NCBI GenBank assembly: GCA_009746045.1
Contig: RPFO01000079.1
Location: 3,429,909-3,493,908, forward strand
Length of the DNA: 64,000 bases
From: Mesostigma viride
Lineage: Eukaryota; Streptophyta; Mesostigmatophyceae; Mesostigmatales; Mesostigmataceae
Reading direction: 5' to 3'
Position numbers and translations under genes: made by a program. This document shows, in pieces, positions 1 to 64,000 of the stretch. The notes beneath the pieces are model-generated. The model had not been told where the DNA came from. It worked only from the letters and a program-made list of their open reading frames with translations, and made no database searches. How positions within the stretch are numbered: position 1 is the first letter of the stretch; each line of letters begins with the position of its first letter.

Positions 1-178
1 GGTGTAAGTTGGCGATGCCATGGTATCCGGAGACGTCCGTCCTATAGTCAGCAAAATTGGTGCGAGAGGTCCCCAGTTCGATTCCGGTCGGATTCATTTG
101 CAGATCGCGTTTTCCGCGTTTTCCGCGGCCTGGCACTGAACGCAAAGGTTTTCACCTTTGCGGAGTGTCTGATCAGAA
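1..178 (+). mobile_element. SINE-like element S1, copy 1 (cut by window edge)
   Basis: Closely matches the copies at 3625-3933 (-) and 10779-11097 (+). It contains a tRNA-like stretch with a pol III B-box-like motif, AGTTCGATTCC, at 75-85, preceded by GGTGCGAGAGGTCCC, which resembles the 3' half of a tRNA (Pro- or Asp-like). No complete cloverleaf can be drawn, so it is a derivative and not a tRNA gene. The 5' part lies outside the window. Confidence 0.6.
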
Positions 179-180
179 TC

Positions 181-285
181 AGAATGTACAACACGCGGAC
201 AAGATAACAGCAGGCTCGAGCTACCGTGGTCCGGATTCTCCCGATTTCTGGCCTGCGCTGGTTGTCTCCTTGATATATAGCTTTC
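181..285 (+). repeat. Dispersed module B, near full-length copy
   Basis: A module of about 105 bp: GATAAC, GGCAGGCTCGAGCTACC, then TGGTCCGGATTCTCCCG, ending GGTTGTCTCCTTGATA. Other copies are at 21922-22049, 53624-53727, 13768-13850 and 14995-15150, with 5'-truncated pieces at 1021-1046 and 14627-14642. A shared 3' end with variable 5' ends is the pattern left by target-primed reverse transcription, so this looks like a SINE body. Confidence 0.6.
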
Positions 286-330
286 TGGTCCCATGCATTG
301 AACTCGTTCTCACCCATGCAAACAGTTAAA

Positions 331-1231
331 GTTGTCTCAAAACATGAGAGCGGTATCTAGACCGGCGGCCGAGAGCATGCATGAGCTAGCTGCCGATCCA
401 GGAACGTGTGCATGCACCTAGAGAAGGCACCTGCTTCCCAGATTTGTGTGCAAGCTATCTCTATCGAAACCTGCTCAAGGGTGTTCGTCGATCCCACATG
501 GCATGCATAGAAGCTCGTCTGAAAGAAAAAATGCAGTCGTTGATGAGCTGGCACCTGGGGGCCAGTGGGGATTGGGCATGCATGAAACTCGAACTCCCTC
601 CATTCATATGAATTCCTCGTGTATACAACAAATGCATGCCTAAAAACTGTGGATGATCTCATGAACGCCTACTAGGTGGCACAGTTCCAGCATCTTGGTG
701 ACCATATAAACATCACGTCAAGTTTCTAGGCTGCATGCCTGATATTGCAGCAAACGAAGGGTCTCACTGCCAGCCTAGATGTTGTCTAGCCTGGGTCTGC
801 TGCACGACTGGGACAACGTTGCCTATCTGGCACAAGCAGGCTGCAAGCTGTGCATGCAGCTCCAGTGCATCCAATGCCTGCATGCATCAAATTATCGCAT
901 TTCCCAAGCCGTTGACTGGGGAATACGACTTGCCTGAACTGGATATAGCACTTATTACACGCTAAACCATGTGGAGACCCACTTTGCCCCTGGCCGGTGA
1001 TTATTCGTAATGCCACCATACTGCGCTGGTTGTCTCCTTGATACGGGATTCCTTTTTGATTGGATGACTGCCATCCGCCACCATCATCCGCAGGCTGAGG
1101 AACAAGGGAATCGCTATGCCGTAAGATTATAGCATAGAGCGCACGCCCTGGTGAATCACAAGCTGCATCATGCACCAGAACGCCGGTAGTCACGCTGCCA
1201 GAATCCCACCAGCTGACGCCCTAAGGCTTCC
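331..1231. other. Gene-free stretch rich in GCATGC palindromes
   Basis: No coding region is recognisable. It holds a 5'-truncated module B piece (1021-1046) and many GCATGC/CATGCATG palindromes, for example near 376, 500, 577, 732, 850 and 878. The right part is the 3' flank of the glutaredoxin-like gene. Confidence 0.5.
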
Positions 1232-4200
1232 TTAGGCTGTGCTCTTCTCCTTGAGCGCGTCGATATACCGCCTCAGCTGGCCACTTTGCTGCATCGTATC
1301 CAACGCTGCAGGAAACAGTGGACGCAGGATCAGAACACAGAGAACGCCAGCACATGCCACGTCAGCTCCATGCACATCCCTGGCAAGTACCGATCATGCC
1401 GCCGACTAGATTAAAAACAGGCATGGTAAAACACAGCCCAGGGAAACCTGAACATCACAAGAAAACAAAAAATGCACGTTATGAATTGCTAGCATGGGGT
1501 TCTGCATCCCATTCAGCTGCGTTCCACTTTCTAGACTAACACACCACCATATCCACATAGAGAAACCACCTGCATATGCAAAGTGACTGAACAGTCCAAT
1601 TCACATGCTCATACTTGCACTTTTTGCCCATGGCCTGACATTCGTTAAATTCATGGATTCTTGACAGGCCACTTGCATAAACACCCAGTCCATTCTCCCG
1701 TTCTCTACACACTTCCATGGCAACCGCTCCAAGCGTGCTAACGTGCAGTGCAACTTCAAACTAAAATTTGCACTTAACCACTCAACCGCACAATGACACA
1801 TGACAGGCACTTGTCCACTGCCGGCAGATTACTCACGAAAATGAACTCTTAAACATATGCTATCACCAGCCTGTATATAGAATTGTAATGCAACCACCTG
1901 TACACCACGCAGGCAATGCAACCACCTTAAACACCACCTTAAACATATGCTATCAGCAGCCTGTAGCATTGTGATGGAACCACGCGTACGTCACACGAGG
2001 CGCCAAGTGGCGTGGCTTACCTTGACTGCCGCCAACAAACTTGCCGCCTGGATCAATGGCGCCGGGGATCGCCACAAGACATCCAGCCCACGACATCCAG
2101 AGTACACACGGGCAGATATGTTGCCCGCAAAGAAGACAGATGGGTCAGTTGCATAGCCATGGGGCGATGAAGGACGGCACACCCATACAAGGGCCACCTT
2201 AGGGTATCCTGCATGGCCCTCCACATCCGCAGGCTAGCCTTGTACTGCACACCTGGCGCAGCAAGGAGCTTGTCCCAACTGGCGCAGCAAGGATATTGCC
2301 CTTTGCCCGAGACCGATTCATCCAATGCACGGAGAATCCAAGGGACGACAGACAACAAGCGGGCAGCAACCGAGCGCACGTATCGCATGACAAGCGAACA
2401 GCTGCGACGCAGAAACAAAGCCATGCTGGGAAATCAAGCCGACTTCATCAGACCAAAGAGTGCTTTCATTCTAGAATGAGGCACGCACCCCTTTCCATCC
2501 CTGTGAAGTCAACAGGGGCCATTATGTTGACCAGGAGGCCAAGTTTACGTGATCTAGCAGGCATGATTGAGTGAGAATGAGGAAAAAAGCAAGAACAGGC
2601 AAACATCCCAGGCATTACTTCCCAAGTAAGCTACGGCAGCACCCCTATGAGGAGCCATCGCATTGTGAAGCTGCAGGCGCAAACTCTCCGATACCCTCCA
2701 AAACTCTCCAAAACGACAAGCCCCCCCAGCGCATGTATGTGCGCTCACCGATGAAGATGTGGGGGACGGTGTATTTCTTCGTCATCGCAAACAGCGCATA
2801 GCTGTAGTCGGCATCGGCAACTGGAGGCACGTGGGCAAAGGGGGGAAGCACGGCACGTGGTTGGCATGCATGAGACAAGTCCGGCATGCATGAGAAGCCG
2901 CAAGGTTAAATCGGCGTGGCAGGTTCTTTTTGCCAGGCATGTTACGGGGTGAGGTACGTAGGTGGTGTGGCATGCGAGGGCCGGCATCGAGACTAAGGTG
3001 CATCAAATCTTACGATACATCATACCCGCAGCTAGCCATGCAGCACGCGGCAGGTCAAGGCCACTCCCTATGAGAAGTCCCAGGCACACAGCTCCATCAG
3101 CTGAAGATCCGAGGGTTCAAATCCCTCCGAAGCCGCAAGCAACAAGCAACCGGGCTACTCCAGGAGACCAAGGGAAGGCCTGCCGCACACATGCAAGTTG
3201 TGGTTCGATGAACCTGAGGCCGTTTGCAATGCGAAGCTCATGCCCACAGCTTCCCACCAGGTTCCACCTCACATCTCCGCCAACACCAAACCACTCCTCT
3301 TTCCAATGGCAGGCGCGTCCGGTGGGGAATGGCCATGAGTGATTATGGGGTGACATCACACGGCTGGTCCAAAGTTCATCCTGGGGAAACCGGACAAAAA
3401 ACACTCACAAGAAAAGTGGATGCTCTCCCCTCCTTTCTCCCCTTTCCCACCCACCAAGTGAACTTTCGTGAACTGGGTGGAACCCCAACGACCACACAGC
3501 AACTGGATGACTACCAAGAACGCAAGTTGCGAGAAGTCCACGTCCACCCCAGTGACGTCCCTGCGTATGCACCGGGCAGCAGATATGCCAGTGTGCCGAA
3601 ACATGTCCAGGCAGCCTGTCCATGTTCTGATTTGGCACGCCGCAAAGGTGAAAACCATTTGCGTTCAGTGCCGGTCCGCGGAAAACGCGATCTGCAAATG
3701 AATCCGACCGGAATCGAACTGGGGACCTCTCGCACCAACTTTTGCTGACTATAGGACGGACGTCTCCTGATCCTAAGGCATCGCCAACTGACACCTACAG
3801 TCATCCGCAAAAGTTCTCCTTTCCGGGGAGTGATGCAAGCCTTTCGGATAAGGTACTAGATAAATAATTCGAGATCTGTGTGTGTAGGAGTACTACACAC
3901 GTGTCCACTTGAGACTTGTTCAGTCTCGAAACGTGAGACTGTCCATGTGCTTGCACCTAGTGGAGCAGCGGCCAGCACTCACTTCTCATGTCCTCGTCCC
4001 GCATCTCCAAGAATCCCAAGCCCATCACCGTCCAGTGGTGCACAACGCAGCACTAGCTGCGATCCTTGCCTAGACAGCCCCTCCCTCTGCCAGCGACCTG
4101 CAATGCGGCGGCCAGCACTCACTGTTTGCGTCCTTGTCAATGTCGATGAAATGGGCATCAGCACCCGCGTCCTTGAGCTGCTGGCGCACTTTCCCGCAGT

Positions 4201-5116
4201 TGCTGCATGCATGGCAATCGACATAGGGCACAAGACAGCATGACGTATGGTGTTCCAGATGTTAGTGTGACATTGGCTAGCCCCATTCCGGGAAACGCGT
4301 GCTTCGTTTGTTTGATTGGCAACGCGTGAGAAGCCATGGGTAAGACCATGACAATATAATGTACTAATAGTACTAGTACATAATTACTTATATCACAGTT
4401 CCTTTTGCCCACTATCCTGCGGATATATGTAACCTAACTGAAGTGGCTGAAATGTAGCACGGTCCTGGTGCCGGTGGTAGACGGCTAGACGCGTACGCTG
4501 GTGTTCAAGGGGTGAGCTAGCGGCAGTACACTGCCAATTGTACGCACAGACCGACAAACGTGCAAAAATGGGGAAAAGAAACAAGCCCGTTAACTTTACA
4601 GGACGTAGCCTTGGTCCACACATGACATGAGTGATGGAGCACACAATGATGTGTGCGGGCGTACCATAGCGGGCTTGGGCAAACATATGCACGGATTACT
4701 AAACCTGATGTATATCTTCATCAACTCAAGCTAGGCGCACAGACCTTGATAACTTGAAACCATATCCACGACTTCACATGCCCGCGACACAGCCCTCCTC
4801 CATTCTCAGTCCCCCCCCCGCAAACATCGGCAGGAATCTGGGCCCTCCAGGGTCTACTCGCAAGTGACTGATAATAATAAATAATAATAATGATAATGAT
4901 AATAGTAACAATATATTTTTCATAGGTGACGTACACATCGGTGGACTTTGTGAACACGCATACGCCGTGCTTAGCGATCAGGTCGTTCACGTGCGTCTTG
5001 ACGTCCTTCTTGCCGATGCTGAAGTCGTCCCAGTCCTTCATCTTTACGTCGTCCAGCAGCCGCCGCTGGAAGCGGTGGTCTGGGTGCGCCTGGCCAGGGA
5101 CGACCGCGCGCGTCAC
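1232..5116 (-). CDS. Glutaredoxin-like protein with altered active site, 5 exons
   Basis: Exons on the minus strand: 5116(or 5041)-4935, 4202-4123, 2820-2749, 2047-2021 and 1305-1232. Every junction is GT-AG and keeps frame. The product is 144 aa from the ATG at 5116, or 119 aa from the ATG at 5041; the latter is the usual size of one glutaredoxin domain. Family landmarks appear in order: a beta strand GVCVFTKS, helix NCGKVRQQLKDAGADAHF, FIDIDKD, the glutathione-binding TVPHIFIGGKFVGG (TVP plus GG motif), and a C-terminal helix ending in KEKSTA and a stop. Glutaredoxins reduce disulfides or carry Fe-S clusters using glutathione. Oddity: where the family has CPYC or CGFS, this splicing gives TDVNC, so the catalytic N-terminal Cys is Asp while a downstream Cys remains. 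Exon 4 is only 27 nt. An upstream targeting exon may exist. The family call is firm; the first junction and the start are less certain. Confidence 0.8.
3625..3933 (-). mobile_element. SINE-like element S1, copy 2
   Basis: An inverted copy of the element at 10779-11097, collinear over its whole length. It starts (minus strand) at CGTTTCGAGACTGAACAAGT and contains the tRNA-like segment with the B-box-like motif at about 3709-3719. It lies in the long second intron of the glutaredoxin-like gene, on the same strand as that gene. Confidence 0.7.
4866..4914. repeat. (TAA)n/(GATAAT)n microsatellite
   Basis: An AT-rich run of TAATAA and GATAAT units just inside intron 1 of the glutaredoxin-like gene, starting shortly after the exon 1 splice donor. 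Confidence 0.8.
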
Positions 5117-6626
5117 CAGGGATGGCCTGGGCCAGGGAAGGGGCGGCAGGGGAAGGGAGGAAAAACGACGGGAGGCGTCGCAAGGGGAGGCGTACAGCCG
5201 AAAGGGATGAGGTCAGGGGATAAGACATTCCGGCCCTTGTGCACACTCGAGACGCAACCTAATAACTGACCTTGCAGAAGCCGCAATGAGGGGATAACAG
5301 GGGCACTTTCTGAGATGACAAGGCATATATGGTTCCCTCGGTGGAAGACCCGTCCAGTAGGGAGCGGCAGAGCACTGAAGGGAGCACGGCGTCGTCAAGA
5401 AAAAAGCTGATGAATTTGGGGACCAGCAGCAGCGTCCAGTTACGAGGCACTCAACAGCGTCCGTTCTCATTTGCGAACGAACTCAACGGATTGCCAAGAT
5501 GTCGGTCGGCTAATTTGTCCTATGCTGCTACATTAGAGGGTTGGAATTTTCTTGAACGAAAGACTATGGGATAGCCTGAGGTTCACCGCTGATAAATGTC
5601 ACGGAGACATGTAAATACTGGCCACTTCGTGCCATTTTGAAACAAGGACCAGCCAAAATTACAATGGCAGGTGCTCAGAAAACGTTTGACCGCTCAGCGT
5701 CTCCAAAAATATGAAATCTTGGCAAAACTACTCGGAGGAACTTGCAAGGTCACATGTGTAACCAGAGTAATGCGGGTATAACATGTGCTGCGCCGACCTC
5801 GTTCACTGCCATACCCTTTCACTCACCTTGGCTTCGGTGACCCTGCGATTCGGGTACTCCGGAGAGCATTGAGCCCGGGAGAAGACAACCTGCTGCTTCC
5901 CGGCAAGCTACCCATCCGCGCACTAACGCCCATCACCTCGGAGGACCTACAGCATATGCTGGATGATGATACCGGTACAATCATCCTGCTGGTAGCCATT
6001 GTTTACAGTTATCGAAACACCGAATTCCAGAAAACCTAGCGGGCCGCGGGAAGCTATTGAAATTGATTATTGAATGCAAACCCGAAAAACTGTAGGCGGC
6101 AATAACCACAGTTCCAGTATTTCCCACGCGCCGTGACACACTTGCATATTTTATCACCGGGCAACATGGAGATGTGGATCACCGCAGGTCGTTCGGTGGG
6201 GGCCAAAGCAGTTGGCAGGCACACAACCCAGCGTGGCGTGGCTGCACAACGCGAAGTCCCTAGAATAATCCAGTTAACTTAGTACAAGGGCTCCGGAGGC
6301 GCTTGAACTATGAAAAGTGTACGACCGCGAAGAAAGCGCACAGCAGGTGCGTGACGAAGGCCGATGCGGTGGAAATCAGAAATACAAGAAAACTAATGCT
6401 GGCCACCTGCCATGTCATGGCGTGGCACCGCGCGGCGCGGCGCTCGAAGCTGCTGCAGGGCGCGCGCCATCTCCATGCTGCTTGCACGTTTGGACCCCCT
6501 TCTGCTGTCGCCGGAACCGTCGCAACTCGCATTAAAGTCGCATTGTTGTCGCATTGACAAAATTTCAAAACGACAGGCTGCTCAACGTCTGGTTCGAGCT
6601 GGCACCGCTCTTGCACCAGTGACTAC
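5117..6626. other. No recognisable gene
   Basis: The spacer between the divergent glutaredoxin-like gene and murB. Short open frames exist (for example 5785-6039) but none has family motifs, good splice context or exon-like composition. It may contain both promoters and an unidentified 5' exon of the glutaredoxin-like gene. Confidence 0.4.
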
Positions 6627-9159
6627 GTGCGAATACCATTTATACTAGCTGATACATGCGGCATTCGAAATAACAATATTGGTTATTTATGCAGCTGTCT
6701 CCGGCGTCATTGTAAACGCTCGCCTGTAGTTTTTATCTCTATGGCTTTTGTCGCGCATGCTGCGGAGGTGGCATTTCTGCAGCAGGGTATCAAAGGCATA
6801 GGAGCTTCCAATGTTGATGGACGCCAGAATGTGCCTAACCAAGCTCTCCATATCGTCCGACCAAGCTCGCCTGGCCTTTCAAACAAAGGTTTGAAGTTCA
6901 AGGATGCGGCGCGGTGGTATGGAGTTTTACTTTCTCGTGATCAAGGCTTATGCATGTGCCGAAAACAGCGGGGAGGAGCAGTCCAGGCAAAGGTTTCCCT
7001 GAATAACAGTCCTACAGATCTGAGCAGCGATCTTAATTTCCAGGAAGGACAGCTATTGAGTGAGCTGACGACATGGGGCATAGGTGGACCGGCAAAAATG
7101 CTTATCGAGGTCTCCAGCGCGGCACAGATGGCGCAGGTCGTGAGGTGAGCCTGGTTGCTTTAACTTGTCGCGGCGGCGAAAGCAAGCCTGTCGGGATGCG
7201 AAAACTTTTCATGCACGTGCCTGCCCGTTTCCAGTTACCATTTACCTAATACATCGTTCGTATCTAATAGCGTTCACCTGACATGTAAGTGTATTTTGAG
7301 CTGGATCGTATATGCCCTCTTACCTCATGAGGCTTTCTCGACGGTGCATGTGCCCAGATCACACCAGGTTTAACGCCTGCTATTTCTCCCTTTTTGGGTT
7401 GCCTGCTCTATCCCGTACTTGATGCACCAGGTATTGCAAGGAGCATGACGTCCCCACATTTGTGCTCGGGAAAGGCTCAAACTGTCTTTTCGATGACCGA
7501 GGCTTCAATGGCTGCGTCATCCTGAACAGGATTGACTTCGTTGAACACGATGGCAATGGCACCTTCCATGTAGGGGCTGGTCATCCGTTTAACCAGCTGG
7601 GGGTAACGACGTCCAAAGCAGGATGGTCAGGAATGGAGTTTGCGGCTGGCATTCCCGGGACCGTCGGCGGTGCAGTGTTCATGAATGCCGGTGCAAATTC
7701 ACGGGTGAGGAGCTGTCTATGCTGTCTGGCTTGTTAGTTTACAGAGCTAGAACTTGGTCCATTTTATTCCCCGTGGTAAGCCCAGTTCTATATTCCAATT
7801 TTCCCTCTGCGATCCTTCTGTTGCGTTCTTGCAGGACTTTGACATCTCTTGTTCTCTTGTTATGTCTTGTCATAGGGAGCACAGATCGACACACTTTTTT
7901 TCAAAAGTTATGTGGGCTGCGGGTCAAGTAACAACGGGAATGTGACTGTGGTTGGTTGGGTTCATCTCCATGCTGGTCATTACAGCCAAGTACAACCGAT
8001 CCCAAGCCAAGCGTTGCCAAGTCAAGCAATGCCAAATGTGGATGTCTCGTAGCACCTGCATCTCCCTGCCACCCACGCAGAAAGTAGACATTTACTGCGC
8101 CAAGGAAGGAGAAAGTGGGCTCTGGATACTGGAATCTCCTTTGCATCCAGCTTGGCCTTACTGAATGTTATAATGTTTATCTCTGATGCTGGATACGTTC
8201 GAATCCTGCTGAATCGTAACCTTGACTTCCTCATTTCCTCTCCGGCCCTCTGCACTTGCCACGCCTTCTTGCGTCCGTGCACACATCCGCATGGGCGGAC
8301 TCAGCCGTCGACACGTAAACTACAGTACACCACTATGCACCAAAATACATCACTGCAAACCAAAGTACATCACAACACAACACAACACAACACAACACAA
8401 CACAACACAACACAACACAACACAACACAACACAACACAACACAACACAACACAACACAACACAACACAACACAACACAACACAACACAACACAACACAA
8501 TGCAACACAATGCACCTCAACATCCCACTATACACCACTTTACACCTCTATACACCGCATACAAATAAATACCTATGCTGCCTACACAACTACAGGAGAC
8601 AAGCGATTCCCTTGTTTCCGTGGAGGTGGTCGACAAGGACGGCCGGCTGCGCACGCTGCGTGCGGACCGCGGCGAGCTTCCCTCTCGCTACCGTCACTCG
8701 GTCTTCCAGGACCGGCCGGGGGAGGACATCATCTGCGCAGCCACATTCAAGCTGACGCGCTGCGAGTCCTCGCGCCAGCGCCAGGTGGAGTACCTGGCGC
8801 ACCGCTACCAGACGCAGCCCGTCTCGGAGCGATCGGTCGGTTGCGTGTTCCGTAACCCGGCCACGCCGCCGTTGATTGCGGGCACCAGCGCCGACAGGGA
8901 CGCGACCAAGTCGGTGGACACGACCAAGTGCTTGTCGGCGGGCGCGTTGATCGAGCAGGGGGGGCTCAAGGGGGCCGCGGTCGGCAATGCACGGGTATCC
9001 GAGAAGCACGCAAACTTCCTCATCAACGTGGGGGGGTGCAAGGCAGCGGAGATGCGGGACCTGATCGACCGTGTCAAGCGCGAGGTGCGCGAGAAGTTTG
9101 GGCTGGAGCTGCAGGAGGAGGTGCGCTTTGTTCCGTACGACCCACGGGTAACGTCCTGA
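6627..9159 (+). CDS. murB: UDP-N-acetylenolpyruvoylglucosamine reductase, plastid type, 3 exons
   Basis: Exons are 6627-7144, 7431-7704 and 8596-9159; all junctions are GT-AG and in frame, giving 451 aa. MurB is the FAD enzyme that reduces UDP-GlcNAc-enolpyruvate to UDP-MurNAc with NADPH, the second committed step of peptidoglycan synthesis. The FAD-binding domain shows TTWGIGGPA (about residue 148), LGKGSNCLF and the hallmark GMEFAAGIPGTVGGAVFMN; the C-terminal domain shows SVGCVFRNP, AGALIEQGGLKG, VSEKHANFLIN and EEVRFVPYD. The first 100 or so residues are not part of bacterial MurB and, being rich in basic and hydroxyl residues, probably include a plastid transit peptide. The ATG at 6741 is an alternative start with a more typical transit-like N terminus. 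The proton-donor Ser of the E. coli enzyme aligns with Cys347 (codon at 8842). No nearby gene is obviously in the same pathway. Confidence 0.93.
8373..8503. repeat. (ACAAC)n pentanucleotide microsatellite
   Basis: About 25 tandem copies of CACAA in intron 2 of murB. It creates long spurious open frames on both strands (Thr/Gln/His- and Val/Leu/Cys-rich), which are not genes. Confidence 0.95.
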
Positions 9160-9685
9160 GTAATAGCATTATCCTGCTGCTAATCTGAATCGCTAAAGCC
9201 GGTGGTTGGAAAATGCCTGTAGGGCCACGGTTTGGCTTATTTTTTGCTAGGTGGCCCCACAATCGAGATCACTCTTACGAAGCACTGGCCAGAACTTTCG
9301 ACCCTTCAGCTGCTCCTGAATATAGTATGAAACTCGTTTTCATTTCTAAGCAAGCAGCCTTGGCGGTTCGCCCACCCAGACAAGGGGATGTAGCCCTGTA
9401 GCTCATGATGATTGAGATCTTGCCGCACGGGTACTCTAGCAGAGAGGCTCCTATACGATTTAAGGGTTGCTACGCCAATTGATACGTGAAGGCTTTTCTT
9501 TCTGTCAGGTGTGGGGAATTTGGCGTCCATGGTGGGACATGCGTGTGATGATAGTATCAGCTATAGTACGCAGATAATTCAATGGGCCCGCCCTAAACTT
9601 CAAATGGGCCCAGAGGCTAAGCAATAACAGAAAATAAGATTCTTGCACTGAATCAAGTGATAGAACATCTCTGACATGTAAAAAA
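9160..9685. other. murB 3' flank, nothing recognisable
   Basis: No coding signal and no clear polyadenylation motif. It ends where the 5'-truncated LINE-A fragment begins. Confidence 0.4.
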
Positions 9686-10588
9686 TTGGTTGGGCTCACC
9701 AACCCAGTGCCGCCCCTCTATCTCCTAGACGGCTCTCGAGTCCTGTATCGGGACCGCGTTAAGCTGCTGGGCAGCCTGCTCCCTAGCTGCGAGGTTGATG
9801 TGGACCACCGCCTCTCCCTCGCCTGGCACGCTTTACGCCAGTACCGGGCCCTGTGGCGCAAGCCCCTGGGCAAGATCGAGAAACAGGACCTGTTCAAGGT
9901 CCTCGTCCTTCCTGTTCTCACGTATGGCGCCGAGACGTGGACCCTCACCGCCGACCTGGCCCGCAAGCTGGACGGCGCGGTCACCAGCATGCTGCGTTCC
10001 ATTTTCAGAGTAGGATACGCTGCTCATGTCCGCAATGAGGACCTGTACCAGGGCATGCCCTATATCACCAGCACAATTAAGCAACGCCGCCTGCAGCTAG
10101 TAGGGCACCTAGCTCGCACCAACCAGGTAGACACCTCACGTGGCCCCCCCGCAGGACTGCGACCAGCCCAGCCTGGCCGGCACCTCCTGACGTGGGCTGG
10201 GCCCAGTGATGTTAGACGCCGCAAGGCCCGCACCTTCAAGGAACAGCTAGTAGAGGACATGGGGGGCCTAGGCCTCTCCGTGATTTGGAAGAAGATGATG
10301 GACAAGGCCAAGTGGGCCCGGGTCATAGAGGACAACGAGCCCCCCCCAGTGGGGAAGCGCCCGCGAGTGCAATCCCGCGGGAGGCACGCTAGATAGCTCC
10401 CCCTGGGGCAGCGTGCGGCTGCCTAGATAGATGTTGTAGTTAGAATGTTGTTAGATAGATGTAGTATGTAGCCAATGTAGATAGATTAGACCGGTAGGAA
10501 TGTGTGCACCCATCCATCCATCCATCGGGGTTAATGCTCCGTGACTCCCCAACGGGAGCACGAGTCTAATTAATTAATTAATTAATGT
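9686..10588 (+). mobile_element. LINE-A: 3' end of a non-LTR retrotransposon (RT C-terminus and 3' UTR)
   Basis: An open frame of 236 aa (9686-10396) has the layout of the C-terminal part of a LINE reverse transcriptase: YRDRVKLLGSLL, an RLSLAWHALRQYRALW helix, VLPVLTYGAETWTLT, a MLRSIFRV segment, then RRLQLVGHLARTNQVDTS. The N-terminal endonuclease and catalytic RT motifs are absent, so it is 5'-truncated and immobile by itself. A 3' UTR follows, with CATC repeats, a hairpin (GTGCTCC...GGGAGCAC type) at about 10535-10563 and a (TTAA)n tail at 10567-10587. Related pieces are at 15301-15630, 22050-22175 and 52945-53545. Confidence 0.88.
10534..10588 (+). repeat. LINE-A 3' hairpin and (TTAA)n tail
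   Basis: TGCTCCGTGACTCCCCAACG then GGAGCACGAG form a stem-loop, followed by a TTAA microsatellite. The same block ends the elements at 22115-22175, 53750-53790 (+), 62838-62890 (-) and twice in 52945-53060 (-), so it is the likely recognition signal of the LINE reverse transcriptase. Confidence 0.75.
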
Positions 10589-10778
10589 AAAAAATTACTG
10601 GTCTTGCGTGAAAATTTGCGCTTACAATATGAATATTGTTGCATATTGTGTATACACTAGACACTTCTGGCCAGTTAGGCTCGAAACACCTGCCCTGATC
10701 AGGCTTGCAAGCTTTTTCCGGCCCCACCATCTAGTCGCTCTTCGCGTAAATTGAATTAAATTGAATTATAACATGACT

Positions 10779-11097
10779 CGTTTCGAGACTGAACAAGTCT
10801 CGAGTGGACACGTGTGTAGTACTACACACACAGATCTCGAATGATTTATCTAGTACCAAATCCGAAAGGCTTGCATCACTCCCCGGAAAGGAGAACTTTT
10901 GCGTCCGGATGACTGTAGGTGTCAGTTGGCGATGCCTTAGGATCAGGAGACGTCCGTCCTATAGTCAGCAAAAGTTGGTGCGAGAGGTCCCCAGTTCGAT
11001 TCCGGCCTGGATTCATTTGCAGATCGCGTTTTCCGCGGACCGGCACTGAACGCAAATGGTTTTCACCTTTGCAGCGTGCCAAATCAGAAAATGACTC
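10779..11097 (+). mobile_element. SINE-like element S1, copy 3
   Basis: A complete-looking copy: GTTTCGAGACTGAACAAGTC at the left, the tRNA-like segment with AGTTCGATTCC at 10993-11003, and an end near GTGCCAAATCAGAAA. It follows an (AATTG)n-type tail at 10748-10772 and runs directly into the LINE-C tail at 11097. Confidence 0.7.
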
Positions 11098-11485
11098 CGT
11101 GGGGAGTTCATGTAGCACGTATTCCCTTGATGGATGGAGGTGAGTGAAGCCGCGAAAGGTCTAAACAAGCTAGTCTAGAAAATCCTAACCACTCTACGAG
11201 TTCAGCAAATAGCCCCTTGCTCATGGGGGGGGGGGCTGGCGTGCGGGCCTGGACAAATTTGGTCTGCCACAGGTCTCTTCTTGTTCTGCATAGCAGTCCA
11301 AGCTAGAGAGAGGGAGGAAATGCGGTTTTCAAACTGGCCTGGGGCCGCTAGGTTGGCCAGCAACTGATTTGTATAGTTCATGGCAGGTTTACCGATCTTT
11401 CTGGGAATGTCCTTTGGGTCAGGCCAGATCAGGATATGCCGCCCCGGCTGGCCAAGCCGCTGGGGGCCGGCCAGCCTGAATAGGG
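11092..11485 (-). mobile_element. LINE-C: 3' end of a second non-LTR family
   Basis: Minus strand. The peptide GQPGRHILIWPDPKDIPRK, then NQLLANLAAPGQFENRISS and LAWTAMQNKKR, is the end of a LINE reverse-transcriptase ORF, related to but distinct from LINE-A. Its 3' UTR ends in a different hairpin (TGCTACATGAACTCCCC... with AGTCAT). The homologous copy at 53997-54400 shows that this is a family. Confidence 0.7.
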
Positions 11486-11582
11486 CTCCTATTGAATTGA
11501 ATTGAATTGAATTGTAACATAACTCCGTTGGGAGGATATGTAGCACATAGCCCAGAGAAGGGGCATATGGCCTATCATACAT
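11486..11582 (-). mobile_element. LINE-C 3' tail, second copy
   Basis: An (AATTG)n tail at about 11490-11514 followed by GTAACATAACTCCGTTGGGA, the LINE-C terminal hairpin, on the minus strand. It is a heavily 5'-truncated insertion next to the preceding LINE-C piece. Confidence 0.6.
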
Positions 11583-11906
11583 TCTAAGCTACTTCCTGCA
11601 AGGGTGGGAATGTAAACAACACTTGCTCTAGGTGCACTAGGGCACCTGCACCACCCAGAGTTTCAGGCAACACCCAGCTAAGGGGAGCCTGTCATAGGTG
11701 GGGAAGATCAGCACAGCTATATACAAGAGCTAGGGCATGGCTTCTCAGCAGGGAGTGACCCCCTGCATGGGCACTGCATAATTAAATAAAGCCAGGCATC
11801 ATCTGGAGGGTGGCTCATCATAGGCACACATGTACATGACTAAAAAGGCTAGGCTCAGCTGGTATAGTGCCTGTAGTAGGCGGGCATGTACAAGGCCACT
11901 GTCTAA
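11583..11906. other. No recognisable gene
   Basis: A short spacer between LINE-C tails and the ORF1 relic. No motif seen. Confidence 0.4.
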
Positions 11907-13361
11907 CTATTCTACACTACTGCTGCTGTATTCCCCTAGGCTGGGGCTGCTGGAGTCGCTGGGGCCGCGGTGGTCGAGGGGGTCGCGTGCCAGGGCTTGT
12001 GGCCGACGTAGATGGCCGCCCCCTTCCAGTACACCGGCTGGCCCGCCTTGGTCTGCCGGAGGCTGCTGGAGGTAGGTCGGCCAGAGCTCCCGTCGCCGTT
12101 GTTGCTGCGCCAGGGTCAAGTCGTCGTCCACGGTGAAGGCCCGAGTGTTCTCGAGCCGCTTGCATGCGGCGTCTGAGAAACGAAATCTTGTCCGCTGGGC
12201 TGTCAAAGACGAGAAGAAGCGGAGGCGCCCCTGCCTTACCCCGCGCGCGGGGTAGGCGGTGGGCGGTCAGCTTAATCTCACCAAGGAGGCCCATGCGTGC
12301 AAGGATTTTGCTCTCAAACGCACGTGCAAGCTTCTCGGAATTCTCACCTTCCACCATGTCGAAGTTCTTGAGTATGGCGTTGAGGCTACGCTTGGCGAGC
12401 TCGGCCTCCTCGCGCGGAGGTCAAGCGTCTGCCGTTGGAGCTGGGCTGCGACGGCGGAGGTGGTGGAGGTGGTATGTTGCTTAAGCGCATGTCCGCCCAG
12501 GTCGTGATGGGAGGAGCATCGCCGGCCAGGCCAGCAGGGGCTGGCTTGGCGGCAATGTCCTTCACCGCCTGGGCGGTGAGGCCTGCGGTGTTCTGCAGGA
12601 CCTCGATAGCGATGGCATTGTCCCTAAGACGCTGGTCGATGTCGCGGAGCTGGGCGGTGATGGAGTCGGTGGAGGCGGAGGGGGGGGTGGGGGTGGAGGC
12701 GAGGAGGGTGGCGGTGGCGGTGGGGATGGTGGGGAGCTCAGCAGCCAGCGTGCGCCCCACAGCTGCCACATCTGCAGCAAGGGGCGTCACGTGCTGTGAG
12801 AGGGCGTCGTGCCGGAGGTGGCGGAGGAAGGTGGATTCGGTAATGGGGGCGGGTTGCAGGAGGTCCGCGGCCGAGCGCTTAGTGAGGGTAAAGAGAGCTG
12901 CGAGCTGAAGGCGGGGGCGAGACCAGCCGGCCATGTTGGCTGAAGAAGGGGCGTCAGATACGCGGTCGGAAAACTTGCCGTCAGCTCCATTGCGGAAAAG
13001 GTGGGTTCTGGAATGGAATTGCTCGCACAGGGCCAGCGTGGGACCCGTAAAACTCGAGCTCCAGTATTTTGATGGATGGCAATGCGAAAAAGGCAGGCCT
13101 GTTGACGTCGAATTCGGCAAAGAGCTGATCAACGTCAAAATCACGCTCAGACCAGCCAGGTGCGCCTGGGCGACTGCGCTTTGGGTCAGGCGATGCAGAG
13201 GGCGAGGAAAGCCCGGGAGGGTTCTGGGCGACCACCAGTGCGCGACTAGTGTCACCACTGCCGTCCGGCCCTGATGGCGAAGCTGCAGCCGGAGCTGCAG
13301 ACGTATTTTCATTGCCGAGCGCAGCCGTCAGGCTGCGTTGCGTCGATGGGCGTTTGCTCAT
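11907..13361 (-). mobile_element. LINE ORF1 relic (RNA-binding protein), frameshifted
   Basis: Minus strand. It starts MSKRPSTQRSLTAAL at 13361, has a Pro/Ser-rich N terminus, a middle region with a coiled-coil-like stretch (AQLRDIDQRLRDNAIAIEVL), then SEKLARAFESKILARMGLLG, a FDSPADKISFLRRR segment and VDDDLTLAQQQRRRELWP. The same LDDDLTPAQQQQRRD block occurs at 14265-14510 and 63261-63557 and matches the layout of LINE ORF1 proteins (coiled coil, RRM-like fold, C-terminal domain). The protein is spread over three reading frames, so at least two frameshifts have inactivated it. No ORF2 follows directly. Confidence 0.72.
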
Positions 13362-13444
13362 CGTATATTGCGTACTAACTTCGGAAAATTATATCAGCAT
13401 GTGCACGCGTCGTAGAAAGACGCGTCGATTGTGATATTCACGGC

Positions 13445-13690
13445 TGAATTCGGTGCTCAAACGTGAAAGTTATGAGCTCCGCCGTTGACCAGCCATGGCT
13501 ATCTCGTGGCTCGTGGCCTTGTCACGTGATAACTTTGGCAATACTGCGTTTCAGCCGTAACCGATTATACTGGCGTGTACGTCTGAATAAAGCGCATCGA
13601 ATGCAAGTGGTCTGACCGAATTTGGGGCTCAGACGCAAAAGATCTGAGCTCCGCCGTCAGCCATACCGCCGTCAGCCATTTTCACCCTGG
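13445..13690 (-). repeat. Two diverged monomers upstream of the ORF1 relic
   Basis: Two related blocks start near 13448 and 13619 (GAATTCGGTGCTCAAACG... and GAATTTGGGGCTCAGACG..., both with GAGCTCCGCCGT), about 171 bp apart. They lie just 5' of the ORF1 start on its strand, where tandem promoter monomers occur in some LINEs. That role is inferred. Confidence 0.4.
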
Positions 13691-13767
13691 GAGTGGAGGG
13701 CTCCTATACAAAACAAATATCTTTTAGATCATAATTAGAACTGCACGACCGGACTCGCAAATATGCG

Positions 13768-13866
13768 GAGAAGATAACGGCAGGCTTGAGCTACCATGGT
13801 CCGGATTCTCCCGATTTCTGGCATGCATGTGCTGGTTACAAGTCTCCTTAATTAATTAATTAATAA
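13768..13866 (+). repeat. Dispersed module B with TTAA tail
   Basis: AGATAACGGCAGGCTTGAGC through GGTTACAAGTCTCC, then (TTAA)n at 13849-13864. The module joined directly to a LINE-A type TTAA tail supports its being a SINE body mobilised by LINE-A. Confidence 0.6.
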
Positions 13867-14264
13867 GCACGTGACTGCGTCACGTGGGTGCCAATACAGA
13901 GTAAAGGAACCTTCAACCCTATATACACAGTGAGAAGGAGGGAGGGCGCCCTAGCTTCTCTCACTGCCGCAGGTGGGCAGGCCACAGAGCGCTCTCTCCA
14001 CGGCATGGTGCCGGGGCGCAACACTGTCAGTGTGGGTGCAATACAACCAGTGCAATACCATAGGTAGGCTGACGCATAGCTTATGCTACAAATGTGAGGT
14101 GGGCTCAAGACGTCGGCTAATTAAGGCGCAAGCTGATGGCCACAAGGTGCCAGAGCTAAAAAGGTACTATAACGCTGTGCGCACGCTAATATCGTTTCAA
14201 GTGCTGTAATGCCTAAGCTATCCCATCATCGATTGCCCCCATCTAGACAACTAGCTGGAGTGCT

Positions 14265-14620
14265 CTATCCCGGGGAAGCCCGGGGGGGCTTCCACAGTTT
14301 CTTGTTGACATAGAGGTCCCCGCCCCGCCAGTACACTTGGGGCTTCTCGGGGTTGGTCTTGTGGCGGATGTAGTCGGGCCACTGATCGCGGCGTTGCTGC
14401 TGCTGGGCTGGCGTCAGGTCGTCGTCAAGCGACCAGGAGGTGTCCACCAGCTTCTTGCGGCGAGAGAGGAACCGAACTCGGGCTGTGATGTCGCTGAAGG
14501 TGAGGACCACTGGAGGGGGCCCAGCCTTGGCCCGTGGATGGGGCAGGCGGTAGGCGCCCTGCAGTATCGCACCTGGCAGCTGCCATGCGCGCCAAGAGCT
14601 GTTTCTTCAGCTCGTCGAGA
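14265..14620 (-). mobile_element. LINE ORF1 fragment (C-terminal region)
   Basis: Minus strand. It encodes ARVRFLSRRKKLVDTSWSLD then DDLTPAQQQQRRDQWPDYIR and VYWRGGDLYVNKKLW, close to the block at 63261-63557 and to the relic at 11907-13361. It is truncated at both ends, with a module B 3' end (14627-14642) immediately to its right. Confidence 0.7.
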
Positions 14621-14994
14621 AGAGGTTGTCTCCTTGATAGCAATTATCTACTCTAGATGGAATTAAAACCACTGTTAAAAGGTATAGCTAGTCAGTCGAA
14701 TTACGTTAGCCATGCCCTGTTTCCCAACGTCCAAGAACTGCATGCACACGGTGCAAAGGTAAAAATCCGGAGGACAGCACTTTCAAATGTGCGGCGGGAA
14801 CCTAGGACAGCACTTTCAAATGGCGCCCGCGACCCTAGGGCGACCTGTGCAAGTTGTCCTACGAATGCTATCCTGCGCTGCCTAATATCGTCCGTTGTGC
14901 GAGGCATACTGCCCTTATACAAAGACTCTAACGACGTATAGCTATGTGCGGCTCTTCGCGTAAGCCAGCCATAATTTCAATGAACCAGGCTACA

Positions 14995-15150
14995 CATTTC
15001 CATCTCCATTCATATTCATCATCATGAACGACTTGAAAACGCGGCCACAGATCAAAGATAACCGCATGCACGCTCGATCGAGCTACCGGCCATGGTCCGG
15101 ATTCGAGTTCTCGCGATTTCTCCTGCCTGCGGTGGTTGTCTCCTTGGCAT
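14995..15150 (+). repeat. Dispersed module B, diverged copy
   Basis: CATTTCCATCTCCATTCATA, then ATGAACGACTTGAAAACGCG, a GAGCTACCGGCCATGGTCCG block and GGTTGTCTCCTTGG. The order is the same as at 21922-22049, with small insertions. Confidence 0.55.
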
Positions 15151-15300
15151 GTACGTCCTGAAGACTTTTTAGAGCATGACGTTATATATCTTCGGTCGCA
15201 GCACATAATTTGATGGTTTGCGTGCGATTCTAATTTTACGATGTTGAGCATGCATGCATGCATACTACAATTTTTTTTTATTTTTTTTGCATGCATGACT

Positions 15301-15640
15301 GTCAATCAGGTAGACACGTCCCGTGGCGCCCCAGCACAGCTAGGGCTGCGGTCTGCTCAGCGTGCCGCCGCCAGTCCTCGATCATTCATTCCATCACGCG
15401 CCTCCGTGCGTTGGAAGAGTCACTGGGTAAACCAACTTGTGAATAGGTACCTTTCCATCCTAGCTGTTAAAACCGCCAGAAGGGGGCATATGGGACCCAC
15501 ATGCACCCCTTCTCTCGTAATCGCCTGCTGGAAAGGAAGGCCACAGTCATGTTCACTCCGGGAGAGTCTAGCAACTACTGCGGGTGCAATAAAGCTTCGA
15601 CATAGCAAACCAAGCTTCGCCGCCTCCTGACGTGGGTCAT
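15301..15640 (+). mobile_element. LINE-A coding fragment, decayed
   Basis: NQVDTSRGAPAQLGLRSAQ at 15304-15360 matches the LINE-A protein at 10120-10180, and CGCCTCCTGACGTGGG at 15620-15635 matches LINE-A further on. Unrelated sequence separates the two blocks, so this is a broken copy. Confidence 0.55.
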
Positions 15641-16624
15641 ACGTGCAGCCGCAAGTACATGCAGTAGATATCATAAGATACGAATCCTATGCACGGCCAT
15701 CTTGCTGGGGCACATGCAGTTGACAGATCGCGACCCCCGGATTGGCCCAGATGCACATATAATATTTTCCAATACTCTCAATCATTGTGCAGGAGCTTCC
15801 ATGCATGGTTGCCAGGACATCTCTATAATTCGACCCAGATGAATTCCACGAATGTACTGGCTGCTGGCCTCACTGAAACATGGAAGGACACAGTAACTTT
15901 CAGGCATTGTATGCCAAATGCTGACCTCAGACAATATTCTTACTTGACCTGTACACCACTGAACTCTTATTTCTTTGCATGCATGAACATCCACGCAAGA
16001 CAAGGCATGGAGCAAACGTAGACCTGGGCGGCATGAATTCCCCACCCACCCTTTCAGCTTTTACCACCATGTCCAGAGACCACCACACTGTGGTCATGGG
16101 TTTGATTGTATAACGCCTGCTCTGCAGGCAAACCATTCAGAGCAAAGATGCAAGGCACCTTGGCCCTCGGATGCTGGGAGACTGCCTCCCGTGCTCTGGG
16201 ATGAGAGCTGAGATACTCCGTTATTCGTGAGCCATGTACCACATGGAACCATGAAGGTAACATATGCCATAGATAATCATTTTACACCTCTCGGATCAAC
16301 CTGGCGGACTAAACTCATGGTCAAGTGCTGATCACAGGGTCCCAGGAAAGTTAATGCTTGCCCACATGTGAACTGGGCTTCCTGCCGATATGGCAACAAC
16401 AGCATGCCTGAATGCATCGTATGATGAATGCAATGTTCATGATGAATGAATGTCAGGCGTGAAAATATCACGCGCCAACCACGGGCACTAGGCTAGCAGC
16501 GCCAGCTTAAGCTGACGAATATCTGAGGCGCCTGCTTTCTCTGTACAAGTCAGCAGCACCTGCTCTAACTGAAGACAGCTGCGGCAGTGCCAGTTATCGC
16601 TGAAGGAGACCAGGGGGAGCCACC
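15641..16624. other. No recognisable gene
   Basis: The spacer between LINE relics and the 3' end of the TPR gene. It contains only short open frames with no family motifs. Confidence 0.4.
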
Positions 16625-19600
16625 TCAACTGAAGAAGACCAGCAAAGCGGTGAAGATGACCGGCAGGCCAACCATGGTGGCTGCAAGAATTCCGCTCAGC
16701 CCATCAACTGGGTCCTCCTCACCGTCCTGTTCGGGCCGGTACGCAGGCTCTGGGTTGGCGAACTTGTCCAGGTAGCCCTTGTACACACGCAGGCTCTGCA
16801 TGTCGCTCGGCTGGCTGGTCACCTTCAGCTTCTCCATGGCCTGCGGGCGCCAGCACGACACGGAAACACGGCAGGGACACACGACAGGGAAACACGGCAG
16901 CATGGAAGGGCAGGGAAACACGGCAGGGTGTGCCAGGAAATGGGAAAGATCAGCGAGGAAAGAATGCCGATAGGGTGACACAGGGGATGGGGGGGGGGGG
17001 AACATGCACATAGGAACCAAGGGCCGATACAGCGGGGTAGAAACTAGAAGAAGCAGGTTGAATAGCGACGCGGGGCGGATCCGCAATCCAACAACACGAG
17101 CAGAACCGCGTACCTAACCTTCAAGGTATGGTATCTGTAAGCACTGTTTAGGGTTTAGATAACAGAACCGCGTACCTAACCTTCAAGGTATGGTATCTGT
17201 AAGCACTGTTTCGGGTTTAGATAACAGAACCGCGTACCTAACCTTCAAGGTATGGTATCTGTAAGCACTGTTTCGGGTTTAGTAAACAGAACCGTGTACC
17301 TAACCTTCAAGGTATGGTATCTGTAAGCACTGTTTAGGGTTTAGTAAACAGAACCGCGTACCTAACCTTCAAGGTATGGTATCTGTAAGCACTGCATGTA
17401 CTGCAAACCGTTTTCAACCAAGCGTACCTTAAACCCAAACAGCAGCCGATTGGCTTTCTTTTGAATGTCAATCACAGGGTGGTTGGTCAGCGTCTTGTAG
17501 AGCTTCTGAGCCTCCTCCCCCCTGCATGGCACCGCGCAGTGCGCACAGAGGCGATCGCAACCACGCATGCGCCGCCCAGCCACGTGGCATGCATAACGTG
17601 CACCGCGGTGGCAGTAATATCAGTTATGTCCCTGGTGGCAGTGATGGCAGTGATTTGGCATGTGATGGCAGTGACTTGGCATGTGATGGCAGTGACTTGG
17701 CATGTGATGACAGTGATGGCAGGGATGGCCGGGATGGCAGGGATGGCAGGGATGGCAGGGATGGCCGGGATGGCAGGGATGGCAGTGACGGCAGTGACGG
17801 CAGTGATGGCAGTGATGGCAGTCATGGCAGTGATGGCAGTGACGGAAGTGATGGAAGTGATGGCATGCGATGGCAGTTGTCCGACCACATTCAAAAAAAG
17901 AATACGCTTGGCCTTCATTAGAGCGGGAACTAAACAATGTTATTTAATATTGTTATTTCTCTTATGATCACTATGCTTCAAACAGCCTCAACTACATCCA
18001 AGAAACTCCGGCTGTCAAGCCCACAAAAGGTCACTAAGCGCTCAGACTGCAAAAAACGGATATATGCGATGGCAAGGAACCTTGGATTCGCAGTTGGATT
18101 CGGAATTGGATGGCAAGAATCCTTTGCAATGCCGAGTCTGTGCTTAAGACAAAAACGACAGGACTAGATGCACTATCAAACGATGGCATAACCGTCACCT
18201 TCGCATAACCTTCACCTTTGCATGACCTTCAACTTTGCAAAACCTATGACTGGGGTATTGCGCTTGTTCCGGTCGCCCCAGTCCATGACATGATACATGG
18301 CATCTTCTCCCACGTACCGGCAGAGTGAGTCCAGGCAGATGGCCTTCTGCAAGGTGGCCTCGCCTCCCAGTTGATGCTGAGCCCCGCAACCAGCAAAAGG
18401 GCATGCCAGGCAACAAGGGGAAGACCACGAGACACCAGACAAGTGTTCTTGTAAGTGTACTTACTACTACGATGTACTATTGTCCTTACCCGTGGTTGCG
18501 TACGTCCTCACAACCAACCATTCAAACAGCAAATGGGCACCCGCTTAACGCACGGTGAACCATGCATTGAGACAGGCACATGACTTGTGTGCTGCCAGCG
18601 TAAGACCATGATGACTGGAAATCAAGGAATTCGAATGGATGACACCTCCTATATTATATAGTAATGTTATATAGTAATGGAATTCTCCTATATTATATAG
18701 TAATGGAATTCAAATGGATGACACCTCCTATAAAATACGTGTGACGTGAACGATGTCTAGAAACTGGATGGCTCCCAGAAAAGCACAGAGTCTGAGCGCC
18801 CTAACCAACACCATCCCCCGCCATGCCCAGTAATATCCGACTTTACCTCACCTTGGTCAATACTATGTAAGTCCCCCCCCCCCCCTCCTTTGCCGTGTAC
18901 TAACCAGACCCACCTTGACCTCCATTACCGAACTCTCCCAACCTTCCTAAGTCGTCCCTACACCAACCATCCCACCATGACCATCACCACCTGACACTTT
19001 CCACCCCGAACAGTCTTTATCCATCCCCCACCCACATACTTTATAAAGATTACCCACACCTCACACAACTTCCACTCCCACACACACCTGTGGTGGTATC
19101 ACCCCCCCCACCTCAATCCCCCAACCCCCATTACGTTGAAGGCACCTTCTCCAGCACCTTGTTGTACCTACTCACGTAGTCGCCACCCCACACCCCCTAC
19201 CTAGAGTGTCGCAAACTCCCCACTCTCTCACCTTCAACGGCGCCTTCTCCAGAACCTTGTCAAACATGTCAATGGCGTCGCGCAACTTGCCGCGGTCCAT
19301 GAGCACCGCAGCATTGTCGCAAAGCTAGGGGGGCGGGGGGGGGGGGGGGGGGGGGGTAAGGGAAGCACACACAGACACGCATAAGGGGTTAAATAGGAAA
19401 CACCCAAGCATGCAAGGGGGCGGGTAGGGGGGCACACCCAGGGGCAACACCAAGGGGTGAGGGGCAGCACACACCTCCACAACAACTATAGGCCCTGCAC
19501 ACACGCAGGAGGGGTAGAACACCCTGCATGCAACAAAGGGAACGGACCAGGAGCAAAAAAAGAGCCACGCTAAGTAACACTAACCACAGGTGGAGGACTT

Positions 19601-19666
19601 AGTGAGATCCCTGCCTATTGACTTGCACACACACACGCACACACACACACACACGCACACACACAC

Positions 19667-19705
<39 letters not shown>

Positions 19706-21018
19706 CACACACACACATGCACCCCCCCCCCACCCCCCCCCCCACCCACCCCCACCCCCACCACCACCACACACACACACACACACGCACACACACACGC
19801 ACACACACACACAGTGCACGCATGCACCACCCACCTGCTGGCATTCCTCCCGATCCTCCTCGGACCCACCTGCTGGCATTCCTCCCGATCCTCCTCGGAC
19901 CCACCTGCTGGCATTCCTCACGATCCTCCTCGGACCCACCTGCTGGCATTCCTCACGATCCTCCTCGGACAAGTCCATGCCCATCGACTTGCGGTACTCG
20001 AGCATAAGGCGAGCGACCCGCTGCTGGCGCGCCGCAGTGGCCTCCTCCGATTCTAGCGGCTGGCCCGGTTCTATATTGCGCCCCCCGCCGTACTGTGTGG
20101 CGGGTGTTAGCATCCACGGACCACAGGCGCGCGTGGGGTGGGGACGTGTTATTATCCGTGCGCACAATCAGCCCATTTCATGAGAAGAAGATGAGTCCAG
20201 GAATACTTATTTTATCGTGTGTGTGCCGCACATGACAAATGGCTGCACGTTGTGAGTCGTCGTACCAGACGCAAGTGTGGTAGCAGGCAAACATTTTTTA
20301 AAAACGCAGAGACCACCTTTCCAAATGTCTGACATAGCCCCGAGCTATCCCGCACATGTTATCAACTGCATAAGAAACTGGGACAACATTCACCATAAAC
20401 ACCTTGTCAACTGTGTAGAAATCGGGGGCCTACAAAACATGCCGGATAATTCCACAAACTTACCGACTTCGAAATATCCGACGGCCTCTCGAAAAGCCCC
20501 CACGTCGATACAAGCGGCTTGTACGCCGTCTCCTTCCCAGTATTCATGTTCCCTGTTAGAATTTCCACTTCAGGCAGGTTGTCTGGGCGCATTGAAGTGT
20601 CGACGACACCACCAGGTCCGAACCTCATATTCTGATATTCTGGAATAGCAAGTCCCTTCTTCTTCTCTTCAGGGGGGGGGGCACTCTTGGCATCGCTGTC
20701 CGTTGCACTATCCTGTACCTGAACGGGGATGCTTCCCTGGTCGGATGAGCCTCGGTCATTGCCTTCCGACGAAGAGTCTAACGCACAGGCGGCAAAATTC
20801 CTGCGCTTCTGGTATAAACTTGACGGAGGGCTACCAATCAAAGCAGAAGGCTCTGGCACGAAATCGCGTGGAGCGAACCGGGAGAAATTACACGCCGTGC
20901 ATGGAGTAATATGTGTGGCACGAAATCCCCGATTCCTTACAGGGCGAGGCTCGGCAGCAGCACCCACAACGGCCGCTGGCACATATGCCACTGCAGCAGC
21001 TTTCATAATTCCGTTCAT
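16625..21018 (-). CDS. Chloroplast-type TPR protein with C-terminal membrane anchor, 6 exons
   Basis: Exons on the minus strand: 21018-20464, 20092-19940, 19324-19232, 18376-18216, 17521-17428 and 16840-16625. All are GT-AG and in frame, giving 423 aa. Residues 1-80 (start [19 protein letters not shown], then Arg/Ser-rich) look like a chloroplast transit peptide. TPR-like helices follow: [20 protein letters not shown], then [14 protein letters not shown], and [17 protein letters not shown] joined to a RKA-like [17 protein letters not shown] segment. The C-terminal 25 residues contain one hydrophobic helix ([20 protein letters not shown]), which would anchor the protein in a membrane, presumably the thylakoid or envelope. 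The architecture resembles conserved plant and cyanobacterial TPR proteins of unknown exact function. TPRs bind protein partners, so a scaffold or assembly role is plausible. Introns 2, 3 and 5 begin with repeats copying exon-end or donor sequence. Confidence 0.82.
17082..17400. repeat. 60-bp minisatellite in TPR intron 5
   Basis: Five near-identical units of about 60 bp (GAACCGCGTACCTAACCTTC... through ...GTTTAGATAACA). Read with the gene (minus), each unit contains GGTTAG|GTACGCGG, resembling the real exon 5 donor TTTAAG|GTACGC at 17428/17427, and CTAAACCCTAAACAG, resembling CTGTTTGGGTTTAAG of the exon. The array starts about 30 nt inside the intron. Confidence 0.9.
17636..17872. repeat. 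GATGGCAGT/GATGGCAGG 9-bp minisatellite
   Basis: Tandem 9-mers and their variants in TPR intron 4. They produce spurious open frames rich in Gly-Ser-Asp on + and His-Cys on -. Confidence 0.9.
19134..19168 (-). repeat. Diverged copy of the end of TPR exon 3, inside intron 3
   Basis: TACAACAAGGTGCTGGAGAA then GGTGCCTTCAACG (minus) resembles the last 33 nt of exon 3, TTTGACAAGGTTCTGGAGAA then GGCGCCGTTGAAG. It ends in a stop-containing frame, so it is not an alternative exon. Confidence 0.5.
19625..19815. repeat. (CA)n/(CACACG)n and poly-C microsatellites
   Basis: A long CA/CACACG run interrupted by C-rich CCCCACCC tracts, in TPR intron 2. It makes spurious His-Thr and Cys-Val frames. Confidence 0.95.
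19831..19970 (-). repeat. Four 35-bp tandem copies of the exon 2 end plus its splice donor
   Basis: Units start at 19831, 19866, 19901 and 19936. Read along the TPR gene, each is TCCGAGGAGGATCGTGAGGA then ATGCCAGCAG|GTGGG (small variants). The first unit met by the gene is the true end of exon 2 with its donor; the next three repeat it inside the intron. Because 35 is not a multiple of three, use of a downstream donor would change the frame. Confidence 0.92.
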
Positions 21019-21254
21019 TATCCCGCTCGGATCGTATAAAATGCGCTTTTCCCTGCAAGATCTCTACGTACCAGGCTTCAGCCTGCTGATGCACTCAATT
21101 CTAGAGGGCCTCTCCCGCTACGATATTTAGGAGACCATCGCCAAGCGCGATGCCAGGCAAGCACGCGTCGTGTTGTCTTCGTCTCGTGTCGCTAAAATCC
21201 CTGTATCTCAAGTCCAGTGCTTCCCGTACGCCGACAGTGACTTCCGCATACATA
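21019..21254. promoter_or_regulatory. Upstream region of the TPR gene
   Basis: A 236-nt stretch 5' of the TPR start codon on its strand, up to the MITE. It presumably holds the promoter and 5' UTR, but no specific element could be assigned. Confidence 0.3.
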
Positions 21255-21904
21255 CCGTAGTGGTCCAAATCACTTTGCGTCTATCTACTTTGCGACCCCA
21301 AAACAAGGTGAAATTTAAAGTTTGCGACCCAAAATGAAGGCAAAGTTTTAGGTTTGCGAGCCGGTCGACTTGTTTAGAGTCAGTGGCTAATGTGTCTCAC
21401 TTACTTGGCCTGCGCGCCGGCTGGTTGTCTCTTTCAGTTCACTGATAGCACTCATGGTATATTACTTCATTAAAAGCCGTAAGGATTTATTAACTCAGGC
21501 GGTCATGCATGTTAGTCGGCGGCCGGGGTGCGGTGAAGTCTTGTAGCATTAGCCCTAAGGATGACTGGACCTGCAGTTAACACCCTATGGCCTTGCAGGC
21601 CGGCAGTAGCCCAGAATGTATTGAAAGTCTAGCTGCCACACGAGTCATGATCACACCGTGCAGTCTGCACAAGCCTTTGCGTGAAGTTTGAAGAAACCTT
21701 TCAAATGCAACATGGCGCAAAAGTTGTGGTGCGACGCGTTCGCTGGCCAAGTATCGTAACTTGGGCTCTAAAGGCCCGGCGCGGCGCGGCCGCGGCGCGG
21801 TAACTTTTGAACTTTGCATGCAACCCAAAATGAAGCCCATTAATAGCAGTTTGCGAGGTCGATTCTCAAAGTAGTTAGACGCAAAGTGATTTTGACCACT
21901 ACGG
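21255..21904. mobile_element. TA-flanked MITE with 38-bp terminal inverted repeats
   Basis: The left end CCGTAGTGGTCCAAATCACT then TTGCGTCTATCTACTTTG is mirrored at the right end (36 of 38 positions by eye). A TA dinucleotide lies immediately outside both ends (21253-21254 and 21905-21906), the target duplication of Tc1/mariner-type transposases. At 650 bp and with no transposase motif it is non-autonomous. Confidence 0.78.
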
Positions 21905-21921
21905 TAGATGTTTGTAGATAG

Positions 21922-22175
21922 CATTTCCATCACCATTCATCTTCATCATCCTGAACGACTCGAAAACGCGGAAAAGATAACGGCAGGCTCGAGCTACCAT
22001 GGTCCGGATTCTCCCGATTTCTGGCCTGCGCTGGTTGTCTCTTTGATAGCTGTTGTAGATATAGATTAGACCGGTAGGACTGTTTGCACCCATCCATCCA
22101 TCCATCGGGGTGAATGCTCCGTGACTCTCCAACGGGAGCACGAGTCTAAATAATTAATTAAGTAAGTAAGTAAGT
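21922..22175 (+). mobile_element. Module B joined to a LINE-A 3' UTR and tail
   Basis: Module B (21922-22049) is followed without spacer by LINE-A 3' UTR sequence (TAGATTAGACCGGTAGGA, CATC repeats), the hairpin at about 22115-22142 and a TAAT/AAGT tail. There is no LINE coding sequence, so it is either a SINE with a LINE-A tail or a severely truncated LINE-A inserted beside module B. Confidence 0.65.
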
Positions 22176-24571
22176 ACGCAGATCTTAGTTCGCGAAGCTA
22201 TTATAAGCCTGCAAGTGCTTGTTGTATTGATCATTGTTCTATATCAAGCTCAAGTTGTCTCATTGATATCAGACAAGGATTAGTCACACGTTGTACAATT
22301 AAACTTGTACACATCATGTGCGTGCTACTTGAACTTCCACGTTTTTTCGCGTCCCGGCACTAGGCAGCATTTAGTTTACTAATTGCTGCTTGCCTCGACG
22401 ATATATCCCATGGACTGCAACTGCTGCATGCGGAGGTAGGTCGCCCCTCATCTACTGCACATGCACAAAACATTTCAAGCGCTGCTTGAGCAGTACGTAC
22501 AACGCAATTGCGGAGTGTTACCTGCTGAGCTGCACTGCTTGCAGGACTACAAACCTTGGTCAGGTGTCCTTACGCACCTGGCACTAATCCCATACGGTCC
22601 AGAAAGGATTTCTAGTCAGCACTGGCTACGGAACAGTGACCTCGCAATGCTCCCCAGACTGCCCCAAAACCATTCAGGAATGCATGAAGTTTAACGCGAC
22701 ACCCTAAGAAACAAGAGGAGGACGCTCAGCCGGCCGAAGAGGCCAAAGCCGAGGGGCAACCCTTCGTTTGACCTATTTGCCCCAGTTGGGGACAACTAGG
22801 CACTTTCGAGCTCTCGTTTTCTGGATACTCCGAATAGCCATCGCAACCACAATCACCCACCCATAACTTCAGGGGATATCGTTGTGCAGATTCTACATTA
22901 CATTTTACACACACATAAATGTGCTGTTCGCGTCCCCTTGAAGGGATCCTTGACATCACAAACTGCAACCTCCCATCGACCAAGCTTGCGCATGGGGCCC
23001 ATCTGCCCAGCTGTCAAAATGCTGGGTATGACACCCACATCCAGCCCAAAAAGTAACAAAGTCTCGCAGGACACCCACCCATTGTGCACGCCCAGATGCA
23101 TGCGTTTCCCAACAAACACACTCGTGTGGATGACCCCTGCAGGCAGGTGGGGAAGAGACCCACCTCCCGGGCCCAGGAGCACCCACTAGATACGATATGG
23201 CAGCGCTATTGGCGGTAACGCCACCACAAATGAAGGAGACAACCAGCACAGGCCAGAAACGCATATGGCTGGGAGAGGAAGATATCCCTGGGTGCCTGTC
23301 CCCCACCAAGGGCGCTGAGTCAGGCATGATGTGGGTCATTCAAGTCTCTTTCCTCGCGGTCATCATGCCTCAACTCGTCATGGCTCAAAATTTGGTATTC
23401 TCCTGGCACCTGGAGCACCCCGTGCGTGCCACGCTCTTCAAGGTGATGTGGGTAATGACTCCCACCCACCACCCATTAAGCACCGTCACGCAGCAACGCT
23501 GGCCCCATGTCAAGAAGGACTTCCCTCCACGAGCCGCCATCAGGGCGCCACGAGAAACTAAGGACTGGAAAAAACGTGTCCTAGGTCCCCGCAGCACAGG
23601 GCGCTTCCTTCCCTATGGCCTGTACTGTTCACACATGTCATGCATCATGCATCCAGCCCCACACTTCACACGTGTCAGGTATCAGAGCGCGCGCTAAACG
23701 AGTGCCTGCGCGGGGCAGCAAGCTTGCTTGATTGCGGGTATGCCATCAGGTTCACCTGCCATCGCGCCACATGCATCCCCCACGCCGCCAACTAAGCGGT
23801 CAGCTGCCCGTAAACACTTGGGTAGGACCCAATGCAAGACCAATTACCCTTGGCTGGCTCAAACCAAGCGCAAACTAGGCACATGACCGCTCCGGGGAAG
23901 GCACCCGCAACGCTCAAAATCCCGTCAACTCAGGCCCAGCCACCGGGCCTCTCATGGCGTGTAGCTACCCATGAGCTGCAGGGACCCGCTTACGGTTGAC
24001 CCGAGACAGGCTCGTGACCCGTGTCAGTGCCGCCTTGACAGCACCACATCCCTGGCATCTGTCCCAGATGCCGCGCTTGCTTGGAATGGTTGCCACATGA
24101 ACCAAGTCCTTGCCCGCCCGCACAAGTACAAGAGGCTGGAGGGCCACGCACATTGCACCCCGCGCCGCATGGCACGGCCGTGCCCAGGGGGGCGGATGCC
24201 TCGTGCAGGTGACGAGTAGAACAAAGTGTAAAATGGACCTATTACTCGTCACGCTGGTGCGTGTCACCGTGTCGGTGGCGGGGTGCCAATACCAGGGATA
24301 CGAGGTGGGCACCATCGTCGCATCCGGCACAGTCATGTTTACTATTTGCTCGGGCCGGCCCCTCGCGCGGTTCTCTGTGGTGACTAACGCCGCGATGCGT
24401 GGCCATCCGTGTGCCGACTTGACAGATAACACCACAGGAGCGTGACCAAGGGGTGCCACCCGTGCGACGCATTGGAAAGCAAGGCCAAAGGTTCGTGACC
24501 ACAGGAGCGTGACCAAAGGGTCCCAAGCGCTACACTTGTCGTCACCCGTCACACTTGTACAGGATACCACG
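22176..24571. other. No recognisable gene
   Basis: Several open frames of 80-170 codons occur on both strands (for example 23197-23697 and 22390-22587) but none shows family motifs, and opposite-strand frames overlap them. A short direct repeat (ACAGGAGCGTGACCAA) occurs near 24434 and 24500. It may be decayed transposon sequence. Confidence 0.4.
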
Positions 24572-27554
24572 TTACGACCCGCTCTTGACAACCTCCAACG
24601 CCAGCCGTTCTCCAGTGGCCCTCCGCTCCTCCGCGCGCGTGGCATGCACGCTGCCCCCTCCGACGCCCTCCCCCCGGTCCTGCTCGCCGCCACCACCACT
24701 CCCATTGTTAAAACTGCGCCGCCCCTCCCGCACCGCCCCCCCCGCCCCCGGGTCACTGTGCACTGACGACGCCTCCAGCACGATGGGCCCGCTGATGGCG
24801 CGCGCCATCTTGGAGTCCTCGAAGAACGCGACCACGTGGAGCAGGCAAGCGAGGCCCGAGAGAGCGACGCATAATGCTGCCGTACGCAGCGAGTAGCTCT
24901 GGGCGATGAACCCAACGATGACAGGTCCAGCGACCGCACCCGCCGACCCTAGCGTACGGAACATCCCCAGGAAATGCCCCTGGCCCTGCCCGCGCGGCGG
25001 CGCAAAGTCGGTCCCGAGGGTCATAACGATTCCCGAGGACATGCCATTGCCGCTGCCGATCGTCACGGCGGCGACCACGAGCAGCCAGGGGCGCGTGTCG
25101 AACGAGGCGCCCATTGCCCAGAGGAGGAAGAAGCCGAGGGAGAGGAAGATGAGGGAGGTGAGGATGACAAAGCGGCGGCCGAGGCGGTCCACTACCCAGC
25201 CGGCGGGGAAGAGCAGGCAGACATCGATCGCAAAGACGACGCCCATGAGGTAGCCGATCTGGTAGGGGGGGAGACACGGGGAGGGGGGGGGGGGGATATG
25301 GGCCGGAGCGACAAGGGCGGGGTGAGGGGGTCATTGTAAGGGGGTTGTGGTGAGGGGGATCAGGTCAAGCGCCACATGGCACAGCGTGGGCAGGCGGTTT
25401 GGTTACAAATTGTGAGTGGCTTGTGGATCAGGTAACTGTGCTTACCAAGCAGAGCATTCGCTGCCCCTAGTGGCTGTTCTAGTGGCCTAGGGAATGTGGC
25501 CTGTGGCCTGCAGCCTGTGGCATAAGTAACCTGCACTATCCTGCTTTGATAACATGCTTCCTTCACCCGCCTTCCTGAGCTGCTGTGCTAATTTGCTTTG
25601 CGTACCTGCTTTGCGTACCTGCTTTGCGTACCTGCTTTGCGTACCTGCTTTGCGTACCTGCTTTGCAAGGCAGCCACTATTCAGGTAATTGGGATTTAGA
25701 TTTAAAGTTAATGCCAGGTGGTCCAGCAGGGTTTCTGGTTGCCAACGACACAGCAACCCACACGTCCAGGTTCCTTGATGGGCGCGTCATGCTCAGCGAA
25801 TACCAGCCCGTGATGAACTTGGACATGCACAAGCAGCAGTGCGTTGGAACTATGACGCATTGGTTCGTGAGATGTGCGAAGCTGTGATGGAAAGCACGGC
25901 GGCTTTGTGAGGCAACTATTTTGCCAGGTGGTCGGGCTCCCAGTTCAAAGCGAGGACATCTATGCCTCTCTGCATGGTGTGCAGTTCAAGCCTCATTGGT
26001 GCCGTGTGAGCGGAGCCTACCATGTGGTGTTTGTGACTACACGGAGAACATCGTGAGAATTTTGGTGGTGGTGATAGGCTGCGTCATCTGTGGGAGGGCA
26101 GGGGACATCCGAACGCCCACACCATCCACAGCCATGCCGGATGCATGCCACATACGGCAGCAACCTCACACCGCAAGCTCTGCACAGCAGCAGCAACCTA
26201 TGAAAATGTATCTTTTCTGTTCTCTAGTGGAAAAGCTTTTCTCGGGGTGGATGCTGTTTGCAAGTCCAGCTCATAACATCAAACTCCTATGCCACACAGC
26301 AGAGCCATACACCACCACAATAACGCAACCGCATTAAAGCAGTACCACTACTGCAGTATCACAGCGTCACAACAGCATCAACACAGTATTGTAACAGCAG
26401 CATCGCAGCAGCATCGCAGCAGCATCGCAGCCCTGACACCATCGAGGCCCCCCGCTCCCCCTTACCTGGTCATCTCGCAGGCCCGCCTTTTGGAACCCGG
26501 CGAGAGGAATGAGCAGGTTGCGGCAGGTGCGCAGGGACATGTAGCAGGTGGCCACCGGGCCACCGATGAGTAGCGCGCGCCAGTGCAAGCGCAGCACGCT
26601 CAGCACGCTGGTGCGGTCCACGGGGCCGGCGGCGCTGGGGGAGCCAGAATTGCTGCTGGCCCGCTGGCCTGACTTGGAGGACAACTGTGTGCTCAGCAGG
26701 CTGGTGCTGGTCGGTTTGTGGCGACACTTGTCGGCACCTGGCGCGTCCACCTGCATGCCAGCTTCCACGCAGGCCAGACAGGCCTCACAGGCGGGCTCAG
26801 AAGGCTTGCTTGGGGCCGTGGGGGAGGCGGTAAAGGCCGCGTCCCTGGCCAGGGAATCAATGCCACGTGCCGCGAAGAAGCTGGCTGGCAGCGCGAGCAG
26901 CGCCTGGGAGTAGAAGATGGTGAGGATGTTGGTGTTGTTGGACGTGTACCGTTGGAAGCTCAGGAGCGCACCGCACATGAGCGGGCCGATTGTGTTCCCG
27001 AAACGCATGGTGCCGCCTATGAGCGCGCCGCCCCGGCCCCGTACCTCGTGGGGTAGGTCCGCCAGCACGCACTGCCGCGGCAGGCCGAATAAGGAGAAGC
27101 CGACACCGGCGAGGAACCGGGTTGTCAGTAGATGCCATGTCCGCGTGGATACAGCAGACAAAATGGCCGCAAGGGAGAACAAAAGGCCACCAAGGTGCAC
27201 ACAGCTCGCAGATGACAAGCGAGACGCCACGAGGCTTGCCGGCACACCGCTTACAAGCTGACCGATTGCTCGAGCGGATACGACGGCGCCAATGGCGCGC
27301 CGGTCATTGTCGATGGATGCGGCAATCAACGCCAATGCCGGCTCTGAAAGTCCGGATGCTATTTGGAAGAGAAGGGAGGGAAGGAGGAGAGGCCAAAGAA
27401 GCTGGCGGACGACGTCGCTGGAATCTATCCACTTGTCAGAGGTTTCTACAGGTTGAGACTTGCCCTCACGGGATGGAGATAATAGCGGCCTGTCCTCGTC
27501 AGAATTCTCAATGTCATTTCTCTTGCCACCAGTTTTTAAGGACAGAAAAGCCAT
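24572..27554 (-). CDS. Major facilitator superfamily transporter, 2 exons
   Basis: Exons on the minus strand are 27554-26466 and 25258-24572. The join GLRDDQ|IGYLMGVVFAID is phase 0 with GT-AG borders, giving 591 aa. The N-terminal 45 residues are hydrophilic and probably cytosolic. Hydrophobic segments follow in MFS order: LLWPLLLPSLLFQIASGL, then IGAVVSARAIGQLVSGVPAS, LGGLLFSLAAILSAVS and the RFLAGVGFSLFGLPRQCVLA helix. A long polar central loop (about residues 245-320, Ser/Cys-rich) separates the halves. In the second half the inter-helix motif AGWVVDRLGRRFVIL is a clear MFS motif A (DRxGRR). The substrate cannot be read from sequence; drug/H+ antiporter-like carriers look closest. The C-terminal tail is Gly/Arg-rich and disordered. 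It is divergent from the CobB-BtuF gene. Confidence 0.85.
25597..25668. repeat. 13-bp minisatellite in the MFS intron
   Basis: About five to six copies of TTTGCGTACCTGC. Read along the MFS gene (minus), each unit contains CAG|GTACGC, a strong splice-donor match. The true exon 1 donor is far upstream at 26465, so these are decoys within the intron. Confidence 0.9.
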
Positions 27555-28940
27555 CTAATTTCCCCTCATAATTGCGAGGTGGTGCTGCACTGGCAAGGAA
27601 AAGAGATTCATAGCCAGTTATTCCTAGCGTCGGCCATATTCGCCTGACTGGTGGCTGGCTTACTCATGACCCCCCCATCGCCGAATAGGACTCTCTAGAG
27701 TCTAGGCGTTGGCAGCATGTCCTAACTGCCACTTTTGAATCTCGTTTCACGTGCCAGGTGCCACAAAGGGACGGATATTGAACCACAGTAGATTAGAGCA
27801 TCTCCGCTCGGCATCTTGAACGCTTAGATCTTTTCCGTTGCAGTGATTCTATCCGGAGCCCACCGAGTAGCCTATGTAATATCGTGGTATCTACGAAAAT
27901 CGTGGTATCTACGAATCATGTAGGTAAATATTAATCTCGGTAGGTTGTTTTCTGTACGGAAAAATATACTGTGCATTATATGTTAGAATCTTGGATTCTT
28001 GGATGTCAGCAATCTGCTGCTTTCACGACCTCGAGAGCGAAACGGGGCTGGGCTGTACAGTAAGCGGAACCGCAGCCAATTCCATGCGATGACAAACGGA
28101 TCACTTCCATGACTCCCTGGCATGGCAAGTTGGCAACAAACCAATAAAACCGTTCACGAAAAGGCAACGGAGAGGACTTGGACGGTGGGGGGGGGATATC
28201 AAACAAAATGCCCAGTTCATTTGGGTAACCGGATGGACCACATGAGTCTTAACGCTTGACGCAACATTAGCCAGGATGAGTAAAAAATTGCAACATTTTC
28301 CAGCAATAATGCACATGGCTGATTTTGAAGCTACCCTTAGATTGCTGTAAAATTGGATAAAATGCCATGGGGCGTTAAAATGGGAGGGAAATGCAGAAGC
28401 GGTGTGCTCTTATTTTCCCATGAGCTAGAAAATGCAGCAGTGCAACTTGTAAAAGTTGAATTACACATGACAACACGACGATATTTTTGCACGCCCTCAA
28501 GGTGCTTTGTCAATAGCGGCGGCGTGTCTATATACCGGGCCCCATTTAAAGAATTTGCGTGCGGTGTCGCCTCACCGACAGCAAGTCGTCGCGGGTATCC
28601 TAGATTAGCACGGATTGACATCTTATCCCTATAACAGTAATGTTTTAGGGGGGAACCCTGCTCCAATTGTTCGTCCATCGGAGTCTCCGAGCTGGGTTGC
28701 TCAGAAGCTGGATCATGACAGGGAAGACATAAATGGTAGTGAAGCCTCGCAACCCCATTCCCAAATAAACCGTGGCCAGATGTTAGGGTTCAGTTGGCCT
28801 GCTATAACCAGCACTTGAGGTGGATTTCAGTTGTAATAGGATCATGGCGAGTTGGTGGAAATTGCAGGTCCTTCCCAGGACTTCTAATGTACTGCTAGTA
28901 ATACTCAGATAGAGGGCATTCTCGTTTTTGAAAAAGTACC
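27555..28940. promoter_or_regulatory. Shared divergent upstream region of MFS and CobB-BtuF genes
   Basis: About 1.39 kb between two start codons pointing away from each other. No ORF with motifs is present. It must contain both 5' UTRs and promoters; I could not assign a specific box, and no cobalamin-riboswitch-like fold was recognised by eye. Confidence 0.4.
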
Positions 28941-31900
28941 ATGAAGGCTTTTCTGGTCGCCGGGACCTTCAGCGGAGTGGGGAAGACCTCCATCGCCGTC
29001 GGTTTGATGGCTGCGTTCCGAAGAAGGGGGATGAGGGTCCAGCCATTCAAAGTCGGCCCAGGTTTGTTTAATGTGCTGCCGCTTGCATTTCTAAATGCTG
29101 GCTCCTTGCATGAGCAGCCATCCACATCTCAAGTGCGGTATGACAGCCCGCGTTTCATCACATCATCATAAGGTTTTACTCTTGTGATCCGAACCCACTA
29201 AGTTGGACGGGGGAAGTGCCTTGTTTCTACAATTCTCCTCTCTATGCACATGTTCGCATGGCCATATGTGGGATGCATCCCAGGAAATCTAGCTAGACTC
29301 TGATCTACACCGTTTTTGGTCCTGGCTACTTGACGGACAGTGTGTACTTTGCTTCGTTATGCTCCGCAGCCATCAAGGCTTGTCTATTTTCATCACAGTA
29401 CGTTGTGCTGGCGGTGCACTGCCATTATATAAATCATGCAAGAGGTCCTGTGTTGGAATCCAGTATCGTACCAAACTATTTCACTGTTCATGTCCCTATC
29501 AGACGAACATATGTGTTTAGCATCCCATGAGATAACATCCAACAATCCCATCATTACAGCTGACAGTGGTGCCCGCCTACACAGTTGTGTGGCTCAACTT
29601 CGGCCTCGCATATATGGGGCTGAAACTGGACCTGCTTCTCTCCCGCCCGACGCCTAAAACACTGGCATCTGCCCCTTCAGACCAGGGCTAGACCACCATG
29701 AAACCAAGGCTGACCCTGTCTTCCATCCAAGTATTTGCACACAGATTTCCATCTGAGTTTCCTTTGCATACCCATATCAAAGGTTGCGTCGTCTCCATTC
29801 CTTCATGCATCTTCCTTCTTGCTTCCATCCCACCCACGTGCCCGTCTGCGCCCAGACTTCATCGACCCGATGCACCACGAGCTGGCAGCGGGGCGGCCTT
29901 CGTGGAACCTGGATGGCTGGATGCTTGAGAAGTAAGCCCGTGCTTACATGGCAGGCTTGCCCATCATTTTGTCCATGCTGACGCGCCAGGCTCTTGCCCT
30001 TGATCCGTGCAGCTCTTCTACGTCCTCCAGGTGCACGGTTTCTGGACGTGTGTTGCCCCCCTTGTGTGAAGGACATGTGGATGGTGCACTTGGGGTACAC
30101 AGGCTGGGGTTGGGAAGCCGCATGTGTGGGGGTTGGGTGGCGGGTGGCGGTGTGAGAGACCTGTTGGGTGGGGTCCTTAAGGTGGCGGGGGTGGGTAAAA
30201 GGGTTTTACCTCGTGCCTTCTCCCCTGCAGCCAGTTTTTTTTGCCGTTCAGCATGGTGTCTTACATTGCCCTGCATAAGAGGCTGGTTCGAGAGTGTTTA
30301 GGGTGCACACCCCAATTTATTCGACTGGTCAGTCTAGATGTCCCTACCTCATTCCCAAACCTTTATTGGTGTTGCGTAGCATTCTCAATGCAGCAGCCCA
30401 GTCCCTCTCTTTTGCCTTACTCACTTTCCCACCTGCGTGACAATTCTCCCCCCAGCTGTCTCAGCTTCCATTTCATCTCGTTCCACTCCATCGCATCTCC
30501 CCTGCTCTTTGGGGGCTTGTCCTTCCCTTTTGGGGGGCTTGTCCTTCCCTTTTGGGGGGCTTGTCCTTCCCTTTTGGGGGGCTTGTCCTTCCCTTTTGGG
30601 GGGCTTGCCCTCCCCTCTTCCCACTCCGCTCGTCCCGCCCGCGGCCACGCCCCTGCAGGGACAAGGTCGTCTCCTGTTTCTGGCAGCAGGTGGGCAGCTG
30701 CGACGTGGCGGTCATTGAGGGCGTGATGGGCCTCTTTGACGGCCAAGATGCGGCCACGGACGCGGGCAGCAGCGCTCAGCTCGCTAAGTGGCTGGACGTG
30801 CCCGTTGTGCTGGTGCTCGACTGCTCCGCGCTCTCCCGCTCCGTGGCCGCCGTCGTTAAGGGTTTTGTCGAGTTTGACCCAAAGCTGCGCTTTGCGGGGC
30901 TCATCTTCAACAAGGTGGGTGCGCAAGCATGCGTGTTTGGCTTGGGATGGGCTCATCGACAGCAAGGTGGGCACGCGCACATGCGCGTGTCGTTGTGTTT
31001 GTAATGTTGTTGGACAGATGATGTGTGCAGGTAACGAGGGTTGCACTTGGAGGAGGAGGAGGAGGAGGAGGAGGAGGAGGAGGAGGAGGAGGAGGAGGAG
31101 GAGGAGGAGGAGGAGGAGGAGGAGGAGGAGGAGAGTAGTGCTTGTGTGTGTGTCTCCGTGCCCAATCTGTGTGGGAGGGCATTGTGCCGGCTTTCAGCAA
31201 AAGCGATGTCACTTTCTCATGAAGAGTTTTGTGGGCTGAGCGACCGATGGTTTGGAAAGCCTTCTGAAGAAAAAGATGGTCTGTGTTGCGGAAGAAGACC
31301 GACTCGTGTCTGTGTGCATGTCATCGTCAGAACATGGAGGCGACCGTTGATGATTAGCAGGCTGCGTCTATAGATAGTGGCGTCAACGGTGAGGAATGCG
31401 CACTGATATGTGTAGGCACTGATACGTATTAATTAGGAACATAACTGATAGGAATGCGCACTGATGCGTGTGGGCACTGATACGTATTAATTAGGAACAT
31501 AACTGATAGGAATGCGCACTGATGCGTGTGGGTACTGATACGTATTAATTAGGAACATAACTGATAGGAATGCGCCCTGATATGTGTGGGCACTGATACG
31601 TATTAATTAGGAACATAACTGTTAGGAATGCGCACTGATGCGTGTGGGCACTGATGTGTGTGGGCACTGATGCGTGTGGGCACTGATGCGTGTGGGCACT
31701 GATACGTGTGGGCACTGATGGGCACTGATACGTGTGGGCACTGATGCGTGTGGGCACTGATACGTGTGGGCACTGATACGTGTGGGCACTGATACGTGTG
31801 GGCACTGATGCGCACTGATGCGTGTGGGCACTGATGTGTGTGGGCACTGATGCGTGTGGGCACTGATACGTGTGGGCACTGATACGTGTGGGCACTGATG

Positions 31901-34900
31901 GGCACTGATACGTGTGGGCACTGATGCGTGTGGGCACTGATACGTGTGGGCACTGATGCGTGTGGGCACTGATACGTGTGCGCACTGATACGTATGGCGC
32001 ACGAACATGCCTCGGGGGGACCTGCGAATAGTTCATCATGCTTGGGCTCGCAGCACATCAGCGCTGACCACCACGACATTCAGGCAGTTTGCCCAGTAAA
32101 CCGCGGGTCCTTCCGTTGAGTCCCCTCACTAACACGGGTTCCCCCTTCCCCCCCCAACCCATGTGCACCCTCCCCAGGTGGGCGGCCCGGGCCACACGGC
32201 ATGGCTGCGTGACTCGGTCGAGAAAGCCGGGCTGACCATCCCCATCCTGGGGGGTGTTCCGAACGAGGCCGGCGTGGGCGTGCCCGAGCGCATCCCCGGC
32301 AACCGCATCCTGGCCAGCCACCCGCAGGAGATCCACGGCGCCAGCATCAGCACCAGCAGCAGCGGGCTGTTCCGCACGGGGTCCTACGACGGGGCCAACA
32401 GCGGGGGGGGGAGCACGAACGGGGGCCTGAATCGGCCCACGGTGGGCTGGCATTCCAACCGGGCACGGACAAGCACCAGCCGAGGTGCCGGCCCTGGGGG
32501 CGGCGCCCCCTCAGGGGCCCGCTCGCCCAAGGCAGTCCAAGGGGGGGCTGAAGGGGGTGGAGCCCCACCCGTGGGTGCGGTTCAGCCTATCAGTAGTGGG
32601 GGTGGGGGTGGCGCGCGCCAGGTTAATTATGTGGAGAGCCTCGCGGACATGGTGGTGCGTTGGCTGGACCTGGACCTGCTTCTCAAGTCGGCGGCGGGGG
32701 GCAAGGTGACGATGCTGGCCAGCTCGCGCATTGCGCTCAACCACCCGCGGCGCGCGCGCACGTTCCACAACCTTTACCCCGGGATGGAGCGGCTGGTGAG
32801 TGGCCTAGTCATCCCCATATCATCGTTTAGCACGCACTGGGTGGCACGAGCTTCTTTTCCCTAAACTGGTCTGTGTAGTTGTCGGATACACAGTCTATTT
32901 GATAATAGAATTCTACATCTATTTGATGCACTGGAGTATCAGTTTTTTCAGTACATTACTTCGTTGTCATGGCGGGGGGGGCTGTGGAGCTTGAGCCAGC
33001 TTGGGTGCGTGCCTGTACCTTCGTGAGCAGCGTTTGGTAGGCCTGTCTGAATCTGTTATCCGGCAAAATACCTTTTTTTTTCCTCTCCTTTTCACATGCT
33101 GTGCTGGCTCGCTCTCTGCACCGGGGCGAGGCAGCATGCCCCATGCTTTTATCCACATTACTATCCAAGATCCCCTCAGCACATTCTGTCCTTTTGATGT
33201 TTGGGCCTGACTACACCCATCCCGTCCCATCCCATCCCATCCCATCCCATCCCATCCCATCCCATCCCATCCCATCCCATCCCATCCCATCCCATCCCAT
33301 CCCATCCCATCCCATCCCATCCCATCCCATCCCATCCCATCCCATCCCATCCCATCCCATCCCATCCCATCCCATCCCATCCCATCCCATCCCATCCCAT
33401 CCCATCCCATCCCATCCCATCCCATCCCATCCCATCCCATCCCATCCCATCCCATCCCATCCCATCCCATCCCATCCCATCCCATCCCATCCCATCCCAT
33501 CCCATCCCATCCCATCCCATCCCATCCCGATCCCCCCAATGCACAACCTACCCCCCCCCCCCCACACACACACCATCACCACCAGGAGCGAAGAAGCTTT
33601 GGCTCCGCAACCGCCCCTTCCGTTGTGCCCAACGGCGGCGCGCTTCACACCATACGGGACCAGCGGATGAGCTGCGATGGCGTGGAGTCGAGTTCTTCTC
33701 TCCCGGTCCCCGATGGGGGCAGCCGTGTGCGCCCGCGTTATGCCGACAACGGCACCTTGCTACCCTGTGATGGCCTGCCCTCGGAACCTGGGGCCGTCCC
33801 TGCTCTTCCCTACGATGACCCGTTGAACGCGGCCGATGGCGCGCTATCGGACGTGGGGGGCAGTGTCAATGGGGGCTGGTCCATGCATGGTAGTGTGGGT
33901 GGGTGGTCCATGCACGGGGGAAGCACGGGCGGCAGCGTGAGCGGGGGCGCCCCCTTGGTGCGGTTTGGCAGCAGCAACATGGGGTACGCGGTGTCCACCT
34001 CTGTGTCGCCGCGGGCGCGTATTATCATCGGGATCGCCCATGACGAGGCCTTTTGCTTCTACTACAACGAGAACTTGTCGCTGCTGCGAGGTGAGTTTGG
34101 AATACGCGGAGCAGGAAGGTGAGGACATTACTTATAAGAAGGTAGGAGATTGTTGTTCATTATAGTAAAGTAATTTCGTGAACATGCACTGAAGGCATGC
34201 CACGGAGTGCCCGATGAGGTACTTTTCATAATAGGAATAGGAATATAACGTGAGAGCATCAAGGACTTGAAACTGATTCTTCGCTCGTGCATGGTGGGGC
34301 ACGATGGCGTTGAAGATGAACCACCTGAGAAGAGGTTGCCCTGCAACGCTAAAGAATGGTATCCCTTGGTCGCTGTACTGGTCACTGTAGCCCGTTGATG
34401 GTTGCCTTGTGAAGCTTTCGAGAATCGAACATGTGCTGCAATGGGGGTCGGCTGTGATGGGGAAGAAAGTGATGGCATCCTTTGGTGTGGCTTGTGGGGC
34501 TGGAAGCTTGCTTTTCACTTTGGAGGGAAGGGAATACTTCCTTTGTAAGTCTCGGCTGGCCAGGCTCAGGTGCCATGTGCAATGTGGAAACGGCGTGTAT
34601 CGGATCATTCAAACAGTTAAGCTGACCAGGTCCCCCTCAACTGGCGTGTGCCCATATGCTGCTGCAAGTTGAGCGTGCCCACGTGCCCCGCCATTTGTTC
34701 TTGTGCCGACATGCTGGAAGGTGTTCCAGTGCCTACAAGCCCCTGCAGCGTATTCATGTGCCCACATGCCCTGCACCCCCCCCACACACCCTGCCCCCTG
34801 CCCCCTCCACCAGAACACGGCGCCGAGCTGGTCTTCTTCTCCCCCATGTACGACGAGGAGCTGCCCCTGGGGGTAACGGGCCTCTATTTCGGGGGCGGCT

Positions 34901-37900
34901 ACCCCGAGCTCGTCGCCGAGACGCTCACCGGCAATGTGCGCATGCTGGCGTCCGTCAAGGCGTTTGCCGACGCGGGCGGCATGGTGTACGGCGAGTGCGG
35001 CGGCCTCATCTACTTGTCGCAGGCAGTCGAGACGGCCGAGGGCGTGCGGTACCCGATGGCAGGCGTGCTGCCCTTCAGCGTGCGCATGGTGGCCAGCATG
35101 ACCATGGGGTACATCGAGGTGGGTATATTGTTGGGGTATACCTGCAGTAGTATACGTGGTATATCGAGTTGGGTGGTGGCCAGCATGACCATGGGGTAGT
35201 ACATCGAGGTGGGTGGTGGCCAGCATGACCATGGGGTAGTACATCGAGGCGGGTGGTGGCCAGCATGACCATGGGGTAGTACATCGAGGCGGGTGGTGGC
35301 CAGCGTGACCATGGGGTAATACATCGAGGTGGGTGGGGAACGTTTAGGCTTGTGCCTTGGGGATAAATTAAGGTGGGGGTGGGAGGGGAATTTATTCTTT
35401 GAGGGGGTTTTGATGTGGCTTGTAGAGGGTATGTCCAGGTGGATGGTGGCCATGACGCAGTCACGTGCTTTTGATCAAGGTGGATAGGGGAGGGGTGTGT
35501 CGATGTGGGTGGGATGGGGGTGGATGGTGGTGGGTTCTTTAGGATCGAATCCAGCTCTGTGGATTTGGGGGTTTGCTTGCGGTGGTGGGTGGCTAACTTA
35601 ATCAGTCAACCAAGCTCGCTGTCCCGTGGTGGCTAAAGGACACCCTATCGAGGCTGAGGCGAGTACCAGGAAATGAGGGGATGGCGCAAGCAATTCCCCA
35701 GGCGGTGACTACTACGAGGCGCATCGAGATGCGAGGGGGTGCGCACGATGGCGCTGTATGGCTTTGTAAGGCAATCTGCATAGGGCTACAATAACAAAGG
35801 GCTATGATTCTTTAGCTTTGTAAGGCAATCAGCATAGGGCTACAATAACAAAGGGCTATGATTCTTTAGATTTGTAAGGCAATCAGCATAGGGCTACAGT
35901 AACACAGGGCTACGATTCTTCAGCTTTGTAAGGCAATCAGCATAGGGCTACAATAACAAAGGGGTATGATTCTTTAGCTTTGTAAGGCAGCGGCTCCTCA
36001 GGTGGTGGGGCTCTAACTCTAAGGCTGCCAAGTGCACCATTACCACACGTGCCCTCCCCCATCCCCACCACCGCACATGCCCACCCCCACACATGCCCAC
36101 CACCGCACATGCCCAGGTCGAGACACTCCCCAGCTGCAACCTGTTCCCGCCCGGCCAGCTCGTCAAGGGCCAGCTGTACCACTTCTGCGAGATCACGTGG
36201 GACACCCACGACAGCCACATGCCTCCGATGGGGTCGGCCGTCGGGGGCGCTTGTCCCCCCTGTGGCTACGCAGACGCCTCGCGCCACCGCCCGGTGTGGG
36301 GCTCCCGCAACTCCTCGGAGCTGTCGCTGCGGGGGGGGCGGCTGCGCAAGGATGACAGCGGGGGGCACGTGGCAGCGGCGGGGCTGGAGCTTGGGTTCCG
36401 GGTGCGGCCGCATTGCCCGGGGGTGGAGGAGGTGCCGCCCCCCATGTTTGAAGGGTTCCTCAAGGTTCGTCCATCTACTGAATAGATGGCTCCTTTGCTG
36501 TAAGATTGGTTGATGTTCCGGTTTTGAGGTGCCTTTGCATTCTAGAAGTAGCAGATCTAGATAGCAGAGTAAGGGCTCAGTCGTGGTCAACCAAGGTCAC
36601 ATGTTAGTGCATGCTGAGTGACTAGTGGGTAACACTCTTACCTCACATCCTTCCGTGTGGGTGGACCACAATTTCAGGAACCGTGTGGGTGGACCACAAT
36701 TTCAGGAACCGTTGTCTTGCTTACAATGTAGGGTATAGCATCGAGGCCATGGGTGCGGGGGGGAGAGTCAGCACGCACCCGAGCGCAAGCGTGCGCCCAG
36801 AACGAGGGAACCCGGACCCTCATCCAAGGGCATCGCCCTCGTGACGCCTCGGTGCCGAAGAAAGTGGGGGCTGTCGAGATGTGGGAGGACGGAGAGGACA
36901 TCCTGGTAGTGAAGCAACTTGACCGATTAACATGCGGTTTCTTCTGGCTACGATACATCCCGTATGTGCAGAATAAGGCACACGCCCGGTGCTCTTATGG
37001 TTGCATGCACATGTCCACGTGTCGATTGACGAAAGTCTGAGCTGTTTGGCTGTGCTGTAGACGAAGTCCGTGCCCACACTAGCATTTGTCCGTGGGCAAC
37101 CCCAGCTCTCTGATCTAGTCTAGGGGTGGAAGGTCAGTATGGGAGCAAGGCAGGAGCTCTTGGAAGACATCAACGGTGAATGCGAGGTGGGGTCGGTGTT
37201 CTTGTCTAGAACCGCCTGCCTTGTTATTCCCAATCTGATAAGGCATCACGCCCTGTCTGGCACAGACCTGCCTCATGCAATTGCCCCAGGTTCTGCAGAC
37301 ATACCCATGTTTATCATACCAAGGCATGCTAGTATTTTTATAGCTGATCTTCACCCATGTTTATCATACCAAGGCATGCTAGTATTTTTATAGCTGATCT
37401 TCTTACAGGTTTTAGACCTGCGCTGGTCGTCTCATGATAAATATCGATCGCCGCCCTTCCTCTGTAGACATACTAGCGTTGGCGAGAGACCGGTCTACTA
37501 TCACCGATGCTTTCATCTATGTGTCGCTGCCCTTCACAACCATTTGCCATCCCTCCTCCCCGGCCCACACGCACACACGCACACTGCTTGCACACAACAC
37601 CACGCGCCACTCCCCCTCAGAACATGACCCTGGTCACGCTGGCCCACCTCCACTGGGGCAGCAACTCGCTCCTCCCGCAGTCGCTCATCCAGAAGTGCGG
37701 CATGGTTGCCTGCCTCGACGCCGTGGTGCGGGCCGCCGCCGCCGCCGCGGGTGCCTCTGCGGTCATGCCTGGGACCGCAACGCTCGCTGCCGCCGCCGTC
37801 ACCTCCGCCAACACTGCTGCCAACAGTAGCCATAATATTAACCCTGCTGCCGCGACCGCCGCCAGCAGCGACGGCATCGCCAGCAACGTGGCCTCCGGTG

Positions 37901-40900
37901 GCTCCTCTGCCGCGCCCTCGCTGCGCACATCGATGGACTCGTGGGGAACGGTGGCCAGCATCAGCGCCGCGAGCATGGCCACCGAGTACGACACGGGGGA
38001 GGACACGGCGGGGGGAAGTATTGTGACCGCATGGCGCCGCCGTTCCCAGGAGGAAAGGGACGGCAAGAAGGTCCTCGCGCAGGTGCTCACGGCGCGGCCG
38101 AAGGAGGGACCCGGCCCTGGCGGGATGCCATGGAGTGCTCCGGGCGGGCCGGGACGGGGATTGAGGGTCGAGACCGGTGCAGGGGAGCGGGAGGATGGAG
38201 AGGCCGGGGCGGCGAGGGAAGGGATGAGCGAGGGTGATGGTAGCCAGGGTAAGGGTAATTCCTATGGGCCTGTGGGGGTGAACGGTGTGAAGGTCGGCAG
38301 CAACGGCATGCCCGCGGTGGCGCACGGCCGCAAGCTGAGCAACGGGAGCCTCAATGGGTATGAGCGGTGGACAGGTGTCAGCACTGGGGCCAACGGGGTG
38401 GCGACAACCACAACAGGGACGGGAGGAGCGGAGGACGTGATTGCGCCCTCTCATGCCAGCTCGGATGACGACCGGGCACCCCCCGACAGTGAGGAGGAGG
38501 ACCCAGGGCGGTACTACAGCGTGGGCTCAACCGCGAGTTCCCTCGGGACCGGCACCGCCCCTTCCATCTCTGGCTCCGACATCCTCCTGGGTGGCGCCCG
38601 CACGCTACTGCAAGCCGCGGGCAGCGGTGGGTTTGGTGACGAGAGCCTGCAGTCGCCGTCGCTCTGGCCCACGTTCACGTTCGCAGCGCCGGAGGGGGTC
38701 AAGGTCCCCGGCCGTTTCAAGCGGCGGGAGAGCGTGGGCCTCACGGGCAGCGCGGCCGAGGAGCCGATGCTGGCGCGCCTGCACACCCTGCAGGAGTACG
38801 AGCGGGAGCGGCGCGCGTCCGAGGGGGGGGAGCGCCCGCTCGCCGACGCCATCGCGAACAACCGCTATTCTCCGACCGCGAACGCGCTATCAGGCGATCC
38901 AGAGCGACGAGGGGGCGAGGGCGACAAGGCGGGCGGGGAGCATGATCTGGAAGTGTCCCGGCTCGGGCTGGTATCCCGTCGGCTGGCTCTTCCCGTCGAC
39001 ACGGCGACAACTCCCGCGGGGCCTGCCGTCGCGATCCACCCCCCCGTCTCCTCCTCCCCCGCCGTGCGCGGGTCAAGGGGACACGCGGGCGAGTACGAGC
39101 GCGACTACGCGGCTCCGCTTCCAGGGGACGCGACGGGGTTCCCCCGCGTGGCGAGTGGGGCGGAGCTGCCGTTGCCCGCTGGGCCAGGGTACCTGGCAGG
39201 CGTGGCCACTGACGAGGACGAGGCAATGGGCATGTCGCGGGGGCTGTCATTTTTGTCAGCCAGGGAGGGGATGGATGGCGCGGAGGCATCGTTTGAGGCG
39301 GATGGCGGGAGTTGGGCGAACGCGACATTGTCGTTTCCCCGGGGGGGAGGAGGGTCGGCTGCGCGGGGGTTGGGAGGGGAGGACGAGCCCACGGTAGCAG
39401 TCACATTGCCGTCGCCCGGGTCCAGCGGGGCATTGCCGGAGCTGGTCGCGCCCAGCACGAGCATGAGTATGCCTCGACCGACCAGTGTTGCGGAGGCTAG
39501 CTTCAGGAACATGGTCAACATGGACGAGATCGACTGGACGCAGGCGGCGTGCAGCCGAAGCTTGCAGGCATCCCATTCAGCGACGCGGTTGTTCGGGAAC
39601 GGGGATTCGTCGGTGGACTTAGGAGCGGCGGCGGCGGGGGCGGGGGATGGCGGGGGGGGGGCGCGGCGGCGCGCCGGTATTCACGGGAGGAAGGGCGGTA
39701 TGCGCGGCTGCAGCGGGACTTTGGGGGCGCACGGCGGGTGATATTGCGGAGTGGGGAACGGGACAATGACGATAGCGACGATGAGGATGCGGATGGGGGT
39801 GGGAAGGACACGGTGGATTTCTCGACCCCCAGCCGGGAGGCGTATGACCTGTCCTCGGCGGGGGGGGCCACGGTGGGGCGGATCGGGGGCAGCGGGGGGG
39901 GGGCTGCTACGCGCACGGGCCCGCTCACGCGCGTGCTGAGCTGCCCGATTCTGGACGACGCGGTCTTGCGGGCGGCGATGGGCGTGCGCATCTGCTGCCT
40001 CTCGGCGGCCGCGTCGGAGATCCTGTTTGCGCTCGGTGAGTCATGGACAGTGAGGGATGGATGGTGAGGGATGGATGGTGAGGGATGGATGGTGGTGGGT
40101 GGATGGTGGTGGGTGGATGGTGGTGGGTGGATGGTGGTGGGTGGATGGCGAGGGATGGATGGTGAGTCATGGACAGTGAGGGATGGATGGTGAGGGATGG
40201 ATGGTGAGGGATGGATGGTGGTGGGTGGATGGTGAGGGATGGATGGTGAGGGGTGGATGGTGAGGGATGGATGGTGGTGGGTGGATGGTGAGGGATGGAT
40301 GGTGAGGGATGGATGGTGAGGGGTGGATGGTGAGGGATGGATGGTGAGGGATGGATGGTGAGGGATGGATGGTGAGGGATGGATGGTGAGGGATGGATGG
40401 TGAGGGATGGATGGTGAGGGGTGGATGGTGAGGGATGGATGGTGAGGGATGGATGGTGGTGGATGGTGAGGGATGGTGAGGGATGGATGGTGAGGGATGG
40501 ATGGCGAGGGATGGATGGTGAGGGATGGATGGTGAGGGATGGATGGTGAGGGATGGATGGTGAGGGATGGATGGTGAGGGATGGATGGTGAGGGATGGAT
40601 GGTGGTGGGTGGATGGTGAGGGATGGATGGTGAGGGATGGATGGTGAGGGATGGATGGTGAGGGATGGATGGTGAGGGGTGGATGGTGAGGGATGGATGG
40701 TGAGGGGTGGATGGTGAGGGATGGATGGTGAGGGATGGATGGTGAGGGATGGATGGTGAGGGATGGATGGTGAGGGATGGATGGTGAGGGATCGATGGTG
40801 AGGGATGGATGGTGAGGGATGGATGGTGAGGGATGGATGGTGGTGGGTGGATGGTGAGGGATGGATGGTGAGGGATGGATGGTGAGGGATGGATGGTGAG

Positions 40901-43900
40901 GGATGGATGGTGGTGGGTGGATGGTGAGGGATGGATGGTGAGGGATGGATGGTGGTGGGTGGATGGTGAGGGGTGGATGGTGAGGGATGGATGGTGAGGG
41001 ATGGATGGTGAGGGATGGATGGTGAGGGATGGATGGTGAGGGATGGATGGCGAGGGATGGATGGTGAGGGATGGATGGTGAGGGATGGATGGTGGTGGGT
41101 GGATGGTGGTGGGTGGATGGTGAGGGATGGATGGTGAGGGATGGATGGTGGTGGGTGGATGGTGAGGGGTGGATGGTGAGGGATGGATGGTGAGGGGTGG
41201 ATGGTGAGGGATGGATGGTGAGGGATGGATGGTGAGGGATGGATGGTGAGGGATGGATGGTGAGGGATGGATGGTGAGGGATGGATGGTGAGGGATGGAT
41301 GGTGAGGGATGGATGGTGGTGGGTGGATGGTGAGGGATGGATGGTGAGGGATGGATGGTGAGGGATGGATGGTGAGGGATGGATGGTGAGGGATGGATGG
41401 TGAGGGATGGATGGTGGTGGGTGGATGGTGAGGGATGGATGGTGAGGGATGGATGGTGAGGGATGGATGGCGAGGGATGGATGGTGGTGGGTGGATGGTG
41501 AGGGATGGATGGTGAGGGATGGATGGTGAGGGATGGATGGTGAGGGATGGATGGTGAGGGATGGATGGTGGTGGGTGGATGGTGAGGGATGGATGGTGGT
41601 GGGTGGATGGTGGTGGGTGGATGGTGAGGGATGGATGGTGAGGGATGGATGGTGAGGGATGGATGGTGAGGGATGGATGGTGGTGGGTGGATGGTGGTGG
41701 GTGGATGGTGAGGGATGGTGAGGGATGGATGGTGAGGGATGGATGGTGAGGGATGGATGGTGGTGGGTGGATGGTGAGGGATGGATGGTGAGGGATGGAT
41801 GGTGAGGGATGGATGGTGGTGGGTGGATGGTGGTGGGTGGATGGTGAGGGATGGATGGTGAGGGATGGATGGTGAGGGGTGGATGGTGAGGGATGGATGG
41901 TGAGGGATGGATGGTGAGGGATGGATGGTGAGGGATGGATGGTGAGGGATGGATGGTGGTGGGTGGATGGTGGTGGGTGGATGGTGAGGGATGGATGGTG
42001 AGGGATGGATGGTGAGGGGTGGATGGTGAGGGATGGATGGTGAGGGATGGATGGTGAGGGATGGATGGTGAGGGGTGGATGGTGAGGGATGGATGGTGAG
42101 GGATGGATGGTGAGGGATGGATGGTGAGGGATGGATGGCGAGGGATGGATGGTGAGGGATGGATGGTGAGGGATGGATGGTGAGGGATGGATGGTGAGGG
42201 ACGGATGGTGAGGGATGGATGGTGAGGGATGGATGGTGAGGGGTGGATGGTGAGGGATGGATGGTGAGGGATGGATGGTGAGGGATGGATGGTGAGGGGT
42301 GGATGGTGAGGGTTGGATGGTGAGGGATGGATGGTGAGGGATGGATGGTGAGGGATGGATGGTGAGGGATGGATGGTGGTGGGTGGATGGTGAGGGATGG
42401 ATGGTGAGGGATGGATGGTGAGGGATGGATGGTGAGGGATGGATGGTGAGGGATGGATGGTGAGGGGTGGATGGTGAGGGATGGATGGTGAGGGATGGAT
42501 GGTGGTGGGTGGATGGTGAGGGATGGATGGTGAGGGATGGATGGTGAGGGATGGATGGTGAGGGATGGATGGTGAGGGATGGATGGTGAGGGATGGATGG
42601 TGAGGGATGGATGGTGAGGGATGGATGGTGAGGGATGGATGGTGAGGGATGGATGGCGAGGGATGGATGGTGGTGGGTGGATGGTGAGGGATGGATGGTG
42701 AGGGATGGATGGTGAGGGATGGATGGTGAGGGATGGATGGTGAGGGATGGATGGTGAGGGATGGATGGTGGTGGGTGGATGGTGAGGGATGGATGGTGGT
42801 GGGTGGATGGTGGTGGGTGGATGGTGAGGGATGGATGGTGAGGGATGGATGGTGAGGGATGGATGGTGAGGGATGGATGGTGGTGGGTGGATGGTGGTGG
42901 GTGGATGGTGAGGGATGGTGAGGGATGGATGGTGAGGGATGGATGGTGAGGGATGGATGGTGGTGGGTGGATGGTGAGGGATGGATGGTGAGGGATGGAT
43001 GGTGAGGGATGGATGGTGGTGGGTGGATGGTGAGGGATGGATGGTGGTGGGTGGATGGTGGTGGGTGGATGGTGAGGGATGGATGGTGAGGGATGGATGG
43101 TGAGGGATGGATGGTGAGGGATGGATGGTGAGGGATGGATGGTGAGGGGTGGATGGTGAGGGATGGATGGTGAGGGATGGATGGTGGTGGGTGGATGGTG
43201 AGGGATGGATGGTGAGGGGTGGATGGTGAGGGATGGATGGTGAGGGATGGATGGTGAGGGATGGATGGTGAGGGGTGGATGGTGAGGGATGGATGGTGAG
43301 GGATGGATGGTGAGGGATGGATGGTGAGGGATGGATGGCGAGGGATGGATGGTGAGGGATGGATGGTGAGGGATGGATGGTGAGGGATGGATGGTGAGGG
43401 ACGGATGGTGAGGGATGGATGGTGAGGGATGGATGGTGGTGGGTGGATGGTGAGGGATGGATGGTGGTGGGTGGATGGTGGTGGGTGGATGGTGAGGGAT
43501 GGATGGTGAGGGATGGATGGTGAGGGATGGATGGTGAGGGATGGATGGTGAGGGATGGATGGTGAGGGATGGATGGTGAGGGATGGATGGTGAGGGATGG
43601 ATGGTGAGGGATGGATGGTGAGGGGTGGATGGTGAGGGGTGGATGGTGAGGGGTGGATGGTGAGGGATGGATGGTGAGGGATGGATGGTGAGGGATGGAT
43701 GGTGAGGGGTGGATGGTGGTGGGTGGATGGTGGTGGGTGGATGGTGAGGGATGGATGGTGAGGGATGGATGGTGAGGGGTGGATGGTGAGGGATGGATGG
43801 TGAGGGATGGATGGTGAGGGATGGATGGTGAGGGATGGATGGTGAGGGGTGGATGGTGAGGGATGGATGGTGAGGGATGGATGGTGAGGGGTGGATGGTG

Positions 43901-46900
43901 AGGGATGGATGGTGAGGGATGGATGGTGAGGGATGGATGGTGAGGGGTGGATGGTGAGGGTTGGATGGTGAGGGATGGATGGTGAGGGATGGATGGTGAG
44001 GGATGGATGGTGAGGGATGGATGGTGGTGGGTGGATGGTGAGGGATGGATGGTGAGGGATGGATGGTGAGGGATGGATGGTGAGGGATGGATGGTGAGGG
44101 ATGGATGGTGAGGGGTGGATGGTGAGGGATGGATGGTGAGGGATGGATGGTGGTGGGTGGATGGTGGGGGGTGGATGGTGAGGGATGGATGGTGAGGGAT
44201 GGATGGTGAGGGATGGATGGTGAGGGATGGATGGTGAGGGATGGATGGTGAGGGATGGATGGTGAGGGATGGATGGTGAGGGATGGATGGTGAGGGATGG
44301 ATGGTGAGGGATGGATGGTGAGGGATGGATGGTGGTGGGTGGATGGTGGTGGGTGGATGGTGAGGGATGGATGGCGAGGGATGGATGGCGAGGGATGGAT
44401 GGTGAGGGATGGATGGTGGTGGGTGGATGGTGGTGAGCGGATGGTGGTGGGTGGATGGTGGTGGGTGGATGGTGAGGAATGTGTGAGACCCTCTTTGCGT
44501 GCGCTGGGGAAGACATCGGCCATGAGGGATGTGTGAGACCCTCTTTGCGTGCGCTGGGTGAGGCATGGTTTTGGATATCATGAACATGCGTGCATGCATG
44601 CGATGATGCACAGCATGTGTATGTCATTCAGCAATCATTGGTATGTCATTCAGCATGTGTGTAAGATCACTTTAGGGCTAAGTGGGGCATGGGGGGGAGG
44701 TCACGAGAGGGGGGGGGGGGGGAAGGAGGATGGACATGAGAATAGAAAGCAGGGAGGGCTGAGGCTGAGCTTACATGACAGTGAAGGGGATGATGCTGAT
44801 GTACAGCATGGGAAAGGGGACGGGAGGTGTACTCTTGGTGATTGGTGAATGGGATGGCAGTATTAGTTTTCGCTGGTTAACTGCAGTTCTCATGTACAGT
44901 TCTGCTGAGCACCACTCGCCAGATCACCTCAGCGGCTATATGTGTGCGCATTGCCCGCACGGGCCCCAAAGTGGCGTCTGTCAGCATGGTGGTGCCCTAC
45001 TGTCCCAGTGGAGGTGCATTCCGACTGGCTCATGCATGGCCAGGTGCGGAAGATCGGTTGTCACAGGTATTTGTGTTACTGCACACCGCACACGAACTGA
45101 CGCCATGATCATCTTGTGGGTGTGTTTTGGGTGGGTGGGGGTGGGGTGTGGGGGGGTGGGGGGGGGGTCGCGTTATTCTCTGTGGGCGTTTGGGCGTGTG
45201 GGCGTGTGGGCGTGTGTGTCTGGGGCTCTTTCCATGCGGCATGTGCGTGCATACGACCGGGTTCCAAATCCTTTCAATCACCTCTTATTCCACCAGGGAA
45301 GCAAACCTGCCTGGTTGCGGCATCAACGTGGTGCAACTTCCCCAGCCAGGGGCCGAAGCAGCTTGGCCTGGTAAGATAGCTCCTGGATGTAGCTCCTGTT
45401 CTTCCGCTTTTACTGATTTCTTGCATGCGGGGCGAGGATCCTCGCGCCGAATGCAAGCGATTGCTGTCCAGGTCGTGGTCCGCCGCTGTGTCCGGTCAAC
45501 CACACCATCGTCGCTCTCTATGAGACGCTCCTTTGTGCAAGAACAGTGCGAATCGGGTGATGTCCCATCCGTGAGCAGAGCGACGCAGGGATTGGATTGG
45601 ATAACAGGAGGGCAGTATTTTAGGCAGGGGGCAGAGGTGGTGGAGGACTGCCACACTTGCAACCGCTGGTGGGTTTCTGCCATCATGTCCGAACCATTCT
45701 TTTCGTTTCTGATGTTTTCAAGGCAATCTTGTCCCTCAAAGAACCTCGTTTTTGTTCATGCCTTGGTGCTGTGTGTGGCTTGGCTGCACATCTATCAGCT
45801 GGTGCCCTTTGTATGATGCAAACAACCGCATACTGAACAAGCCACTTTATGGATATGGTGGCTGCACCGCCCCCCCTCCTCCCTCCCCCCTCCCCTTCTC
45901 CCCCCTTCCATGTGAAACTTCCCCCTTATGCCACACGCTTCCTCTCCACAGTCGCCCGCCGGCAACCCTTCGGTCCACAGCAACCGGTCGCCCGACGGAA
46001 GCTTCCCCCCGCCCCGGCCGAGCGGTGGCAGCGGCAGCACCGAGGCCTCGCTCAGTGCCGGCTACGGTGGCGCTAGCTGGCCCCTGGTGGGGGACAGTGT
46101 CGCGGATCAAGGAGACTTTGGTGGCCGGCCTGCCAAGCTGCGCATCAACCCATCTGGCCTGCTGCCTAACGTGGTCATCCTGCAGGTGAACCGTGGTGGT
46201 TGATAGCAGCGCTGGGGTCGTCAGCCAGTAGTCGGCGCGATAGCAAAGCACTTCTGGCCTCCCGCACTGTAGCACTGCTCAACGTCACCATCCCGCGGGT
46301 ACCCCCCTTGCTGAGATTAGAGTTCAGATATCCGGACCATGTAGGAGAATGGCCGTCCTCCCAAAGTCCGGCTGTAGGGGGGGGGTGACAGTCCTAGCGC
46401 ATGGGGACTTGGCTAGTTGCGTATGCTTGTCATTGGTAGGGGCGATGCGCGAGCTGCTTTGTTGATGTTGGGGCACCGCGAGTCCCGCAAACCCCGTGGT
46501 GGCTGTGGCGGTATGCAAGCGCACAAGGACACGGGCCCCTGGCGCAGTCATCCCAATTCCGTCGGATTGGATTGTGGTTCTATCCCTCTCATCTTCCCCT
46601 GCCCCGATGTGAGCAACCGGATGTGACTGGAGGCTTGCGGCTGAAGTCAGCGGTTAAAGGCAACTGTTAAAGGCAGTGGTTAAAGGCAACTGTTAAAGGC
46701 AGCGGTCAAAGGCGGTGGTCAAAGGCGGCGATGAAAGGCAAGGCTTATAGGCAGCGGGGAAAGGCAGCGGTTAGAGGCAGCACAGGGGTAAAAAGTCTCA
46801 TGACGGAGACAGCCCGTGCATATGTACGATCCTGTGGCTTGGAGAGAAACGTTTTCGAAAGATGTCTCCCTGCACCAGGAAAAAGACAGAAAGCTTGGGG

Positions 46901-48819
46901 TACCTGGAGGCTGCGGTCATGCTGAGATATGTCATGATTCACACTACAGCACATGCGCCAGCCGTGCATGCCCTGACTGACACACTGTCGCAACTTCTTG
47001 CCTGCCCTGACTGACACACTGACCCCTTATCCTCACTGCCATCCCACGCCCTCCCTTGCCCTCCCCTTGCCATCACGGTTTGTCCACTATCCTCCCGGAC
47101 ACCCCCTGTCCTCCTGCGCACGTATGTCTGCCACCTGGCAGGAGCGCAACTGCGCGCTGGACCTGAGCCCCAGTGAGCTGATAGTTGCGCTGGAGGAGGC
47201 CAAGGTGGAGACCGAGGTCACCGTGTTGGTGCTGCCGCTGCCCAAGCGGGTGAGGGCGCGCGCCTCCCACCTCCCATTTCCCGCCATCTGTCACTGGCCC
47301 CCACGATGAAACGTTTCTTTCTTATGCTTGCGATGAAACGTTTCTTTCTCATGCTTGCGATGAAACGTTCCGTTCTTATGCTTGCGATGAAACATTCCTT
47401 TCTCGTGCTTGCGATGAAACGTTTCTTTCTCATGCTTGCGATGAAACGTTTCTTTCTTCTGCTTGCGATGAAACATTTCTTTCTCATGCTTGCGATGAAG
47501 CGTTTCTTTCTCATGCTTGCGATGAAACGTTTCTTTCTCATGCTTGCGATGAAACGTTTCTTTCTTATGCTTGCGATGAAACGTTTCTTTCTCATGCTTG
47601 CGATGAAACGATTCTTTCTCATGCTTGCGATGGAACGTTTCTTTCTTCTGCTTGCGATGAAACATTTCTTTCTCATGCTTGCGATGAAGCGTTTCTTTCT
47701 CATGCTTGCGATGAAACGTTTCTTTCTCATGCTTGCGATGAAACGTTTCTTTCTTATGCTTGCGATGAAACGTTTCTTTCTCATGCTTGCGATGAAACGA
47801 TTCTTTCTCATGCTTGCGATGGAACGTTTCTTTCTCATGCTTGCGATGAAGCTTTTCTTTCTCATGCTTGCGATGAAACGTTTCTTTCTCATGCTTGCGA
47901 TGAAACGTTCCGTTCTTATGCTTGCGATGAAACATTCCTTTCTCGTGCTTGCGATGAAACGTTTCTTTCTCATGCTTGCGATGAAACGTTTCTTTCTTCT
48001 GCTTGCGATGAAACATTTCTTTCTCATGCTTGCGATGAAGCGTTTCTTTCTCATGCTTGCGATGAAACGTTTCTTTCTCATGCTTGCGATGAAACGTTTC
48101 TTTCTTATGCTTGCGATGAAACGTTTCTTTCTCATGCTTGCGATGAAACGATTCTTTCTCATGCTTGCGATGGAACGTTTCTTTCTCATGCTTGCGATGA
48201 AACGTTTCTTTCTTATGCTTGCGATGAAACGTTTCTTTCTTGTGCTTGTGATGAAACGTTTCTTTCTTGTGCTTGCGATGAAACGTTTCTTTCTTACGCT
48301 GATTTCTTTCGCTGCTTGTATGTGTCTTTGTTATCGTGCTATTGGTTCCAATTTCGTCGTTGTTGCTTTTATACGTTATGTCGCATCGCCTTCTTGCGAA
48401 TTCCACGGGTGCCTTGTGTGGGCTTACGGGGCCACTGTCCGCCATCACCCATACATCATCCTAGTCAACCGCGCCCAGCCTCTCAGAGCCTGATACATAA
48501 AGAGCGTGTAGACATCATAGTGCTCTGATCTCCCCTCGGGTCCCATCCCACGTGCATGCCAAACCTCGCCCACGTTGCACCCATCACGCGTGCTTGCCCA
48601 TCTGCGTGTGCTTGCCCATCTGCGTGTGCTTGCCCATCTGTGTGTGCTTGCCCATTCGCGTGTGCTTGCCCATCTGCGTGTGCTTGCCGATCGGCTTCTG
48701 ACCCTCGGTCGCTTGCTTGCGTCCCCTTTCCCCTCCCGCCCTCCCCATGCCCTGTCCTCGTCCACTTGCACCCCTGCCTTTGTCCCCTATCTTCCCCCAC
48801 CATCACTACCACCACCATC

Positions 48820-48862
<43 letters not shown>

Positions 48863-51800
48863 CTGGCGGACGTGCTCGTGTACGTGCGTGTGATGGGCCG
48901 CTGCGCCAACGACCCCAAGGCCGCCGCCACACTCATGGCCGACCTGCAGGCGCGGCTGCGCAACGTGCTGACACTCGTCACGAGTGCCAACGCGGCCAGC
49001 GCTGCTGCTGCTGCCACCGTGGCCGCGGGCGGGTCCATCGCAGGGGGATCCGTGTCCCTTGGATCTCTCGGCTCGGACCGCGCTCCCCGCACGTCCAGCC
49101 TGTCCTCCAGCACTGGCAGCGTGAGCATGCAGATGCCAGCATCGGCGCAGGCGTCATCGGTGTCGGCCCCTGGGGGCATCCCTCTGTGGCCGTCCCCCCC
49201 TCGTGTGGTGGTACTGTGCGCGCTGCAACCGCTCACGCTGGCCGGCTTCTGGGTCCCTGAGATGGTGGCCATGGCGGGCGGCATCAGCGAGCTGCAGGTA
49301 GGGCGGGGGGGGGGGGCGGTGCGGGCCAGGCGATGTCAGCCCAACGTGACGTATGGAAGTGTTTCAGCCTCCCGTGTGAAGAGAAAGGGCCAGCCCCGTC
49401 CTTCATGGTGGCAGCAGCCCCTGGGGGGAGGTCGCCTAGTTGGGTAGTGTATCCATGATATGATAGTTTGCTAGTAGAGGAAAGATGTAGATGTAGATGG
49501 AGCGAAGTGCATTGATGTTGTTGCCATTGCCAGATCTGCTGTGTAATGGGAAAGAAGCTTGTCTTCATCCTGTTCGCCCGTACTACCAGTTACAAAGCAG
49601 ACATGATGACTTGATGGCCAATAATGTCTGCTATCGCACCTACGCATCGGCAGAAAGGGCCGTGGCTGTCCTGTTATCGTAAGCCCTGAACTCTAAGCCC
49701 TAAGCAACATGATCAGCCGCATGCCCCTTGCTTGCATTCCTGTCCCCTTTCCCCACCCACCCACCCCACCCACCCCCACCCCCTTTGTGCCTTGTGTTGC
49801 TTGCCACCTTGCCCTAGTCCTTTTATTCTCACTGTGTCGTGTATATCAATTAGACAACTACTGTACTGTGTCATTTTATTCTCGCTGTATTGTGTAGTTT
49901 TGCATTATGCCCCTGTCTCCCCTCCCTGTCCGTGCGCTTTGTGTGTTCCTCTTCGTGTCGTTTCCCTATGTGTGCTCGTCTACTCCCCATCATCTGACCT
50001 TTCCCTCTGTGTGCTCGGCTACTCCCCTATCCCAGGTGTTCAGACCACCCACATGGCAATACCTACACCAGTAGCAAGTTTTTTGGTTTGAATCAGCCTC
50101 ATAACAAGAACCAACCATGCATACATGCATCCACCGTGTTATCCACACATTACATCATCCACCGTGTTATCCACACATTACATCATCCACATATTATCCA
50201 CACATTAAATCATCCACATATTATCCACATATCATCCACCATGATATCCACACATTGCCCCGCACGCGCAGGAGGCGGGCAGGAAAGGCGCCACCATCAA
50301 GTGGCCGGTTCTGCTGGAGTACGCCCCCGATGTGATCGTGATCGTGGCGCCCCCCAATGCGACGCCCAAGCGATACGTGGCAGAGGTGAGTGCCCTTTAT
50401 CCTAGGATGCGAGACGTGGCGGAGGTGGGTGTTCTTCTTCCTGCGACACGTGGCGGAGGCAGGTGTAAGCAAGGTGTGGCAGGGGCCAGTGCATCGAGTG
50501 CAAGTAATATTTGGCGTAGGTCAGGCGGCAGGCACACTATGTTCCCCTTGTTTAGGAACCTCTGCAGCGAGTTGGTGTAAGGGGGGGGGGGGGGGGGGGG
50601 GGCGATGGACAAGGTACCTGTGGCCTTTGTCAGTGTGCCGCTCTGCAAACCCATGCCCACCGATGTTTGGCTGTGCCCGCTGATGTTTGGCAATGCCCAC
50701 CAATGTTTACATGCCTGCCTCTTTGTGTGTGTATGCCTGTCTCTTTTTGCATGTATGCCCATGCCTGCCACGGTATACTCATGCCTGCCTCTGCACTCCA
50801 CCCCATGTCTGCGCCCCTCGCTACCAGGTCAAATGCCTGACCAAGCTGCGTGGGTTCTGGGACATGCCGGCCGTGCAGAAGGGGCAGGTCTTTGTGTGCG
50901 ACCACTCGTGCTTCTGCCGACCAGGGCTACGGTACGGTGAAGGTTTGGAAAGCGGGAATAGACCACCAGGGCTGAGCAGGAACTTCCACCAGGGGTTCAA
51001 TACGACGAAGATTAGGAGAGCAGGAATAGACCATCAATCACTTGACAGGGGCTGCCGTGCGAAGCAGTGGGACCACGTGCGGCCCTGCCATGTGATTCTT
51101 CTCTACCCATGATGGCTTTACTTTGGGCCCTCGCTTTGTGCAGGCATTGCAGAGGGATTTGCATGGCTAGCATAATGATTGGATTGATTCTGGCATTCCG
51201 TATTAGTCCATTGGCATGTTGGCTTTTGCTCAGCTGTGCTGCTCCATTCAGGGGACGATAATGCAAGGTGTGTTGCAAGCAAGGAATCGGATAGGCATGG
51301 CTGAAAAAGAAAGTGCTCTTTTGAACGCCTGTTTAAATGAACTGGGTTTTCCATGCGATTTTCTTTCGCGCTGAGAGTTCTTTGCCATAAGGGTTTCTTT
51401 CCTAGGGGGTGATTTCGTTGTAAGGGTTTCTTTTGTTAGGAGTTTCTTCTTTGTAATGGTTTCTTGTGTTGAGAGTTTCTTTGTTGTAGAATGTAGGGGT
51501 TTATTTCATTAGGAGTTTCTTTGTTGCAAAGGTTTCTTTTGTTGAGAGTTTCTTTGTTGTAAGGGTTTCTTCTGTTGGGAGTTTCTTCGTTGTAAGGGTC
51601 ATGCATGCAATTGCTAAATAAAGCTACCCGCTTACTGTTGTTAGATATCACATACTGCCAGTTCTCTCACACAGGGGCCAACTAGACAGGGACGTAAGTC
51701 TTGCGGATTGAATGATTGCTCATCGTGTCTGTACGTAGTTCGCCTTTCTCATCTCCATCCGCCACGCGTATCCTGAAATTCGCAGATGTTACTGTTCATG

Positions 51801-52112
51801 AGAAGCCAATTTTGTGCAATGGTTGGCCAAACTGTAATTCCTTTCAGTGGAGATGCTTTGGACATTTTTGCTTTTCTACCTTGACAAAGTTTCTAAACAT
51901 ATGTGCTCTGTCAACATGTGTGCTCTCTGCCCGCCCATGGGACTTGTTGTTGCAGATTGGTGGATGGGGTGGAGCTATTGGCGCGTATCCTATACCCCAG
52001 TTGCATACAGATCCTGCCGCCCTTGGGGTCATGCTGGCAGCTGAAACCCTATTCCGTACGGCGTAATTCTGGCAGCCAAGAGATGGAGAAGCTCTTCCAG
52101 GCGTACCGATGA
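28941..52112 (+). CDS. CobB-BtuF fusion: cobyrinate a,c-diamide synthase joined to a class III binding-protein domain, 15 exons
   Basis: Exons: 28941-29061, 29856-29931, 30659-30914, 32178-32795, 33586-34090, 34814-35118, 36117-36464, 37621-40035, 45297-45370, 45952-46185, 47142-47249, 48863-49297, 50272-50385, 50828-50931 and 51956-52112; all GT-AG. The product is about 1,956 aa if one base is restored at the G10 run 39652-39661; otherwise translation stops at 39741. CobB part: Walker [11 protein letters not shown] (residues 8-17), [29 protein letters not shown], then the class I glutamine amidotransferase domain with [29 protein letters not shown], nucleophile Cys in GECGG (about 587) and AHLHWGSN (His about 752/754). 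Known family reaction: ATP- and glutamine-dependent amidation of corrin side chains a and c. A Ser/Gly-rich, probably disordered stretch of roughly 700 residues follows. BtuF part (about 1515-1956): [58 protein letters not shown] and [12 protein letters not shown]. No signal peptide is visible, so the domain is probably cytosolic. Two separate genes remain possible (second start ATG 39978). Confidence 0.82.
30510..30625. repeat. 22-bp minisatellite in intron 2 of CobB-BtuF
   Basis: About five copies of GTCCTTCCCTTTTGGGGGGC TT, ending about 35 nt before the exon 3 acceptor. Overlapping open frames are spurious. Confidence 0.9.
31050..31134. repeat. (GGA)n microsatellite
   Basis: About 28 GGA triplets in intron 3. 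They read as poly-Glu, poly-Arg, poly-Pro or poly-Ser in various frames; none is a gene. Confidence 0.97.
31384..31995. repeat. GTGTGGGCACTGAT-type minisatellite
   Basis: Two layers in intron 3: four longer units of about 60 bp containing TACGTATTAATTAGGAACAT (31384-31640), then many short units GCACTGATRCGTGTGG (31640-31995), some joined as GCACTGATGGGCACTGATAC. Antisense frames rich in HTYQCP are artefacts. Confidence 0.93.
33214..33531. repeat. (CCCAT)n pentanucleotide array
   Basis: About 63 nearly perfect CCCAT units in intron 4, ending 55 nt before the exon 5 acceptor. Every frame is open (PIPSH... / MGWDG...), all spurious. Confidence 0.97.
35094..35335 (+). repeat. Exon 6 end plus donor, followed by four 40-bp copies in intron 6
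   Basis: The real exon end CAGCATGACCATGGGGTACA then TCGAG|GTGGGT (35094-35124) is followed in the intron by four 40-bp units starting at 35181, 35221, 35261 and 35301. Each has CAGCATGACCATGGGGTAGT then ACATCGAGG(T/C)GGGTGG. Each copy carries a donor-like GAG|GTGGGT or GAG|GCGGGT and an in-frame stop (GGG TAG, or TAA in the last). Confidence 0.93.
35757..35990. repeat. 54-bp minisatellite in intron 6
   Basis: About 4.3 units of exactly 54 bp (GTAAGGCAATCAGCATAGGG...), with GTAAGG starting at 35766, 35820, 35874, 35928 and 35982. GTAAGG is itself donor-like. Confidence 0.92.
37329..37403. repeat. 53-bp direct duplication
   Basis: CCCATGTTTATCATACCAAG through TATAGCTGATCTTC occurs twice in tandem in intron 7, starting near 37302 and 37353. 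Confidence 0.8.
37621..40035 (+). other. Exon 8: CobB C-terminus, long linker, start of BtuF domain, with frame break
   Basis: The exon opens with the conserved CobB end ([20 protein letters not shown]), runs through about 1.9 kb of Gly/Ser/Ala/Asp-rich sequence, and ends with [17 protein letters not shown], the first strand and helix of a BtuF/FecB-type domain. The first frame stops at 39741, and the BtuF frame is open across the same stretch from 39549. Exon length plus intron phases require one extra base (or two fewer), and the run of ten G at 39652-39661 lies in the overlap. Assembly error, true frameshift or two genes are all possible. Confidence 0.7.
40050..44475. repeat. Giant 15-bp minisatellite filling most of intron 8
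   Basis: Roughly 290 units, mainly GGATGGATGGTGAGG with the variant GGATGGTGGTGGGTG. It begins directly after the exon 8 donor (GCTCG|GTGAGTCATGG). Nearly all units contain GGTGAG, a strong 5' splice-site match. Because 15 is a multiple of three and few units vary, all minus frames stay open for about 1,500 codons; these are not genes. Rare variants recur at spacings of about 1.2 kb, showing higher-order duplication. Confidence 0.97.
47306..48300. repeat. 27-bp minisatellite in intron 11
   Basis: About 37 units of GATGAAACGTTTCTTTCTCA then TGCTTGC. Being 27 bp it reads as nine-residue repeats (MKRFFLMLA on +, two others on -) with no stops. Variant units recur with a 540-bp offset (for example GTTCCGTTCTTATG at about 47367 and 47907), so blocks of 20 units were duplicated. 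Confidence 0.95.
48586..48695. repeat. 18-bp minisatellite
   Basis: About six copies of GTGTGCTTGCCCATCTGC in intron 11. Confidence 0.9.
48823..48862. repeat. (CA)n tract forming the exon 12 acceptor
   Basis: About 19 CA units ending ACACACAG directly at the exon 12 border. There is no pyrimidine tract, so the CA run itself occupies that position. Confidence 0.85.
51375..51600. repeat. GTTTCTTTGTTGTAAGG-type degenerate minisatellite
   Basis: Repeated GGGTTTCTT and AGAGTTTCTTTGTTG units in intron 14. Confidence 0.8.
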
Positions 52113-52944
52113 TGGGCTGCGTGGGCTAGCTACGCCATACAAAGCCGACCCAAGGGGGTTCACCCTTGTGGAACCTAGGATGAACTTCATCATAGATTGA
52201 CAAGAAAAATTGAATGTACCAGGACAGCTGGTGCCCGAAGCTGCCAATATGGTGGCTCCACTGTGCTCCATAGGCCAGACTGCCATGCCAAGTGCTGGCC
52301 AACACACAGACTTGGCCGCTTTTGACTAATAAATTCCGCTTGTCTGAGTATGCTTGGATATACCATGGAGGGGGAACTTGCAGTGTACACGATAAAGCTC
52401 GTGTCTCCATTTCTTTTCTTGTCGGCAGTACTGCATGCGGATGTGGAAGTGTGCTATGAGTGGGCACGTGCACACACCATCCATGCAAACCAGCTTGGCC
52501 TGGATCGTCTGGGGTAAGTTAGTTCATTAATTACACGTGACTGTGCCATGTGGACGTAAATCCTAGCAGGATGGGATGAATGGATGGTGACACCCTGGTG
52601 GAGAACAGCCTATCTAGTGGTACGTACTACTGTTTCCAAATCGTAAATTCGGCCTACCTAGAGCTATACGTGTAGCGGGGTTGCGGGCCCCACGGGCCCC
52701 CGAACCACAACTATGTTTTGGCACAACTATGTTTTGGTCTTCGATCCGTAAGTACTTGCGTGTCATGCACATGGGCACACCAGCCCTAGCCTTAGCTTAG
52801 TAGTCTTGGTACAGCCAGCCACGCTACGCCCTGGCTATGCTTAGCTTCCTTGCCCACGCTCCTTGTTTTGATATGTTCACGCGGGTCTTACTGCACCCAC
52901 AGACCTCGCCGGAACGTTTATCGTGTCCAATTGCTGGTGTGGCA
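52113..52944. other. 3' flank of CobB-BtuF gene, no gene seen
   Basis: No coding signal recognised. It contains the 3' UTR and then sequence of unknown origin up to the LINE-A tail. Confidence 0.4.
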
Positions 52945-53545
52945 TTGATTAATTAATTAATGAATTAATTAATTAAACTCGTGCTCCCGTTGGGGAGTCT
53001 CGGAGCATTAATTAATTAATGAATTAATTAATTAGACTCGTGCTCCCGTTGGAGCATAAAAACCGATGGATGGATGGACGGACGGACGGACGGACGGACG
53101 GACGGACGGACGGACGGACGGACGGACGGACGGACGGACGGACGGACGGACGGACGGACGGACGGACGGACGGACGGACGGACGGACGGACGGACGGACG
53201 GACGGACGGACGGACGGACGGACGGACGGACGGACGGACGGACGGACGGACGGATGGATGGATGGATGGATGGATGGATGGATGGGGACACGCAAACCTA
53301 CCGGTCTAATCTATCTACAACATATCAAGCCAACTCTATTATATATAAGCTCTCTACCCTAGGGTTCCTGTCTAGCGTTCTTCCCGTGTTTGCAGACACG
53401 CGGGCGCTTTCCCACGGGAGGGGGGTCGTTGTCCTCTATGACCTGGGCCCACTTGGCCTTGTCGATCATCTTGTTCCAAGTCACGGAGAGGCCTAGCCCC
53501 CCCATGTCCTCTACTAGCTGTTCTTTGAAGGAGCAGGCGCCGCTG
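52945..53545 (-). mobile_element. LINE-A 3' end, minus strand, with doubled tail and expanded microsatellite
   Basis: Minus strand. FKEQLVEDMGGLGLSVTWNK then MIDKAKWAQVIEDNDPPPVG and KRPRV (53545-53385) match the last 60 residues of the LINE-A protein at 10230-10375. The 3' UTR contains a (CCGT)n array where other copies have only a few CATC units, and ends in two successive hairpin plus (TTAA)n tails (53060-52945). Confidence 0.82.
53066..53284. repeat. (CGGA)n/(TGGA)n tetranucleotide array
   Basis: About 45 CGGA units flanked by TGGA units, inside the LINE-A 3' UTR. The corresponding site in the copies at 10509 and 22087 has only four CATC units. Arg-Pro-Ser-Val frames are artefacts. Confidence 0.96.
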
Positions 53546-53565
53546 GTGATATATGATATGCTGTG

Positions 53566-53790
53566 GCATGCCTTAGGCATGAAGGAGAAAGGGGGTCTCT
53601 GCCCTTTCTTCCTGTTGTGCACATACTGAACGACTCGAACACGCGGACAAGATAACGGCAGGCTCGAGCTACGTACCATGGTCCGGATTCTCCCGATTTC
53701 TGGCCTGCGCTGGTTGTCTCCTTGATACAGGGATTAAGAGCACTTCGGTGCTCCGTGACTCACCAACGGGAGCACGAGTTAATCATTAAT
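53566..53790 (+). mobile_element. SINE S2 with internal module B and LINE-A-type tail
   Basis: GCTGTGGCATGCC, GGCATGAAGGAGA and GGGTCTCTGCCCTTTC through TGTGCAC (53572-53622), then module B (53624-53727), then CAGGGATTAAGAGCACTTCG and the LINE-A hairpin and TTAA tail. The copy at 62838-62985 (-) has the same outer parts without module B, so module B is an insertion or a separate building block. Confidence 0.68.
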
Positions 53791-53996
53791 TAATTACTAT
53801 TCTGCACTACTACTGCCGATTACCTACCTGCTGTTATCTTAGCCGCTTTTGTTAAGCTAATCGTTCAGGATGGTGGAAATGAACGGAGTGTCGATATTTG
53901 CAGCCACGAGTGGACATTAAACATTAAATTATTTACACGTAGACTGCGTCACGTGAGCATGAGTCCTCAGCAGGGTGGATACGGGATGGGGTAGAG
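53791..53996. other. Spacer, nothing recognised
   Basis: AT-rich sequence without coding signal; a CACGTAGACTGCGTCACGTG block resembles 13866-13888. Confidence 0.35.
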
Positions 53997-54400
53997 GTCG
54001 ATCTAAATTGAAATAAAATTAATTATTATAACATGACTCCGCTGGGAGAATTTAAATTAAATGATAACATGCATGACTCCGTTGGGAGATCATGTAGCAC
54101 ATATTCCCTTGCTGGATGGATGGCGGTAGGCGAAGCCGCGAAACCGAACTAGTCTAACTCTAAGCTAATTAATCTATCTAGAAAAACCTTAGCTAACTAC
54201 TCTAGACTAGCTCAGCAAAGCGCGCCCTTTCCTCTTGTGGGGGGGAGTCTTGCCCACAGGGGCTGGCGTGTGAGCCTGGACAATCGTCTTCCACCTCTTC
54301 TTGTTCTGCATAGCAGTCCAAGCAAGAGAGAGGGAGTGAATGCGATGTTCAAACGGGGCTGGGACCACTAGGTCGGCCAGCAACTGTCCCTAAGCTAGTC
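53997..54400 (-). mobile_element. LINE-C 3' end, second coding copy
   Basis: Minus strand. LADLVVPAPFEHRIHSLSLA then WTAMQNKKRWKTIVQAH (54385-54275) aligns with the LINE-C peptide at 11092-11485. The 3' UTR and hairpin (ATCTCCCAACGGAGTCATG) follow to 54065, with a second partial tail to 53997. Confidence 0.72.
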
Positions 54401-54503
54401 TGGATTTGTACTAGTTAGAACACTACTACAAATTGAGTTTTTTCAAACTTTGTTATTTAGGGCCTCTCGTAAGTCCAAAGCATGTAGGTTATTGTCCCAA
54501 CAT

Positions 54504-54836
54504 GTTGTGACACCGTGACACCGTGACACCGTGACACCGTGACACCGTGACACGATGGCACCATAACGCTAGTATTTTAATTACGATTTTGTATGGTGTC
54601 ACAAGGTAATGTGGCGCCCATGGGGTTGCAACAATGATATTACATTGCCCAGAGGCACTGATTAACATGAGGTGACATTGTGATGCACCGTGACACCGTG
54701 ACACCGTGACACCGTGCATGACACGATGGCACCATAACGCTAGTATTTTACGATTTTGTATGGTGTCACAAGGTAATGTGGCGCCCATGGGGTTGCAACA
54801 ATGATATTACTGTCATTGCCCAGAAGCACTAGCTGA
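54504..54836. repeat. Satellite monomers A and B (about 160-180 bp each)
   Basis: Each monomer has GTGACACC repeats, CACGATGGCACCATAACGCT, TATGGTGTCACAAGGTAATG, then GGCGCCCATGGGGTTGCAAC and CATTGCCCAGA(G/A)GCACT. The A/B junction (54656-54682) reads GCACTGATTAACATGAGGTG and is intact: it is the empty version of the TTAA where two transposons sit in neighbouring copies. Confidence 0.88.
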
Positions 54837-54840
54837 TTAA

Positions 54841-56186
54841 CCCATAGTCCGTAGAGCCATTTTTGGCACTTTCATACCCCCTAAAATGAAAAAAATCATA
54901 ACTCCCAGACCGCTACTCCAAATACCCTCAACCAAGATGCCAGGAATATCTACACTTCAAGGGCTTTCAGAATATGCAATAATATCTTGAGTCCCGCAAG
55001 TGGGCTGCATGATATTCTCAGTCAAAGTTGGACAAAAGACGAACATTTTCATGCATCACACCATGGAACCCCCCCCTTTTTTTCAGGGGAGGGTTGTAAA
55101 CACCAATGTCAAGGTTGGATAATTTTATTAGGTAGTTCAGGCATCCCCATACCAGGGGGGGCCACTCAGAATTGAGTTTTGCACATGGCACCACGCTCAT
55201 ATACGTGTGTGGGTTACGCGCGCGTAGACAGCCATCTATGACATGCAACACAGCAATGCATTATAACAAGCTACAAAAGACTGGCAAAAGTGCTGGAATG
55301 CAAACGGGTTGCCTACCTGAACTAACGGGGTGGTATACTCTAAGGAAATGCCATAAACTGAGCACTCACAGGGCTGATACCACTCTTTACAGCAGGCATG
55401 GAAGCTTGCTAAGTGCTGCACCAATAAACTCGTCAACTATAATGCATGGCAGGCGTATTCCGCGGCAAACAACATGCAAACACGTTGCCGTACCTGGCTC
55501 ATTCACGTCCCGCCCGGATTCTGCTGGCCGGCACCCTCATATCTCACACATACTAGTGCGCTACAGGCATAGGCCGCCATAGCCGCATCATGCATGCATC
55601 CGCTATGGTTACTACGTTGATATTCCGTGCAAAGATGACCTACAAACGCGTCCGCAATCCCAGCAAACCTTGCAGCAGATGTCCCGTACCAAACCTGGAT
55701 GCTCGGGCTGGCGCAGACTGCTCGGCCATACAGAGAAAATCGAAATATGGTAAGCTATAACTCATATGGCACTGACGACCAAGAAGGCAGTATTTTCCTA
55801 CCTGTATTTTCCCAGTCCTACCAATCTGGCCATGCCTGACCTACGAAAAACACGCATCGTCATTCTGAGCGACATTCTGAACCGTCTCAGGCCGCGAGAC
55901 GCAAAAATTTCCGTGATAACGGCACGTTGGCAGCCATATCTCGATACGCGCGCGCGCGAGTGAAAATTTCCCGCCAAAGTCACGTGATACATTCTCAATT
56001 GACGTTGTAATAACCAGGCTATGGCGAATATACCCCCCAAACCTATGCACCACCTTCGTCCCTAAGTGTTCCCGGACCCACCGGACAACTTCCCTCCGTC
56101 ACGGGTGGCGCGGCGCTACCGGCGCCGCGCCGTTTCTGGCGGGAACCCAAACACTATCCAAATGGATAGTGTTCCCGGACTATGGG
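54841..56186. mobile_element. piggyBac-type non-autonomous element PB1
   Basis: Ends are CCCATAGTCCG (54841-54851) and its inverse CGGACTATGGG (56176-56186), flanked on both sides by TTAA (54837-54840 and 56187-56190). TTAA duplication and ends starting CCC are piggyBac hallmarks. No transposase frame is recognisable in its 1,346 bp. The right end has strong subterminal hairpins (GGCGCGGCGCTACCGGCGCC and AACACTATCC...GGATAGTGTT). Confidence 0.85.
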
Positions 56187-56351
56187 TTAACATGAGGTGA
56201 CATTGTGACACCGTGACACCGTGACACCGTGACACCGTGACACGATGGCACCATAACGCTAGTATTTTACGATTTTGTATGGTGTCACAAGGTAATGTGG
56301 CGCCCATGGGGTCGGTTGCAACAATGATATTACATTGCCCAGAAGCACTGA
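56187..56351. repeat. Satellite monomer C
   Basis: Same sequence as monomers A and B (CATGAGGTGACATTGTGACA through CCCAGAAGCACTGATTAA). PB1 interrupts it at the left and PB2 at the right, both at the same TTAA of the unit. Confidence 0.88.
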
Positions 56352-56355
56352 TTAA

Positions 56356-59213
56356 CCCCTCAACCGTCTTTGACTCGTGACTAAAATGAGTCACGAGTTG
56401 CACAGTATGCCACAGGTGCCCCCATTCAGCCTAATTATTTTTTCTAGACCATACTAGGAACCAAGCATAACCATATTAGGGCCCACCTGGGGGTATAGTG
56501 GGTGGTCCCAGTGCTAGCCCCCCCTGCTCTATAAATAGCCCCCCCCTCAGGGGGGTACGGTGAGTGCGCGCGGTGACACACTTATAATGGATGATAGACC
56601 CCTTTCCTCGATGAGTTGACCCTGGGGTTGGTTTTGTAGATAGATTTTTTAGTTAGGATGGGATACAAACACTAAAAATTGTAACTCCCCCAGGGACCCA
56701 TCAGCTGGTGCTAAAAATAACTGGTGACTATTTTGAGTCGCGAGTTTTTGGGGGGCTAAAATAGGCATCCTAGTGCAGTTTTGAACATGGAAACGATAGG
56801 TAAGCATGGAGTATGGGCAAACATGCATGCTAACACTTATTCCAACCTGTGTGCCACCAATACCTGCCATAACCACTGCAGGTCCCTGCCGGATATGATT
56901 GGAGACGACTACGCGCGGGCCGCGAGTACGGGGTTCACAACCTTATCATGCATGATGGAGCACGTATACCTTGGATTTCACCCTAGTATTTCAGGGGGGA
57001 CTGCAACTGTACCCAAGCACTACATCCAAACACTTACATGTCTTGTTTCACCCAGGGACCCACAAGATAATGCTAAAAATAGCTGGTGACTATTTTGAGT
57101 CACCAGTTTGGGGGGGCTAGAATAAACATCCTAGTGCAGTTTTGAACATGGAAATGATAGGTAAGCATGAAACATGCATGATTATGTTTATTCCAGCCTA
57201 TGTGGCACAAATATATGCCACAATAAGCGTAAATGCTTGCAGACCCGCTGATACTGTGGTACTTATTTTTACATGCATGATGGACCTTGCACACAAAGTC
57301 AAAACATCCCAGCACTCCTAGATAAATTAGTGACCAAGGGACCATGCATGCAGTAACACTGAAAATTGCCAACTAGAAATAGGTGGCACTGTGACCATCA
57401 CGGAGCAGATTTTCAAACTGCACAAGTTATGCATAAACATGAAAGCTAATAAGACATGACCATGAAACAATAACCCATGCAGGCTAACAACATGAAACCA
57501 AATAACACATGCACAGGTGGGTCCATGAAACAATAACACACACTTCAAACCATGCCGGCCCATGGTGATACACGGCGCGCATGAGCGCGGGCAGGAAAGG
57601 CCAAATGCCATGCCACGTAGGCAACAAATGCTAGCATTCTTAGTCAGCCTCCGTAGGACTATATCCCAGGCGGACATGCTCCGCCCTGAGATGGCGGCGC
57701 CGCGCCACCCCCTTGAGCTTCCGGGTGGTGGCTGCTGCCCCCCTCGTGGTAGTGGCGCCCTTGAAATTCTTGGCGCATTCGCCACGCTGGGAGAGGCGCT
57801 GCCATACCCGCTGCTTCGTCACGTTGAAGTCCAGCCCCTCCACCTGCCCGGAGTGGAAGAGGCCGAAGCAGTTCCGCTCGCTGTTGCTGCAGAACGCCAT
57901 GTCACAGTGCTCGCACATGACCGAGGTCTTGTGCTTCCTGCCTTGCGCGCAGCACAGTTGGCACAGCACCTGCTCCACCCAGAAATTTGCCCATCTCATG
58001 CATTGTTAAGGGGTGCCACTCACGCTCACCTGGCTTGCCCGCCCCCTTGAGCTCAGCATAGTCGTTGGTCTCCTTGACAATCTTGGCCACGACATCACGT
58101 TGGGACCAGAAAAGGGAGAACAGCCCGAGGGGCCCAAACTTGAGCTGGGCAGGGGAAAGGTTTTGATAGCAGGCGGTACCCGTCATCGGCGACAGCACCG
58201 GAGTATCGGGAAAAGGAAACACACCTGGCTTGCCGAAACCAGATTTCCAGACAGTCTCGGCTGGCTCCTCAGTGGCAGGCGTGTCGTTAGGAAAAACGAA
58301 TCATCGAGCTCAGCCTCACCGCTCGGCACCGGACCCTCCGCACCCTTCTGGTAAACAAAGTCGTCATCGGAAGCGTCCGAGACAACGCTCTCGCTGGCCG
58401 CCGCCTTGGTCTGACGGCGCCTTTTCGGGGCGTGGCTGATGGCTGGGTTCTTCTTCGGGTTGCCGACAGCGCGCTTCCCCGGCTCGCGTCGCTTGACCGG
58501 TGTGGGCAGCTCGATATCCTCGGATTTGTCGTCGTCGTCCTCGCCGGCGTCAGAATCGCTATCCTGGCCCTGCTCGCTATCATCGTCACTGCTACCTGCC
58601 GTTGGGACCTTCCTGGCTGCGCATTCTTTCACTAGAGCTTCGTACTCATCTGAGCTGCACGAATATATGAAAATCTGCTCACGGGTGAATGGGTACGTGA
58701 GCTTGTCGTCCGGGAAATAGCACCGTGCACCATCTCCGGACCTGTTCACTGTCACTACCTTGCCCGGCAAACGTACCTCGCTGTGTTTTTCCCCATACTG
58801 CTCTATCGCCCAGTCTAGTCCGAATTTTTCCACAGGCACTGCCATGAAAATGCCCTTCTTTACCTTGAAAGTCCGTATATCTGCCTGCATTTCGTCCGCC
58901 ATGTCTACGTCCGCGCTCCCCCCTTTTTTCGCATCCTTCGTTTTCGTACGTTTTTGTCAATTTTTTTTACCGCCTAAACCTGCATGCACCAGGGTTCCCT
59001 GTTGACTTTGACCAGGGTTTCCACCCTGATACGGTGGTCAAATACGGTCAGACAAGTGTCCTACGGATAGAGTGAATCTAGATCTTTTCGGTGGTCTAGT
59101 TGGTTCCCGCCAAAACCTTCCCGCCAAATCCCTACAGGGCGCACAAACTCATGCCGAATGTGAGGCATGAGAAAAACTCGCAGTCGAAAATCGGCACGAG
59201 GACGGTTTAGGGG
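56356..59213. mobile_element. piggyBac-type element PB2 with transposase relic
   Basis: The left end CCCCTCAACCGTC (56356-56368) and right end GACGGTTTAGGGG (59201-59213) are inverted with one mismatch, flanked by TTAA (56352-56355 and 59214-59217). Near the left end is a perfect stem CTCGTGACT...AGTCACGAG (56373-56397). The 2,858-bp body contains the damaged transposase gene at 57640-58902 and a tandem duplication of about 362 bp (units near 56691 and 57053). Confidence 0.88.
57640..58902 (-). pseudogene. piggyBac-like transposase, internally deleted and frameshifted
   Basis: Minus strand, ATG at 58902. The N terminus is MADEMQADIRTFKVKKGIF, then an acidic Asp/Ser-rich stretch and a basic KRRRQTKAA nuclear-signal-like segment. 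After a frame break near the T run at 58295-58300 comes the start of the DDE_Tnp_1_7 domain: LFSLFWSQRDVVAKIVKETN, DYAEL and WHPLTMHEMGKFLG. Instead of the catalytic aspartate core, the frame shifts near 58000 directly into the C-terminal cysteine-rich zinc-ribbon (CQLC, CEHC, CFGLFH). The catalytic centre is therefore missing, so this copy cannot transpose by itself. Family assignment rests on domain order and the flanking TTAA element ends. Confidence 0.78.
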
Positions 59214-59217
59214 TTAA

Positions 59218-59547
59218 CATGAGGTGACATTGTGACACCGTGACATCGTGACATTGTGACACCGTGACAGCATGATATAGTGACAATATGACACGATAGC
59301 ACTAGCATTTCATGATTTTGTTGTTTAGTGCCACAAAGTATTAACGCAACATTAATGTATTATGCAACCATGTATAAATAAAAGAAAATTTCTGAATATG
59401 ATGGATGACCAATAATCCCTATTACATGGCCTAGCAAACTTGCATCTGCCAACTGTGTCTCTCTGCCTCTTTAATATCAAATGCAAGATAAAACAATGTA
59501 TATTAGTAGCTCAAACTTACCTGACATTGATTTGCATACAGCTTTCT
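59218..59547. repeat. Satellite monomer D (diverged) and flank
   Basis: It starts CATGAGGTGACATTGTGACA like the other monomers, then drifts (GACATCGTGACATTGTGACA, CACGATAGCACTAGCATTTC). The rest to 59547 is AT-rich without gene signals. Confidence 0.65.
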
Positions 59548-59551
59548 TTAA

Positions 59552-61240
59552 CCCCTAAATGGTCTTGCGGCCGATTTTCCGCCAAAAATCGAGTTCCAGC
59601 CGATGCATCGGCCCCTTCTCGGGCGACCAAATGCCGCGAAAACTATTGAGAATTAGGAAACGTTTAGCTGAGAAGATCGAAAGTTTATAAAATACTCTAA
59701 AGCATGGTATATGGGTTTGCATACTTCTGACAAAGTTATAGAGGTGTTCTGGCCGGTCAAAGTACAAGGGGTCAGGGTACTTTTTCACGTACAACGTGCA
59801 TTCCGGAAAACGACGACCTGGCCATGGCGGCTTGCGCCCACGCATGGCATTTACGTTTTCGTTCGAATTTTCTGACCAAACTTAGGATATTGATTTTATA
59901 CGTCCTAAAGATCATACAGGCCAATTTCTGGTTCGCGGGAATGCCATTTGATAGGTGTCGGCAGCGTTCTTGCTGGAAAAAACTGCGATCAGGCCGGACG
60001 ATAGAAACGTTGACAGCAATACCTTTCCGGCGTATTTTAAAGGATATATCGGTTTCTTTATACTTTTTATGATACATAGTAGTCGTAAACGTGCGAGGGT
60101 GGCCAGAAATCGCCGAATCCAGCGACCATGCTGCACAACTTTGGTGTGCCGAAATGCGCCATTTTGCGGCCACCGCCTGGGCCAAGGTAACGCCATCCAT
60201 GCCTGTTAAAGCTTAAGCATCGTTTTCCTATCGATGTTTGAAGTTTATATATACGTTCTAGCTTGTGTAGCACATTCTTTTTGCATTATTCATGCTCTTT
60301 CTTGACCCTGGCCTGGCCCCTTTCTAAAACACCCTTCTTAGATGCTTCCCTCAGTCAGTTGACCTGCCACAGGGTGATGGTGATAAGTTTTAGAGGCTGT
60401 ATGGGTTTGAATACCTCCATATATGTTTGTTATACATTTCCCATACACATATTGCATGAGTGTGAGGCAGTTGGCTGGTCGCTGTGGCATCATCAAGCAC
60501 GCAACTGGTGAGTAAAAGCTTCCCATTGACAGCATGTGCCACCAGGTGTGCTGGCCATCACCTGGTAAGCTATAGCAGCTTAGGCCTAGTTTATCCTTGC
60601 TAGGGCAGGCTGAAATAGGCTCAACATCACTAGTTTGTTGGTGGCTGCCTCCTAGAATGTATGCCTTGCGTAGGGTATCCGTACCACGTTACCTACGTGC
60701 ATGGACAAGGTAGCACCTGCACATAGGTGCCATGTAAGGGCAGTGTGATGATGCAGTTATGTTTCCCCATCATTGTGGAAGGGAAATGTATTGTTTGGCA
60801 TGGTTGGTGGCTATATTAGTAGGTAGTATGCCCACCCCTACCCCCTTGGTTGCTTTTTACCAACGGTACCCCTATGGGCTGTACTGGGTGTAACTGCTGG
60901 TATACCCACCCAAATGATGACCCCAATGGCTCAAACTGTTCAGCAACTAATTGTTTATCATCCCTGAAGTGGTAGGTGCCTAGGTCTTATAACATAATTC
61001 AAAATGCACATTCTACCAAAAATGAAAACGCGCGTCTTGACCCCCCTGACTTTGACGGCAGTTATACATGGCCTACCCTGCATATATGTGAGGTTGTGAT
61101 ATACCAACCCGAAGGGCAACTCATGGACATGCTTGGCCCCCAAGGACAGCCATTGGATATGGGTAGGTTGGATGGCATCTGGTTTGCAAAATTGTGAAGA
61201 TCCAGCCGATTTATCGGCAGGTTCTCAGACCATTTAGGGG
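59552..61240. mobile_element. piggyBac-type non-autonomous element PB3
   Basis: Perfect 13-bp terminal inverted repeats CCCCTAAATGGTC (59552-59564) and GACCATTTAGGGG (61228-61240), flanked by TTAA (59548-59551 and 61241-61244). Both ends carry a subterminal palindrome CCGATNNATCGG (AGCCGATGCATCGGCC at the left, AGCCGATTTATCGGCA at the right). The ends share 10 of 13 bases with the PB2 right end, so it may be mobilised by the same transposase family. No coding motif in 1,689 bp. Confidence 0.87.
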
Positions 61241-61244
61241 TTAA

Positions 61245-62721
61245 TGCAGAATCTGGTGCCAAGCAAATGCCGTATCAAAACCATACATGCCCAATCTAAT
61301 ATGAACCATAATAATCGTGTTGCCCCGACTCGTCTACATCTTGCGAGTAGGGTGGCCTTTTCCGCGGTGGAGCCCGGCTGGGCATGTGGTTGTGGGGCCG
61401 GCCGGACATGGGCGTTGTAGGCCCACGTCCCTTGCTCATCAAAATCGCTATGACCCATGAAATGAGAATCCCTGGCTGCATAACCTCCTCCCTCATCATG
61501 ATGTTGCCAGTCTTGCTCCCCGGCGGCCTTGGGGATTTGGGGCCTCGGCTTTGTCTTCCTTGGAGATCTCCTTAGAGGGGGGGCTGCGGCATAACGGTAA
61601 GTGCCGTCATTGTAATGCTGCACGGGCTCAGGGTTCTCAACGTAGGTGGTTTGTTGCAATGCCGCGACCTCGAGGCTGATGTGGATCAGCTGCCGACCCT
61701 TCGCCAGGCTGTGGAACGTACACTGATGCCGGCATGGTATAAATAAGCATTGGCCGCTTGCCTGCCAGCGGCAGTAGGCTGGGCATGCATTCCTTGGTCG
61801 TACGGCGCGTACACACCGCGTGCTCGCCGTACGGTTCCCCCTCCCGATCCAGCTGCCTCGGCCCGCGGCCATCCATTGCGACTGCGCGCGCGCGTGGCTC
61901 TTGTTGACGGTGTGCTGGTTGCAGTCCTGTCACTTGGCCATGGGCCGCGCTGAAGCTTTCGCGTTGCCCCAACGCGGCAGGCCGGCAGCGGGCCGGCGAA
62001 GCTCCGTGCCAACGCCAGTGCTGGAGCTGGGTGCAGCACTTGCTGGGGTGGATGGCATTCTTCGTTGGTTCTCCAAAGCATTGACCCTCTCGGTCAGGGC
62101 CTTAACCTGTTCTTGCAATTTCACGTTTGCAGCGTTCTCGGGGGGCGCAGCCACTGGCTTCGCACGCGCCGGCGCTGCCAATGACGTCTGGCACTTTGAA
62201 ATTTTCGCGCTCAGCTCGCTGATTTGCGCTGGCAGATTGGGCGGCGCCTTTTTCCGGCCTTGCTTGGGTAGGAACCCCACCCATGCTTGAAGGTCCGTGA
62301 GGGCCGCCTGCATTGCCTGCATCGCTTGATTCAACGGCTCCAGCCACTCTGCCGGGGGGGCAGTTGGCACCACATTCTCGGATATTGCTGCCTTAATTGT
62401 CCCCCCAGATGACAATGCCTTCCCGCCTGGATATGCAATTTGGCGCGGGCGCATGCTCCGATCGCTCGCCCCCAGTTGCCGCTGCGAGACTTGCTTCTTG
62501 TCCTTCTTGAGGGGTGACACGTGTTCCGGCTCGCTGCCATCTTCGCCCGCCCCTCCTCCAATTGATGTCATGCTCCTCCTCCTCCTCTCCCTCCAAGTCA
62601 TAGCAGACATCATCCTCGCCCTCGCTTTCATCTTCACCGTCCTCGTTGGGTGCAGCAGGCGGGAGCACAGCGAGCACCTGCAATTGCGCACATGCATGCA
62701 TGAACAAAGGTTGACATCCAC
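61245..62721 (-). CDS. Unrecognised coding-like region: coiled-coil protein plus Cys-rich segment
   Basis: Minus strand. An open frame at 62721-61930 (263 aa) begins with a Cys-rich leader, an acidic/basic stretch and a predicted coiled coil (EQVKALTERVNALENQRR; QMQAMQAALTDLQAW-like region). A second frame (61872 to the PB3 border) continues with CPAYCRWQASGQCLFIPCRH then QCTFHS, a pattern like the CCCH-type Cys/His knuckles of some Gag-like proteins, followed by a disordered Pro/Arg-rich tail. The two frames may be exons or separated by a frameshift. I do not recognise the family; a retroelement Gag-like protein is one possibility. PB3 abuts its 3' side. Confidence 0.4.
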
Positions 62722-62837
62722 AATTCACCCAAGGTTAATGAAAATAATAAATTATGTTTTACTTATAAATACAAGTAACGGGTAATCTTCTAGTACGCTG
62801 TAGATCATACTAATTTTAATTCTATACGTGCCAATGC

Positions 62838-62985
62838 GTATTAATTAATTAATTAAACTCGTGCTCCCGTTGGGGAGTCACGGAGCACCGAAGTGCTTTT
62901 AATCCCTGTGTGTGCACTACAGGAGAAAGGGCAGAGACCCCCAGTCTCCTTCATGCCAAAGGCATGCCACAGCTGCAATCGGGCG
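62838..62985 (-). mobile_element. SINE S2 with LINE-A-type hairpin tail, minus strand
   Basis: On the minus strand: GCTGTGGCATGCCTTTGGCA, TGAAGGAGACTGGGGGTCTC, TGCCCTTTCTCCTGTAGTGC, then ACACACAGGGATTAAAAGCA, the hairpin and a (TTAA)n tail at 62838-62857. It has the same outer parts as 53566-53790 without module B. Confidence 0.68.
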
Positions 62986-63260
62986 CGGCTAGCTAAAAGG
63001 ACAGGCTAACGATCCGGCAAACTGTGGGTGCAATAAGACCCATGTGAGCATGTCATAGCAAGGAGCGTGGGCAAGTAATCTGAACATAGCCAGGGCGTAG
63101 CATGGCTGTACTAGAACTAGGCTACTAAGGCTATGGCTGGTTGTGTACCGTGCGTTGGCGGCACGTGACTAGGTTTGTTGGCACAGCTAGGCAAACATTC
63201 TAGGCATGGCTGCCTTAGCGACAGTGACTCCAATGGTTACAAGCTAGGGCTATTGCTATT
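62986..63260. other. Spacer, nothing recognised
   Basis: No coding signal or repeat family recognised. Confidence 0.35.
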
Positions 63261-63557
63261 CTAGCCCGCTGGGGGCGTCCACATCTTGTGGTTGATCATC
63301 AGGTCCCCGCCCCTCCAGTACACCTTGGGCTTCTGGGGGTCCTGCTTATGGCGGAGGTATTCCGGCCACAGGTCGCGTCGCTGCTGCTGCTGAGCGGGGG
63401 TTAGGTCGTCATCCAGCGTCCAGGTGAGGTCGTGCAACCGCTTGCGACGAGAGAGGAACCGCTGCTTATCCTCAGGGGAGAGGAAGGTGAGCAGGACTGG
63501 TGGGGTGGCCGCCTTGTCCCGTGAGTGGCCAATGCGTATGGGTTGCACAAAAGACAT
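63261..63557 (-). mobile_element. LINE ORF1 fragment (C-terminal region)
   Basis: Minus strand. LLTFLSPEDKQRFLSRRKRL, then LDDDLTPAQQQQRRDLWPEY and VYWRGGDLMINHKMW, ending PPAG and a stop. It closely matches 14265-14510, and the frame is intact, so this is the best-preserved ORF1 C-terminus in the window. An intron-like or truncated 5' side lies at about 63557-63610. Confidence 0.72.
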
Positions 63558-63760
63558 GTCAGTCTAGCATAGGGGAATACCAACAATGCAAGATATTTAT
63601 AATTTACTTACGTGATAGCGCGGTCCGCCCTTGGCAGTCGTTTTTAATAGCGCCTTGGTGCGCGACTCCGGGCGGGTAAACGCTGACGTGATGTCCGCCA
63701 CTGCATCCGCCAAGGTAGCACTTGATGTGTCGTGCAAGTCGGCGGTGGCGATAGATCGAG

Positions 63761-64000
63761 TCAACCATTAACTGGAATGGTCGGCACCACGCCCGGCACC
63801 CGGATTTCACCGGATGCGAACGAGGTAACCTTCCATACTCCATCCTCATCGCTGTAAATGGGACGCACCAACGCCATCCATTGTGCGTGATCACGACTGT
63901 CGCTCGCTCCCCTCACACAAGCGAGTCCGACGATGAGAAGCCGCACAGTGGTTTGGCCCGTGGCATTGGCGTATAGGTCACGCATGATGATGGCCTCCTC
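63761..64000 (-). CDS. Unrecognised protein, C-terminal part (continues beyond the window)
   Basis: Minus strand. The frame is open to the window edge and stops at 63761. Visible peptide includes RDLYANATGQTTVRLLIVGL and VWKVTSFASGEIRVPGVVP. It is on the same strand as the ORF1 fragment and could be an upstream part of the same element. Family unknown. Confidence 0.35.
   Translation of the reverse strand, partial: EEAIIMRDLYANATGQTTVRLLIVGLACVRGASDSRDHAQWMALVRPIYSDEDGVWKVTSFASGEIRVPGVVPTIPVNG

Follow-up and report, generated by a model that had tools for sequence, protein, structure and literature searches.

A gene joining CobB-like and BtuF-like halves in Mesostigma viride belongs to a widespread eukaryotic family with a possible role in corrinoid salvage

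Work on the B12 genes of eukaryotes, which are held not to make the vitamin according to the consulted portion of a survey (PMC11439496), covers uptake, trafficking and use. Among the described systems closest to the gene analysed here, the algal cobalamin acquisition protein CBA1 is likewise a eukaryotic protein structurally like BtuF, but it carries a signal peptide in Phaeodactylum, serves in uptake and, in the portion of its description on which our comparison is based, is mentioned with no CobB part (PMC10828217). For the DUF71-B12 proteins a role in B12 salvage has similarly been predicted, from gene clustering with BtuCDF and cbiB, though they belong to the PP-loop ATPase family and not to CobB, as far as the excerpted account goes (PMC3541065). 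A CobB-like protein has been reported, in an account available in part, from a prymnesiophyte transcriptome (PMC4057078). The terms CobB, BtuF and diamide occur zero times in the main text of the eukaryotic B12-gene survey (PMC11439496), and the literature searched, in part as excerpts and comprising few subscription papers and no preprints, yielded no description of a CobB-BtuF fusion.

The gene lies at 28941-52112 on the forward strand of the window, i.e., the whole stretch of 64,000 nucleotides of Mesostigma viride DNA that was analysed. Sixteen exons of the splice table join in frame to encode a protein of 1924 amino acids; both gene ends agree exactly with the first-pass annotation, whose 15 exons became 16 on re-splicing. 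All 15 introns are of the GT...AG type, and the frame stays open until the TGA at 52110-52112. An in-frame stop stands just 5' of the start codon, and the stop-to-stop open reading frame runs from 28932. The protein consists of a CobB half that is connected by a long linker to a BtuF-like half lacking a signal peptide. Its features are as follows, the exons being those of the splice table, with further sources in brackets:

28941..29061, + strand: exon 1, start codon and P-loop, CobB half (the start is the same in the public protein P0001)
29856..29931, + strand: exon 2, CobB half
30659..30914, + strand: exon 3, CobB half
32178..32795, + strand: exon 4, CobB with a low-complexity insert
33586..34090, + strand: exon 5, low-complexity insert, then the beginning of the GATase_3 domain (also Pfam)
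34814..35118, + strand: exon 6, GATase_3 with the nucleophile motif GECGG (also Pfam)
36117..36464, + strand: exon 7, C-terminal part of GATase_3
37621..39737, + strand: exon 8, end of CobB with AHLHWGSN, then a low-complexity linker of about 660-690 residues; 3' end uncertain (39466 in the public model)
39738..39832, + strand: intron 8, 95 nt; alternatives are an intron at 39467-39693 or a frame slip in a G-run
39833..40035, + strand: exon 9, end of the linker and first strand of the BtuF half
40036..45296, + strand: intron 9, mostly a 14-bp minisatellite of about 319 copies (40035-44481)
45297..45370, + strand: exon 10, BtuF half with the conserved Cys in WCNFP (also residue comparison)
45952..46185, + strand: exon 11, BtuF half with an insert
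47142..47249, + strand: exon 12, BtuF half
48863..49297, + strand: exon 13, BtuF half with GFWVPEM
50272..50385, + strand: exon 14, BtuF half
50828..50931, + strand: exon 15, BtuF half with CRPGLR
51956..52112, + strand: exon 16, end of the BtuF half, C-terminal tail and stop

We left an in-phase candidate exon of 144 nt (44923-45066) out of the model: by eye, its inclusion adds unrelated residues and its skipping gives a clean BtuF match. The exon 16 tail (LKL...F.PY) resembles, again by eye, the tails of other green members.

The join of exons 8 and 9 is the sole uncertain one. In-frame splicing is possible through the 95-nt intron 39738-39832 or through a 227-nt intron at 39467-39693 derived from P0001, and loss of one base from a run of G would account for the change of frame as well. 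By position-specific base composition, the coding signal fits the first frame better at 39421-39540 and the second better from 39781 onwards; it is ambiguous at 39301-39420 and 39541-39780. Two separate genes, wrongly merged by the model, would fit the stop at 39741 in the frame of exon 8, the ambiguous coding signal at 39541-39780 and the unusual shortness of intron 8 (the remaining introns measure 442-5261 nt). The public gene model (P0001), however, is likewise a single gene joining both halves, 102 of the 122 listed relatives match both halves within one protein, and one two-half match, P0171, has a name that we read as denoting a complete open reading frame on a transcriptome contig. The first-pass annotation had named homologues always kept as two genes in related algae as evidence against the fusion; those found there are one gene, and we consider a wrong merger exceedingly improbable.

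The window protein scores 413 bits with the NCBIfam CobB equivalog model NF002204 (cut-off 254), lies above the curated cut-offs of both NF002204 and TIGR00379, and matches Pfam CbiA with 66.8 and GATase_3 with 83 bits. It keeps the P-loop Lys, the GPD Asp, the EGVMG Glu, the GECGG Cys and the AHLHW His, that is, all CobB sites examined, whose roles we take to be those of ATP-site and amidotransferase residues. The apparently intact CobB of the first-pass annotation, read from the P-loop, GECGG and AHLHWGSN, is thereby borne out, as are the CbiA, GATase_3 and PF01497 matches that it anticipated. Membership of CfbB, the Ni-sirohydrochlorin a,c-diamide synthase, was rejected, NF033195 giving 339.7 bits against a cut-off of 560.

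The BtuF half matches PF01497 with 31.3 bits (cut-off 27.5). The Chlorokybus relative was modelled with AlphaFold2 (mean pLDDT 88.5, pTM 0.80); E. coli BtuF (1n4a, TM 0.85 by target length) and heme binders are matched by one half of the model, CTP synthase and GatD by the other. Both the class III solute-binding fold and the lack of a signal peptide had been proposed earlier and hold, the latter in that the protein starts with the CobB half (residue 1) and has the BtuF half in its interior. Kinship with the periplasmic BtuF, on the other hand, gives way to placement in what appears, judged by sequence, to be a cytosolic branch, in which the nearest relatives listed likewise leave no space for a signal peptide; the first-strand motif is present by residue 25 in 113 of the 114 listed non-fused matches where it was found. 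The Mesostigma half is divergent and lacks a CxxC pair that is kept in all 42 non-fused relatives compared.

The fusion is carried by green algae, streptophytes, liverworts, one moss, one lycophyte, Pavlova, oomycetes, Triparma, dinoflagellates and Chromera, the 102 listed relatives with both halves including P0221, where their order is reversed, and the bacterial-looking P0231. By these matches it is evidently an old, widespread eukaryotic family and not, as it had seemed from the window, a peculiarity of one alga. Kelch and DUF5522 additions occur in oomycetes and dinoflagellates; the moss Ceratodon keeps both halves in a model without the P-loop, and the motifs persist in Marchantia, even though the B12 set of liverworts is reported to comprise only CblB and CblJ. 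A single origin of the eukaryotic CobB halves is shown by their forming one clade (100/98, and 100/99 in further trees), and the window falls in the eukaryotic clades of both halves (CobB 100/98; BtuF 99/95 in a tree without P0221). Within the former, Mesostigma groups with Chlorokybus (92/82 and 98/86), as expected from descent. Three actinobacterial CobB proteins (L004, L122, L131) join the eukaryotic CobB clade as its sister at 99/92. No sister relation links the eukaryotic BtuF halves to the partner genes of the actinobacterial pair described below; the closest relative of these halves is the unfused protein P0021. For a viral source, no relative was found among the viral contigs searched.

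In the genomes of the three members of this sister group in the CobB tree (G001, G079, G259; 3/3), a divergent cytosolic BtuF-like gene lies 78-109 bp from CobB. In G259 the pair sits in a corrinoid-salvage cluster, a run of BluB-CobT, a CobC/D-type aminotransferase, CbiB, CobA, BtuD-type and BtuC-type genes and a Peripla_BP_2 protein, followed by the cytosolic BtuF-type gene and the divergent CobB. CobQ was found in G259, and a search there for the ring-synthesis marker CbiC found none, which is weak evidence because the genomes with the pair are MAGs or assemblies; G001 has CbiC and a second, ordinary CobB. A CobB adjoining some BtuF is not special by itself: a BtuF-like gene occurs in the fetched flanks of 15 of 80 prokaryotic cobB loci, directly adjoining in nine, among which only that of L004 falls in the cytosolic branch of the tree. 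One genome set contained a CobB match in 29 genomes, a BtuF match as well in 27 of these, and adjacent genes in two, G001 and G259, whose CobB matches exceed all other full-length ones in identity (55 and 53%). In the other set 13 genomes had both genes, adjacent in G001 and G107; the CobB of G107 groups with ordinary actinobacterial CobB, and in G079 a contig end truncates the BtuF gene, which was seen separately. Some CobB matches confined to the N-terminal part reach comparable identities of 51-56% (G190, G193, G196, G232, G269, G057); the 3/3 count covers only the three sister-group members placed in the tree. The idea that CobB genes close to the eukaryotic clade stand wholly apart from B12 synthesis was dropped, since in Leptolyngbya (L011) just a single CobB exceeds the cut-off.

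Mesostigma itself has methylmalonyl-CoA mutase, together with the activation domain of B12-dependent methionine synthase. Profile searches of its assembly gave no match to CbiC or CbiB, and the only match to the CobQ model was the fusion gene's own P-loop; these searches proceed exon by exon, can miss split genes and, with PF01497, missed even the fusion gene's BtuF half. Taken at face value, these results would close the known route from cobyrinic acid to cobalamin, so that repair of the a and c amides would remain. We give an even chance to the reading that the protein is a cytosolic corrinoid binder and amidator in one, serving B12 salvage or repair. Two working parts would be tethered by a long flexible linker, the BtuF-like half, with its class III fold of the cytosolic branch, holding a corrinoid imported from outside and the CobB half using ATP and glutamine to amidate the corrin's acetate side chains, which for the bacterial enzyme are those at positions a and c. 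In this way the fusion would finish or repair under-amidated corrinoids, making them usable by the B12 enzymes of the cell, and neighbouring bacterial CobB and cytosolic BtuF-like genes would be the likely start of the fusion. The ligand, the substrate, the direction of the reaction, the repair role and the course of transfer and fusion are what we infer here. The corrinoid role proposed in the first-pass annotation survives in part, as a cytosolic one with salvage as its most likely form.

The domain scores, the intact motifs, the residue conservation among fused relatives given below, the fold matches of the Chlorokybus model, the single CobB clade, the bacterial pair and the B12 enzymes of Mesostigma argue for salvage, and we also count for it the loss of the nucleophile Cys in Riccia and Diphasiastrum alongside the loss of B12-dependent metabolism reported, in the portion of the survey consulted, for vascular plants and possibly liverworts (PMC11439496). 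Counted against it are the motifs kept in Marchantia and the halves kept in Ceratodon, the empty CbiB, CbiC and CobQ searches in Mesostigma, the placement of the eukaryotic BtuF halves apart from the pair's BtuF, and the divergence and CxxC loss of the Mesostigma BtuF half. The same chemistry on another substrate, i.e., amidation of a non-corrin tetrapyrrole or metal chelate presented by the BtuF half, is rather unlikely in our estimate. CobB-type enzymes outside B12 synthesis do exist, such as CfbB of coenzyme F430, and the best fold matches include heme binders, of which some surpass E. coli BtuF in E-value, but the CobB model scores well above that of CfbB (413 against 340 bits) and the G259 pair is located among corrinoid genes. 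Prototheca and oomycetes, which are non-photosynthetic, carry the fusion, making chlorophyll an unlikely substrate. Another substrate would suit the persistence of the protein in liverworts and one moss, mosses being reported, in the consulted part of the survey, to have lost B12-dependent metabolism (PMC11439496).

Conservation, counted over 99 fused relatives plus the window, bears on whether the protein is primarily an enzyme at all. The amidotransferase Cys is lost in four of the 99 (P0176, P0212, P0217, P0223) and the first His of HLHF in 11 of 97, yet both halves stay, and the Kelch and DUF5522 additions look like interaction parts; a sensor or chaperone for corrinoids in the cytosol, its CobB half acting as a nucleotide-dependent switch that hands over B12, could account for this. 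We nevertheless find it rather improbable, given that the Cys is kept in the other 95, the P-loop Lys in all 76 rows reaching the P-loop and, in the window, every CobB site examined; the GLFDG Asp is kept in 99/99. Decay of a transferred gene with no present role in Mesostigma would agree with long end branches (0.83-1.03 for the CobB half, 2.05 for the BtuF half), with the long low-complexity inserts and with the lost CxxC pair, but the frame is open over 16 exons, the CobB motifs are kept and the CobB half groups with Chlorokybus as descent predicts, all of which makes decay highly unlikely. Beyond the salvage reading, we tentatively entertain a broader possibility that we rate below even: eukaryotes may possess a step that amidates corrinoids or tetrapyrroles. 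Its genes would have come from bacteria a single time, as a pair serving salvage, and would have been fused at an early stage; algae, water moulds, dinoflagellates and liverworts would retain the step to this day, among them lineages reported without B12-dependent methionine synthase. In those lineages some unknown use of a compound resembling B12 would be indicated, and the Cys conserved in the binding half could be a metal ligand.

The fusion ties a predicted corrin-amidating enzyme to a fold of the corrinoid-binding type, its CobB halves being of single origin from Chlorella relatives to liverworts, and its spread suggests an unrecognised step for handling B12-like molecules in many eukaryotes. 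If the protein is active, whether eukaryotes can repair or finish corrinoids becomes a directly testable question, for which Marchantia and Auxenochlorella are tractable hosts, and it may be asked what plants without known B12 enzymes would use the fusion for. Compared with CobB/CbiA (NF002204, TIGR00379), the Mesostigma protein shares the P-loop, the GPD and EGVMG motifs and a GATase_3 domain with GECGG, but adds the linker and the BtuF-like half and occurs in a host where the CbiC, CbiB and CobQ searches gave nothing else. With periplasmic BtuF it shares the PF01497 score and the fold, the latter tested on the Chlorokybus relative, whereas its own BtuF half has no signal peptide, is internal in a larger protein and comes from a branch marked by a Cys conserved in C(D/N)xP. 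The actinobacterial pair resembles it in having a CobB sister to the eukaryotic halves and a partner gene of the same BtuF branch, and differs in being two unfused genes that face apart and in the lack of a sister relation between its partner BtuF and the eukaryotic BtuF halves.

The CobB-BtuF fusion is real, old and widely shared among eukaryotes, and the first-pass annotation's claim of such a fusion in a eukaryote is borne out by relatives that carry both halves in one protein. Scored on its CobB region, a search with the entire protein retrieved 18 proteins (1066-1880 aa); a precomputed PF01497 domain is recorded for 12 of them, and CbiA, GATase_3 and PF01497 together for nine. A profile built from 12 of the 18 had 252 matches with E no higher than 1e-20, 120 of them listed. 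Among the matches listed, both halves were matched (BLAST, 1e-5) in 102 of the 122 different proteins from the two lists, and the other 20 had no BtuF match. Both halves are present in the green algae Micractinium, Nannochloris, Myrmecia, Trebouxia, Auxenochlorella, Prototheca, Monoraphidium and Chloropicon, in the liverworts Marchantia and Riccia, the moss Ceratodon and the lycophyte Diphasiastrum, in Saprolegnia, Achlya, Aphanomyces and Thraustotheca, and in Triparma, Prorocentrum, Polarella, Chromera and Pavlova; locus names add Chlorokybus (Chlat1), Spirogloea (SM), Mesotaenium (Mesen1) and Tetraselmis (Tetstr1). Kelch repeats and a DUF5522 domain rich in Cys (PF17653) are added in the named members from oomycetes, dinoflagellates and Triparma (P0008, P0009, P0194 and others). 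Green members have a short conserved C-terminal tail in their place. The 102 include a bacterial-looking protein with a signal peptide-like stretch between its halves (P0231), perhaps adjoining genes run together, and a protein with its halves in reversed order (P0221), which may reflect a second fusion or an error in the gene model. In P0231 (760 aa), CobB reads directly into the BtuF-like part; P0221 (Tetraselmis by locus name, 1372 aa) has, in order, a glycosyltransferase domain, a BtuF-like part close to that of the Binatota locus L041, and CobB.

The fusion gene and the features in and beside it are as follows (window coordinates):
26367-27554, minus strand: long open frame just upstream of the fusion gene, major-facilitator transporter-like by eye
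28941-52112, plus strand: fusion gene, 1924 codons and a stop in one frame after splicing of 15 GT-AG introns
31392-32002, intron 3: repeats of 16-106 bp
33216-33534, intron 4: CCCAT repeat, 64 copies
40035-44481, intron 9: 14-bp G-rich minisatellite, about 319 copies, occupying most of the intron, one strand nearly C-free (GC skew 0.98 at 40001-44000)
47304-48294, intron 12: tandem repeat of a 27-bp unit, 36.7 copies, with several frames open on the two strands

The CobB half spans approximately residues 1-760, with two low-complexity inserts, and the public gene model Mesvir1/26980 (P0001, EukProt/JGI) matches the predicted protein at 100% over its first 760 residues. The name of that model reads as Mesostigma viride, a streptophyte alga, with which the pairing of the window with Chlorokybus in the CobB tree agrees. 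About 700 low-complexity residues separate the halves, and the BtuF half forms the final 427 residues; the last exon is supported because the C-terminal tail resembles, by eye, that of other green members. A stop at 39741 lies in the exon 8 reading frame, which is left through a 95-nt intron in our model versus a 227-nt intron implied by the public protein. Codon-position base composition favours, at 39421-39540, the frame before the change and, from 39781, the frame after it; it is ambiguous at 39301-39420 and between 39540 and 39781. A base lost from a G-run near 39660 would do the same as either intron, and under each of these three explanations of the frame change the halves stay joined in a single protein. 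They would be parted only if there were two separate genes, and the comparative evidence from homologues speaks against this.

The phylogeny of both halves, which the first-pass annotation had proposed as a check, recovers the eukaryotic sequences together. In a quick CobB tree of 125 rows, all 39 eukaryotic and four of six unlabelled rows group at 99, with L004, the cobB locus of an Actinomycetes MAG, as sister at 95; in more careful trees the eukaryotic clade has support of 100/98 in one and 100/99 in two others, and its sister is L004 (97/88), L004 with L122 (98/93) or L004 with L122 and L131 (99/92). The window CobB half pairs with Chlorokybus in two trees (92/82 and 98/86). In the BtuF tree, 31 of 32 eukaryotic halves group at 95, the exception being P0221, whose CobB half, unlike its BtuF half, falls inside the eukaryotic clade; upon leaving out P0221 and others, all 25 eukaryotic halves group at 99/95. 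Their closest relative is the unfused P0021 (323 aa; 100/100 with eukaryotes), whose C-terminal tail resembles the one in the eukaryotic fusion, and the BtuF genes of the actinobacterial pair described below are not their sister group. Thus, CobB ancestry points towards the actinobacterial pair, and BtuF ancestry towards no more than the same branch. A search with the BtuF half gave 528 matches, of which 120 (282-328 aa) were listed, those named by organism being bacterial or archaeal. The first-strand motif was found in 114 of the 120: 113 of these have its start within the first 25 residues and one has it at residue 30. The other six proteins start at or just after the motif; therefore the nearest relatives among the matches listed also leave no room for a signal peptide.

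Six-frame searches of the 440-Mb Mesostigma assembly, where the window lies at C2022:3429909-3493908, found the B12-dependent methionine synthase activation domain in two exons (best 1.2e-64) and nine methylmalonyl-CoA mutase matches on one contig, one with an internal stop. The same searches gave no match to CbiC or CbiB, though PF01497 likewise found nothing, the fusion gene's own BtuF half included; CobQ had no match beyond the fusion gene's own P-loop (window 28947). Mesostigma therefore looks like a B12 user, and ring synthesis is likely absent from it.

We consider cytosolic corrinoid binding and side-chain amidation, in salvage or repair, the best reading of the fusion, and give it an even chance. 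Its rivals are a non-enzymatic role and another tetrapyrrole as ligand or substrate. Residues were counted over 99 fused relatives and the window protein, using at each site only rows with a letter. The CobB half retains the P-loop Lys in 76/76, the GPD Asp in 85/86, the EGVMG Glu in 90/94, the GLFDG Asp in 99/99, the amidotransferase Cys in 95/99, and the first and second His of HLHF in 86/97 and 91/97, sites whose catalytic roles we take to be those known from work on CbiA. The window protein has every examined CobB site; the Cys is replaced by Gly in Riccia, P0217 and P0223 and by Ser in Diphasiastrum. In the BtuF half, the C(D/N)xP Cys is present in all eukaryotic rows with a letter at that site, at least 75 out of 100, and in 42/42 compared non-fused relatives. 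A CxxC pair is found in the same 42/42 and in about 80% of eukaryotic rows, and in this alignment is not kept in Mesostigma. An AlphaFold2 model of the compact Chlorokybus member (44 aligned sequences; pLDDT 88.5, pTM 0.80) resembles, by Foldseek, heme-binding proteins, BtuF and other class III binders in one half and CTP synthase and GatD in the other.

Land plants bear on the same choice. PMC11439496 describes hornworts as retaining B12-dependent methionine synthesis, mosses and vascular plants as having lost it, and liverworts as having no more than CblB and CblJ; CobB, BtuF and diamide do not occur in its main text. The fusion is found in liverworts, a moss and a lycophyte: the Marchantia copy has P-loop, GECGG-type and HLHF motifs, the nucleophile has been lost from Riccia and Diphasiastrum, and the Ceratodon gene model has no P-loop. 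Judged from these motifs, the mixed pattern fits a B12-linked role that faded along with B12 use, but the intact Marchantia copy leaves scope for a different role.

Corrinoid salvage or repair, the reading we prefer, can be set beside the bacterial gene pair. At L004 (genome G001), a cytosolic BtuF-like gene adjoins cobB divergently, and the same pair occurs in G079 (where a contig end cuts the BtuF gene) and G259, with 78, 101 and 109 bp between the aligned stretches in the three; these genomes are the three members of the CobB sister group, and G001 has a second, ordinary CobB. On the BtuF side, G259 has:
nearer: N-terminally extended Peripla_BP_2 protein, then genes of BtuC and BtuD type
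further: CobA, CbiB, an aminotransferase resembling CobC/CobD, and BluB fused to CobT
The corrinoid genes of G259 adjoin a ribonucleotide reductase that carries a TSCPD domain and is taken as B12-dependent class II. B12-binding domains are present in all four of G001, G079, G259 and a further genome, G107, CbiB in G001, G259 and G107, and CobQ in G259 and G107; CbiC was found in G001 and not in the other three, a weak absence given that the assemblies may be partial. Candidatus Binataceae has, at L041 (8454-12225), two consecutive CobB/CobQ-type genes and after them a chlorite-dismutase-family gene, with no cob gene among the other neighbours tested. The divergent pair sits in a salvage context, seen in full in one genome (G259) only; PMC3541065 draws the role of the DUF71-B12 proteins by the same logic of context.
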